The notes under the pieces: model-generated
The model's database searches: none
Told to the model about the DNA's origin: nothing
What the model saw: only the letters and a program-made list of their open reading frames with translations
Source: Russula earlei
Lineage: Eukaryota; Basidiomycota; Agaricomycetes; Russulales; Russulaceae
NCBI GenBank assembly: GCA_025769875.1
Contig: JAGFNK010000167.1
Coordinates: forward strand, 39,480-103,479
DNA length: 64,000 nt
Direction of reading: 5' to 3'
Translations under genes and position numbers: made by a program
Part shown: positions 1 to 64,000 of the stretch, piece after piece
Position numbering within the stretch: the first letter of the stretch is position 1
Layout of the letters: every line of letters starts with the position of its first letter

Positions 1-77
1 CGCGAGCTGTAACATTGAATCGTTTGAGTACGCATCATTACGTTTGATTCCATTCGAGTCTCATCTTTGATTTCTAG

Positions 78-952
78 AGGGACCCGACCTGGACGTGCAA
101 CCCGTTGGTACTCTTGCACGCTCTAAGACTACCATCAATGTTCTGGCTGATGCCCGTGAACGTGCCGTCGGTGCGACAACCGGCGCAGATGCTTCTCGGC
201 CTACATCACCCGGCAATGATTCTTTTTCTGCCGATACTGCCATCTCCCGTAGTAACACTACGAGTCGTCCTGGTCAAGCGGGTCTTCCTTTGCGAGGACT
301 CTCTTTGCGGAAACCAGGGAGTGCCGACGTCGCCCCTGCCGTCACATCTCCCAAACCTAGTGAGCAGACACTCCACGTGTCATCTCAGACACCCGTTCTT
401 ACACCATATATCTTTTCTATAGAGACATCCCCTGGTTCATCGGAGTATTTTGACAACCTGGTGGATTCATACGCTCGAGCATCCCCACCACCAAAGAATG
501 AGCGCATCGCTAATTGGGCACGGAACAATGCGGGAGGACTATCCCGTTCACCGAGCTCCTTTGGAGGCTCGACGCGTTCTGGCACGATCAAACGGCGGGT
601 GACGCGGCGGACTGTCGCGCCGAGCGCGTACGACGAAGACGAGGAAGGCTACGTCTCGGGCGAGTGGGACGAGATGTACGAGCTGACTAAGATCCGGGTG
701 AAGATCCACTTTGACGGGGACGTGCGTGGCATGGCTCTCGATCCCGGGTTGCCGTTCGAGGAGTTCAAGCAACGCGTGGCGGCCAAGTTTGAGACGAGCC
801 CGCAATCAATCATGCTCAAGTTCCGTGATGAGGACGGGGGCAAGGTGTCATTGCGTGACGAAAGCGACTACGAACTCGCGATCGAGACTGCCAGGGAGAG
901 TGCCAAGGGCCGGCCGGAGGGCAAGCTTGAGTTTTGGTGCGAGACAAAGTAG
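78..952 (+). CDS. PB1-domain protein, C-terminal exon (probable NoxR/p67phox-like NADPH oxidase regulator), 5'-partial
   Basis: The open frame starts after a splice acceptor (TTTCTAG ending at 77) and ends at TAG 950-952. There is no ATG in the usable 5' part, so this is the last exon of a gene that begins left of the window. About 200 residues of Ser/Pro/Thr-rich linker lead into a C-terminal PB1 domain (about 85 residues): a first strand KIRVKIHF with the conserved lysine, then an acidic OPCA-type motif around RDEDGGKVSL, and an end at GKLEFW. PB1 domains pair signalling scaffolds. In filamentous fungi a C-terminal PB1 after a disordered linker occurs in NoxR, which activates NADPH oxidases with Rac and Cdc24. 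NoxR is preferred for the linker and the basic plus acidic PB1 face, but Cdc24 and Bem1 also end in PB1. The TPR part that would decide lies outside the window. Confidence 0.6.
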
Positions 953-2117
953 ACATGTTCGCTATCATTTGATTCGTTAAAGGGTGGATTGTGCGATTAG
1001 TGCAGCTCTCTCGGGATTTTACACTGTCTATCTGTACATGTGCGTGTTTATTCTCGACAGTATTATTACTTTATGATCTTTTGATTTCTTTATTTTTTGC
1101 TGGTGTGGGCCACTGATCGTGTTACCCACGATATCAATCTAACAGTTGTCATCGCCATGCGCGCCGGGTCAATACCTGAGGTTGCTACCTCTGAAACGTC
1201 AATTGATGCACCGCCTCTGCCCTTTGTGTGTCAACAAATGTAGGGTGCAGCGCCCTTTTCAAACGGCGACTTGATGTAGGACTTACCCAAGCTCAACTTG
1301 TCCCGGAAACGAAGGGCCCAAGTCATTTTTCCAATGCGACCAGCTTTATTATCCTCGCCAGCACACGGACGTAACAACTGGACCGACCTTACATCTACCC
1401 TTTTGACGACTAGCAAATACGCGTACACCTGGGGATGTTGCTGGCGCCGTATGAGGTTGCAGTACTACGAATCACCGCGTCGCATTTTTTTTTTTTCCCG
1501 GCCAGAGCGGAACATGCACGTTTCATTTTTCACTTGCGCAGATTCACCCCCCGCGGAAGCACTGCGTGGGTGGGCTTGCCGGTGGTCGAATCCGTTGCCC
1601 ATCTCGACCAAAAAAAAAAAAACCACAAATCTTTGTCACCGCCACCATCGTCACCATCAGCGTCAGCGCTTGCGCCAAGAAAGAGAGAACAGGGTAAATT
1701 CAAAAGGTCTGCGGCACCCACCGCATGACGGCGGTTCCGTAAATCCGGTCGTCTCGCTCCGTTTGATCGGAATGGTTCCCTCTCGCTGACGGTCTCTGTC
1801 TTGGCGATGGCGATGATTTTTGTCGAAGCGATGTCTGGTCACGTCTCCGTTATGCCGGCGATACCGAGGTGTGATGCTGGCGAGCATGCAACAGCTGCGT
1901 GCGGCCCGTCTAGCTCTAGCTGAAATCGAGGCGGTGTGTGAATCCTATATATCAGTGGACAGGGAGTGGGGAGAGTGCACAAGGAGGTCCCGCACATGAA
2001 AACGTTGGCCTTGTGCGATTTGGAAAGAGGAAGAGGACATTGCATCGCAGGTCAATTTTGCGACCGGTCCTACTCAGACAGCTGTCTGTGGAGTGCACAC
2101 ACAGCCGCATCTCTACT
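953..2117. other. intergenic, no gene seen
   Basis: The stretch holds only short frames with no recognisable product, a T run near 1485-1496 and an A run near 1611-1621. The 3' UTR of the PB1 gene presumably lies in the first 150-200 bases, which become T-rich. Confidence 0.5.
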
Positions 2118-2699
2118 CATCAGCAAACCACAAAAAAAAATTCCCGGGTTTTGTTGGTTTCTGCTGGTTTCCCAGTTTTCGGAAACCGAAAACCCAGAAA
2201 CTGGGAAACCTGGTAGACATCATGAAGCACACTGGAAAACAATTCAAGTTTTCTATGGTCACATTGACCATCTGAGTGAGCGACGCTGGCACCTTGCACT
2301 GGAATGTGCAGACAATGATGGTGACGATGAATCCCTTCATCGTGCTGATGCCTCGATGATATCTGCATTCCATGCTGATCTGTATATACCTGAGAGTCCC
2401 CTCAAGGCTTAGATCCATACCAGCTTGAATCAACTTCCAATTACAAGTAGAAACGACTGTATACCCTATTTCTGACCATTTTCAGTGATTTTTTTCCTAC
2501 TATACTATAGTTCTACCAGTTTCCATACTTTCGACAGGTTTCTGTTAGTTTCTTAGGTTTCCATGAAAGATACTCTCAGGTTGTTTCCAGGAAACCAGAC
2601 ATGGGTTTCCCAGTCTCCTGGTTTCCTGGTTTCCGCTGGTTTTTTTTGGTTTCCTGAGGTGAGAAACCGACGGAAACTAAAATCCATCTTTACTGATGC
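2118..2699. repeat. MITE-like repeat, copy A (GGTTTCC-rich, CATCAG termini)
   Basis: This block recurs almost identically at 13093-13663. It starts CATCAGCAAA and ends TTTACTGATG, an imperfect 10-bp terminal inverted repeat, and appears bordered by a 2-bp duplication (CT here, CA at the other copy). Both ends are dense in GGTTTCC/GGAAACC on both strands. Near the left end a hairpin pairs GGTTTCCCAGTTT (about 2166) with AAACTGGGAAACC (about 2196). The middle has short frames on both strands (about 100 codons) without recognisable protein features. It is best described as a non-autonomous transposable element of unknown superfamily. Confidence 0.65.
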
Positions 2700-3051
2700 T
2701 TTCGTGCACTGGAATATCTACTGAACTTTCCCTGTCCCCTCCACGATCCGAAAACTGTTCGGAAACGAGTTTATAGTACTTAGACACACACGAACTCGTT
2801 CATCCTCGCAAAAGAGATGGCTGAACATGACAATATTCCTGCGCAAATAAACCGTGGAGTCAGCCGTCCCGGAGGACAGAGGCGCACAACCTTGTTTTGA
2901 TCGAATGCCTTGAACGCTGTCCAAGTTGTTAATGTCGTCATCACTCTGAAGCTCTTCACCCTTGAAGGCTCAGCGTGGTATTGAAATCGAAAGCGCGGTT
3001 GTGGTTGCTAATTTCAAATAATTAATCAAACCACTTTCCCTCCCGATAACG
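2700..3051. other. upstream region of the F-box gene
   Basis: No coding signal. The 50 bases before the ATG at 3052 are AT-rich (TTTCAAATAATTAATCAAAC), as expected for a fungal promoter/5' UTR. Confidence 0.4.
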
Positions 3052-4804
3052 ATGAGCTCTCACCCGTACGTCGGGCGAAATTCACTGCCTTCTATAGAAG
3101 AAGTAACTAATCGAATCTCGCCAAGTCGTACTCGAAGCCGCGTCCGTCATCAAGTGGCTACACTTCCCTCCGGCTCCGCCCAGCTGCCATTACCTGGCGA
3201 CCCAGCCTCATCGACTCCGGTTGATGACCACTCCAAAGGCTCGTCGAAAGGCAAGCGACGTGCCCGTCGCCCGACTCGGAAGGGATTAACCAAACGAGAT
3301 CAACGTCTGTGTCAGTCATTTGCGCGACGTGCCCCCGCGACCCACCACTGATCGAAACGGTCCAACGCAGGCAAGGCGACCGCCGGAATCGACCTGCTCC
3401 CCGACGAGGTCCTCTTGGAAGCGTTCCGTTTCTACGCGGACGATTGGCGCGCGCGGACGAGCAAATGGCGCACCTTGGTCCACGTGTGTCGAAGATGGCG
3501 ACGGGTCGTGCTGGCGTCGCCGCGTCGCCTCGGCCTGCGCGTCTGGTACGGAGGACTGAGGCCCATCGCGGAGATGGCGGACGTCTGGCCGGCGTTGCCC
3601 ATCGTCGCCGTGCTGTGGACCTCGGACGACGAGGAGCAGCGAATCGCGTGTGCGGACAACATCGTCGCCGCGCTCGAGTCGGAGCACCGCGATCGCGTGT
3701 TCGAGGTCGACCTCGGGAACGTTCCGAGTTCGCTCTGGGCGAGACTCGCCGCGGCGATGGAGGAGCCGTTGCCCGAGCTGACGGACCTCCAGGTCTGGCT
3801 GCTGAAGGACGACGATCCGGCGCCGGCCCACGTCCCCGACGACGATCCCGCGTCGGCGTCGTTCCTGGGTGGATCGGCGCCGCGTCTGCAGATGCTCTCG
3901 CTGGAAAACGTCCCGCTTCCGTCTCGGGCGATGCGGAATCTCCTCTTGTCTGCGCATGGTCTCGTCACGCTTTTCCTTTCGAAGATACCGTCCGCTGGGT
4001 ACATCTCGCCCGAAGCGCTGGTAGCGGCCATGTCCACGATGACGAGGCTCGAGACACTCTTTCTTCATTTCCTATCCCCACGATCTCGCCCCGACCCGGA
4101 AAGCTCGTGTCCGCCTCAAATCACACGTTCTGTCCTCCCCGCGCTCACCTGGCTGCAGTTCCAGGGCGTCAGGGAGTACTTGGAGAATTTCCTCGCCCGG
4201 ATTGATGCCCCTTTGCTCGACAATCTCCGCGTAGTATTCTTCATGGACATCATCTTTGATGTTCCACAACTTCACCGGCTCATCGGCCACGCTCAAAAGC
4301 TCAAGACACTCGATCGAGCAATGGCGTCCTTTTTCAATCACTCCGTTCAGTTCACTCTCTCCCCACAGGCAGGGGAAGCCGATCGTTCGATGCTCGCCTT
4401 GGGGATCTCATGCAGAGAGTCTGATTGGCAGCTCTCGTCCCTTATCCAGGTCTGTAGCTCGTCACTGCCTCTGCCTCTCCACTTTGGAAGAGCTCGAGAT
4501 CATGGATGGTGATCCACCGCCGTATTGGAAAGACGATGTGGAGAGCACCCAATGGCTAAAACTTCTAGACCCGTTTGCTGCTGTGAAGAAGCTGTACCTA
4601 TCCAAACAAGTCGCGCTTCGTGCCGGGTACGCCCTGCAAGAGCTCTCCGAGGACGCCGTAGCGGAGGTGTTACCTGCGCTCCAGAATCTTTTCGTGGAGG
4701 ACCTCGAGCCAGCGGAGGCTGTTCGGGAAGCCATCGAGCCGTTCGTCGCCGCACGACTGCTGTCTGGTCGCTCTGTGGCCCTCCACCATTGGGAAAGACG
4801 GTGA
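3052..4804 (+). CDS. F-box/LRR-type protein, two exons, one apparent frameshift
   Basis: Exon 1 is 3052-3304; a 66-bp intron (GTCTGT...CGCAG, with CTGAT branch-like motif) leads to exon 2 at 3371, and the stop is TGA 4802-4804. Exon 2 opens with an F-box: LLPDEVLLEAF, then WRTLVHVCRRWRRVV, followed by leucine-rich segments typical of the large basidiomycete F-box families. F-box proteins bind Skp1 and bring substrates to an SCF ubiquitin ligase. Frame arithmetic shows exon 2 is one base too long: the sequence switches frame between about 4463 and 4485 (after SLIQVCSSSLP the continuation STLEELEIM is in another frame). This is a recent frameshift or a sequencing indel. Closest relative in the window: the decayed copy near 30.6-31.4 kb. 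The substrate is unknown. Confidence 0.75.
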
Positions 4805-5598
4805 AGGAAGCTGGCGGATGATGATCGGTTTAATTCTGGGGTCATCTACCTGCAATCCTGGATCACACCCATCGCTTGGATCGTGTGATGCAAGTTACAG
4901 GAGCATCAGCGTGATCCGGTCTCTTTGTACGATATCCTTGGACCCCACTCTGACTACAGCAATGTTTGCACAATGGATGTAGTACGTAGGACAGGATAAG
5001 GTGGGGGAGTTCAAACCTTCTTTGAGGCGATGTACCGGGGTAGGGGTGAGGCGTTGGAACAATGTCAGGTGAATGTGACATATTCTTGGCGCTGGGGTAC
5101 CCTCGGGATGTAGTATGCGGTCGCCCAGTGAAGGCGGTAGCCAGTATGGGCGTGACAAAGGTCACATGACCCAGCCACTGCTATGCGCTTGCTTGATGGG
5201 ATGTGATGTGCAGGCGCGCACAAAGGAAAGCTTCCGCGCGGCGCAGAAACGAGCTCATGGTCGACGCCCCAACAGCCCCTCTCTCACCTATCCCTTCCTC
5301 CATCCTTCTTCTCAGAGCCTTACCTACCTGCTTGACCTAGTTGAGGCCCTGGAGTCGAAAGCCTATCCGAATAACCATCACCTTCGTCTTATCACTACAA
5401 TCAGTCAGTGCGTCTTCTTGTATCCTGCGTTGGCTTTTGTCTTCCACTGCGAGGTGACTTAATCACTAATTCTCTGCAGGCTGCAGTTAGTGAAGATCAT
5501 TGCATCATCGGGGAAGGATCGCGCAAAACTAGGCCTCGTTAGGATCGCAACTTTCCGATCTCTCATCAACGGTGGTTAAGGGAGACATTATCTCAAAA
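4805..5598. other. 5' flank of hydrolase-lectin copy 1, shared with the other copies
   Basis: No gene is seen. From about 5096 the sequence matches the reverse complement of 12520-13071 upstream of copy 2 (for example ACCCTCGGGATGTAG and GTGACAAAGGTCACAT). It also resembles the regions upstream of copies 3 and 4. The promoter therefore was duplicated together with the gene. Confidence 0.6.
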
Positions 5599-8270
5599 AT
5601 GGCTACCATCCGTGTACAAAATATTCCTTTGGGAACTGGTCAAGATAGATTCTGGCTACAGCGTCTGGGCTTCTCTCTCGACACCGTCCTAACATCATCA
5701 ATTGAAGTTAGCCCTGACAACTCTACCAAGATGACTGGAACCGTCACACTACGGAACCCGAGTGAAGTACAGAGGCTGCTGAAACGTGATAACACAACTC
5801 CGGCAGGCATTTATCGTTTATCATCGAGGATTGCAATCGACAGTCACTTCCGCGGATTCACGGTAGTTGCCGGCGGTACTAATAACAAGTTAGAGTGGGT
5901 TTAAATAATATTATCTCATCACCAGGTCAAGCTGAGGGTGATGTGATCACAAGCATTATCGCAATTCATGGCCTAAACGGACACGCGTTCAACAGTTGGA
6001 CAGTCGACGATGTCATGTGGCTTCGCGATCTTTTGCCCGAACAAGTACCGGACGCTCGGGTGATGCTTTATGGATATACCGCGAATCTCGTAGACGATAC
6101 TACTGTGTCCCGGATTAAGGAGCACGCAAGACTCTTCATTAGGTCCCTGCAAGGCTTGGAGGAAATCGTAAGGGTGGCTTTTTGTTTCTCAACTGCTTCT
6201 GTTCGTTCAACTGTCGCCTTTAGGAGAAACGCCGCGTTATTTTCATCTGTCACAGCTTGGGAGGATTGGTGCTCAAACAGGTGTGTAGACATTGGCTAAA
6301 CGATTCAACATGTTTAGTATATTACAGGCGTTGATATACATCAGAAACCAAAGTGAATATTCGGCCCTACGGGATGTTGCAATAGGAGTGATCTTCTTAG
6401 GAACACCGCATAGAGGTAGCCCGCACGCTAATCTGGCCCGTATTCTTGTCAACATTGCCAGAATCTCATTTCGTGCCAATGCGAAACAGCTATTGGCTAC
6501 TCTTGAGAAAGATTCTGCTAACTTGATGGATCTATCTCACAGCTTCAGAGAGATTAGTTCCAAAATGAGGTTAGGCAGCTTTTGTGAGCAATTGCCAATG
6601 AAACTGCCTGGAGTGCGTCCATTCGTATTTCAGCGTGATACAATTTTTGCTAAATTTGGGTATTAGAAGTTCTTGACGACCCTTGATCTCGGTCTGGTGA
6701 GATTGGATGATTCGTGAGCGGCCGAATATCAGCCAATCGTTCCTATAGATCATCGATCAATGGTCTGCTACTCTTGAGGTCATCGGCGAATTGGTCATTC
6801 CCGTTAACCGCGATCATATGACCATTGCCAAATATGCCAATGCTGGCGATGAGGTGTACAAGCTAGTTGTTAATCAGGTGAAGAATATGGCAAAGGGGAT
6901 TGTCACATCTACGCCTCTTTCAACACACATGACGGCATCTTCAGACAATGCTTCAACAAGAGGTGATTACCTTTCGATTATGTCAATTGTTCCTTTGAAA
7001 AAGGGTTCCTAGATTCCCGCAGATTGCTAAACGTCCTCGATATCTCGATACCAAGTCAACCCGAAGTAACGACTGAGGACAGAGATCCAATCTCCGACAG
7101 CAACAACATGTCTAATTCACGACTGCCACCGCCATACAATATTGACGTTGTATCTACAACGTCCACAGAAGTCCAGTCTACTGATCTACGATCTGGCAGC
7201 ACTTCTTCGCCTAGGTTAGTAAATATCTCCCTAAGGAATCATCGCTTCAACTTGAAGAAGTCCCCAGCGCGAACCCGTACATTACGCCTATCGCATTCAT
7301 TTCAGAATTGCTGACGAAACCGGACAAGATTTCCGCGTCATCGATCGCGCTGTAAAGGGAACGAGTGACATCTGGGAAAAGACGTCCCTTACAACTTTCA
7401 AACTGAAAATGAGGGGAAGTGGGACCTCTGGGAGCTTACTACTCAGCAACAACAACTCTTCCGAATTGTTCTCTGTAGCGGCCGGAATGCACAACGATAA
7501 CCCATGGGGCGATATCGTCGTCGATGTGCCGGGTTATGCTGTGTCGCAACTTATCACTGATTCGTACTACGAATCGCGATCTGGGAGATTGTCGGCCAAC
7601 TCGAAAAAAGAAGAAAGGACGAGTTCTCGAGGAACGACTATATTCCTTACGATATCGGATCTGCAGTGGGATGGCGAACGAATTGCGACAGTTCTCATTC
7701 GTGACAGAGGTCAGATTAGTACGCCTCCTCCAGAGTGAGTGCTCTCGGTACCTCAATCTACCTGTACCATTGAAACTATCCAGAGAAATTCTCGTTGAGC
7801 TCGATATACCACCAGCCCCTGACTACGAGTATTGTATCCTGTTACGTATCCTGGACAAGACTACGTACGGATTTCGCGTTGCCGGCCAGGACCTCTTCGA
7901 TCCAGATAACGACCTCTGGCAAATCTTTCTTCCAACGCAACTCCGATTGTGCATGATGCATCACGGAAAGTCCGCAACCTTGCTCTTTGAGGATGGTTCC
8001 TCCTCGGAACGCTTTTCGATCGCAGTCGGGATTCACGATTATAAACCGTGGTGCGATATTCTCACGGACTTGCCTGCCAAAGCAAGGCTCTCCATCATTA
8101 ATAAGACGTACTATGGAATTCGAGGGGATAGACGCTTGGCCAATTCGTCGAGGGAAAGAAAAGTGACTTCGAGAGGGACGGCTGTGTTGTTACAGATCTC
8201 AGGTTTGCAATGGGATGGAAGCTACAATGCCACAGTGACGATATCAAGTACCCGAAACCTGTATACGTGA
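5599..8270 (+). CDS. SERAC1/SesB-like hydrolase fused to two fruit-body-lectin-like domains, copy 1 (frameshifted)
   Basis: Eight exons: 5599-5894, 5954-6167, 6224-6280, 6328-6612, 6667-6696, 6749-7214, 7258-7734, 7784-8270. Exon 1 encodes a ~98-residue N-terminal domain with an RRM-like start (MATIRVQNIP). Exons 2-6 encode an alpha/beta hydrolase of the SERAC1/SesB type: AIHGLNGHAF, nucleophile elbow CHSLGG, FLGTPHRGS, and the presumed catalytic His in NRDHMTIAK. Exons 7 and 8 each carry one domain resembling the Agaricus bisporus-type lectin family (TSGSL, GMHN..PW, SYY). Exon 6 lacks one base, at the A run 6998-7002, relative to copies 3 and 4, giving a stop TAG at 7010-7012 before the lectins. 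Taken literally, only the N-terminal and hydrolase parts are made; a sequencing error in the homopolymer is the alternative. Confidence 0.75.
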
Positions 8271-9540
8271 ACTGCAAACTATGATCTACTTTACCATTAC
8301 TACGCTATTAATCAAACCAACTTGGCTAATATGAAAGTGTAAGCCTCCATTATGGTTACGGTATTCTTGCTAATCGGTCTCTTTGTCATTTAGCGCAAAG
8401 GGCTGTAAGCTTACAGGACTTCCTTTCGCGTCGTGCTTTCAAGGCTCGCCTTTGTGATTGTGGCCCAATTGAATCCCACTGGCTCGCCTGGTTTCATTCC
8501 CCTTTATGTCATCTCGCCCGCTCTCGATGGCCCTTCCACTATCTCACCATTCCCTTTCCCTCGAACAGGACGTTATAACGAACTCGCCCAATCGTTCGCT
8601 GTCATCGCCGTCGTTGGAGCCGAAAGCTCACTGCCCGATTGCTTGGCGCTTTTATCATCGCGGCGCCACATGACTCTCGCGGCCAGTTCTTATGTCTCCC
8701 ACCCAACTCGTTGGATCCCTCGTTACGACTCCGTTTGTCTCAACTTTACCCTTTGTCGCCTCGTTCATCGTCTACGGCCCGCTTTCATACCTTTTCCTTT
8801 CATCGCCTCTCTCTTATAGTTTTTCTGTGTATACAAACTCTCTAGTCACTCTCCGGAACACGAGTTCGGTCTCCAAAACGCCCGAGCACGAATCGCCTTC
8901 CTCAACCCCACCTCAAGACGCGCCTTCTTTGCTCATCGATCTCGTCTGCTTCTGTGTCCGACATCCTCCTGGGACTGCTTTCCTCCCTCTCTTCCTCAGG
9001 TCTATGCCAGCATCACGAAATTACCTGCGCGTCCCCACACATGCTACTAATACACCGCCTGACACCTCCATCATCCCCTTTGCATTTGAAGGAAGGGAGG
9101 ATACATAGCTCATCTACCATCGTCGGATAAAATAGCATCTTCCTAAATGACTCTCGAAGCGGGGCGGGTTTCGGCTTCGGAGTCCCACTTTCACTACTGA
9201 GAGGTAAATGTGACTGTTTACTCTTCTCTGAGGGCCCATGGCCTTTCCAGCCGTCAGATGAAGGTGTGGTGACAGACGGCGAGGCAGAAGCAGGAGAAGA
9301 TGTCAACTAGTAGCTAGTTGACTGACCTAGAGGCTTTCCCAACGCGACACGCTAAGAGGTCCAGGAGGAGACGGTAAGCACCTTTGGACCAGCGTTCTCC
9401 GACCAAAGATGTAAGACGCCCAGTTGTGCTGATTGAACGCTCCTGGAGGGATGAAGTTGTGAGACCACTTGGCGCAGGCCGGAGAGGGCAGCAGGAACGA
9501 ACTGCTTGGGGAGAGTAGTGGCAGCAGCTCGTACGGGGAT
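8271..9540. other. spacer between inverted copies 1 and 2, no gene seen
   Basis: The first about 50 bases match the 3' flank of the other copies. The rest holds frames up to 138 codons (8433-9108) that are rich in Ser/Pro/Phe and have no recognisable domain, splice structure or repeat partner in the window. I do not call a gene here. Confidence 0.4.
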
Positions 9541-10109
9541 ACATTGTCATGCGAGGACGCGAACTTGAAAGGAGTTCTTGGATCGGCGACACAGAGGCGG
9601 TATCCAGAGGCATAGATATTCTCTCATACTTGGTTTTGAGCGTGGGCATAGCAATGAAATGTTTCAGAGTCATTCGATTAGTTTTTGGCAATCTCTAAGG
9701 TGGTCACGTGGTGGCCATAGCCGGCGTCCAATCGCTACCGTACCGTCCTCTTGGACTTCTTATCATGTTGCACTGGGAGGGCCTCCAGGCCAGTAGTGAA
9801 GTCAACTGCAGCCTCTTCATTGCATTCTGCTCCTTTGCATCACACCTTCATCTCAGCCGCTGAAATGCAATCGACCAGAGAGAAGCCAGTCATGTTTGCC
9901 TCTTGATAGTGAGAGTGGGACTGCGAGGCCGAAGCATTCCGTCTTACGATAGCAGACGAGCTACATCTTCCCTTCCTTGAAGAATAACGGGATGATGAGG
10001 GCATTGGCGGATTATGGTACCACATCCCGCCTGTTTGTCGAAATCGATTTCATCAATAGCGTAGTAATGGTAAAGTAGATCATAGTTCGCGATTCACGTA
10101 TACGGGTTA
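9541..10109. repeat. 3'-flank repeat of the hydrolase-lectin family, uninterrupted copy
   Basis: This stretch is repeated at 13663-14150 joined to 18771-18881 (copy 3 flank) and, more diverged, at 25648-25884 joined to 26270-26468 (copy 4 flank). Part of it (9555-9600) also occurs inverted at about 22090-22140. Because it has no transposon, it preserves the empty target sites of both LTR insertions: GGGATGATGAGGGCATTGG near 9990 and GCCGAAGCATTCCGTC near 9930. Confidence 0.7.
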
Positions 10110-12515
10110 TCAGATACTTGATATAGTGACTGTGGCAGTGTAGCCCCCATCCCATTCCAAACCCGAGATCTTTAACAACACCACAGTTCCTCTCAAAGAC
10201 ACTTTTCTTGCTCTCGTCGAATTGGCCCGGCGACGTTCCCCTCGACTTTGGTAGTATGTCTTGTTGATGACGGGAAGCTTCGCTTTGGCGGGCAAGTTTG
10301 TGATAATATCGCACCACGGTTTACCATTGTGAATCCCGGCTGCGATCGAAAAGCGTTCCGAGTTAGAACGGTCCTCAAAGAGTAAGGTTCCAGATCTCTC
10401 GCTATCCGTCACGCACAATCGGAGTTGCGTCGGAGAGAACGTCTCCCAGAGGTCGTCCTCTGGATTCAAGAGGTTCTTGGCAGCAATGTAAAATCCCTCT
10501 GTGGTCGTGTCCACGACACGAAACTGAATACGATACGCGTAGTCGGGGGCTGGTGGTATATCGAGTTCAACTTCTCTGGGTAGTTTTAATGGTAGATGTG
10601 GATTGAGGTACCGGGAGCACTCACTCTGGAGGAGGCGCACTGGTGCTGATCTGGCCTCTGTTACGAATGAGAACTGTCGCAATACGTTCGCCATCCCACT
10701 GCAGATCCGATATCGTAAGGGATATGATCGTTCCTCGGGAACTCGTCGTTTCGTTTTTATCGGAATTGGCCGAGAATCTCCCAGGTCGCGATTCGTAGTA
10801 CGAATTGGTGATAAGTTGCGCGAGAGCATTATCAGGTACATCGACAACGATATCGCACCATGGCTTATCGTTGTGCATTCCGGCCGCTACAGAGAACAAT
10901 TCGGAAGATTTGCTGTTGCTGAGTAGTAAGCTCCCAGAAGTACCACCTCCCCTCATTTTCAGTTTGAAAGTTGTAAGGGACGTCACTTCCCAAATGTCAC
11001 TAGTTCCCTTTACAGCATGATCGATGACGCGGAAATCTTGACCGGTTTCGTCCGCAATTCTGAATTGAATGCAATAGGTGTAATGTGCGGGTTCGCACTG
11101 GGGACTTCTTCTAGTTGAAGCGATGATTCCTTGGGGAGATAGATATTTAATTTACTAACCTGGGCGAAGAAGTGCTGCCAGATCGCATATCAGCAGACTG
11201 GACTTCTGTGGACGTTTTGAATACAACGTCAATATTGGGTGGCAGTCGTGAAGACATCTTGCGGTCGGTGATTGGATCTCTGTCCTCAGTCGTTACTTCG
11301 GGTTGACTTGGTATCGAGATATCGTGGACGCTTATTAGGCCCCTTTTATCTTTACCAACCGCATTCTTATTTGGCAATGGTCACATGATTGCGGTTGAGA
11401 CGACGGGAGACTCAAGGATAGCAGGACCAATCTATAGCTAAGCTATAAAAACGATTGGCTAACATTCGGCAGCTCACAAGTTATCCAATCTCACCAGACC
11501 GAGATCAAGGGTCATCAAGCACTTCTAACACCCAAATTTAGCAAAAATTGTATCGCACTGAGATACGTATGGACGCACTCCAGGCAGTTTCATTGGCAAA
11601 AGCTGCCTAGCTTCAGTTTGGAACGAAGTTCTCTGAAGCTGTGAGCTAGGTCCATCCGGTCAACAGAATCGTTCTCAAGAGTAGACAATAGCTGTTGTTG
11701 TTTCGCATTGACACGAAAAGAGATTCTGGCAATGTTGACAAGAATGCGGGCTACCTCTATGCGTCTACACACTTGTTTGAGCACCAATCCTCCCAAGCTG
11801 TGACAGACGAAATAACGCAGCGTTTCTGCTGGAGGCGACAGTTGAACGAACAGAAGCAGTTGAGAAATAATAAGCCCCCTCATGATTTCCTCCAAACCTT
11901 GCAGGGACTTAATGAAGAGTCTTGCGTGCTCCTTAATCCGGGACATAGTAGTATCTTCTACGAGATTCACGTTATATCCAGAAAGCAACACCCGAGCGTC
12001 CGGTACTTGTTCGGGCAAAAGATCGCGAAGCCATATGACATCGTCGACTGTCCAACTGTTGAACGCGTGTCCGTTTAAGCCATGAATCGCGATGATGCTG
12101 TCATCACATACCCCTCAGTCAGCTTGGCCTGGTGATGAGATTATATTATTTGAACGTACTCCAATTTGTTATTAGTGCCGCCGGCCACTACCGTGGATCC
12201 GCGGAAGTGATTGCCTGCGATCCTCGATAATAAAAGATAAAGGCCTGCCGGAGTTGTGTTATCACATTTCAGCAGCCTTTGTACTTCACTCGGGTTCCGT
12301 AGTGTGACGGTTCCAGTCATCCTGGGGATGCATGTTGCCAATCAGCCTTAGCTGCTTACAAATACCTGGGGATCATGCTGTATACCTCTTGAGTTGTCAG
12401 GGCTAACTTCGATTGATGATGTTAGGACCCCGTCGAAAGAGAAGCCCAGATGCTGTAGCCAGAATCCATCTTAACCAGTTTCCAAAGGAAAATTTTGTAC
12501 GCGGATGGTAGCCAC
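10110..12515 (-). pseudogene. hydrolase-lectin fusion, copy 2 (pseudogene)
   Basis: This copy is clearly homologous to copies 1, 3 and 4 but broken in at least four places. The ancestral start codon is GTG (12515-12513). About 60 bp containing stops is inserted in exon 1 near 12320-12385, bordered by direct repeats CCTGGGGAT. One base is missing just before the CHSLGG elbow (near 11815), shifting frame. The start of exon 4, including the FLGTPH motif, is deleted. The two C-terminal lectin-like domains are still open (first within about 10625-11100, second ending at 10110) and keep TSGSL / GMHN and RSGTL / GIHN. Expression of a lectin-only fragment cannot be excluded, but no suitable start was found. 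Confidence 0.85.
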
Positions 12516-13092
12516 TTCGGAGATAATGTCTCCCTTTACCACGGTTGATGAGAGGTTGGAAAGTCACGATATTCGAATTTGAATAAGGCCCGATTTTGCA
12601 CGCTCCTTTCCCGGTGATGCAATGATCTTCACTAACTGCGGCCTGCACAGAATTAGCGGTTAAGATGAAGATGTCACCTCACAGTGGAACGGAGGACGCA
12701 AGAAGACGCCTGACTGATCGTAGTGATAAGACGAAGACCGGTGATGTTTATTCGGATAGGCTTTCGACTCCAGGGCCTCAACTAGGTCAAGCAGGTAGGC
12801 AACGCTCTGAAGAAGAGGGATGGAGGAAGGATAAGTGAGAGAGGCTGTTGGGGCGTTGACCACTCATGGCTTTCCAAAGTGGCTGGGGAATGTGACCTTT
12901 GTCACACCGCAAAACAATCCCATACCCCATACTGACTCTGATACGCTGCACTTTAATGCCTTCACTTGTAAATCGCATTGCCCTTGGAAAAAATCCCATT
13001 GAATCACAGGAATTACAGGTATCTATCATAATAAGTAAGACACGACCGCATGCTACATCCCGAGGGTACCTCAGCATAGCCACTGACTCACA
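12516..13092. other. 5' flank of copy 2
   Basis: No gene is seen. It is the inverted counterpart of the flank upstream of copy 1, so copies 1 and 2 with their promoters form the arms of a large inverted repeat. Confidence 0.6.
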
Positions 13093-13663
13093 CATCAGCA
13101 AACCACAAAAAAAATTCCTGGGTTTTTGTTGGTTTCCACTGGTTTCCCAGTTTCCGGAAACCGAAAACCCAGAAACTGGGAAACCTGGTAGACATCATGA
13201 AGCACACTGGAAAACAATTCAAGTTTTCTATGGTCACATCGACCATCTGAGTGAGCGATGCTGGCACCTTGCACTGGAATGTGCAGACAACGATGGTGAC
13301 AATGAATCCCTTCATCGTGCTGATGCCTCGATGATATCTGCATTCCATGCTGATCTGTATATACCTGAGAGTCCCCTCAAGGCTTAGATCCGTACCAGCT
13401 CGAATTGACTTCCAATTACAAGTAGAAATAATGTATACCCTATTTCTGACCATTTTCTCCCTACTATACTATAGTTCTACCAGTTTCCATACTTTCGACA
13501 GGTTTCTGTTAGTTTCTTAGGTTTCCATGAAAGATACTCTCAGGTTGTTTCCAGGAAACCAGACATGGGTTTCCCAGTCTCCTGGTTTCCCGGTTTCCAC
13601 TGGTTTTTTTTGGTTTCCTGAGGTGAGAAACCAACAGAAACTAAAATCCATCTTTACTGATGC
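13093..13663. repeat. MITE-like repeat, copy B
   Basis: This is the second copy of the element at 2118-2699, in the same orientation and with only scattered substitutions and small indels. It has the same CATCAG...CTGATG ends and the same left-end hairpin, with CA on both sides as a possible 2-bp target duplication. It sits exactly at the junction between the 5' flank of copy 2 and the 3' flank of copy 3. Confidence 0.65.
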
Positions 13664-14150
13664 ATTGTCATGCAAGGACGCGAACTTGAAAGGAGCTCTT
13701 GGATAGGGGACACAGAGGCGGTATTCAGAAGCACGGATATACTCGCAGACTTGGTTTTGAGCACGTGCATAGCATAGAAATGGTTCAGAGTCCAAAATTT
13801 CATTCAATTAGTAGCGTCTAAGGTGGTCACATGGTGGCCAAAGCTGTCTGTGGCAGATGATCTTGGTTGGTCTTCTTAGACTTGGATTTCCCAGCATGTT
13901 GCACTGGGAGGGCCTCCGGGCCAGTAATGAAGTCTACTATGGCCTCTTCATTGCATTCTGCTCCTGCTTCTGCCTTTGCGTCACACCTTCATCCCAGCCG
14001 CTGATGTCTGGCAATGCCATGTACAACCAGAGAGAAACTGGTCATATTTGCCTCTTAGTAGTGAGAGTGGGACTGCGAGGCCGAAGCATTCCATCTTATG
14101 ATAGCAGACAAACTACATCTTCCCTTCCTTGAAGAATAACGGGATGATGA
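13664..14150. repeat. 3'-flank repeat of the hydrolase-lectin family, left part, split by the copia element
   Basis: It matches 9541-9990. The matching sequence resumes at 18771 on the far side of the LTR retrotransposon, so these two pieces were once continuous. Confidence 0.7.
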
Positions 14151-14585
14151 TGTTGAGATAAAGCATAGCCAAAGTGTTGATGCGTCGGCCCAAACTGTCT
14201 GGGTGGCCCACAGGCCCGGACCACATAAGCATTTCAGATCAGTTGCTGAAACACATACAATAACAAAATTGATAGGGTGATCTAAGACAATTGGTAGCTA
14301 GCACATAGCAATTGTGAAAACAATTTGATAGTTACTACAGACAAAATAATTAGGGATGCTCTCAGATACTTAAGAGCGTCGTACATACAGTAGATACTTC
14401 AGTTTCTTCTCACAGAAACTAAAGTAAGTACTTACTATCTCACAATCTTATCAGTAGCTGATTACGTGCTGTAGTATCATTTTATTAGGTAAATATGACA
14501 CAAGTAGTTTCTTCTCACAGAAACTGAATATCATTTTATTAGATCTACTATGATCTAATCTTCCTTATCACTGCACGATTCAACA
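14151..14585 (+). repeat. 5' LTR of copia family I
   Basis: 435 bp, TGTTGAGATA...GATTCAACA, nearly identical to 18337-18770. Most differences between the two LTRs are CG versus TG/CA. Confidence 0.9.
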
Positions 14586-14692
14586 GGTTATGGGCCCTGG
14601 CCACTACTAAATTCCCAAGACAGAAATCCACATACAAGCTCACACAGTCTATCCACACATTCTCTCCCCTTCACGAGCCACTGTTCATCAGA

Positions 14693-17600
14693 ATGACACC
14701 CCACACTTTCAGTACTTGGATTGAAGTTTTGACCCACGCGTCAGGGGTACTGATCAGATTTCTAACATCTGGCATGCATATTTGCTCCACTTGCCCAGAT
14801 TGGCTTTATCACCCCATTTACCTAATCGAATCACATGGCACCTTGCCTAATGTTTACGTTCCCTCCTCGATCTTGATCACTTGCTTGGTCATCTCGCTTA
14901 CTGGCCATTACCCCATCGTGCATCGCACTACAGTTACAGATGATAGCCCCTCCAGCAATACTTCTTAGGACGCTGAGGGAGAACTCTTTTAGACACATGC
15001 ACTCCTGAAATATACATTCAGATGGTCACATCAGCAGTAACAAAAATGACACTAAATTGTATACTTGCAAGCTCAAGTGGGAGGAACTCAAATGCACATA
15101 TGGCAGCATCAGATCAATGTCAAATGTTCTACACATGGGCATCCCTTACACGCACATTCCTAGACATTAAACAACACACATCAGACGTTCCTGTGATTGC
15201 AACAAACGATGCATGGATCACTCTCCAATATAACCATTTATTCATATCGAATCTTCATTTCATGTTACCCAACGCTTACTTGGCTGTCACATTGACAAAT
15301 TCTAGCCTCCGGCGCTCCGATGAACCTTTCCCCACACAATCCAGGTACAGATCAAATGAAGATGGTTGTCAGGCCGGCCTCTCCACCTCACAAAATATAG
15401 TCATTCCAGTAAAGACACACAATGCTACGTCCGAGATACAATGCTGCTATTGCAATAAACTTGGGCATGCAGTCTGGACTACTGGAAGGAGAAGGTGACG
15501 AATACAAAAGTGACAGGCACTGACAGAAACATCAGCGCGTACATAGTGGGCAATACTGCTCCTATCACTGAGGTATCGAACGTCTGATGAATATGAGATT
15601 CTGGGTTTCCCTTTACGCGGCAACTAGATCTTGATTGACTACAGAGCTCATCATATTAGTCTGTTCTGGACCCCCAACTTCATTATTTGTGCTCCAGCCT
15701 CCAGATCTATTACTCTGGGAGGTTATACAGTCATCAGACAGATTGGGACTGGATCTGCATCCGTCCTGCTGGCCGGAAGGCCTTGGAGATATCCTTATTA
15801 ACCCTCATAGACATTCTACATGTACCGAAGGCTGATGCATGCAACTACACAGTGTGCGCGCTACTTTGGAATGAGGGATGCATCACATACACTCAAGAGG
15901 GGTGTTCAAATTTACACATCAAAGATCGGAAGATCACACACAGCTGGCTGGAGAACAATCTATTGTGTAGTAACTTCATAACTCCAGCTCTACAAGTGCA
16001 AAGAAGTGTCCTATCATTCCACATCCAGCATCAGCACATGAGGCATATGTCCACACACGCATTAATCTATTACTGTGATTCCGGTACCCGGATCTCGCTT
16101 GGCTTTACGGATTGCGATCAGTTATCCTGTCCAGAGTATACACTTGGCAACTGAATGCTTCTTTTCTGGGTTTCCCCTTAGCGATTGGATCCTTGGCTAC
16201 AAGATTATCTACAGCACCTTAGCCAATCTGCTGCACATGAGATCAATTTGAGGCGCTAGCTATTGAGGCAACATGCACTCACATACTTATCAGTTCAATG
16301 AGGGATCATACATAGATTAACAATGCCAGATTTACCACAGGAGAATAGAGTACCGAAAGATGGAATCGGACCCTTAAATACAACATGCATTCAAAAGTTA
16401 CACAGCACTGGTCTCACTCTCGGGTTCTGGAGCTCAGTACTAACGCTACCCTCCATACTAATGATCAGACTCCATCACGCATTCTCTGTGCATGCACACT
16501 TCATACACTGTGAACGGACAGACTGACTCCGGTCATCTCACAATTCCACCTTCTTTAGATGTAGGGCGTATGTCTACACACCTGACCATCGCGATCTTAT
16601 AGCGCGACAAGCGCATACTGCATAGCCAGGGGACATGTTACAGACACTGCTCCGCCTGCACAACTCTTGGTCCCTACAGGACCAGTGACATTCTCTGCCT
16701 TAATTTCACATGAACCGGATCATTGGCACTTTGTTCCACGCCTCTGGAAACCCCATTAGATTCCCTCACACCACACTCACTATACCTTACCCCGCCTATA
16801 CAGCCAGTTACACGTGTTCTGCCATACCATTTACACCATCCTCACTCAGCATTATTGGGACAATTCATTGGTCCACCGCATCTGCTCTCAGTTACACATC
16901 TTGGGTCTTATTCGCATCCACGTTCCAAATGTCTCGGAGGGACTGCACACACAGATCCGAGAGGGTGCTTATCACATATGGCTCGGCCACGTGGAAATGA
17001 TCACTGGGCTACATATCGGGAAGGCACTTTATTGGATTTTGCCGATGAGTGGCAAGTCGCGTATCCATATGTGATCGGCGCATTTGTGAAAAATGGTCCC
17101 TGGGATCTTGTCGATCTTATCGGAATGGGTGTGCAGCACGCAAATCTTGGAGATTTCACGTGCATTTCAGTTGCACAGGGGTTCACCCAATTTACAAGGC
17201 ATTGACATTGATGAAACCTTCTCACCAGTAGCCAGGTCCAAGTCTTAGCAACTCTTGTTCAGCATTGGCCACGCTAGCATATGGATTGGGAGATCTGAGG
17301 ACATCTTGTCAACATTCATCATCGGCTCACTGGGTGAAGAAGATTAGAATTATTTGGAGCAATCGCAAGGTTTCATCACACTGAAAACACTTTTTTGGTC
17401 TTACACAGGCCTCTCATACATGGGACCTACGTTCTCATGGAGTCCTTAGTGACTCGTGTTCAACTTATCTCGGTTGCATGCACACGCATTCTCATGCGGA
17501 CATATGTCATCGCCAAGACATGGGGGGATCCACTATCATTTTGCTCCACTATCATTTTGCTTCACATCCTCTCTGCTGATGACATCATTATCTTAGGCGA

Positions 17601-17700
17601 CCCTTGCAGTCTTGACGCTCACATCTACAGGTGCAATATCTATCTTTGTCTATGCGCTATGAGTTGACAGATCTAGCCAAGATCGCGTCATACCTTGGGA
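14693..17700 (+). pseudogene. decayed gag-pol of copia family I
   Basis: Broken frames only. At 15022-15498 a gag-like frame ends in a CCHC-type zinc knuckle (CYYCNKLGHAVW). Near 17170-17260 the motif order VAQGFTQ...D.DE.FSPVAR of copia reverse transcriptase is visible across stops. At 17568-17600 a degenerate active-site segment ADDIIILGD replaces the usual YVDD context. Multiple stops and frame changes separate these pieces, so no product is expected. Confidence 0.75.
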
Positions 17701-18010
17701 CCCACATTACACGCGATTGCTAGGCTAACACAGACATTGATTAATCAAGGCACATCTCAGATTTCTTCGGGATGGCAGATTCCACTCTGCTTCTGTAATC
17801 TGTAATCTCGGAGGTCTTACCTTGGGATGGCAGACTTCTGTTCCACTTCTGTATTCCACTCCATTCAGACACAGAAATCCGTTTGATCAAGCACTCCAGA
17901 GAAGCAACGCCTGTGGCGACTAGGCAAATATTAATGTTTTAACAGCAGCCTCCCCTATGTGCAGATCTGAACACTCTATAGATAGTCTCTCGACTCTGCG
18001 TCCACACGCA

Positions 18011-18230
18011 TTCACCTTTCCTTTTGGAGTCTCTCAACTCACAGTCTTATCGACTCACCCACTCGTTCACCTTTCCTTTTGGAGTCTCTTGACTCACAGT
18101 CTTATTGACTCACCCACTTGTTCACCTTTCCTTTTGGAGTCTCTCGACTCACAGTCTTATTGACTCACCCACTCATTCACCTTTCCTTTTGGAGTCTCTT
18201 GACTCACAGTCTTATCGACTCACCCACTTG
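18011..18230 (+). repeat. tandem repeat, 4 x 55 bp, inside copia family I
   Basis: Four consecutive units start at 18011, 18066, 18121 and 18176, each beginning TTCACCTTTCCTTTTGGAG and ending CCCACT(C/T)(G/A). They differ at a few positions only (for example CTCAACTC versus CTTGACTC). The array lies about 105 bp before the 3' LTR. Confidence 0.9.
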
Positions 18231-18336
18231 CTGATGGTCTACCAAGATGCACGTGCACCACACACAAATGCACTCTTTCATCACTGGATTAGGTCTCATC
18301 TGATCTAATCTACTGACTGTCAAGATCACAGGGGGA

Positions 18337-18770
18337 TGTTGAGATAAAGCATAGCCAAAGTGTTGATGCATCGGCCCAAACTGTCCGGGCGGCCCACAGG
18401 CCCGGACCACATAAGTGTTTCAGATCAGTTGCTGAAACCGTACAATAACAAAATTGATAGGGTGATCTAAGACAATTGGTAGCTAGCACATAGTGATTGT
18501 GAAAACAATTTGATAGTTACTACAGACAAAATAATTAGGGACACTCTCAGATACTTAAGAGTGTCGTACATACAGTAGATACTTCAGTTTCTTCTCACAG
18601 AAACTGAAGTAAGTACTTACTATCTCACGATCTTATCAGTAGCTGATTACGTGCTGTAGTATCATTTAATTAGGTAAATATGACACAAGTAGTTTCTTCT
18701 CACAGAAACTGAATATCATTTTATTAGATCTACTATGATCTAATCTTCCTTATCACTGCGCGATTCAACA
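18337..18770 (+). repeat. 3' LTR of copia family I
   Basis: 434 bp, TGTTGAGATA...GATTCAACA, preceded by a short purine tract and followed by the GATGA target duplication. Confidence 0.9.
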
Positions 18771-18881
18771 GATGAGAGCATTAGCGGATTATGGTACCAC
18801 ATCCCGCCTGTTTGGCGAAGACGATTCCATCAATAGCGTAGTAATGGTAAAGTAGATCATAGTTCGCGCGTATGCGGGTTA

Positions 18882-21535
18882 TCAGGTACTTGATATAGTG
18901 ACTGTGGCAGTGTAACCTCCATCCCATTGCAAATCTGAGATCTTTAACAACACAGCCGTTCCTCTCAAGGACACTTTTCTTGCCCTAGTCGAATTAGGCC
19001 GGAGTCTTGCCCCTCCTCGACTTTGGTAGTATGTCTCGTTGATGATGGAAAGTTTCGCATTGGCAGGCAAATTTGTGATAACATCGCACCACGGTTTACG
19101 GTCGTGAATCCCGACTGCGATCGAAAAGCGTTTCAAGGAGGAGTGGTCCTCAAAGAGTAAAGTTCCGGATGTCCCGCTATCTGTCATGCACAATCGGTGC
19201 ACTGGAGAGAACGTCTCCCAGACGTCCTTATCTGGATCCAAGAGGTTCTTGGCGGCAACGCGAAATCCATGTGTAGTGTTGTCCATGATATGAAACAGAA
19301 TACGATACGCGTAGTCGGGGGCTGGTGGTATATCGAGTTCGATTTCTCTGGATAGTTTTAATGGTAGATGTGGATTGAGGTACCGAGAGCACTCACTCTG
19401 GAGGAGGCGCACTGGTGCTGATATGGCTTCTGTTACGAATGAGAACTGTCGCAATACGTTCGCCGTCCCACTGCAAATCCGATATCGTAAGGGATATGAT
19501 CGTTCCCCGGGAACTCGTCCTTTCTTCTTTTTCGGAATTTGCCGACAATCTCCCAGATCGCGATTCGTAGTACGAATTGGTGATAAGTTGCGACACAGCA
19601 TTACCAGGTACATCGACAACGATATCGCACCATGGCTTATCGTTGTGCATTCCGGCCGCTACAGAAAACGACTCAAAAGATTTGCTGTTGCTGAGTAGTA
19701 AACTCCCAGAAGTACCATTTCCCCTCATTTTCAGTTTGGAAGTTGTAAGGGACGTCACTTCCCAAATGTCACTAGTTCCCTTTACAGCGCGATCGATGAT
19801 GCGGAAATCTTGACCGGTTTCGTCAACAATTCTGAACTGAATGCGATAGGCGTAATGTACGGGTTCCGGCTGACGACTTCTTCAAGTTGAAGCGCTGATT
19901 CTTTAAAGAGATCATCACTAACCTAGGAGTGTTGCCAGTTCGCAGATCAGCAGACTGAACTTCTGTGGACGTTTTGGATACAACGTCAATATTGGATGGC
20001 GGTGGCAGTCGTGAATTAGACATGTTGTTACCGTCGGAGATTGGATCTCTGTCCTCAGTCGTTACTTCGGGTTGACTTGGTATCGAGATATCGAGGACGT
20101 TTAGCAATCTGTGAGAATCTAGGAACCCTTTTCTCAAAGGAACAATTGACATAATCGAAAGATAATCACCTCTTGTTGAAGCATTGTCTGAAGATGCCAT
20201 CATGTGTACTGAAAGAGGCGTAGATGTGACGATCCCCTTTGCCATATTCTTCACCTCGTTAACAACTAGCTGGAACACAACATCGCTAGCATTGGCATAT
20301 TTGGCAATGGTTACATGATCGCGGTCAACAGGAATGACTGGTTCGTCCGCAAGAGTGGCAGACCATTGATCGACTACCTATAGGAACGATTAGCTGATAT
20401 TCGGTGGATCGTGAATCATTCAAAGCTCACCAGTCCGAGATCAATGGTCGAGAACGGCTAATTCCCAAAATCAGCCAAAATGTGCATTCACGCTGAAATA
20501 CCCCGAGACGTACCCCAGGCAATTTCATCGGCAATTGTTCACAGAAGCTGGCAATCTTCAGTTCGGAATGAAATTCTTTGAAGCTGTGAGCTAGGTCCAG
20601 CAAGCTAACTGAATCCTTCTTAATAGCAGTCAGTAGCTGCTTCGCATTGGCACGAAACGAGATTCTGGTAATGTTGACAAGAATTTGTGCCATATCGGCG
20701 TGTGCGCTGCCTCCATGTGGTGTTCCTAGGAAAATCACTCCTAGTGCGACGTCCCGTAGGGTCGAATATACATTTTCGTTTCTGATGAATACCAACGCCT
20801 GTAACAAAATACGCATCTCTCAAATCGGTTGGCCAATATTTACACACCTGTTTGAGTACCAATCCTCCTAAGCTATGACAGATGAAAATTATACGACGTT
20901 TTTGCTGGAAGGGACGAGTGAACGAGTGAACGAACGAGAGATATTAAGAAAGAAAAAAAGTTGCCCTCACAATTTCCGCCAAGCCTTGCAGGAGCTTGAT
21001 GAAGAGTCTGGCGTGTTCCTGGATCCGGGACCTAGAAGCATCTTGTATGATATTCGCGTTATATCCATAGAGCAATACCCGAGCATCCGGTACTTGTGCG
21101 GGCAAAAGATCGCGAAGCCACATGACATCGTCGACCGTCCAACTGTCGAACGCGTGTCCGTTCAAACCATGAATCGCAACAATGCTGTTATCACATCACC
21201 TCAGCGCGACCTGGCGATGAGATGATATTATAAACCTACTGTAAGTCACTATTACTGCCGCCGGCAACTACCGTGAATCCTTGGAAGTGAACGTCTATTG
21301 CGATCCTCGATGCTACACTGTATGGGCCTGTCTGGGTAGTGTTATCAAGTTTCAGCAGCCTCTGCACTTCACTCGTCTTCCGTAGTGTGACGGTTGCAGT
21401 CATCTTGGTAGAGTTGTCGTGGCTTACTTCAAGTGATGATGTTAGGACGGCAGCGGGAGAGCAGCCCAGAACGTCCTGCAAAAATTTATCATGATTGGTA
21501 TTCGAAGCAATATTTTGTATTCGGATGGTAGCCAT
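18882..21535 (-). CDS. SERAC1/SesB-like hydrolase fused to two fruit-body-lectin-like domains, copy 3 (intact, 760 aa)
   Basis: Eight exons: 21535-21240, 21184-20971, 20904-20848, 20798-20514, 20457-20431, 20377-19923, 19879-19397, 19347-18882. All borders are GT...AG and the sum is 2283 nt, an unbroken frame. Residues 1-98: unassigned N-terminal domain. Residues about 100-330: SERAC1/SesB-like alpha/beta hydrolase with VAIHGLNGH, predicted nucleophile Ser181 in CHSLGG, FLGTPHGGS, and predicted catalytic His314 in DRDHVTIAK. Residues about 345-440: low-complexity linker. Residues about 445-605 and 606-760: two domains resembling the fungal fruit-body lectin family, one exon each. SesB-type hydrolases are effector domains of fungal NLR-like proteins; no NACHT or NB-ARC domain lies between here. 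The sugar-contact dyad reads His-Asn in the first lectin and His-Asp in the second. No signal peptide or membrane segment is evident, suggesting a cytosolic protein. Function is inferred, not shown. Confidence 0.85.
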
Positions 21536-22384
21536 TTTGGAGGAAATGTCTCCCTTGACCACCCTCGATGAGAGATTAGAAAGTTACGATCCGAATGAGG
21601 CCCGGTTTTGCGCGCTCTTTCCAATGACTGCAGCCCGCACAGAAATCAGGGTTGATATTAAGTTGCTGCTGTCACCTGGCAGTGAAAGATGCGAAAGCAG
21701 GATGCAAAAAGGGGACAGCCTCTCAATTGATCGGGGGTGATAATGATGATAAGACGAAAACTGGGATGATAACGATGATGAGACGAAGACCGGGGACGGG
21801 GATGATAGTTGGCTAGGCTTTAGGCTCCGGGGGCTCAGGAAGGTCAGGAAGGTAAGGCGACGCTCCCGAGAAGATGGATGGAGGAGGGGATAAGGCGAAG
21901 CTGTCGGGGCGTCTCCCACACTCATCAACCCATCAATACCTTCGGGTTTCCGCGAGCGCCGGCACGCAGCTTTTTCCACGTCTTTGTACCAAAGCAGTGA
22001 CAGACGCAAACAGTAATTCGGGTTGGTCTCCCACGGGAAGTTGAAGTCCAACCAAGCTGCCCGTTGACTATGCCTCGAAATACGGCTGCCACCCCACTGG
22101 CATCTGTGTCCCCTATCCAGAAACTCCTTTCAAGTTCGCGTGTTCGCTTGACAGCGCGTCTCTTCAATTACCCTGTATGCCACTGCTCTCTCCATCCAGG
22201 TCGCTCCCGTTTCTCCGTCTCACACCCTTTGTCCTACCGAAGCGCTTGATCTGCATAAGGTCTGACATTATTGGTCGAACAATGTTCAAAGAAGGCGCTA
22301 CCTCCTCTCGAATATCACAGCGTGTTATTGGAGGAGGTGCAATGAGAACGAGAGCTGGCGGAAGTCTTTGACATTTCGCGGCGT
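21536..22384. other. 5' flank of copy 3, with a fragment of the family flank repeat
   Basis: No gene is called. About 21600-21910 matches the regions upstream of the other copies. About 22082-22160 matches the reverse complement of 9555-9600, so another rearranged piece of the 3'-flank repeat lies here. Confidence 0.5.
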
Positions 22385-25195
22385 GTTGAATTACCATAAA
22401 AGGCGATTGTGTCGGCAAGAGAGTCGGGACTTCAATCACGCGTTAATGGATGTAATTTAGTTATATAAGTGGGTTAATAATAAGATAACTCCTTACCATT
22501 TTCCCCCTACCAAAAAAAAAAAGAAATGCAATCTCGTTTCCAATTGATTGGCATGCCATCCGCATCATCCGCCCATTCCGGCCCGAGTGCCCCTTTTGCG
22601 ACAATGTTTCCAGATCACTGCCAATTCTGGAAAGAGGGGAGGACTCAATTATGACTGGGAGCACGGCAGATACCCCATGGAATGGCTGACAGCAGCCAAT
22701 TTCAACGCGTGGCGCCGGCAAGAAGAATTGGCTCACTCAATTGAATTGATTCCATCCAGCACCAAGCATGGGCAGGGATGGACAAAGAAGGTTTTCATCT
22801 GCTCCCGCCAACTATCTGGGGGAGCTTCAAGTTATATAAAGAAGCACCCCGATCACACATGGAGATCTGAGATCAAGAAGACGGGTTGCCGTTGCCGAAT
22901 AGTCATCAAGTCTTACGCGGATGTGCCTACCATTCTTGGACAATATGCAAGCGAGCATTCTCATGAAATTGGAATTGCTAATCTTGCTTACACATGAATG
23001 TCACGTGTAGCATGTGATAAAATTAAATTCATGCTGTCAAAGAAGGTTGATCCACGGGAAATAGTAAGTGCCTGTATTGAATTTATTTTATTTTTATTCG
23101 CTAACTTAATAATGGAAAGGTACACAATATTCAGGATTCATCGCCCGATGGCAGCTGAGACCGATTCATCTCACTCCGGGATGTAAGCCGCATGGCCCGG
23201 GAAATGGAAGATGAGATTATCAGGCTGCATCCAGAGGATGCTATCTCCACCAGGCTCTGGTTGGACAGGTTTACAGATGAAAAAACAAATGTTTTTTACA
23301 AAGACAGGCTGCACAGTGCCCCATCTCAATCAAATCTGCAGGAGGATGCATATGTATTATGCATCCAGACCCCTTTCCAAATGGAGGCATTCTGCTGCCT
23401 CAGGAATGGCTTCATCGGTATCGATGCAACTCATAATATTACTCAATATCTGGACTTCTTATTATTTACCATGATCACGCGCGATCACTGGGGACATGGT
23501 GCGTAATATTTACTAAATGTCAATTTAGCGCGCTTACCCTTTCCAGATAGGTGTGCCTGTTGCCTGGATGCTGGCATCCAATGGAACAAAGGACACAATA
23601 TCCTTTTTTGTCCATTGGGTCAGGGATGCCAGTCCGGCTATCTGGCCATCTATTATTATGACAGATCGTGATGCTGCGCAGATTGCCGCCCTCAAGATTG
23701 CCTATCCGGGAAGTCGGATATGGCTTTGCAAGTGGCACGTGTTGCGCGTGATGCGATCACACTTCAATGCTAACAATTTTCCTGATCTGTGGGATAAGAT
23801 CAAGAGATGGGTACATACAGATGATCAGGCCGACTTTCTACAAATCTGGGAGGAGATCTCCACTGATCCTCAGGTTCCAGAAACTTTTGTGAACTATCTT
23901 GGGTCTCAATGGATGCCTGTGGTGCATATGTGGTCCATGGTTTACCAGAAAAATCAACATATCTTTGAGGAAGGGGACACCAACATGTTGATTGAAGCGT
24001 ATGTGATCCTCCCAATCTAAAGATAAGATGACTCAATCTTTTTAGATATCATCATGTCCTCAAATCACATTGGCTCGACAGCAAGTGCAATTGGTGGATC
24101 GATCGAATATTATTTGTTCTAGTGCATCGCATGGTGCTATATTACCAAAACAGGCACGAATGGCAGAACGTCGGGCTCGATGGTCAGGACCTGGCAGCTG
24201 ACAGGCGTCATATAATTTTCACCCATGCCGAGAGCATCTCACAAGATTCGATCTTGCAATTCGATGAGATCTGCTTTCACGTCACTTCACAGTCCTGTTC
24301 CAGCGCATTTTACTCAATCAATCTGATGAAGTCAACTTGTGATTGCACAGATTATCCCCAGATTAGATTCTGCAAACACATTGCAGCAATCTACATCCAT
24401 TTTCCCTACCTCTGTCCTGAGGGGAGCACACAAAAGGAAAGTGCAAATAAATCACCTGACCCCCCATCCCCATCATCTTCTTCATCCACACCAAGGGAGA
24501 GCCTAGTATCTCTCTCACAGGAGATCATATCATTATTGCATGATCTCACATCTAGGCTTGAAAACACTAATCAAACAGTGGAGATCGTTGAGGCCACGCG
24601 GGCTGCCAAATATGGTTTGGCAGCCGCAATCAATTTAATTCAAGGCTCCAAGGTCTTACCTGATAAGGAAGTGATCGCGCCCAATCATAAAATGTGGACG
24701 GAGACAGCCGAGTGTATGGGTGTCAAACTCAAACAGGGCCCAAAACAACGGACCAGTCTCCCCAATGCGCGGGGATTGACAGCGTGAAGCATCAGCGTCA
24801 CTAAGGGAAAGTGCCGCCATGTTCACAATGATCTGTACACCAGGGGCGAACAGTCAGGCAAGTGCGCCAAGCCCAATGCAACATCTGCCACTGTGAATGC
24901 ACACATGCGTGCCCTCAGGGAACTGCTGTCCCTCCCTCGGAACCCCCCTCCCTCCAATGCTGCCACCTCCCTTGCACCAGGTCCCTTCAGACTCACACCA
25001 CTGCCTCTAACGGCCTCAACTGTTGCTGTTCCTTACAATACAAAATCTTTTTTTGTATCAATTTAATTTATTTGTCTAATAGCTAATAAATAAGTCATTA
25101 AATATGTAATTGAGAAAATGATTTGGTGACATTTAAATGCATAATTGATGTACCGATTCTCTTGCCAACAAAATCGCCTTTTATGGTAACTCAAC
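22385..25195 (+). mobile_element. Mutator-like (MULE) DNA transposon
   Basis: Terminal inverted repeats of about 45 bp: GTTGAATTACCATAAAAGGC at 22385 matches GTTGAGTTACCATAAAAGGC read from 25195 on the other strand, continuing as GGCAAGAGA(G/A)TCGG. The interior encodes a MULE-type transposase. I find no convincing 8-10 bp target-site duplication next to the repeats, so the insertion is old or one end has been altered. Confidence 0.8.
22525..24787 (+). pseudogene. MULE transposase, interrupted
   Basis: The N-terminal part (22640-22994) has a FAR1/WRKY-GCM1-like zinc-binding pattern (VFICSRQ, TGCRCRI, SEHSHEI). It is interrupted by an in-frame TGA at 22995-22997, after which the frame continues (SRVACDKIKFMLSKK). 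After a likely intron the catalytic core follows at 23192-24020: first Asp in GIDATHN, second Asp in MTDRDAAQIAAL, then CKWHVLR. A SWIM zinc finger (CDCTDY....CKH, about 24330-24385) and a Ser/Pro-rich tail end at 24785. SWIM after a MULE DDE core is the standard order. Several frame changes (about 23160-23190 and 24020-24120) may be introns, but the internal stop argues against an active enzyme. Confidence 0.75.
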
Positions 25196-25250
25196 CCACT
25201 GTGAAAAGAACGCAACTGCTGGCAGAAGTCGGAGAAAAAATACATACATG

Positions 25251-25647
25251 ACGGGCAGGAAGGGATAAGTCGACTCTGCTTATAGTCAACTCAGTGGATA
25301 ATAAAAGTAAAACATTTCAAGTGCTGAGTAGGCTCTGTTGTGGCCACAAATTATATTACATAAGTAATGACCTTAGTTGAGCACGAAAAATGTGACAAAA
25401 AAGGTTAAATATGGAGAGTCTACTCATTCCAGCACAACTTTTACTCAGGCTAGGTAAAAGTTGTGCCAGAATGAGTAGACTCTCCATATTTAACCTTTTT
25501 TGTCACATTTTTTGTGCTCAACTAAGGTCATTACTTATGTAATATAATTTGTGGCCACATCAGAGCCTACTCAGCACTTGAAATATTTTACTTTTATTAT
25601 CCACTGAGTTGACTATAAGCAGAGTCGACTTATCCCTTCCTGCCCGT
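25251..25647. repeat. 397-bp near-perfect palindrome (foldback element)
   Basis: Two arms of about 194 bp (25251-25444 and 25454-25647) are reverse complements with only about five mismatches, around a 9-base loop TCAGGCTAG. The outer ends read ACGGGCAGGAAGGG... and ...CCCTTCCTGCCCGT. There is no coding potential. It begins 55 bp after the MULE terminal repeat and ends where the family 3'-flank repeat resumes. It could be a foldback MITE; transcripts through it would form a long hairpin RNA. Confidence 0.9.
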
Positions 25648-25884
25648 CGTGATATGCAAGGATTATGTAAGAATTGACTTGCACGTCCAACATCCACGCA
25701 ATCGCACTGGATGAGCCTCTCACTGGCAGGCCAGCAATGAAGCGGCCCCTTCGTTGACACCTGCTCCTGCTTTCGCCCCGGCATCAGTCACAACACCTTC
25801 ACCTAATGCCATGTGCTATCAAAGAGGAGTAAACAGTCACATTTGCCTCTTGGTAGTCAGAGTGGGACCATGAAGCCGAAGTAT
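25648..25884. repeat. 3'-flank repeat of copy 4, left part
   Basis: A diverged match to about 9750-9935 and 13890-14090 (for example ATTTGCCTCTTGGTAGT, AGTGGGACCATGAAGCCGAAG). It is interrupted by the solo LTR and continues at 26270. Confidence 0.6.
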
Positions 25885-26274
25885 TGTTGCGCAGCATAGA
25901 GCGCAGCTAACAGGCCAAGCAACCCACCTTAGAGGTTGTGCTAATGCTCAAGTGATATTGGGGTGTAGAGTGATGTGTATACTCGTCTACAAGTATGGTA
26001 TTTATACCTCTATGACCCAGGGCTGTTCCTAAGTCCAAAAGAGGTGACTACAGGTGTCCACTATATCGCGCATTAAGTGACGCGTGATGTGGAAACGTTC
26101 TAGACGCAGCATAAGGCTGCATCTTGTGATAGATAGCGTACTATGTGTAACCCTATTGCCATAAGCGCATATACTAAAGTTCTGTCTAACACGTAACATC
26201 TGTGAGCGGATCTTGAACCTTGTATGAAGGTCTTTGCCTTTTTTGATCCGTTCGGGTTCCGGTTCAACAAGTAT
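25880..26274 (+). mobile_element. solo LTR, copia family II
   Basis: A 385-bp LTR (25885-26269), TGTTGCGCAGCATAG...GGTTCAACA, is flanked by a perfect 5-bp duplication AGTAT (25880-25884, 26270-26274). It matches the LTR at 59811-60197. With no internal sequence, it is the product of LTR-LTR recombination after insertion. The unoccupied site is visible near 9930. Confidence 0.9.
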
Positions 26275-26468
26275 TCCGTCCTATGATGATGAGCCCTTCC
26301 TTGAAGAACAAGCGGATGATGAGGGCATCGGCGGGTTATGATATACGGCGTACCATCTGTTAGACCGATACAGGTCCATTGATAACACAGTGGCAGTAAA
26401 ATAGATCGTAGATCCTCGTTTAAGTATATCCCATCTTGAGCTAGGCAATGTAACCCAAATTGTACAAG

Positions 26469-29037
26469 TCATACGGTACTTGATATAGTGACTGTGGCAG
26501 TGTAGCCCCCATCCCATTCCAAACCTGAGATCTTTAACAACACCACAGTTCCTCTCAAAGACACTTTTCTTGCCCTCGTCGAATTGGCCAGGAGACTTTC
26601 CCCTCGACTTTGGTAGTATGTCTTGTTGATGACGGGAAGCTTCGCTTTGGCAGGCAAATCTGTGATAATATCGCACCACGGTTTACCATTGTGAATCCCG
26701 GCTGCGATCGAAAAGCGTTCCGAGTAAGAACGGTCTTCAAAGAGTAAGGTTCCGGATCTCTCGCTATCCGTCATGCACAATCGGAGTTGCGTCGGAGAGA
26801 ACGTCTCCCAGAGGTCGTCATCTGGATCCAAGAGGTTCTTGGCGGCAACGTAAAATCTGTCTGTCATCTTGTCCACGACATGAAACAGGATACGATACGC
26901 GTAGTCGGGGGCTGGTGGTATATCGAGTTCAACTCCTCTGGGTAGTGTGAATGGTAGATGTGGATTGAGGTACCGAGAGCACTCACTCTGGAGGGGGCGT
27001 ACTAATCTGACCTCTGTTACGAATGAGAATTGTCGCAATACGATCGCCGTCTGACTGCAGATCCGATATCGTGAGGGATATGATCGTTCCTCGAGAACTC
27101 GTCATTTCTGAGTTGGCCGACAATCTCCCAGATCGCGATCCGTGGTACGAATCAGTCATAAGTCGCGACACAGCATTGCCAGGTACATCGACAACGATAT
27201 CGCACCACGGATTATCGTCGTGCATTCCGGCCACTACAGAGAACGACTCAGAAGACTTGCTGTTGCTGAGTAGTAAGCTTCCAGAAGCACCACTTTCCCT
27301 CATTTTCAGTTTGAGAGTTGCAAGGGACGTCTCTTCCCAAATGTCACTTGTTCCCTTTACAGCGTGATCGATGACGTGGAAATCTTGTCCGGTTTTGTCA
27401 ACAATTTTGAACTGAATGCGAGAAACGAAATGTACGGGTTCCGGCTGGGGACTTCTTCAAGTTGAAGCGACGATTCTTTAGGATGATCATTACTAACCTA
27501 GGAGAAGGATTGTGGCTAGTTTGAACTTCCGGAAATGTTTCGGATGCAACGTCAGTATCAGACGGTGAAGGCAGTCGTGAAGAACTGGATTTGGATATGC
27601 CGAGAGACATGGTACTCATATCTCTGTACTCAGTCGTTACTTTCGGTGTTGATTTCTTCTGGATCTTTGAGGACGCAGCCATCTTTTTCACATGATCAAC
27701 AAGTAGCCTGTACACCCCATCGCCGGCACTGGCATATTTGGCAATGGTCACATGATCGCGGTCAACGGGAATGATCGATTCCCCTTCGACGTCAAGAGTA
27801 GCAGACGATACATCGACGACCTATGGGAACGATTGGTTGATATTCAGCGGCTCGCGAATCATTCAAATCTCACCACTCCGAGATCAATGGCTTTCGTGAA
27901 GAACCTCTGATTCCCAAATTCAGTTAAGACGTGAATTCACTTTGAAATACCCCAAGACATACCCCGGGCAATTTCATCGGTAACTGTTCACAGAAGCTGG
28001 CAAACTTCAGTTCGGGATGAAGTTCTCTGAAGTTGTGAGCTAGGTCCATCAGTCCAGCTGAATCCTTCTCGAGAGTACGCATGGAGTGCATCGCATTACG
28101 ACCAAACGAGATTCTGGCAATGTTGACAAGAATATCCGCCAATTCCGCCTGCGCGCTCCCTTTATGCGGTGTTCCTAAGAAAATCACTCCTAAAGCGACA
28201 TTCCGTAGGGTCGAATATTCTATTCCGTTACTGATGAATATCAAAGCCTGCGATAAATAAGTATCTCTCAAACCGTTTAGCCTGTGTCTGCACACCTGTT
28301 TGAGTACCAATCCTCCTAAGCTATGACAGATGAAAATCACACGACGTTTTTGCTGGAGGTGACAAGTGAGCGCACAGGAGCAGTTGAGAAACAAAAAGCC
28401 CCCCTCACGATTTCCTCCAAGCCTTGCAGGCACCTAATGAAGAGTCTGGCGTGTTCCTGGATCCGGGCCCTAGAAGCATCTTTTATGACATTCGCGTTAT
28501 ATCCATAGAGCAACACCCGAGCGTCCGGTACTTGTTTGGGCAAAAGATCGCGAAGCCACATGACATTGTCGACTGTCCAACTGTCGAACGCGTGTCCGTT
28601 TAATCCATGAATCGCGATAATACTGTCATCAAATCAGCCTCAGCTTGACCTGGGGATGAAAGAATTTTATAAACCTACTCTAACTTGCGATTATCGCCAC
28701 CGGCAACTACCGTGAGTCCGTGGAAGTGAGTGTCTATTGCGACCCTCAGAGTCGATTCTACAGGGAAGGAGCTTGCCGACAAAGAGAACTTATCAATCTT
28801 CAGCAGCTTCTGTACTTCACTCATGCTCCGTAGTGTGATAGTTCCAGTCATCGTGTTAGAGTTGTCGGGGCTAACTTCAAGAGTTGATGATAGGACGACT
28901 TCTTGAGAGAAGCCCAGGAAGTCCTTCACAAGTTCATCTTGGTTCATCCAGTCAGGAAAGTTCATGTTCAGACACTTCCTCAAAAGTTGGCGTTTATGAG
29001 TGCCCAAGGGAATATTTTGCATTCGGATCGTGGTCAT
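26469..29037 (-). CDS. SERAC1/SesB-like hydrolase fused to two fruit-body-lectin-like domains, copy 4 (intact, 735 aa)
   Basis: Eight exons: 29037-28679, 28622-28409, 28352-28296, 28247-27963, 27906-27874, 27820-27498, 27454-26987, 26937-26469; total 2208 nt with an open frame. Architecture is as in copy 3, but the N-terminal domain is about 20 residues longer and the linker before the lectins is about 44 residues shorter. The elbow is CHSLGG (predicted Ser202), followed by FLGTPHKGS and predicted His339 in DRDHVTIAK. A Trp conserved in copies 1 and 3 (DQWSATL) is replaced (DVSSATL). The lectin dyads are reversed relative to copy 3: His-Asp in the first domain (GMHDDNPW) and His-Asn in the second (GIHNGKPW). 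It is the most diverged copy, so probably the oldest split, and is still intact. Function is inferred from domains only. Confidence 0.85.
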
Positions 29038-30369
29038 TTTGGAAGTAACGTGTCCCTTCCTTGATCACGGTTGATGAGAGATTGGAAAGTCGCGATTCGA
29101 GTGAGGCCCGATTTTGCCTGCTTCTTAAAGCAGTGATCTTCACTAACAGCAGCCTGCATAGAAATCAGTGTTCATATTAAGCTGCAGAGGTCCCCTCGCA
29201 GCGGAAGATAACAGCCAAAGCGGGTTGCAAGAAGACGCACCGCCTGACAGCTCAATTGATCGGGGAAGATAATACGAAGACCAGCGATGATACGTCAACT
29301 TGTTTTGTTAGACTTTAGGTTCCAGGGGCTCAAGTAGGTAGGGGACGCTTCAAAGAAGAGGGATGGAGGAATAGGCGAGAGACGCTGGTGAGGCGTCTGG
29401 GAAAGTCGACCACGAGACTTGTCCGTCCATCAGTATGTTGTCATAATGCGCTGTGTTTCCGCGAAGCGCGGGCACGCATCTGTCTTCGTTGTGCCAGGCA
29501 GTTGCCCTTGGCCTTTTCAAGAATTGTGACCTTTGTCATACCGAAAAAATGGAAAGTAATGGATAGCGTTCTTTGTTTTTGCGGCATGCTCTCGCTTTGA
29601 CACCTACGAAGGATGATGCATCGTGTTTACTGGTGGTGAGAGACAGGCGATGGGAACGCGCACGTCGGGAAGGCGGGCCGGCGGGCCGTTGACGCGGGCC
29701 AGTCAGAGGTGCGTATGAACGACGACGCAGAGTGGAGGTAGCAGACGATAGGGGAGACTTTTGTGTGCACGCAAAGGGGATTTCAAGAACAGTGAACACT
29801 TGTTGTTACATTTACTGGCAAAGACAAGCTATTTTACATGTATGTTACTTAGGAGAACAAATGGTTTTTTAGGAGTTTTGGAGTCGGGCACGGAAGTAAA
29901 ATAAGAACGGAATCGTATACTAAGGAGACCTTGGACATCGACGGAAATGACGCATTGCCTGTCTGTCTGGCTGATGCGCTTGCTCCGGTTTTGGTGCGCG
30001 CGTGCGATTGAGTCGCGCGTTTGCGTTTTTCGTGGATACGGGAGAGCTGGGACTGATATGGAATGAAAACTTGGCTTCGTGATTTACGGTCATTTTTGAT
30101 TTCAATCTCAATCAAACGGAGCAAAAGTAACGTATTCTCCCCTGAGGGGAGTGCAAAATTTTGAGGGATCGAAATGATCCCGGGGACGCGCCGTGTTGCG
30201 CTTTCGCGCTCCTCCGCACGCGCCGTGCCCCTGGCGACCCGAAACCGCCATTTACCTCACCGCGTCGCTTGAACTTGGGACCCGAGTACACCGACAAATC
30301 ATGATCCGTGAAGGAGATCTGGCCAGCATGAATATCGGCATCATAACGGGGATGGGATGATGGTGATCA
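29038..30369. other. 5' flank of copy 4 and intergenic sequence
   Basis: About 29060-29400 resembles the upstream regions of the other copies (for example a CAGCCTGCATAGAAATCAGTG stretch shared with copy 3). Beyond that I see only short frames without recognisable features. Confidence 0.4.
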
Positions 30370-30599
30370 CTATATGCGTGCGGATAACATAGTTACAGCA
30401 CTCGACTATGCAAAATCAACACCGGGATGGACTCTTGTCAGTGATACAGCGCTCTTTCCCGGAGCCGACATTTCTGCGACACCATACAAGCTATGGAGAC
30501 GACTAGACGGCCTCTCCCGATCCTTTCTTAGGTGGGCTCCGCCCCTACATCTGCGATTTCTCTCTCTCTCTCTCTTTCTCTCGACTTGAGCGGCGTTCA

Positions 30600-31356
30600 T
30601 AGTTTCAAAACAGCTTTTTTCTCTCACACAGGAATTCCCGATCTCGGGCACTACACTTCCAATGACCATTTGTCTCCTCAGATTGACCAGGCTCCAAAAG
30701 GTCAAAAGTTCCCATTCCCTCGATCTCCCCCCGCACCCTCCGCTGACGACTCGTAATGTCCTCCCCGCGCTTAGAGACCTTGATCTCTCGGTCATGAGCG
30801 ATTCAGCACTTTGAGGACCTCGTTGCCCCGATTCGCCTGCGCAAATTCATCGTCGCTCTCGTATTTGACACACCGCAACACCTCCGCTGGCCGTTTATCT
30901 TGCTCGATTCGAGCAACGGTGCAACCTCACGATGTCATCGTCGTGGTTTCACTTTCCCGGACAGAGACAGCTCTTGGCGCGGACGGCTCATCCGAAATCT
31001 GGTGCGAACGAGTTGCAGTGGCGGTTTCCGTCTCTTGGCAGTTCTACGCACCTCCCTTCCACACTGGCACTGTGGCCGAAAGGGCTCGTTCTCGAGCGTG
31101 ATTTTTGTCTTCAGGACGCCGCGAGGTCGACGTGCTAATCGAGAGCACTCGATCGCTGGAACCTCTAAGCCCGTTTACAACCTGTGCCTATCCAAGGAGT
31201 TCGCGCCATGACTCGTGCCTACCCTTGCGGAGCGAGGGTGTCAGGGACGCTACTCCCAGTACGAAACAGGGCTCCGGTTATTCAGGACTTGTCCGGGAAG
31301 CCGTTATGCGTTTCATCGCCGCGCGACAGCCTGAGCTCTTCGGGGGAGAAGAATGA
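30600..31356 (+). pseudogene. decayed F-box/LRR-type gene
   Basis: Fragments in different frames follow the order of the F-box gene at 3052-4804. RDLDLSVMS...FEDLVAPIRL near 30780-30850 corresponds to the 'VLPAL...YLENFLARI' segment there. It is followed by TETALGADGSSEIW near 30965, VLIESTRSLEPLSPF near 31130, and a tail ending FGGEE at 31354. Stops and frameshifts lie between every pair. No F-box itself is recognisable; it would lie in the CT-rich stretch near 30550 or further left. Confidence 0.5.
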
Positions 31357-32176
31357 CCAACGGATTCTCTTTCCTTTTCATCCCCGATGCCATCTGCTGC
31401 CTTGTACGCTCCGCCTTGCGATTTACGATACCTCGTCTCTCCGTATGATTTTCCTTTCAAGCTTATTGTGCTAGAGGGACAGTCTCTATGTTACACTTCA
31501 CTACTACAGAGAAATACTGAGGGAGAGCTGCGCAAGTCCCCGTTCCCCGCCACTCGGAGGTGGCGCCGGCTCAAGGGGCCAGGTTATCCTAACCTGTTAT
31601 CGAGCGCACTCCCCTATATGACTCTGAGAACAGAGCTACGCGCAGGTGGCAGACGTTTTCAGCGAAGCTACGAGATCCGAAATATCGGGAGAGGTTAGGT
31701 ATGTCAAGGCAGACAGGAGTATGTATCGCATTCCGAAGGGGCGCCGCCGCCGTATGATATCTGATATCTGGAACACAGTGACTATGGCTCTATTAAGGTA
31801 GGATGAAAATACAATGGCAAAAATGATTTGTCGATAGAATAAGATTGGGCAGGTCTCTCAGCGTTGACTTCATGCCTCAAAGTCTCGAGCATGTGACGCT
31901 TGCTGACACCGACCGCAGACTTGCCTCCTCGTCACTGGGATGTTTTCTTTTCCCCAAAGCTCACCATGAGTGACGATTGGCGCACGAAAATCATGTCGAC
32001 AACGTCGTCTGTTCCGTGACTTTATTTGCTATGCGATTGAAACGTGGAAGTGGATGGGGTATGCAAAGAACTAATGGCGGTCAACATGAATGAGTTACAG
32101 CTAAATGCGCGTCACAGTTTGAAAAAGAAAAGACGGGAAATAAAACGGAATAAGAGAAATGCTCCCCGACTCAGGT
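31357..32176. other. intergenic, no gene seen
   Basis: Short frames only. The right end presumably holds the 3' UTR and terminator of the minus-strand gene that stops at 32177. Confidence 0.4.
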
Positions 32177-35100
32177 TCATGCGAAGATGTCAAGCTGCAG
32201 GATATCCTCCGCCTTGAGCGCATCGTCCGTCTGCCCGAGAAAATCCACCAGGGACGACGACTCTACCTCAGCTGACACGGGCCACGTCTTGTCCAACAAT
32301 CGCGCAAACTCGTCCGACGCATCGTCCCCCACCACCGCTCCTTCAGCGATCGCAGTCGATGATGACGACGACGACGAAGCGAGAAAGGCCTCTATCGACG
32401 ACCAGAACGCCTCCATCTCACTCGCGTTTGCCTCCACGTCCATCGTGTCCTTTTCACCATCGCCATTGCCATTGTCACCGCCGGCCATGCCCGTCGGCTG
32501 CTGTGGTCGCTGCTGTGAGATCATAGCCAGGTCTGAGGTACACGAGTCCAAATGGCCGAAATCGAGACCGTCCGAGAATGCGTCGCTGCTGCCTAAGAGT
32601 GGGCTCGATGGCGGGAGGGGCGACGATGGCGGGAGCGTGTCAGACCACAATAAACGTTGCGCGATCGTCTCATGTTCATCATCGTCATCCAAGACGTTGG
32701 CGCCACAGCGAGAGTGCTTCTCAAACCCGCCGCCGCCTTCACATGTCTCCTCATCATCGTCTGAGGCAGCAGGCAGAGACCCTGCGGGCGTCTCGACCGA
32801 CGCATCCCCGTCCTCTCTTGTGCCCACGCTCGATGCGCCACGTTCCATACTGGTGCCTACCCCACTGCTCTTGTATCGCAGCGGCGATCCAGGTCCAGTC
32901 ATTCCGATCCCGCGTCCGCTCAGTACCCTCTGGATGGGCGAGAGTACAACCGCGGACTTTGCGAGCTTCAGTGTATTCTCGTGCTCGTCGTCCGCCTCAG
33001 GAGAGAAGAGGGGGCTGTTGTTAGTAGCTAATATCGTCGCGCTGGACGAGGTGGTGGGCTCAGCGTGTCCCAACGCGGCACCGGTAGCCCTACGCGTCGG
33101 CGTGCACGGTACAAACGCTGGAGCTCGTATCGCTGTGGTGGGTGATGAGGACGAAACGATTGGCGGGGGTGGAGGGGATGATGTCCGGAGGATGTCCGTA
33201 GCAGCGGCCGTGATCGGGGACGCGGTATTCACATTGCTGGTGCCCAACGAGACGCGGCGCGGCTGTGTGGCCACTGACGAAGGACAGTCAGATACAGGCT
33301 TGTCCGGAGACGGTAGCACCTGCTCGACGGCTGCCCGTCCGCGCGATTTACGGCGGCTCGCCCGCCTCCGTTCGAGGGCTTTGGCCTGCTCACGTGCGTT
33401 GTCGGCCTCCTGGCGCGCAAGTAACTCTGCAGAGATGCGAGGCTTGGTCGCAGTCGTGGTGCGTGCCCACTCGGGAACAACGTATGGCATCTTGAGTACG
33501 GCCGGCGCCGGAGCACGATTTGGGGAAATCGTGGGTGCGGCCTTGCACGTCGCTTTGGCAGGTACAGAGAAGGCTGTCTTTGGAGGAGAGGGGAAGGCCG
33601 CAGCCACAAGGGCGGTACGGGCAGCAAAGAGGTCCGCATTTTGACGTGGCGTCTGCAAGGGTACGGGTTTGCTTGGGTAGGTAACGGGATCTGAGAGCAG
33701 CGGGCGTGATAAGAAGGTGAGCTTGCGCTGGGGCGGCGAGCTGTCACATTGACGCTTTGAGCGGCCGTGTGCTTCAGCTACGTCGCTCAAGGTGCGTTTA
33801 CGTTTCGGTGTGGTTTCAGAAGCAGTTGCGGCAGAAGGGTTGGTTTGATGACCACTAGGTCTCCGGAATGTACCTGGGTCAACGTTCTCCTTCTCGAGGA
33901 CAACGATGTCATCGTCTGAGTCTGTAATCTCTGGGGCAGTGGAGGCCTGCGAGGAATCTGGAGTTGGTGCGAAGTCAGAAGATGTGTCCGCTGACTGTTG
34001 TGCGGGTTTGGCGAGAAGTTGAAGAAGGGTGTTGATGACTTTCACGGAGCGGGGGCTCGTGAGCTTCGGCGATAATTGGGAATTGGAAACCTGATTCTGG
34101 TAAGGTGCGAGTAGAGTAGAGAGAGCCGATCGCACGCCAGAATCGGAGAGGTCAAGGTTATTGGAAGCGGCACTAAGGGCGACAGACTGCGAGCGGTCCT
34201 CGCATTTGGGCACTTTTTCGTCGTCCTGCGGCTGAGACTTCACCGGAAGACCACGAGCAGCTCTGATGAGCGGGTGAAGATGTGAATGAGGATCCCTCTT
34301 GGAAACGTGACTGCTAGGTCTAGAGCTACGGGACGTCGTCGCCTTGCGCCTGCGGTCTCGTCTCGACGGATCCGTATCGAGCTCTGCCGACTTGAGCGAT
34401 TGCTTGGCATCGAGTGATGCGCTCATCGTGGCCGTGTCAGTAATATGAAAGGACTGGTTCAAGTGGATGGGATGTGCTGCTATTCGCGACGTGAATAAAT
34501 CAGTATCAAAATGTGTCAACTTCGGCGCACGCACCCGGTGGCATGTGCATAGGCACTTGCATTGGCATCTGAGGTTGCCAAGGGTTGCCGCCATGACAAC
34601 CAGGTTGATAGACGGGAGGCTGTTGGGCATGCAGGGTCTGCCTCGGCGCAATCAGCCATCACTAAGAAACATGATTTTTTTAAAAAAAGACCGTACCCCT
34701 CTGAGAGCGAACACAATCTCCAGAGCGGATTCCCCCGAAGTCGTCTTGCTTATAATTCCCGTGACGAAAGTTGTGTCATCCGGGGCAGCAAGAGCCCAGG
34801 ACATGAGCCCCATTCCGACAGCGACGCCAGGAGGAGGTTGATGAGGAGCAGGGGTGGGAGGAGATGATGCGCTAGAACCCGAGGAGACGACGACCGGATT
34901 CGGAGCAGAATCTGACTCTGAAGGGTCGAGGGCGTAGATTGAAAAGTCGCGTTGGCCGAAATGCATCAGCTCGGGACTGGCTTGGGGAGTCAGCAACAAG
35001 ATAGTGGTTTGAGAAGGAAGTGCGACCAACCTGGATCTACATATCGAGTGCAAGCACAGCTTGAGAGAGGTCGAAGCGTACGTTGACCGATGGGAAGAGG

Positions 35101-35274
35101 AGGCACCCAGAGGGTAGACCGGAAATTTATCTGGGGAACGAGCAAGGATGTACTGAGAAGACCCATCGATGGTGTACCAGATGCGAACTAAGAAGAATAT
35201 TTGAAGCTGTTCGATATCAATGGGAATTAGAGATCACCTTGGAGGTGCTGAGCTTGGGTTTGAGAGTGAGCCAT
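32177..35274 (-). CDS. Ams2/SPT21-like transcription regulator
   Basis: Model of five exons: 35274-35238, 35187-35031, 34976-34697, 34641-34535, 34479-32177. The start MAHSQTQAQ is the first ATG in frame with the conserved N-terminal part. The N-terminal 140 residues (YTIDGSSQYILARS, CRSSPELMHFGQRDFSIYALDP, GMGLMSWALAA) resemble the Ams2/SPT21 N-terminal domain, found in fungal regulators of histone-gene transcription (Spt21) and centromere function (Ams2). A Pro/Gln/Met-rich linker follows, then a long basic, Ser/Pro-rich region containing a KEN-type motif (EKENVDPGTF), a conserved PYVVPEWARTTTATKPR segment and an Arg/Lys-rich helix. The acidic Ser-rich C-terminus could be an activation region. 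I do not see a clear GATA finger, which some family members have. Role inferred: nuclear, S-phase transcription. Confidence 0.65.
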
Positions 35275-35734
35275 GGTGGCCGTCAGCGGTCAAACAGGCT
35301 TTGTGAAGAACCGAGTTTCAACGGGAAACGCGTAACCGGCTATCCCGGACCGCGACCGCGACCGCGATTGTCACGTGCATGGAATACGATCTTATCGACT
35401 GAGGGTACAAGACAGACAAGGTTACACGCTACGTGGATTCCGCACGCAACCCTAGCCTAAGTATCCGCCCATGCAACAAACGCATGCGGGGACGACTGGC
35501 AGGGTTGATGGGCGCATGCGGACTTATCACCGTAAGCGGTTAATTCCGTCTCTGTGAGCAGACAATTATGGGACGCGATGCCCACAAAGGTCGCGAAGCG
35601 TCGCTTCTTTCAACTAGAAATCCTTGCCTCACCATGTGATAAATAAATACACGACACAGTTCCGTACAACCACAAATCATAGATGCGAAAATATTGATAT
35701 TCCACGGCGAGAAAGGCTCAGAGCCGGTGGGGGT
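35275..35734. other. intergenic between Ams2-like and Ypd1-like genes
   Basis: About 460 bp: upstream region of the Ams2-like gene and 3' end of the Ypd1-like gene. Includes a short run of CCGCGACCGCGACCGCGA-type repeat near 35346. No further gene is seen. Confidence 0.4.
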
Positions 35735-36478
35735 TCACTCCTCGCCCGGATGATAACTTGTGTAGAACCAATCCAACCATGTCTTCGCTTCAACATACTC
35801 TTCTCTCGCGCGTGCGAGGGATTTCGTGATCTTAACGATGGCCTCTGCCTCTGTGAGGTTCTCCGCATCCTCTCGCAGGTGGCCGAGGTGTTGAATCTTC
35901 TCACATGAGGACTGCACCCTGGACACCCCGAGCGCCGCAGAGGACCCCTTGAGGAAGTGGCCTAGGGCAGACAACTCGGAGAGGTCCTTCCTCGTTCTAA
36001 AGATAGACGCGTCAGAGGGCAGGCAGAGAAGCGGCACGGAGGAGCAAACGCGCACAGGGCGGCGTCCATATCGTTGAACGTCTTGTCCGCCTGGACGAAA
36101 TACGCATCGACCATGTCCTTCGAGAACATCTCGTCTTCCTCGTCGAGCTCGAGCACTTGATCGAAAACTTCTCTGTCGATGCTCTTATTAGGGGGGCTGC
36201 TCCCGGCCCGCTTGAGGAGGGCGAGGCGACGGTAGGGGGCGCAAGTCAGCGTCAGTCAGTCAGAGTGCCCGACGCGAAATGCCATTCCGATATACCTCCT
36301 TCGCCACCGGTGGTGGGCCGCTGATTGGTTTTGCGACGGTTGTCGACTTGGCGGGTATCAACGCCGGCGGCGGCCTGTTGGACGAGGGGGAAGCTGTGAC
36401 CTGAGCACTGGGCAATGGGCGAGTGTCATCGATCGCACGTGTGGCGACGGGAGGTGAGGGGGAAGAAAAGGTTGGCAT
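35735..36478 (-). CDS. YPD1: Ypd1-like histidine-containing phosphotransfer protein
   Basis: Three exons, 36478-36296, 36183-36056 and 35996-35735, give 190 aa in one frame. After a ~60-residue Pro-rich N-terminal extension, a single HPt four-helix domain follows: FDQVLELDEEDEMF, then LGHFLKGSSAALG, in which His117 is the predicted phosphoaccepting residue. It ends in a typical ARAREEYVEAKTWL helix. Ypd1 passes phosphate from hybrid histidine kinases to the response regulators Ssk1 and Skn7, controlling the HOG osmostress pathway. The length is slightly above that of yeast Ypd1 (167 aa) because of the N-terminal extension. The neighbours on both sides are unrelated regulatory genes on the same strand. 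Confidence 0.88.
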
Positions 36479-36944
36479 GATGGTGATCGCGAGAGAGACT
36501 GGAGAGGCAATGTCACGCTGTGTTAGTGGAGTGAGTGGGGGCGGCGGTCTCGCCAGGCCTGGCTGAGATATGATCATATCATATCATATCTGCCCTGACG
36601 GCAGACGCCGTACGAGTGACGTAGCCAGCGGCGCCTTGCCTGTCACTGGGCACGTGGCATCAGAGTAGACTTTCTTTCTCAACGCACCAGACCTTGTCTA
36701 GATGAGGGCGCTGGGCGCTGAAAACTTTTTGCAGAACTCTGCGCTTGTGCACGGGATGACACAACAGTCAAATAGTCTAATGCAAGGGCGAGTCGGATAT
36801 GGATTGTCCGGTGCTTATGTAGGTGTATGCTATGAGGAGGTGGGTAGGCGTATCACAAAACATATGAAGAGGATAATAAGGTAGATGTTTTCTGGACCGA
36901 GACACAGGACCCGCAGCTGCATGAAAATGGAGGACGTCGTCCAA
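36479..36944. other. intergenic
   Basis: Contains the Ypd1-like promoter, including the short repeat ATATGATCATATCATATCATATC near 36567-36590, and the 3' region of the RCC1-like gene. No gene is seen. Confidence 0.4.
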
Positions 36945-38700
36945 TTAGGTCACTCGTTTTCTGAACAGGCCGAGCGAGTGTTGACCCCCACACGACACAT
37001 CAACGGCGGCCCAAGACCCGCCTGATCTCCGCACAACGACGGTAGGCGTCTGCACACGCTCATGATCGACAATGCCGACCTCGCCTTGAGAACCTTCACC
37101 CCACGAATACATCGCTCCCCCACGTGTTACCGCCGCATTGAATCGCGTACCCGCAGAGATATGAACCACTGGGTCGTCCTCGTGTGAGTCGGGGAACAAC
37201 ACATGCACAGGTTCCACCACATGGTCGGTGCCCTCCATTGCAGGGTGATCAAGTGGAAGCCCCAGCTGTGCGCTGTCTGATCGCCCACAGGCAAAGACAC
37301 GGCCATCGGCGGAAAGGAAGAGCGTGTGCAAATCACCGCCAGTGATCTCAACTATCCGAACACCATCGAGGCCGAGCACGCGCCGCGGTGTCTGCACAAT
37401 CGAATCACTGTCCGCACGGTTGATGCCCGTACCGGTTTGTCCGGCGCTGTTAAGGCCCCAGCCCCACACGGCGCCATCCTCGTCAACGGCAAATGAATGG
37501 AAGCTCCCCGCGCCGACAGCGACTGCACGCCGCCCCCGTGCTCCGAGAACTACGCGCTCAGGGTTTGTTCCGTGAATCTTGCGCCGCTCGAGGATTTTTC
37601 GGCCAAGTTGACCTTGCTCGCCTGCGCCCCATGAGAAAATTGTGCCAGTGGTTGTTAACACCAGCAGGTGATTATTACCGATAGAAACATTGACGCATTG
37701 CTCATTTGGAAGCGCGGCTTTTGGGATGAACTGGTGAGTCAGGCCCGTCGAGAAGCCAAGCGCACCCTCGTTGGCCTAGGTGTGGATTAGATAATGCAGA
37801 TCGGAAGATGAGGATAACACGCACGCGGAAGGAACCCCAAACACGCAGCTCACCCTCAGTCCCAATGGCGGCGGATATGCTATCCCCGGCAGCAACCTTG
37901 AGGGCGCGGAAGCCTTCATTGACAAGAGTGTGAAGTGGGTGTGGGAACGTGGTTAATAGATCAACATTCAATGATTGATCAGGATTGTCTGGGTCTGGGA
38001 CATCTTTGGTGATACGCCCGAGAGCGGCATCGTCATTCACACCACAGGACCAGACCTACGTAAGACGGTGAGCACTTGGTCAATCGTACGTAAACGAGGA
38101 GCATACGGTGCCGTTTTCATCGATGAACAGAGAATGTAGACCACCAGCAGCAACCCCGACGATCCCTGAACCCGGCCCGGGACCAAATGCACCTTGAGCG
38201 ATCTTCTCTTCGATCCAGGTATTTCTCGTCGGCTTGGACAGCTCGTCGAGGTACTTTGGACCCATGCCGAATTGACCAAAGTTACCGGTACCCCAGACAA
38301 AAATCTGGGCTGGTGGGACCATTTTAGTAGGAAACGCAGGGATGGCGTTGATGGGCGGTTCGGTTTCTGAAGCAGCCTTCCGGTGCTTCTTGAGCTGGGC
38401 AGGGATGTCGGGAATGGTTCCCGTTTTGTTGATTTTGTTGGTTGTTGTTTTTGTGACGCCATTTACGCCATTGATCTCCTTTAGGGTGTCGGTGCTGCGA
38501 GCGCGCTTAAGAGATGGAGGGGGTGACTGCGAGTCGTCGGAAGCTGAGGGGTTTGACTGCGTGGGCTGGCGTGCCGTAGAGACCTTGGCGCTTTTGGACG
38601 CTTGCACCTTGGACGCCACGGCAGTGCGAGACGAGGTGCGAGAAGGTGCTGTGGGCTTCGGTCTGCCAACGGAAGCTTGCGAACGGCTACGAGACGGCAT
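36945..38700 (-). CDS. RCC1/Pim1-like guanine nucleotide exchange factor for Ran
   Basis: Three exons, 38700-38107, 38055-37825 and 37775-36945, give 551 aa. A basic, Ser/Thr-rich N-terminal tail of about 110 residues (nuclear localisation/chromatin binding) leads into seven RCC1-type blades. Recognisable blade cores: IFVWGTGNFGQFGMG, VAAGGLHSLFI, VWSCGVNDDAALGR, VAAGDSISAAI, IFSWGAGEQGQLG, VWGWGLNSAGQTG, VFACGRSDSAQLG, MYSWGEGSQGEVG, VSCGGQHSLGL. RCC1 loads GTP onto Ran at chromatin and so sets nuclear transport direction and spindle/mitotic control; S. pombe Pim1 and yeast Srm1 are the orthologues. The size and blade number fit the orthologue rather than the larger RCC1-repeat ubiquitin ligases. 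Confidence 0.9.
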
Positions 38701-39435
38701 ATGAGAAAATGGATTCGGGGAAGACAGACGTGCTAGCGAGAGCCACGAACGGCTGAAATGTGAAAGAAATTGGGGGGATGAGACGTTCGGGTAGTTTGGG
38801 GGTGTTCAAGTCGAGGTCATCAAGCAAAGTGTGAGTTGTCATCAATAAGTAATTTGTATCACGTGTGCATGAGCGCGCCCACAAAACGCGTCGCGTCGCG
38901 AATGAAAAAAAGGTTACAAAAGTCTTGTAATGCGGCTGTGGTTAGCGAAGTCTTGTAATGCGGGTGTAGGAGGATGGCGACGCTCCACCGGTCAGGGTAA
39001 CGACGCACTTGAGGGCAAGTTCATTGGAATCCAGGCGCAGATTCCGGGATTCCCAGTCATGCCCGTGTCTTTAAATCTGTCCCCTGTGTTGTATCCGCCT
39101 CGACTGCCCGGGCACTCGGCACTCAACAAACCATACGGTACCCAGAATATAGCATGAAATCCGACTTTGTGTGATCGTCTGGAACTTCCTTTGCCGCCAT
39201 TGGCCTGCTCTGAAGCTCCACCGCCTGGCTTGACCGGCAGAAAACCTTTCCCACTCGTTCAGGTTCGTCGAGGCGCCGCTGGTAGCATAGATCCTCTCGA
39301 TATCGGGTTTGATGGACCGAGCCCTCTCCGATTTGAGCGCCCGTTTATCTCAGGTGATCCGACGGGCCTCTCGCCTCCTTGATCAGTCCACTCGTTTCAC
39401 TCCACAACAAAGAAGAACGGTCCTCCGCGCAAACC
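38701..39435. other. intergenic between divergent RCC1-like and ALDH genes
   Basis: About 735 bp serving two divergent promoters. A short frame at 39167-39382 is Pro/Gly-rich and unrecognised; I do not call it a gene. Confidence 0.45.
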
Positions 39436-41613
39436 ATGCCCGAGCTCAAATACAACTCAGCAGCCGAGATCGACGATGTGCGCGCGCCCTCCGCCCTCCT
39501 CCCGTCAACCGCTCATCGTTCCTGCTGATGCGCCCCATCCCGGACAAACAGGCATACGAGACCTTGCAGGCGACCTTCCGCGCCGGGACCACGCGGCCCC
39601 TCTCGTGGCGCAAGCACCAGCTGAACCAGGTCGTCCTCCTGCTCCGCGAGAACCTGGACGCGATCGTCCAGAGCTTCGCGGGAGACCTGGGAAAGCCGCG
39701 CGTCGAGGTCATCACGGGCGAAGTCGGACCCATCGTGCGACGGACGATCCAGAGCGTCGCGCTGCTCGACGAGTGGGCCAGCGACGAGAGGGTCGCCGCG
39801 CCCGACTGGCAGCAGTCCTGGTCCCCCACCGTCTTGAAGCGCCCCAAGGGCGTCGTCTTGGTCATCTCGTGCGTTTGCTTTCTCGATCCCCTTTTCTCCA
39901 TCGTCCAACCCCCCCCCCCCCCCCCCCCCCCTCAAACGTCGTCCGACAGGCCCTGGAATTTCCCAGTCTTTCTCACCTTTCAACCACTCATCGGTGCAAT
40001 AGCAGCCGGATGCCCCGCGGTGCTCAAGCTGTCCGAGATCGGCCCAGGTGTCTCGACCCTCCTGGCCGATCTCCTCCCCAAGTATCTTGATCGATCTGCC
40101 TATCGAGTCATCAATGGCGGCGTCCCCGAGGTCACGCATCTCCTCAGGCTCAAGTGGGATCACAGTGCGTGGAACCTCGTCCAGACTAACTCATCGGGTC
40201 TTATTGTGATCCGGGTTTGCGACCAGTCACTTACACCGGAAATGGCACCGTGGGTCGCATCGTGGCAAAGGCCGCCGCAGAGCACCTCACGCCGATCACC
40301 CTCGAGCTGGGCGGCAAGTCTCCCGTTCTCATCGACCCCAACACCACGAACCTCAAGATCGTCGCGAAGCGTGTCCTCTGGGGCAAGAGCAGGAACGCCG
40401 GTCAGGTAAGAAAGAGAGGAGCCCCAGGCACAAAAACGACGGCTGAGCGCCGTGGCTTCTCCACGACTCGGCAGATCTGCGTGGCGCCGGACTACGTCCT
40501 GATTCCGCGCGCGGCTCAGGACGCCTTCGTAGAAGCGATCAAGGAAGCGGCCGCGGAGCTGCGTCTCGACGACGCCCTCGCTTCTACGGACTCGTACGGA
40601 AGCATCGTCTCGGAAGGCCACTATCGGCGCCTCCGAAACTTGATGACGACCTCCTCCGGGACGATCGTCGTGGGCGGAAATACGAACGAGGAGAGGCGAC
40701 GCATCGCCCCGACGGTCTACAGGGACGTCAAGGAAGGCGACTCTCTCCTCGAGGGGTACATTCCGTCCACCTCGTGGCCCCGATCCCCTTCCATCCGCCC
40801 ATGATTCGCTGACTTGCGTTCGTCTCTGCCGTCTAACCCAGCGAGATCTTCGGCCCTCTCCTTCCCATCGTCCCCGTGGACGACGTCCGACAGGCCATCG
40901 AGTACATCGATGCCCAGTGCGCCAGTCCCACTCCCTCACTCGCGGGACACGACTTCTCACCACCCCTATCCCCGTCGCAGCCCTCGCCCGCTCGTCCTCT
41001 ATGCGTTCACGGAGGACCCGGAGGTCAAGCAGGCACGTACGTATCTGCCCCTTGCCGCCCCTTTCCTCTCCGTCGTGTGCGCTCGCTACGTTTATGTGCT
41101 CACTCGATGCACACCCATCGCGGGACCAGTCCGGGACGAAACGAGGAGCGGCGGCCTTCACTTCAACGACGTTCTCTCACAAGCTGGCGTCGACCAGCTG
41201 CCCTTCGCGGGCGTCGGCGAATCGGGATGTGCGTGGGACTCGTGCATATGGCTGACCATTCGATTCCGCCCGCCGCGTCTCGGCGTGCGGCGTCGGCTGC
41301 GATGGCGGGTGCTGGCGCGAGCGCTGACGATGACACTCCCCTCCACAGATGGAAACCTGACGCTGAAGTACACCTACGACGAGTTTACCTACTTGCGGGG
41401 CTCCGTCGACATCCCCCTCACGTGAGTCCTCCATGCCGTATTGTCTTCGGCGAAAGGCGAGCCTTGAATTCATCTATGCGAACCATCCTCTGTAGGTTGG
41501 AACCCAATCTCTCGACGCGTTATCCTCCTTACACGCCGGCCGTCATTGAGGCATTGGCCATCAAGTCCGGCGCCGTACAAGCTCCCACTGCCGCTGCGAC
41601 AGCTTCGGCTTGA
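39436..41613 (+). CDS. ALDH3-type (fatty) aldehyde dehydrogenase
   Basis: Ten exons: 39436-39477, 39552-39868, 39950-40164, 40227-40405, 40475-40755, 40842-40916, 40981-41036, 41130-41228, 41349-41421, 41496-41613; total 1455 nt, 484 aa in frame. Start MPELKYNSAAEIDD precedes AYETLQATFRAGTTRPLSWRKHQL, the usual N-terminus of class-3 enzymes. PWNFP (oxyanion-hole Asn), TYTGNGTVG (NAD loop), LTLELGGKSP (general-base Glu218) and GQICVAPDYV (nucleophile Cys253) are all present, as are GEIFGPLLPI and GGLHFND near the end. Such enzymes oxidise medium- and long-chain aldehydes to acids with NAD(P)+. The C-terminal ~25 residues are hydrophobic/Ala-rich but not an obvious membrane anchor. Intron 2 contains a run of 23 C. 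Confidence 0.93.
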
Positions 41614-41876
41614 CGTACACAGAGCGGAGTGCTGTGTGAAGGACATCGTTATGCTGTTCCCCTTGTATACTTCTTTGTAACATCAACACCAGGGAAGAGT
41701 GTGGATGGATCTTGTCTTGAAGATGCCGCGCATCAAGTATCCAAATTCGTACAGTCTCACAAGTGAATTCTATGTAGTTAGTTGAGCCATTTAAGAGGTA
41801 GTAAAGGGGTGTAAAATACAGATCTTGTCCCGTCCGTGGGTATCAAACGAAAAAAAAAAAAAAATGACAGCAATAA
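41614..41876. terminator. convergent 3' region between ALDH and P4-ATPase genes
   Basis: The 263 bp between two stop codons on opposite strands must hold both polyadenylation regions. An A run lies near 41850-41864. No discrete signal can be assigned. Confidence 0.3.
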
Positions 41877-44800
41877 TCAGTAGCCTGACGGTCGTGCATG
41901 TGCTTTAGATGTATCATAAGCTCGAATGAGTCGCGACTGGTCCTGCCGTGCCGGATCCTCCGTCTGGCTAAATGCAAAGCCACGATTTCGTCGCATCCGT
42001 TGGACGGCGCGAACCTTTTTGATGGCGTTCTGGAACCTACAAAGGCCAGGTTGAGCGAGTTCTTTGGAATGGTTAACTAGAGCAAGTGGAAATGGCGTAC
42101 TGCGTCTGCCGCGGTCGGTAATCAGGGATGTTGTACTTTTGTATCTCCTGGGCAATGTGATATGACGCAGGTATATATGTTCGTCGATAGCTGTCAGTGT
42201 TGATCGTTAGTGTCTTGAAGGGTGTGACTCGGATTCAACGCTCACTATTTCCATACAAAGTCTCGGCAAAGGCATATCGCAGGGACGAGGAGGATCGTGA
42301 ACCAGAAAACACTGTCAGTGAACAACCGAGGATCCAATCCCCGGTACTCCAAAGAGAAACCTATATTCGGAGCAACTATAACGTAAAGAGGAAGGAAAAG
42401 CATGGTGAAAACGAATGATCCCGGGATCGCTGGTATGACGTGGCTGGTAAGCATTTGGTATTGGGTATCACAATGACCCGTCTTACCTGCGACAGTATAC
42501 TTCGTCCAGATACTGCGATTCGGGATGTATGAGCAAGCGGTAGCAGAGTCGCATGTTGACCATGTACGCACTCTGACACCAAAGCGGCCTTCCCGAGGAC
42601 CGTCAGTAGCACCGCGAGATAAAGCATAGTACCCCAGAACCAGTGGCCGGAGTCATAACCCGACGGTTGTTTCAAGTCGCCCCAGAACAAAATGATAGAA
42701 AACCCAAACGCAACCTGCAAAGATTGATGAGTACCATCCGGGAACGGAAGGAACGTGCCACATACAATGCTATGGTAAAGTGCATTGCCAATCCATAACC
42801 AGAACGCAGTTTTGGTAAAGAATGCGTTAGACTGTCCAAGCAAATACAGCTGGGGATACCGGTCGAGGATCCGCGCCGAGACAAATTGATCGAAGATGCC
42901 GATAACGAGAGGGGGGAGGAGTGTGAATAGGACGTTATAAAATGTCAGGGTCCATGATTCGTAGGCGATCTGACCAGAGAAATTGTTGAAGAAAGAAAAC
43001 TGGGAGTGGATGAGAATCACGGGGGATGGTAATAGTTGTACAGACTGACCCAGAACTGCGTCATATACAGAACGATGTTCTTGTAGAATGAGTCTGACGG
43101 GGCAAGCTAAGTAAAAGTCTTGGTAGAAAAGTCTGAGATTACACTAACAAAGAATAAGTGTTGCCAGTCGGCGGTAGCTCCACGCGCCGTGTACAAGCAG
43201 CAGCTTCTTCAAGTATCGAAACTGAGAAATCGCAATGTCGGCAGAGCGCGCAGCTTGCAGACCCTAGAGAGGCATCAAGAAACAAAAAAGTTGAACAACT
43301 CGGAAACCTACCTCGACGCCAGAGATACCGACTCCAACATGAGCGGCCTGTATCATGCTGACATCATTCGCACCGTCCCCAATGGCGAGGAGAATCGACT
43401 TGAGATTTTTCTTGACCAGTTTGACTACAAGAGCCTTCTGTAGTGGAGAAACGCGACCTGCGGAGCATCGTCAAATGGAGCATGGTATATAGCCAGGCCT
43501 GCATACAACAGATGACTGCCTTGCACATGATAGCCAGTTCAAGAAATAAGCCTGAAAGCTCCTTCTCCAGGGCATATGTTAGGCTTTTGCCATCTACGAT
43601 CCTTTTCAGTCGCCATCAATATGCCAACCAGCGACGCATGGTACCTATGATAAGAGCAAGGTCCTCTAGCTCCCCGGAACTACGCTGGCTCTTAACAGCT
43701 GTTAGTCGACGCTCAATGGTATCCTTGGTGTCGTGCATGTTCTCCTCATTTATGATGATCTGCATAAACGGTGAACATCTGTCAAAAATCGCTGGCAAAT
43801 GATTGCAGACCAAGTTCATCGACTCTGTAATAAGGCGACACGACATGCCGATGTTGATCGCGGTCTCCTGTCTGTCGCCAGTTAGCACCCAGACCTTGAT
43901 GCCCGCAAGCTGCAAGGTATGAATCGCGTCTGGCACGCCTTCTTGTAACTTGTCTTCAATTGCAGTTGCACCTAGCAAGAACAGATCTTTTTCAATAATT
44001 TCGGCTGCCTTGTCTAGTGCTTCGCCACGGCCATTGATTGTAGAAACGGCCTGGTCGTAGATCGCAGACCACTGTTTATATTCCGATTCTGATATCTCAC
44101 GGTAAGCAATGCAGAGCGTGCGCAGGCCATCAGTGGCGTAGTCCTATAAACGATTGCTCAATATGGGAGGAGGGAGGGGTACGCGTAGCCCACCTCGAGA
44201 TGAACACAAGTCTTCTCTGTATATATTTGCGATGGAGCCAGCCGCTCGAGGATAACGGTGTCTGCTCCTTTACAGTACAACTTGATCTTTCCATCGGGAC
44301 CCCGGACAATGGTTGACATGCGTTTGCGAGTCGAGTTGAACTCGCACACATTCAAAATTTGAAACTCTTGCGAGACACCTAGGACATCAACGAACACTGA
44401 TTTCGGCTTCCGCATCTATATACGATCAGTTCGGACGCGGCATGCCAGATAAGATTGTCAAGGCTACGTACCGTAAATCGAAACCCAAGCAGTTCGGCGC
44501 CTGCAACCAACGCTGCTTCATCCGGGCTGCTCGCTTGGTAGACCATCTTCTCGTTCTTGATCTCGGGAATGACGGTATGGCACACCGCAAGCAACGTCAA
44601 AAACTCGCGGATTATTTCACGCTCTTTCGTTGATCCAGCCACTTCGGTGCGGCCAGAGTCAACGAATGGATCATCTGCCCCAAGAAGTAAGCCCATTTCA
44701 TCAAAAGTCCGCCAAGCATCGCGGCCTTCTCCTTCTTCGCGACGCGCTTCATCTACTTCAGCTGCGTACGCGGCGCCCGCGATCGAACAACATCGAAATT

Positions 44801-46809
44801 CCATCTCATTGCGGGTGAGAGTTCCCGTCTTGTCCGAGAAAACGTATTCGATTTGCCCAAGCTCTTCAACAAGTGAAGAAGTGCGACAAAGAGCGGGGGT
44901 ATCGGTCTTGGCGTAATACATGTCGAGATCGGTGTTAATGAGCTGCGCTTGTTGAAACTTGACGACCTCCATCGTGACGATCAACGAGATAGGGATCAAA
45001 TTGTTGTATAGGATGATGAATGTGAGAATGTCTGTTTACAAGTGAGTAGAGGTGACAGAAAAGAGTGATCTTCGTTTGCGCACCCTCGATAAATTCCTTG
45101 GCTGGTGAAACGAATATGAGAGTGTGTTAGTTCAAGAACCAAGAAACACACCTCGTCCACCTAAGGAAGTCGCTTCCATTAGATACCATTGCTTTGAAGC
45201 AAAAAACCACTAGATGGGATGGGGTTTGTCTCGACATACAGTGCAGCCACGACACCAACACGTACTGAACGGATGCTGGCGCCAATGGTTGAGCCCACAG
45301 AGAGAGCCAGCAACAAGATGAAGAGAAACACTATCTGAGTGTTGACCTGATTCTCGACAGCGGTTCTTTTGATTGGTGCAGCTCTAGGTCACAAAGGGCG
45401 AAGCTCAGTTCATGTTACATATATATATAAACGATGCGGTGAGTCCACCCACGTCGCGTTACGCATTAGCTTTGTTTCGTGGCCTGTGAAGACGACAAGG
45501 CCATATGCCCAAGAGGTGTTTCGTATCTGTGCACCACGCAGAAGCATCTGATCAGGTCCGAGTGGTACCTGCTTCGGATAACCGGTGGATGTGATCAAGT
45601 CAAGGGCGCCTTCGTACGTGTAAAGGGAGTTGTTGGGGTGTTCTGAGCGCAAAGACCCGCGCAAAGCAGTGACGCGGTTGGGAGAAGTGAGATCGGATGT
45701 CTGGGGCGACGCCTGCTTGATCTTGAGGTTCGTCTCACTAGGATAAACTAAGCCACAGATCGAAAAACAGACAAGTGGAGTTCACACCCGTCAAGATTGG
45801 ACGTTTCGATGTAGCAAAATCCTTCCGGTTCACTTGAACTGAGAAGAATAACATCTGCCGGGATGAAGTCGTCGTTCTCGAGCCGGATGACATCACCGAC
45901 TTTGATGTTCTTCCATTTTATAGGATCGAAAGAACCGGTCTGGATGAGCACTTTGGCACGACGGGAATTAAGTTCAATGTCAGATTGGTTCCGTTTCTGA
46001 CCCAGTGAGGTGAGCTAGGAGGAAAGGGAGAAAAGATGTGTCACGCGACGCACGAGATCTTCCTGGACTTCCTTGAACGCGGAGACGAGGAGGACGAAAG
46101 AGAGGGGCGCAATGGTGGTCCACTTGTTTGTGGGAGAGACACCGGGAATCTGCTGAATACATGCGGTGAAAAGGAAGAAAAGGTTTGCGTATTTGGAGAA
46201 TTGCTCTGAAAGTGGGAAAACGCGCTCGGTTAGTCGCACGGGAAGAGATCGCCAAGAGTGGCAAGACGAAGGGAGTGACTGACCGAATAAGAACTTGGGA
46301 ACGAAGGTAACCATGTTGTACTTTGTCGTGGAGACATAGTTTGATAAAAAATCCGTATTCGCATCCGGATTGTTGAGGGCAACGATCCGTTCGGCCGTCA
46401 AGACCTGGTCCTTCTGCCATGGCCATCTCCACCTTCGACGAGGAGTTCTCTTGGGTCCCCGAGAGGGTTGTTGTGTCTGAACAGGAGGGTCGTCTTGATC
46501 AAAGGTCCAGCCTTGGGGGACGCCGTTGTTGGGAAGGGAATCCTTGGAAACACCGGCCAAAGGCGCAGCCTGGGCAGGTAAGTGTGCTTTGCTCTCTTTG
46601 GCCTGCATAGAGTGAGCGCCTGAAAAGACGTCCGGAGCCTCTCCTTCGTCTTCGTCGTCGAAAAAAGGATCGAGAAATTGGGGGGAAGCGTGCGAACCGT
46701 CGAGCGGAGAGCGGGAAGGAGGGTAACCGTCATTGGCGCGTTGATATTGAGGATTGAGAGAAGAGGCAGGGTTTGCTTGAAAGACCAAGCGAGAAAAGTC
46801 GTCTCCCAT
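41877..46809 (-). CDS. Drs2-type P4-ATPase (aminophospholipid flippase)
   Basis: Twenty exons: 46809-46284, 46205-46054, 45996-45788, 45737-45453, 45383-45266, 45191-45152, 45101-45084, 45031-44472, 44415-44194, 44143-43645, 43593-43507, 43457-43312, 43263-43149, 43093-43050, 42999-42766, 42714-42572, 42512-42487, 42429-42246, 42190-42101, 42036-41877; total 3858 nt, 1285 aa. Hallmarks: [31 protein letters not shown] (actuator), NNLIPISL (membrane segment 4), FSDKTGTLT with phosphorylated Asp516, [12 protein letters not shown] and YCKGADT (nucleotide binding), LTGDRQETA and GDGANDV. P4-ATPases move phosphatidylserine/ethanolamine to the cytosolic leaflet; the Drs2 class works at the trans-Golgi with a Cdc50 subunit. 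The [11 protein letters not shown] segment and length favour Drs2 over Dnf or Neo1. Exon 7 is only 18 bp. No break was found. Confidence 0.95.
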
Positions 46810-46962
46810 TGTGGGCAGAGACGGTGAATGGGTCGCAAGCGATCACGCTGCGCAGGTGGATGGGTGAGTGGATCGGACGGACGGGCGTTGCGTTGTTGGA
46901 CAAGGCACCGATGCTGATATAATAAGGGGAGGGCCAGGGCCGTCTCTTTGCCCTTACGAGCG
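46810..46962. promoter_or_regulatory. 153-bp divergent promoter shared by P4-ATPase and GT61 genes
   Basis: The two start codons (46809 on minus, 46963 on plus) are only 153 bp apart. A TATA-like GATATAATAAGGG lies about 40 bp before the GT61 ATG. Such spacing implies shared or overlapping regulatory DNA; co-regulation is inferred. Confidence 0.5.
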
Positions 46963-48637
46963 ATGTACCCACCACCCACTCGACGGGAGCTCATTCTCAT
47001 TCTCATCCTCTTCATCGCTCTTTTCACTTTCTCCACCTCTAATCTCTCCTATGAATCTCTCCCCCTCGTAGATATCCCTCTCGTCCAACATGTTCCTCCA
47101 TCGCCCGTACCCACCTCACTCTCCCGACTTTCCTGGGGGACCTCCAAGGTTCCTCAAACCCAAATAATCGTCCACGTCCCAGGCGAGTCTTTTCCCTTGG
47201 ATCTTTCTCTCCTCGCACTCACCGCTCTCCCAGGTTGGACCATCTTTGACAGAATGTACATTCTCAATGGCACAGTTTATCTCGTCACCGACGAGCCAGA
47301 ATCCTTTCCCGACCGAAAATTCTTGACTTCATCCGGCGCCATCATCGATAACACTCCGCAGATGGTCGCTGCCCGTTTGCCCACAGATAAAGACATGCGG
47401 ATCATCAGCACCACCGAAGCAAGAATACTCTTCGGTACTGGCGCCAATCGCATCCCCGGCGTAACGGTGAGCGCACACACTAGCGCACTTTTGGCTCACA
47501 TCTCACGCGCGCCCGCTGTTAGTGGTTCGTCAACGATCCCAAGCAATTGTTGGTACTCCCGTCATATCCTGATCGCTTTTACTAAACTGCCAACAGCATC
47601 ACACATTACTACCATTGGTCTGCCGAGCTCGCCTTCGGCCTTTGGCGTACATATTCGGCGCTCGATCCCTTCATCCCCACGACCGGCAAGACTACGTTAC
47701 CGCCTCCACGGAGATTACTCTTTACCCATCTCGATGCCGACCATTGGCGGGACTACGCCTCAATGAACCAGTGGGTCCTCCGTACAGCATTCCCCTCTAT
47801 CTCCATGGAATTCTCCGATGATTGGAAGGACCGCGCCGCAATGGGCGTTCCCCTTCGTCTTCGATCGCGTCCTTCTCGCAGACCGTGCCGCCTCCATGAA
47901 CGGCGACAACTACCTCCGCACGCAGCGGACAGCCAGCGAAGCGTTCACTCTTCCCGGCTCCCCGAACTGGTGGAGCACCTTCCGGAACAATGTAATTGAG
48001 TCTTCTGGCTTGAGCGCGACGACGAGTGCGGGTACCCGTGGTAATCCGGTGATCACCTATATCTCGCGCCAGGACTGGGGACGGCGCATGCTCATACAGC
48101 AGGACCACGATAAGCTTGTCGAGGAGCTGTACAAGCTACGCGATCGGTACGGGTACGAAGTCAACGTGGTTAGCATGGACAAGCTGTCGCGAGTCGAGCA
48201 GTTGCGCCTGGCTGGACGAACCACGGTCCGTGTCTCCTATCCACGTGTTCCAACAAAACCATGTGGTTGATCCACCAGTGCAGATCATGATGGGGGTACA
48301 TGGGAATGGCCTGACCGCCTTGCTCTGGATGAAGCCCACGCCAAGGTCGACAGTTATGGAATTCTTTTATCCCGGTGGGTTTGCACATGACTATGAATAT
48401 ACCACGCGCGCCTTGGGGATGGTGCATTATGGGTTCTGGGGAGACAGGTATGCCCAGCTGATCGATACTGCGCCTTGGTCTCATGCTCATACCGCATGCA
48501 GCTACTTCAGTGGTACCGAGGTACCACCAGTGGCATATCCCGAGGGCTTCCAGGGCAACGACATTCCCATAGACGGTGAGTTGGTAGCGAGGTTGGTACA
48601 CGAAAGGCTATCCTTGGCAGAAGAGGCAGATGACTAG
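46963..48637 (+). CDS. GT61-family glycosyltransferase, type II membrane protein, one apparent frameshift
   Basis: Exons 46963-47466, 47523-47548, 47597-48225, 48284-48447, 48502-48637. An N-terminal hydrophobic segment at residues about 9-26 (ELILILILFIALFTF) after a basic start suggests a type II Golgi membrane anchor. The lumenal part has HYYHWSAELAFGLWRTY, a FDRVLLADRAA segment, and MMGVHGNGLTALLWM, the signature of GT61 (DUF563) enzymes such as EGF-domain O-GlcNAc or xylosyltransferases. Exon 3 is one base too long: the frame changes at the C run 47850-47853 (GGCGTTCCCCTTCGTC). Removing one base would restore continuity with homologues, so this is a one-base insertion or a sequencing error. 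Acceptor and substrate are unknown. Confidence 0.8.
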
Positions 48638-49212
48638 ACTGTTTATACCCTACACATATCTATGCTGCGCGAAGCTAATGGCCTTCACGGGTTGCACTGT
48701 AACTTAGATACAACTATGATAGGACGTTGATCGACTATGATTATTTCCGGCATGTCAGTAAAGTACATCGAGATTCAGATTCGGAGGATAAGTTGATACA
48801 CGATGGCCGACAGCGAGTGCACAGAACGATGCGAGGGGAAGAGAAGCGGTAAAACAATATGTTGATGGTATAAAAGTATTATGGACCGGAGCGACGGTAG
48901 TGCTCGTAAGAAATCAATGAATCTGCCTTGTTGTATCACAAGGGAATAACGAGATGGGACGGGAAGGGGGGAAAATGAACAAGCGATCGATGATGCTTCA
49001 AGGCTAGCATGGAGCGAGGTGGGGGGCTTTGTTCAAACGCGCGGCGCGCAGGCGATCGTTCGCGGAGTACGGCGCCAGAGCGCCGCGGCGCGCAACGCGG
49101 CGTTCCGCTCGGCCATCGGCTGTGGTAGAGGGAGAGGGAGAGGGAGAGGAGAGGGAGGGAGGGGAGGAGAGGCGGCGGGGTGAGGGAGCATGCGCGCAGG
49201 TCGAGGTAGCGC
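48638..49212. other. convergent intergenic region
   Basis: Holds the 3' ends of the GT61 gene and of the minus-strand gene that follows. GC-rich and purine-rich (GGGAGAGGGAGAGGG-type) sequence around 49125-49185. No gene is seen. Confidence 0.4.
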
Positions 49213-50742
49213 CTATTTGTTGGGCGAGAACGGGACCGGATCTCGCCCATCGCGATTTCGAGGTGGGGGCATCGTCGTCGTCGTCGTCGTCGTCCTCGCG
49301 TCCTCGCCCGAGTCCTCGTCGTTGCCGTCGTCATCCTCAACAATGGCGTTGCCGATTTCCGAATCTGAGCGGCAGTGGCCACCACCGCCTTGGGAAGGAG
49401 GTGCGACCATCGGGGCGAGAAAGCCCGAGCCCGAGCCCGATCCAGGGCAGTCGGCGCGCGTCGTAGCCTCTGCCGTCGTCGCCACCTCGTCCGAGACGCG
49501 ACACGAGCTGGCAAGCCGCAGGGAGAGCATGAAGAGCGGGCTGGGCACCGGGATCTTGATCCTGAGTCCCGTCCTGCCCTTCCCGCGCTTCCCGCGAGCC
49601 CCGTCCCGCTTGGGCGCGAACGGGTTCCGGTCCGCGCTCGACGACGACGGCGGCGGCGGCGGCGGCGACATGCTCGGGTGGTGGACGGTCCCGGCCACGT
49701 CGTCGTCCCCACCGAGGCTGCACGACCGCTCGAACGCCATCGCGACGTAGGCCTCGGACTTGCCGCCCGGAACGACGATGGTGAGGCGCTCCTTGGTGCC
49801 GTGCGCAGGGCCGAAGTCAGGATCAGGGCCAGGGCCGCGCCGCGCCGCCACCTTCGCGAGCGGCCCGCACCCCTCGACGTCGGCGTCAAAGCCGGGAGAC
49901 GAATCGCGTCCGCGGCTGCCGTCCGAGGGGGCGCGGCGCACGGGCGTCGGCGACCGGCGACGCTTGCCTTTGCCCTTGCCGGCCGCGGTGGCGCGGGCGG
50001 CGGGAGCCGGCGGCGCGCCTTCGGGGACGGTCCACAGGGAAGAGGAGGCGATACGACGCGCGTGTTCGGCAAAGGACACGCCGCGCGAGGAGGCCGCCTT
50101 GGCCGCGGCGCGCTCCACGCGCGTCAGCTTCGGGACATGCTGGTAGCCTCTCCCGGCATGCGACGAAGGCCGCGAGCGCATGCGTCGCTCGACGCCGTGA
50201 CATGCGTGGGGGGTGCGGTGGAGGGGCGATGCCGGTGGAGGTGACGGTGATGATGACGGTGATGGGGGGAAGGGCGGTGGCGCGACGACGGCGGGAGTGA
50301 CTTGGAGGAAAGGCAGTGGGCTTCCAATGTAGCCGCCAGTACCAGCGAAACATGCGCCTTCGGTTGGGTGTCCGATCGGGCGTGGTGCGAGGCCAAGGTG
50401 AGGAAGGTAATCCATATCCATGACGATGAGGTCGCACTCAGCAGGGTAGAGGTCTCGTGGGCTGTCGTGTTGAGCAATGTGCGCAAGTGCGCGACGCATG
50501 TCTTGTATATAGAGGCGAGTGACCCCGCCCTCGGGACCGACTTGAGCGGCGCCAAAACAACGTGGACTGGCGATATTGGGTACCACCTCGGTGGAGTGGA
50601 GGCCGCACCGGGCAGGCATTGCAACTAAACGTCTCCAAGTATCAGAATTGACGGGACAGGTAACGGTTGAAGGAGACATGAAACCGGTGGCGGTCTGTGC
50701 GAACGGGATGTTCACCGAGCCACCGGGAACAACCCCAACTTT
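49213..50742 (-). CDS. hypothetical Pro/Ser-rich low-complexity protein, 5' end uncertain
   Basis: An uninterrupted frame of about 500 codons, GC-rich, which is long for chance but helped by base composition. It appears to start at a splice acceptor (CCACAACAG ending near 50743) rather than at an ATG, so 5' exons probably exist. The N-terminal 110 residues look most protein-like (TCPVNSDTWRRLVAMPARCG, LYIQDMRRALAHIAQHD). The middle and C-terminal parts are runs of Pro, Ser, Gly and Asp with basic patches (KGKGKRRRSPTPVRR) and a Thr repeat. No domain is recognised; a nuclear protein is possible from the basic patches. Two overlapping antisense frames are also long, so the strand call rests on the better N-terminal segment. 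Confidence 0.45.
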   Translation of the reverse strand, partial: KVGVVPGGSVNIPFAQTATGFMSPSTVTCPVNSDTWRRLVAMPARCGLHSTEVVPNIASPRCFGAAQVGPEGGVTRLYIQDMRRALAHIAQHDSPRDLYPAECDLIVMDMDYLPHLGLAPRPIGHPTEGACFAGTGGYIGSPLPFLQVTPAVVAPPPFPPSPSSSPSPPPASPLHRTPHACHGVERRMRSRPSSHAGRGYQHVPKLTRVERAAAKAASSRGVSFAEHARRIASSSLWTVPEGAPPAPAARATAAGKGKGKRRRSPTPVRRAPSDGSRGRDSSPGFDADVEGCGPLAKVAARRGPGPDPDFGPAHGTKERLTIVVPGGKSEAYVAMAFERSCSLGGDDDVAGTVHHPSMSPPPPPPSSSSADRNPFAPKRDGARGKRGKGRTGLRIKIPVPSPLFMLSLRLASSCRVSDEVATTAEATTRADCPGSGSGSGFLAPMVAPPSQGGGGHCRSDSEIGNAIVEDDDGNDEDSGEDARTTTTTTTMPPPRNRDGRDPVPFSPNK

Positions 50743-51529
50743 AAGCTGTTGTGGTGGGTATACCGTGACGCTTCAGGCCCGCTCTCAGACGAGAGCATGG
50801 CAGCAACAACGAGTACGACGAGGGAGGGTTGGAGTGACGCCAACTCCCATCATTCGTCTCGACCACGACCACAATTCCACAACCAAGGCAATGAGGTTGA
50901 GCGCCACTAGTGTGCCACTGTTTCAAGCGAGCGATGACGACCACATTCTTCGCGCTTGCCAGCTCTCCTTTCTTGGCGAACAACGACAGAACGGCGGTAA
51001 GTTGAGAGAACGATAAAAGAGGCCGTCCGAGAGTCACTGCCGCAAGGCTGTGAGCGGTTGCGAGCTCGTGCAGGACAGCCACTTGGATGGGAATGGGGGA
51101 GTCAATCACTCGGACTCGGAGCACAGCTGTATGATGTTGTCGAGTTGTTGTAGGACAAGGATGGCAGGTGGTTCGGTCAGACTACCAATGGGGAAATCGT
51201 TCCATCTCTTGCAGCCAGCGCAGATGGTGGCGGGTAGGTTGATGTCAACTGACGGCCGGAGCTTGACGTCTATTATAACTCAGTCTTGTGTGTAACAGAC
51301 TGTATTGATTAGTTAGCTAACCTGTAGGGTTATAACTATTGGGTTGTAAAGGGATGTGTAGTCTGACCTCAGTCTTGAACTTGAACTTTTACCCTTACGG
51401 TCCGGGTTGTCCGTTCTCTACAGTATAATAGATGGCGGACGTAGCACGACTATATACACCATGTCGCAGAAACACAATCGTAACGGATTCTCGCCTCGCC
51501 TCAACAAATAAAAAATAGGAGGGTAGGTA
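50743..51529. other. unresolved region, possibly upstream exons of the preceding gene
   Basis: On the minus strand a 127-codon frame (51124-50741) and a shorter open stretch near 51290-51130 (…ICAGCKRWNDFPIGS…) could be exons, but no consistent splice model or family was found. The left part of 51300-51529 is AT-richer and looks intergenic. Confidence 0.3.
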
Positions 51530-52834
51530 TCAACTACGTCGAGGATGCTCTGTGGTGGGTGACATAAGCAATAAGGTACCCACCCCGGTGTCTCTGTCCA
51601 CCCACAACTCTTTGCGCTTCGCTTTTCCTCCTGCACGGAAGTACGGCGCGGCGGCGCTGCGACGAAGCTTGCGACGTGATGAACGATCAGGGACCCGCGC
51701 TGCCACAGCCGAGGTATTGTAGTCGCCGTCGCCGACCTCGTCATCGTCCATGTCACCGTCGGAGGACTCTGAAGCAGTGGACGCGTCTGGCGACGAAAAG
51801 CCATCTTCATCTTCCTCTGTTTGTCCCATCACGTTGCATGAAGAGAGGAGTCGTAAGGCAAGACGATCCACCAGGCCGGGTATCTTGATCGTCAAACTAT
51901 TCGTTCCGATGGTACAGGGTGGTTCTTGGGACGTGGAGGTAGGCGTCAAGATGGAATCCGGGGTATGCTGGTTCTCCATGTCACGACATTGGGCGGCGAA
52001 CTGGCTCGAAAGGTGTATCTCGACTGGGTTTACGCCAATGTCCGTGCGATTGTGGGCCAGAACAATATCAGCGGTGGGGGAAATCACGGTTGGCTCGACA
52101 GGAAGGACAGAGTGAAGGTGATTCCCTTCAACGAACATATCCTTCTTGGGGCGGGGAAGACTCTTGAAGGCCTGTCGTTCCTCCCGTGAAGGAAGCGAAT
52201 ACACACTGTGGCGCGCAGACGACCTTACACCACGTCTTCGAGAATTGGGTGTTGTCCAATATGGGTAGTTCCCATGCAAGGGACCGGAAGTATGCAAGTC
52301 TTGGAAGGAAGGGCCAGCACTCGGAGTCTGCGTTGAGGGTGGCGACTGCATCAGGGACAGGGAGGAGAGTGATATAGATAAATCGGAATTGGCCGTTAAG
52401 GGATCAGATAGACTCGCATTGGATGCGTCGTCAGAAAGAGACATGGGTATATCCTTCGTTGCATCGACGCATTAGTGGCGAAAGATGAGCGAAAGTCTGG
52501 CATAGCTCACCATTTCATCATCACCGTCCTCGATCTCGGAACGAGCATCCCGGAAGGGACGTGCAAAATCAGCAAAGAGGTCGAACAGAAACATCTGAGA
52601 CGTCGGGTAGTCGGTTATCGCAGGAAGGGGAGGGGGAGGTGGCGGGTACGCCCTCTTTATAGCCTTCACAGCAGGGGACAGATTACCATGACGGGGATCC
52701 AAATACAAGACGTCCTCGAAGGCCAAGGCGGACCCATCCACTGCAGTGTGGCTAGATGTTCCGTTGCAAAGCCCCCAACCTCCGATCCCTGGATCGGTGG
52801 TGGCGAGACGAACAAAGCGTGCCTGACCCAATCA
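51530..52834 (-). CDS. hypothetical Ser-rich acidic protein, at least two exons
   Basis: The last exon is 52453-51530 (308 codons), joined in phase to an upstream exon ending at 52511 through a 57-bp intron (GTGAGC...CGAAG). The upstream exon is open to about 52834 without an ATG, so the true start lies further right, possibly in 52840-53000. The upstream part contains GIGGWGLCNGTSS and a run of prolines. The last exon is Ser/Thr-rich, with a short conserved-looking segment (TNSLTIKIPGLVDRLALRLLSS), a strongly acidic stretch (SDGDMDDDEVGDGD) and a basic end. I do not recognise a family. Confidence 0.5.
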
Positions 52835-53123
52835 ATGGCGTGGAGACACGAAGAAAAAGCGAACCTGTACTGGCGGTCAAGGCGACGCCCTTCAACGTAC
52901 AAAGAAGGGCGGGGGAGGCCTACGCGCCCATGGGGAGGCCGGTGGTCACTGCCAGCACGCCACCGAATCCAGTCCACAATGTGAGGTTGGGGCGTTAAAA
53001 TTTTGAGGGTGACTGTTATGAGGGACGTCCGCGTCCGTCAGCAGAGCGAGCGCGATACTTGACGATCCGGAATATCCGGTAGATTAGTCCTAAGAGCTTG
53101 CAGCCTTGCACTCCTCCAGTGGA

Positions 53124-56100
53124 ATGCCCAGACACGCACGGCTTCATTTTGTCTCCCTCAAATCTTCCTTGGTTAACCTCCCAGTGTCATTATTTGGACC
53201 TCTTCTTGAACGTAATATCGCAAGTCCGTTGTTCCGTTGTTTCCCATTGCCCACTAACCAAGTCGTGCCTCATTCGGCTAGCGTCCGCAACATGTTGCCA
53301 TCCTTCTCACGGCTACCGCACCATCTCCTGAGCTAAATGGAAAGAGGCCCCATGCATACGTAGGGTGGACAGGCATGGTGTCTGCCTCGTCCTTGGCCCA
53401 CTTCAATCCCACTTCTTCCGACCAGTCTCTCGAGACAGTCGAAATCGATCCACAGTATGCGGAGGGTCTTGGTTTCAAGAAGGGAGATGTGGTAAAGCTC
53501 CTCCTTCTCTTCCTTTTTTTGTCGCCAACACCCTCAAGGTCGAAGTGGGACTGCTCTATGACTTGCCCGTAGCGAACTCCGTGGCCACGGAACCTCTCAC
53601 CCCAGATGACTGGGAAATACTGGTGCATGTGCTCGGCATAACATCTAGACACATTTCTCACGTTCTTTCCCAGGAATTGCATGCAGAACATGTAGAGTCT
53701 ACCCTTCTTTCTCAGGTTCGCGTTGCCCCATCTAATCAGGAGGTGGATGTTTGGATACTCGGTCGCACTCGTATTCGTTTGCGTGTCCGTACGTGGTTGT
53801 GTTTTCTTCCCCGTTCCCAATGGCTGAATTTATTCCAGTTTCGTTTGAACCATCCTCCGCCAAAGCCGTTTTGCTTGCCAACGACACTGAACTCTCGGTT
53901 GCGCCAAAGACCCGTCGTCAGCAAAAGTCCGAGAAGGAATCTCTTGTCAACGGGCAAAACGCGGTGACGATGCCCAACTCAGAAACGAAGGGTCATACCT
54001 CTGGAAAAAATCCCTATATCGTTTTTCTTCGCGTGCTTCCTGCTTCGTTGTTTTCACACCATTTACCCAGCCCATCAGATTTTGTCTCTCTTGTTTATGT
54101 GTCTGAAAAGATGCTCAGTGCTGCGCGTTTAGATAATTTACTTCCATCTGACCCACATACCTTCCTCAGTGGCCACGTGAAGCGCCTTGACCCTCCAACA
54201 GACCCTGCTGGCGCCTCAAATCCACCCCGATCAGACACGCCGGCAGTTGCGAAGGTGCTTAACCCCAGTGAGGCTACGAAGGGGGAAGATGTCAAGGAAG
54301 AGCTATCATCAAAGGCTGGCCATGTGAGCGTCATCGGGTTGGAAGGTGTCCCGGAAGGTCAGATGATCGTCGTTGGAGGGGTAGATGGAGTGGAGGATTG
54401 GGATGTGGCCCGGTACATTTTATGCGCGAGAAATAAAGAGACGGCCAGAACTCATGACCATCTATTTAGGCTAACCGTCTCTGTTAACTCAGAATCAACT
54501 AAAATCGCCGAGGAGATATTTTCTATTTCTACATCCATGTGCGTATTCGTGGTACAATCCACTTATTTGCCCATGCTGATCCATCGCAGTAAACCTGGGC
54601 AATCTCCACCTCATGTACTGGCTGGGGTCGAGGATTTACTTAACAGGTGCCACGAATTCGGTACACGAATGTTTTCGCTGTACAACGCTGGTGCGGTAGT
54701 TGAGCGTAGGTCAACTGTGTTTCTGTGCTGTGGAATGCATCTGACTTGACGTTACAGTTTCGGGCCTCCTTGTAACAGGCCGAGCGGGTGCTGGGAAAAC
54801 TTCCATCGTGCAGGCAACCTCAAAAGCTTTACAATGGGATGCCCACGTGCATGCCTGTATGTACGGTGTCCATGCAACTGACCGTTTTTCTCATCACGCC
54901 CTATAGTTGTGATTTTTGTCGACTTTTCTCGCTTCACGGAAAAACCCGTCCACACTTTGCGCACGCAGTTCCAGTTTTGGCTAGACAAGGCGATGTGGCA
55001 TCGACCTAGTGTCCTAGTATTCGATAATATCGACAAGTTGTTAGGAACTGAGCTTGAGGTGGGAGCGTCCATTCCACTGGTCTTCTTTCTGCACGCTGAT
55101 TCACGACGGATAGCACACTGATTCCTTCCGCACACGACATCTTACCGAAACCTTCTTGTCGATATTCTCTTCTGCCTCTGCCCACGAACTTGCGCCTGAT
55201 ATGTCTGGTATTGTCCTTATTGCAACTGCTGAGTCACAGTCTGCCTTGCACCCCCTTCTCAGTGTCTCTCACCTATTCAAACAAGTCGTGCATCTCAAGC
55301 CTCCTGACAAGAACGCTCGCAAGCAGATCCTTGCGCAGGTGGTGCAGCGGAGGATGGAAGTTGCGAGGAACCTCGAGATCAACGCAGAACTGCCGCTGAA
55401 TTTCGTAGCTTTGGCGACTGAAACGGAGGGGTACTCGGCCACTGACTTGCAAGATTTGGTCGCGCGTGCTGTCCATCAAGCGGTGGTCAGGTCATCCGGT
55501 GACATTGACAAGGTGATGTCCCTGAACGCTGTTCGCGATGCTGGCGTTTTGATGATGTACCTAGGTGACCCTGACTGCCGCGGACTTCAAGGCTGCTCAG
55601 ATCGACTTCGTTCCCCTTTCGTTGAGGGATGTGCCGTTGCAAAAGTCCACAGTGGAATGGGCCGACATAGGAGGTGCGGGAAAAACTGATGCGCGTCAAA
55701 CCACAGGATAACAGTGCTCTAGGTTTGGCTGCGACGCGGCGGATGCTACGCGAGACCTTAGAGTGGCCAACGAAATACGCTCCAATCTTCGCTCAGTCCC
55801 CATTGCGACTGCGTTCTGGGTACGAGTCGACTCTTATTCGCCATGCTCGCTGTTTATCAGCCACCCACAGTCTTTTGCTCTACGGTTACCCTGGTTGTGG
55901 GAAGACGTTACTCGCCTCGGCAGTCGCGAAGGAATGTGGCTTGAATTTCATCAGCATCAAAGGCCCAGAATTGCTGAACAAATATATTGGTGCGAGTGAA
56001 AAGTCGGTTCGCGATATCTTTGAGAGGGCTAGTGCCGCGAAACCCTGCGTGTTGTTCTTCGACGAGTTTGACTCAATTGCGCCCAAACGGTGCGAACTAG

Positions 56101-57242
56101 TCATCTCGTTTCCTATCGCTGATTCTGATTTCTTTTTTCTGATAATTAACAAAAGTGGACATGACAGCACCGGAGTTACTGACCGAGTTGTCAATCAACT
56201 TCTGACATTGATGGACGGCGCCGAGGGTCTCGATGGGGTCTACGTACTTGCTGCTACGAGGTTAGGGTGTTTCCATATCTTGGTCACTTGACACACTCAC
56301 GACTCCGTCATCTTCCAGTCGCCCCGACTTGATCGATTCTGCTCTTCTTCGACCAGGGCGGCTTGACAAGTCATTGCTATGTAATATGCCCACGAAAGAA
56401 GAGCGCAAAGAGGTGGGTCATTACACCTCTTACGCGCCCTTTCTGAATCCCCGTGTCGTTGGCTTTCTTTCTTTTTTGGCATTGATCCAGATTCTACAAG
56501 CACATGGACGAAAGATTCCTATATCGACAGACATCGACTTTGATCATCTTGCAGACGCCACGGAAGGGTTCTCGGGCGCCGATCTCCAGGCGTTATTATA
56601 CAACGCACACCTCGAGGTCGTACACGCGAGCGTGGGCGAAGTCTCGGCTTCGGCAGCGTCAAGTAACAGCAGTGGCGGAAGAGGCAAAGACCACGATGAT
56701 GATATGCCAATCGAGTACATGTCATTTGGAGGGCCTCCTCAGAATACGGTCAAGTCGCGCGCGGAGCAGATGGCCGCGCAACGTCGAGTAAGGCGACAAC
56801 TCTTCCCCTTTCCCTTTTAACACCCCGTCCAAATTCGCTTCTCGTGGGATTTTAGTTGCGCCGGATTGTGGCTTCGTCACTGCGCCATGGCTCGCGAGCA
56901 CTTGCGGACAACGCAGTTCAGGACCGTCCAAAGGTAATCAAGATAGTCATTATCAGCCCCTGCACAATTCCAGAGCCCTGATTTTCCCTCACCCTAAACG
57001 GCAGCACGAGATCCGCGACGAGCATCTTCGGCGCGTGCTGAAGAAGACGAGACCGTCCGTTTCGCCTGATGAGATCGCGCGATTGACGAGAATGCACGTT
57101 CCCCTGTTGATCCCCAGACGCCACTGACCCTCTGATGTCACTTTATCTCTCTAGTTATACCGCATTCTTTTCAGATCGTAGTGGCGAGCTGCCCGTCCCC
57201 CCTGAAGGAGGTGGCGTTGGTCAACGTGTTTCCCTCATGTAA
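53124..57242 (+). CDS. PEX1: PEX1, peroxisomal AAA+ ATPase
   Basis: Nineteen exons: 53124-53219, 53282-53491, 53539-53622, 53674-53788, 53839-54412, 54470-54538, 54590-54690, 54758-54856, 54907-55058, 55114-55512, 55565-55673, 55723-55819, 55871-56089, 56156-56260, 56319-56412, 56491-56787, 56856-56933, 57005-57093, 57155-57242; 3075 nt, 1024 aa. The N-terminal double-psi/beta-clam part is typical ([58 protein letters not shown]). The D1 ATPase has Walker A GRAGAGKT (Lys430). D2 has GYPGCGKT (Lys713), VLFFDEFDS (Walker B), [26 protein letters not shown] and [13 protein letters not shown]1 with PEX6 extracts ubiquitinated PEX5 from the peroxisome membrane. Intron 1 is GC-AG (donor GCAAGT), the only way to keep ERNI joined to RPQHV; the intron before the last exon may also start with GC. 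Confidence 0.93.
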
Positions 57243-58072
57243 GATAGAGATTATAGATCACGTATTGAATCAGCCGCGGGATGCAAGGTAACCAACAAGA
57301 TGCGTGTGATGATGCCCGCGCAAAAATATCAAAAGTTATGAGCTGTCTGGATGCATGCCCGCTGGACGGTCCACCGCGCTCCTCTCAATCCCGCACATCA
57401 CGATGCCCGGCAGCTGATTACTGTAGCCTTTGCAACCTCTTCATCGCACTGGGAAGCTTGACTTCGTCATTACCTGTGGACTCTCTGAGTCCCGAGTCAC
57501 CTCGGGTAGCGTCTGCACCTCGTTCAAGCTCCTGCGCGACCCTGATGAGCTTGTCTTTTTGTGGCAAATCGTCACGAGATGATGAATGAACATAATGGCC
57601 TCGGTTCGGCGATAGTGTGGGGCCACTGACGCCGGTGAGCCCGGCGAGTAGATTATTGACTCTGTCTGCACCTCTAGGGAGATGCATGCAAGGTAACCCA
57701 CCTATCATAGATCAAAGGGGTAGTGAAGTCGGAAGATGTACTCTGTGTTTGTTCCACGCGTCTTCTGATCCCTCAGAGCTGTCACCCTCACGTCCAATGA
57801 TGCTGTGAGCCTGTGACAACGCTGATAGATAGCCTCACGGCGCTCTCCTCGAGCCACGGTCACCCGTGCTGGAAACTACTTCAAGCGTTCAAAAGGGGGA
57901 CAAAGTCTCCATCAGACGGTTGGTTGGGTCAAAGCGGCAACAAAGACATTCGCGCGATTCCCTGGAAGACACAAGCACTAGCATGCATGGGTGAAGGACG
58001 GAACGAGGATCAGTACTGGATGTTCGAGGTGAGATCGACAAGTTTGTCTTGCTAGGGCAAAAGATGCGTGGT
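57243..58072. other. intergenic, no gene seen
   Basis: Short frames only on both strands, none with recognisable features. Confidence 0.4.
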
Positions 58073-58350
58073 GTGCGGTCTGACCTCGCTCTGATAGATG
58101 GGCAGACAGACTTGGAGCTTTCTGATTTGCCTCACATTCTCGGGGTAAGCCAGGTCGGGGGGGCTTGAGCATCGCCACAACCTCGTTCTCTAACGAGAAC
58201 TCGAAATTCCACCTTATCTCGTCAGCGCGAGAGGTGTTCCTAGGTGGCGATTGTCAAGCCCCCTCAACCTGGGTTACCCCGAGAATGTGAGGTAAATCAG
58301 AAAGACCCAAGTTCGTCTGCCCATCTATCAGAGCGAGGTCAGACCGCATA
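58073..58350. repeat. inverted repeat, two arms of about 110 bp
   Basis: The left arm (about 58073-58181: GTGCGGTCTGACCTCGCTCT..., CCTCACATTCTCGGGGTAA...) is the imperfect reverse complement of the right arm (about 58238-58350: ...TTACCCCGAGAATGTGAGG, ...AGAGCGAGGTCAGACCGCA). A 55-60 bp spacer separates them. No coding potential. A foldback MITE is the simplest reading. Confidence 0.85.
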
Positions 58351-58712
58351 CAACACGACGCGGTGATACGATGGGCTCACGCCGGGCGTCCCTTTGATCA
58401 ATGTTACTGATTGTGAGTTGATCACATCATTTCTGTAAGGCACTACCAGTTTTGCGTATAAGAGGGTGGTTTGGCGGTTGATCCCGGTTTCAGCTCTTAA
58501 TTCACATCTCTCAAAAAGTAGTCTAAGGGCACTGGTTGGTGAGCCTTCCCCTGGGCCCTTCACTCGTCATGATACTCAGAAGGGACCTAGCCACGTCCAA
58601 TTGCTATCGCTATCAACGACCCTTTCTCATATGTGCATTCTGCTTTCTCTTTCGTGTCCTTTACGAATGGCTCATATCCCTTTTTTTTTCGGAACCTTTT
58701 AGAACAAAAACA

Positions 58713-58877
58713 ATGCGTTCCTCCTTTGTTCTCCTCGCTTTGATCACCTCGTCCGCGCTTGCAGCGCCGGTGGTGCCACGCCGCAAGGCTGTTCATCGCT
58801 CATCCCCAGGTTTTATGCATAATCTTAGTACTGTGGCTAGAGTCGCAAGCATCGGTTATCAAACCGGTAGCCTGTAA
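58713..58877 (+). CDS. small secreted protein/peptide precursor, 54 aa
   Basis: ATG at 58713 opens a 54-residue protein with a textbook signal peptide (MRSSFVLLALITSSALAAP), a likely cleavage after ALA-A, then VVPRR, a dibasic Kex2-type site. The remaining ~30 residues (ending GYQTGSL) have no cysteines and no CAAX end, so this is neither a typical hydrophobin/effector nor a basidiomycete pheromone. A TATA-like GTATAAG lies near 58456, and a CT-rich stretch precedes the start (ACAAAAACAATG is a good fungal start context). It could also be the first exon of a longer secreted protein: CTGTAAGTGACTG at the end resembles a 5' splice site. No homologue is recognised. Confidence 0.45.
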   Translation: MRSSFVLLALITSSALAAPVVPRRKAVHRSSPGFMHNLSTVARVASIGYQTGSL

Positions 58878-59231
58878 GTGACTGAAATCGCACTCTGGAT
58901 GTGGAACCTTTTTTACACCCTACGCAGTTACAATCACCTGCACGGCCCGTCGAGAGGGGAGAAGAGAGAGCTTACTTACACGGAGTAGCTGACTCTGAAG
59001 TAACTCTGTCGTGCCTAGGGGTCGCGGAGAACAGGATGAGATGAGAGAGATGAAGCCAGAACTTTTAAACATGCAGCACAGGACGGGGAACAGATGGCGC
59101 TGGTCGCTTTGTTGACCATCACTAAAGACTTTGCAGTTCTGACGCGTTCGTGTACCATGGCCCGGTGCTAGGACACAGCTTCATATGTCAGAAATGGCAT
59201 TATAATGATATAGTGTATTCTCCAGCTTTGT

Positions 59232-59464
59232 TGTCATTATGATTATGATAATAATCAAGGCTTGTGTTCTCATAATAAGAATTATATTTGCACTTGTAAA
59301 GGTCTTATCATAGCATTCATAACTGTGTTATGCATGTTACATAATTAGATCCACCTAACTATTATCAAGTTATCAGTGTCACATAATCTCAATTGTTATT
59401 AACTGTTATCATGCCCATTATAACAGTGTTATCAGCATCACAAGTTATAATGGAGGGCAGGACA
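59232..59464 (-). repeat. possible LTR of the gypsy remnant
   Basis: A very AT-rich block begins TGTCATTATG and ends GGGCAGGACA, i.e. TGTC...GACA, next to the gag remnant. The size (233 bp) fits a short LTR, but no second copy or target duplication is visible in the window. Confidence 0.35.
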
Positions 59465-59810
59465 ATATTTTTTATTTTGTGCATACTATTGCACTTAGTG
59501 GAAGAGGTTATTGAATTCTCTTGCTGCTTTGACAAGGGCTGCAAGTGTGGTTGGTGTTGGTGTTATTCCTAGTATCTTTTGGTGCAAGGCTGGGTTAATA
59601 TTTCATCTGAACATGTACATCTTGGTTTTTTCATTGGTGGTGGCTTGTGAAGCATGGTGTGACCATTTCTGGTACCACTCATTAAATGGCAGTTTTCCCT
59701 GGTAGTAAGTATGCATGGTGTTAGCAGAGGCCAACTTCTGCTTCTGCAGGGATAAAGTGATTGGTGAAAGCCTTCTTGAAGTTGTCCCATGATCCATAGT
59801 TTGCTGTTTG
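59465..59810 (-). pseudogene. Ty3/gypsy gag fragment
   Basis: Read on the minus strand across two frame changes, the segment shows a retrotransposon gag pattern: ANYGSWDNFKKAFTNHFIPAEAEVGL, YYQGKLPFNEWYQKW and a C-terminal ALVKAAREFNN. It is cut at 59811 by the copia LTR. The upstream half of gag would lie beyond the copia element, outside the window. Confidence 0.65.
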
Positions 59811-60197
59811 TGTTGCGCAGCATAGAGTGCAGCTAACAGGCCAAGCAACCCACCTTAGAGGTTGTGCTAAGTGCTCAAGTGATATTGGGGGTGTAGAGTG
59901 ATGTGTATACTCATCTACATGTATGGTATTTATACCTCTATGACCCAGGGCTGTTCCTAAGTCCAAAAGAGGTGACTACAGGTGTCCACTATATTGCACA
60001 CTCAGTGACATGTGATGTGGAAATGTTCTAGATGCAGTGTAAGGCTACATCTTGTGATAGATAGCATAGTATGTGTAACCCTATTGCCATATCCACATAT
60101 TCTAAAGTTCTGTCTAACATGTAACATCTCTGAGCAGATCTTAAACCTTGTATGAAGGTCTTTGCCTTCTTTGATCCATTTGGGTTCCAGTTCAACA
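59811..60197 (-). repeat. 3' LTR of copia family II
   Basis: 387 bp, same family as the solo LTR at 25885-26269. Many CG sites of the solo copy are TG or CA here. Confidence 0.88.
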
Positions 60198-60246
60198 CTC
60201 CCCCTTGCTAAGTGCATTGGTAGATGCCGTGAGCACTTTCCCACAT

Positions 60247-61080
60247 TCAGGGGTAGAATGTTAGTCCTAGCTGCTCCCTGAATTTGAGGAACTTGACGTG
60301 ACCAAGGTTCTTGGTGAACATGTTGGCTGGGTTGTTAGCCCCTTCAATAAAGAATAACTCCACCTGTTTATTTTGTATGACTTCATGAATGAAGTGATAG
60401 CACAAATCAATGTGTTTGATGCACTTTTCTTGTACAGGGTTGGAGGCTAAGAATATTGAGCCTTGGTTATCACCAAACAATGGGATTGGAGCAAGATTGA
60501 TGCCAAGTTCTGTTAGCAAGGATTTGATCCAGACTAACTGTCTGCTCATGTCAGAGAGTGACATGTACTCAGCTTCAGTGGAGGAGAGTGCGACTGTTTT
60601 CTGCACTCATGAGTTCCACAAAAATATTGCTCCAGCCAGGTTCACCATATAGCCTGTAGCGGACTTCCAATTAGTTGGATCAGAGGCCCAGTCAGAGTCT
60701 GCATATGCCATTAATCTGCCATTAGATGGTCCATCATAGACCAAGGCATAATTGGTGGTTCCCAAGAGGTATCAGCAAATATAGAATGCATGATTCAGAT
60801 GATCCTCTGAGGGATTGGCAGCATGTTGTGACAACTTAGTGACTGCAAAGGCTATGTCTGGACACATTCCAAGCATTATGTATAGGAGGGATCCTATAAC
60901 TTGCTGGAATTTTGACTGCAAGGCTGGGTCAGCAGTGGAAGTGTTGGGAGAGGGGTGATAGCCCTCTGGTAGTGGAGTAGGAGCAGAATTTGTGTTAAGC
61001 AAGTTGAAATGCTGCAGCACTTTCTTTAGATATTCAGTCTGATCCAGATGTATCTGGCTGGACTTGCATTGAATGCACAT
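60247..61080 (-). pseudogene. copia family II: RNase H and end of reverse transcriptase
   Basis: Frame 60606-60247 carries copia RNase H: LSSTEAEYMSLSDMSRQ with the catalytic Glu/Asp, then HIDLCYHFIHE, and ends EQLGLTFYP. Frame 61080-60772 has the preceding segment (YLKKVLQHFNL, GSLLYIMLGMCPDIAFAV). The two are separated by stops near 60640-60770, where the expected DSDWASD-type motif is still visible. Confidence 0.8.
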
Positions 61081-61147
61081 GTGTAGAAATTCTTGGCCAT
61101 CGCCAAGATCTCAACATTCCCAGAGCTTCATGAAGCGCTCCTTGGTT

Positions 61148-61759
61148 TTATTGATTTGTTTTTTTGTCTGCTCTGAAGAAGAGCACATCATCAACATAGA
61201 TGATGGCTATAATGCTCTTGTCTTTACTAACAAAGAGCCCAGAGTCAGACATAAGGCAAATAAGGCCAAGCAAGGCCATGGACTTGTCAAGGGCTTTCCA
61301 CCATGCAAGTGCCACTTGCTTGAGTCCATATATTGCGCATTTTAGGCACATGACTTTGCGCTCTTGGCCTTTTATTATGAAGCCTTCAGGCTGCTCCATA
61401 TAGAGCTCTTCATTGAGCTTGCCATAGAGAAAGGCAGTCTTGACATCTAGTCTGCTAATGTGCCAGTTTTTGAGCACTGTGAGCACAATCATTAGGTGGA
61501 CTGTCTCAAACTGTACCACAGGTGAGAATATTTTGTCATAGTCAATGCCTTCTACTTGGGAGAAGCCTTTGGCAACTAGTCTGGCTTTTTTACAACCATC
61601 AGACTTAAGGTCAAATACCCATCTGTTTTTAATTATTTTGCGATCCTTGGGAGAATTGACTAATTCAAAGACTTTGTGTCTGCGGAGGGATTCCAACTCC
61701 TTGCGACAAGCGTCTTTCCACTCCTTTTGGAGTTTCACTTGGCATTTGTGAATCTTCAC
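61148..61759 (-). pseudogene. copia family II: reverse transcriptase core
   Basis: Open over 203 codons: KEWKDACRKELESL, NRWVFDLK, LVAKGFSQVEGIDYDKIFSP, RLDVKTAFLYG, YMEQPEGF, YGLKQ and the active site IIYVDDVLFF. A frame change right after the YVDD box separates it from the downstream part. Confidence 0.85.
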
Positions 61760-62568
61760 AGTATCAGGTTGCTTCCAAACTTAGTGGAACTGCTTGGGCA
61801 AACAGATAGTTCAGAAATTTGACTCCCCTTCCCTTGCTAGATGTAGAATGTCTTCTACCTCATCCTCAGAGGCTTGCAGTGGTTGATTGTCAAGGATGAC
61901 AGGAGGGTAAGGGCCTGGTGTGGCTGATCCTGATTGTACTACTCCTTGCCAGAGCTACCAGGTTGGTTTTCTGTCATTGTTCTCCATGTGCATGTGGTGC
62001 CAAACATCCTTTATCCACTTCTGTGGGGTGTCTGCATTCCACCATAAAATTGCCAGGATGGGTAGGTACTTTCCTCAACCGCTGAGGAACTTCGAAGAAG
62101 GTACAGCTCTTCAATGGGAGGAGGGGATGGTGTAGGAGGGACAGGTGTTTGCTCATGATCCTCTTCCTTTGGCGCCTGTTAGGCTGATCATTGTCCTCAC
62201 TTTTGAGCATAGGGAATGGGTCATCAAACACCAGGAGGTGTCTTCAACAGGTTGTTGTGGTAGTTCCTCAAGTGGTTCATTAATCCACATGGTACCTTTT
62301 AGTGCATGCTTTGTTGCATTTGGAGTACAGGGTCTCATTGTAGAGGGTGGTAGCATTAGTGTACAGCATATTATTCAGGAGCCTCATAAAGAGTGAGGCT
62401 TTGATCCCCTCAGTGTGACCAAGGTAGATCATTAGCTTGCTTTTAGGCAAAAGCTTGTTGACTCAATGCTTTTCTGGATGTGTACATATGCACTGCAACC
62501 AAATACTCTGAGGTGTGAAATATCAGGGACCTTGTTTTGACTTCATAGGGTGTATGCCATTGAAGGTG

Positions 62569-63480
62569 TCAGGCAGGCATCCTATTGTAACAGTGTGTCC
62601 CATGATTCACTGCAAATTCCCACCAGGAGGGAGGTAGGCAAGCTTCAAGGCACATTGCCTGAGCTTTGTCCATTACAGTGCACATAAAGTGCTCTGCATG
62701 TCCATTCTGTTGTGGAGTGTAAGGGGCACTTTGCAGGATTTTAATTCCTTCATCCTTTAGAATGTTGTCAAAGGCCTCGGATTTGTACTCTCCGCCAGCA
62801 TTGGACATCCACTCTTTGATTCCTGCTTTATATTGGTTCTTGACCATAGCAAGGAATTGCTTGATGGCCATCATGGTTGACTTTTTATTTTTTAAGAGTG
62901 TGATCCATGCATAGGAGGAATAATGTCAATGAAGCTGATGAAGTATTTGTACTTATGATATGACTTCACAGGGAAACTCTTAAGGTCCGAGTGGATATGC
63001 TTGAACAGTGCTGAAGCACAAGTTTCAGAAGGGGGGTGTGCAGACACAGGCATCTTGCCTTGTGCACAGCCAGGACATACTGCCTGTTCCTGAGAGATTT
63101 TCAGGTCTTCAGGGAGACCCTTGGTATGTGTCTTGCACATGTTATGACATCCTTAGATGGGTGGCCAAGGTGTCAGTGAATGACATCATAATCTACTGTG
63201 TAGATAAGAGAATGCACTTGTGTGCTTTCAATTGAGGCATCTAACCAATACGTGGTTTGACCTGGGAATAAGGGGTAAGAGGACAGGATTATACATCCAT
63301 CCTCTTGTAGGGAAATATGTCTATTGTTCCCTAATGCATGCATCCCTTGTTGTGAAAACTCCCCCATAGATAATATCCAAGTGTTAATTTTCAGAATATA
63401 AAGGACAGGAGAAATGTGCATGACAACCGTTTTAGAGTTGACAGTGTGCCAAAGCAACACAGTGCCTTTGCCTTCCACTT
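62569..63480 (-). pseudogene. copia family II: integrase with GAG-pre-integrase zinc region
   Basis: 63140-62892 carries the zinc-binding pre-integrase region (CPGCAQGK) and the start of the catalytic core (HSDLKSFPVKS). 62874-62569 continues it with GGEYKSEAFD, YTPQQNGHAE and WWEFAV. The two are broken by a frame change near 62880. 63478-63173 holds the part upstream of the zinc region, with a stop before HLGHPSKDV. Confidence 0.8.
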
Positions 63481-63499
63481 ATATAGGTAATCAGCAGTT

Positions 63500-63620
63500 T
63501 TTACAGGGGATCTTTCGTGCAGCAAGCCGGCATATACTCAATGAAATCATTGATTTCAAAGGTGAAGTGCACTGATGCACCAGAGTCTAGGAGCCATAAG
63601 GATCCCATCTTACTCAAGCT
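63500..63620 (-). pseudogene. copia family II: aspartic protease motif
   Basis: On the minus strand the sequence near 63610-63570 reads WLLDSGASVHFT, the active-site motif of copia proteases. The gag portion lies towards and beyond the right edge of the window and is not clearly readable in 63620-64000. Confidence 0.7.
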
Positions 63621-64000
63621 GTGCTTCTTCCCTTTGCATCTTGAACAATTTGTGTTACATTCACTTGAAGGGAAGTAGTCACTTCACTAATTTGTACATT
63701 ATATGATACAAGCGAACACTTATTAGACATATCTAGCCCACTTTGGGGCTGGGGAGATGCTAAAGGTTCCTTAGCAAGTGAAATGAGAGAGGGAGGCACA
63801 TGCACACTTCATTATCTTCAAGGTTGCTGCCCCAATCAAGCAGTTCATCCAACAGAGTTGGAGCTCGCTCAGGGTGGCAGCACCTTCTGGGATACTGTTG
63901 TATATGTCAAATAATCTGATGTGTTTGTTTGCACAAAGTCACCATTGTCCTGGTCCATAGGCTCAGGGACAGGCAATGGTAATTTGACTGCACTTGACAA

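Follow-up and report, generated by a model that had tools for sequence, protein, structure and literature searches.

What a lipase-like hydrolase joined directly to two lectin domains might do in a mushroom is the question raised by a window of 64,000 nucleotides from Russula earlei (the whole stretch of DNA analysed). Four paralogues in it encode a SesB/SERAC1-like alpha/beta hydrolase (PF05057) together with two fungal fruit-body lectin domains (PF07367), and profile matches and gene models bore out the four-copy cluster proposed in a preliminary description of this DNA.

Extent of the hydrolase–lectin cluster

Positions 5599..29037 take in part of the family. Contig C884 links the end of the window to contig C351, which adds three fusion loci, two intact and one dead, and a pair of lectins with no hydrolase. 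In total, the seven fusion loci and this lectin-only pair are spread over about 111 kb. Five of the seven fusion loci are intact on one haplotype and four on both, while two (copy 2 and 351_48) are dead on both, in support of the suggested birth-and-death pattern with copies ranging from intact to dead. A whole-genome search with the PF07367 profile gave 28 matches, all 28 above the cut-off, and the four lectin pairs of the window account for eight of them. Hydrolase-only paralogues are also present, and a transposon is located between copies of the cluster.

Gene models

The features of the four copies are collected in Table 1. The layout had been described as eight exons, identical in every copy. 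This holds for copy 4, whereas copies 1 and 3 have nine exons owing to an extra intron in the linker exon (50 nt in copy 1, 51 nt in copy 3). A frameshifted copy 1 was considered and rejected, since the 50 nt GT..AG intron restores the frame and is required for it to stay open; the public model of this copy (NCBI F5148DRAFT_1286402, here P0002, 737 aa) splices the same intron. P0002 differs from the 753-residue model solely in the absence of 16 residues, as it begins the lectin 1 exon at an acceptor further downstream. In copy 3 the linker intron is in frame, and public model P0001 (598 aa) reads it as coding; this model also omits eight residues of exon 1 and ends before lectin 2. Of the three public models, P0001 and P0003 end after lectin 1 and lack lectin 2.

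The five intact models in the genome contain 37 introns, every one of them GT..AG. Each lectin domain was confirmed to occupy one exon, and both frame and phase 2 are preserved across the linker–lectin junction in the five intact paralogues. Copy 2 is the sole dead copy within the window; on both haplotypes it has GTG in place of ATG, internal stops and shortened exons 4 and 6. The allele of copy 3 on contig C513 carries a stop codon in the linker.

Table 1. Positions of the hydrolase–lectin copies and their parts in the window
Feature	Position	Strand	Description
Copy 1	5599..8270	+	intact, 9-exon model, 753 aa
Copy 1 lectin 1	7258..7734	+	single exon, phase 2 at both ends
Copy 1 lectin 2	7784..8270	+	last exon
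Copy 2	10110..12515	-	pseudogene
Copy 2 lectin 1	10756..11079	-	PF07367 stretch
Copy 2 lectin 2	10206..10538	-	PF07367 stretch
Copy 3	18882..21535	-	intact, 9-exon model, 743 aa
Copy 3 exon 3, nucleophile elbow CHSLGG	20848..20904	-	
Copy 3 lectin 1	19397..19879	-	profile and sequence match
Copy 3 lectin 2	18882..19347	-	profile and predicted structure
Copy 4	26469..29037	-	intact, 8-exon model, 735 aa
Copy 4 lectin 1	26987..27454	-	
Copy 4 lectin 2	26469..26937	-	

Hydrolase module

Comparison with Pfam profiles covered copies 1 and 3. Both matched PF05057 (DUF676) above its curated cut-off of 20.3 bits (copy 3, 1.1e-7 and 32 bits; copy 1, 1.8e-6 and 28 bits), supporting assignment to the SERAC1/SesB type. 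The domain has an alpha/beta-hydrolase fold with a GxSxG-type elbow and a catalytic His, and the Ser, Glu and His residues are conserved. The structural model was computed for P0002 with 14 alignment rows. Its lectin part was poor (10-residue pLDDT means of 24–44), probably because most of the rows were proteins without lectins, and only the hydrolase was used. The hydrolase is preceded by an N-terminal domain, about 95 residues long, whose elements are predicted to follow the order beta-alpha-beta-beta-alpha-beta, and the linker between hydrolase and lectins was predicted with low confidence.

Compared with Pfam at E up to 0.1, copies 1 and 3 matched neither NACHT/NB-ARC nor WD40, ANK or TPR repeats, and HET was likewise absent from their matches. 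A genome search for HET (PF06985) gave zero matches in the genome and zero in the controls and is uninformative on this domain. The PF05057 genome search recovered one gene only, on contig C22 and outside the hydrolase–lectin family. Split exons of the family score below the profile, and the copy counts were therefore taken from other searches, including that with PF07367.

Lectin module

The PF07367 profile matched two stretches each in copy 3 (6.6e-39, 133.5 bits) and copy 1 (4.5e-35, 121.1 bits), against a curated cut-off of 25. The lectins were matched by sequence search to ABL, SRL, XCL and BEL, and the proposed fruit-body-lectin identity is thus supported by both the profile and the match to solved structures. 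The structure of lectin 2 of copy 3, predicted with 13 lectin exons, matched the actinoporin-like beta-sandwich fold of ABL/SRL in a fold comparison. Exons 7–8 of the original layout accordingly fall within the lectin fold, the last exon by fold and the preceding one by sequence only.

Across 12 domains, SRL sugar-contact positions are kept in 69 of 96 cells compared with 283 of 1104 in other columns, the counted positions sitting in motifs possibly retained for the fold. Matches to the SRL/BGL contact residues numbered 10 of 12 for Ser, 11 for Gly, 12 for His, 8 for Asn, 12 for Asp, 11 for Ile, 5 for Thr and 0 for Arg, a column in which the alignment may slip by one position; HMMER places an Arg opposite that of SRL in lectin 1 of copy 3. 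Seven of the eight checked positions are kept in lectin 2 of locus 351_52 and of a protein from Cerrena zonata. At the GlcNAc site, the residue opposite Thr81 of SRL is valine in each of the six first lectins and threonine in five of the six second lectins.

Variation between copies and haplotypes

Between paralogues, purifying selection acts on the hydrolase and the lectins alike. In copy 2, exons 1–5 resemble copy 1, lectin 1 resembles copy 3 and lectin 2 resembles copy 4, and lectin exons have been exchanged between copies. Between the two haplotypes of the one assembly, 33 of 35 blocks are at least 99.0% identical, and intact genes differ by 1–6 nonsynonymous changes each; the nonsynonymous counts and the lectin tree omit the dead loci copy 2 and 351_48 and the lectin-only pair, and the exon 8 tree omits 351_48. 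No sign of het-type allelic divergence was seen between these two near-identical haplotypes.

Occurrence in other species and comparison with known systems

Two protein surveys scored the best 7995 candidates by shared words, and a third scored all 3117. Among the candidates scored, the fusion order was found in one other species only, Cerrena zonata, whose protein QCA50_008064 (P0004) runs hydrolase, lectin, lectin with 36–37% identity. In the P0004 model, unlike the Russula copies, the N-terminal domain and the first part of the hydrolase are missing. The two Cerrena lectins group together in the lectin tree (94/99; the first lectin, CerL1, is a long branch), a grouping that would fit a separate duplication of the lectins, while the Val/Thr split at Thr81 between first and second lectins points to an older shared pair.

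NLR-type proteins made up eight of the ten relatives counted in one of the surveys of the best 7995 candidates. In the genome search with NPHP3_N, a NACHT-type profile, 150 of 350 candidates were scored, both haplotypes being counted. As the profile matched 9 of 14 control genomes too, other P-loop proteins may account for some of the matches, and the search gives no NLR number. 

The preliminary description knew of no system with this fusion. Among the publications listed by our literature searches, none showed a SesB–lectin fusion, but the class of architecture has in part been described. BH, encoded by het-B of Podospora anserina, combines HET, HAD and a fruit-body-lectin fold with no NOD in the described layout, and 13 of 132 HET proteins of that species are reported to carry the lectin fold (PMC10890737). 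Of the described systems, het-B is the closest, and the Russula genes can be read as a variant with a SesB lipase as executor. As far as BH is described, it and the Russula proteins have in common an N-terminal effector, a C-terminal fruit-body-lectin fold, the lack of a NOD and a multicopy family. They differ in the effector (HET versus a SesB-like hydrolase), in the number of lectins (one versus two), in how the lectin is detected (by fold versus by a PF07367 sequence match) and in their alleles, reported as divergent at het-B and nearly identical between the two Russula haplotypes of one assembly. Nor did a PII-like partner gene come to notice beside the Russula copies.

SesB-like domains are described as N-terminal effectors of fungal NLRs, among the most frequent ones (PMC4986451). 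The Russula proteins share the hydrolase class and its N-terminal side with these described SesB–NACHT/NB-ARC–WD40/ANK/TPR proteins, but, judging from the Pfam comparison of two copies (1 and 3), carry lectins in the place of NOD and repeats. The fungal chimerolectins MOA, PSL1a and CCTX2, as described, likewise join a lectin to a non-lectin domain in one protein. This partner is proteolytic in MOA and PSL1a, in contrast to the lipase-like domain in Russula, and CCTX2 combines beta-trefoil lectins with a killer-protein-4-like domain (PMC13324453). ABL, SRL, XCL and BEL belong to the same fold and sequence family as the Russula lectins but are lectins alone, with chains of 141–145 residues.

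Possible functions of the family

The reading tentatively preferred, at just short of an even chance, is a two-module cytosolic receptor-effector without a NOD and with the SesB lipase as executor. The lectin pair would bind a non-self or misplaced ligand, either a glycan or, as proposed for het-B, a protein. Binding would gather molecules or relieve the lipase, which would then act on membrane lipids, and this attack may restrict growth or be lethal to the cell or to the intruder. The suggestion in the preliminary description of a recognition-and-response protein lacking NACHT and repeats is thus favoured. The domains, their single-frame fusion, the conservation of Ser, Glu and His, the purifying selection acting on either module and the exchange of lectin exons are seen in the sequences, whereas the binding of a ligand, activation, hydrolysis of lipids, cell death, the cytosolic location and the immune role are inferred. 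Against this reading stand the near-identical haplotypes, which show none of the allelic divergence reported for het-B, and lectins that are on average under purifying selection, not diversification. Moreover, with many NACHT-type matches in the genome, a receptor without a NOD is not needed for want of NLRs, and no partner gene came to notice between the copies.

The same lectins could instead arm a defence toxin stored in the cytosol of the fruiting body, binding gut glycans of an eater while the lipase damages its cells, after the pattern of MOA and CCTX2, in which a further domain is likewise attached to a lectin. We consider this unlikely, though it is the leading alternative. A cytoplasmic location is described for fungal defence lectins, and AB-toxin-like action for chimerolectins as a class (PMC13324453); the Russula lectins are near enough to ABL, SRL, XCL and BEL for sequence search, and the excess of kept sugar-contact positions, including seven of eight in the second lectins of 351_52 and Cerrena, also speaks for it. 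However, those positions may be kept for the fold, the GlcNAc-site threonine is valine in every first lectin examined, the Arg column is empty unless the alignment slips, and SesB-like domains are known from fungal NLRs (PMC4986451). A role as an allorecognition locus proper, with polymorphic copies deciding somatic incompatibility between mycelia, appears improbable. The het-B precedent (PMC10890737), the copy 3 allele interrupted on one haplotype and intact on the other, and clustered copies with exon exchange and an intervening transposon fit it, but the near-identity of the haplotypes does not. Somatic incompatibility in basidiomycetes is described as poorly understood (PMC8229728), so that no known gene serves for comparison.

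Less probable still is an enzyme of lipid handling outside immunity that docks through its lectins on glycosylated membranes. For human SERAC1, a phospholipid esterase activity and the modification of lipids of the plasma membrane have been described (PMC4986451); nevertheless, the many copies, with both haplotypes carrying two dead loci among the seven, and the finding of the fusion in one other species only among the candidates scored argue against such a role. That hydrolase and lectins are separate genes and the fusion was merely read in is very improbable. Truncation of two public models after lectin 1 and the existence of a lectin-only pair and hydrolase-only paralogues would agree with it, whereas the preserved frame and phase of the junction, the joining of hydrolase to lectin in all of P0001–P0003 and the separate case in Cerrena speak for a true fusion.

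Cytosolic galectin sensing exists, and the receptor-effector reading has a narrower form, itself a long shot, in which twin lectins in the cytosol watch for glycans never meant to face it and directly switch on the fused lipase. Such glycans might be exposed on a ruptured vacuole, a vesicle or an invading cell, and swapping of single lectin exons between tandem copies would re-assort the ligand range. If true, this surveillance would be a one-protein counterpart of galectin sensing plus an NLR executor.

To our knowledge, there is no settled account of how SesB-like lipases become active. A naturally NOD-less SesB protein, with a sensor whose class of ligand can be guessed and tested, would allow that step to be tested with one protein. 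Taken with het-B, the family would point to the fruit-body-lectin fold as a recognition module that can be reused with different executioner domains in both Ascomycota and Basidiomycota, and it is a candidate also in basidiomycete somatic incompatibility.

Gene models and domain composition

The assembly comprises 66.6 Mb in 1374 contigs, and the window corresponds to bases 39480-103479 of contig C167. The models of copies 1, 3 and 4, whose introns are GT..AG, are open and encode 753, 743 and 735 residues. The fusion of a hydrolase to fruit-body lectins, as put forward in the preliminary description, was borne out by profile search: copy 3 gave Pfam matches above cut-off to PF05057 (DUF676 serine esterase; residues 100-258) and twice to PF07367, as did copy 1. 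The CHSLGG elbow was located in exon 3, and each lectin is one exon, both as described. Lectin 1 is a phase 2-2 exon and lectin 2 the last exon, so that duplication or exchange of a lectin exon would leave the frame intact. The supposedly identical eight-exon layout had to be amended, as copies 1 and 3 can hold one linker intron more than copy 4. The public protein model of copy 1 (P0002) splices this extra intron and differs only in that its lectin 1 begins 16 residues late; that of copy 3 (P0001) retains the linker intron, with 8 exon 1 residues absent. P0001 and the model of 351_14, a further fusion locus on contig C351 (P0003), terminate past lectin 1, where the last intron starts.

Cluster size and haplotypes

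Profile search of the whole genome gave 28 PF07367 matches, every one in the hydrolase–lectin family; they represent seven fusion loci and one lectin-only pair. Each fusion locus is present on two near-identical contigs (C167/C513, C351/C972 and C351/C189), which were treated as haplotypes. Contig C884 matches both the window end (58735-64000; 99.2%) and C351:1-4196 (99.7%), so C351 continues the window. This bridging contig matters because the overlapping sequence is repetitive, with some 40 scored genome matches, mostly at 86-91%. Joined in this way, the seven loci fall within ~111 kb.

Five of the seven (copies 1, 3 and 4, 351_14 and 351_52) are intact on one haplotype; the number intact on both is four, since the C513 allele of copy 3 carries a linker stop, and two loci are dead on both. 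Of the copies described earlier as ranging from intact to dead, copy 2 is a pseudogene on both haplotypes. Identity between haplotypes was at least 99.0% in 33/35 blocks, and the remaining two (98.3% and 95.7%) both lie in copy 2. GC content is 0.43-0.51 in the cluster region (6001-30000), against 0.53-0.54 (1-6000) and 0.53-0.59 (30001-42000).

The spacing between copies 3 and 4 is about 1.3 kb on C513 versus 4.9 kb on C167, which indicates that the MULE-type transposon is absent on the former. By eye, this element has a long inverted repeat near 25290-25640. The copy 2–copy 3 interval measures only about 2.7 kb on C513. The window's final 1.7 kb is a repeat (some 40 scored genome matches). 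For the 824 aa frame, Pfam returned no match with an E-value of 0.001 or below.

Transposons, repeats and other features (window coordinates unless a contig is named)
Feature	Position	Strand	Remarks
Short repeated element, two copies	1942-2412 and 12896-13387		Long stretch common to their reading frames
Repeats between copies 2 and 3	13100-18770		Copia-like by eye
55-base tandem repeat, four copies	18011-18228		
MULE-type DNA transposon	22500-25640		Between copies 3 and 4; PF10551 at 23529-24017
Single open frame, 824 aa	32177-34651	-	
Copia-type reverse transcriptase	61148-61780		PF07727, 3.3e-51
Lectin-only pair	C351:6.1-7.0 kb		Seen once

Selection, exon exchange and sugar-contact positions

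For the five intact paralogues (10 pairs), mean dN over mean dS rose from the hydrolase (0.34) through the lectins (0.39 and 0.50) to the N-terminal part (0.69) and the linker (0.74); by these ratios both the hydrolase and lectin modules are kept. In the exons 2-5 tree two pairs had 100/100 support, copy 4 plus 351_14 and copy 2 plus copy 1; copy 2 paired with copy 3 in the exon 7 tree (96.4/91) and with copy 4 in the exon 8 tree (99.1/100). Since the parts of copy 2 match copies 1 (exons 2-5, 92.3%), 3 (exon 7, 91.9%) and 4 (exon 8, 92.5%), the copies have exchanged individual lectin exons.

Eight positions contacting sugar in SRL, a solved fruit-body lectin, were read in the 12 lectin domains of the five intact copies and of Cerrena. 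Asn72, also a contact position, completes the eight; the others are taken from PMC6272482 and PMC7794217. SRL-identical cells numbered 69/96 at these positions versus 283/1104 in other columns, and 3/20000 random 8-column sets scored as well. The GlcNAc-site threonine is valine in 6/6 first lectins, and none of the 12 domains matches SRL in the Arg column, where a one-column alignment slip is possible. The excess of SRL-identical cells lends weak support to sugar binding, because the contact positions sit in motifs perhaps kept for the fold.

Relatives and other hydrolase loci

The full-length protein search returned, among the matches listed, 14 proteins: three of Russula earlei, a Cerrena zonata protein with hydrolase and two lectins, and ten that have no lectin. 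Among these ten, eight either contain NACHT, NB-ARC or NPHP3_N domains or are named as NB-ARC proteins. Searches with the lectin parts only listed 4 and 3 proteins, all previously found. The domain order recurs in at least one other species, Cerrena zonata, with no further fusion among the matches listed.

Lectin-less hydrolase genes outside the cluster lie on C133 (two) and C277 (L041-L043). By eye, the frames of all three start MGGAVVS or MGGAVIS, a start not seen in the lectin fusions; it looks like an N-myristoylation signal. On five contigs (C702, C421, C135, C355 and C1373; loci L036-L040) a lectin-2 fragment lies 1.2-3.8 kb beyond a similar hydrolase copy, as though the linker and lectin 1 had given way to an insertion. 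The sequence between hydrolase copy and fragment is unrelated; in L037 it holds frames similar to the short repeated element of the window.

Interpretation

In the Podospora recognition locus het-B, a fruit-body-lectin fold that sets recognition specificity is joined to a HET effector, the described layout having no NOD (PMC10890737). SesB-like domains rank among the commonest N-terminal effectors of fungal NLRs (PMC4986451). Because a SesB executor stands in the Russula genes where het-B has HET, the leading interpretation, at just under even odds, is that these are NOD-less lectin receptor-effectors, a new variant of such proteins. The main rival, a cytosolic chimerolectin defence (PMC13324453), is considered less likely. 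No described SesB–lectin fusion was found in searches of one open-access library, and the word 'lipase' occurs nowhere in the text of the fungal-lectin survey PMC8227253.

A genome search for NPHP3_N (NACHT-type) gave at least 150 scored matches above cut-off from 350 candidates, with both haplotypes counted and controls also giving matches in 9/14 genomes, which suggests a large NLR repertoire in Russula earlei. In the light of these 150 matches, lectin receptor-effectors would probably add to the NLR repertoire, not replace it.
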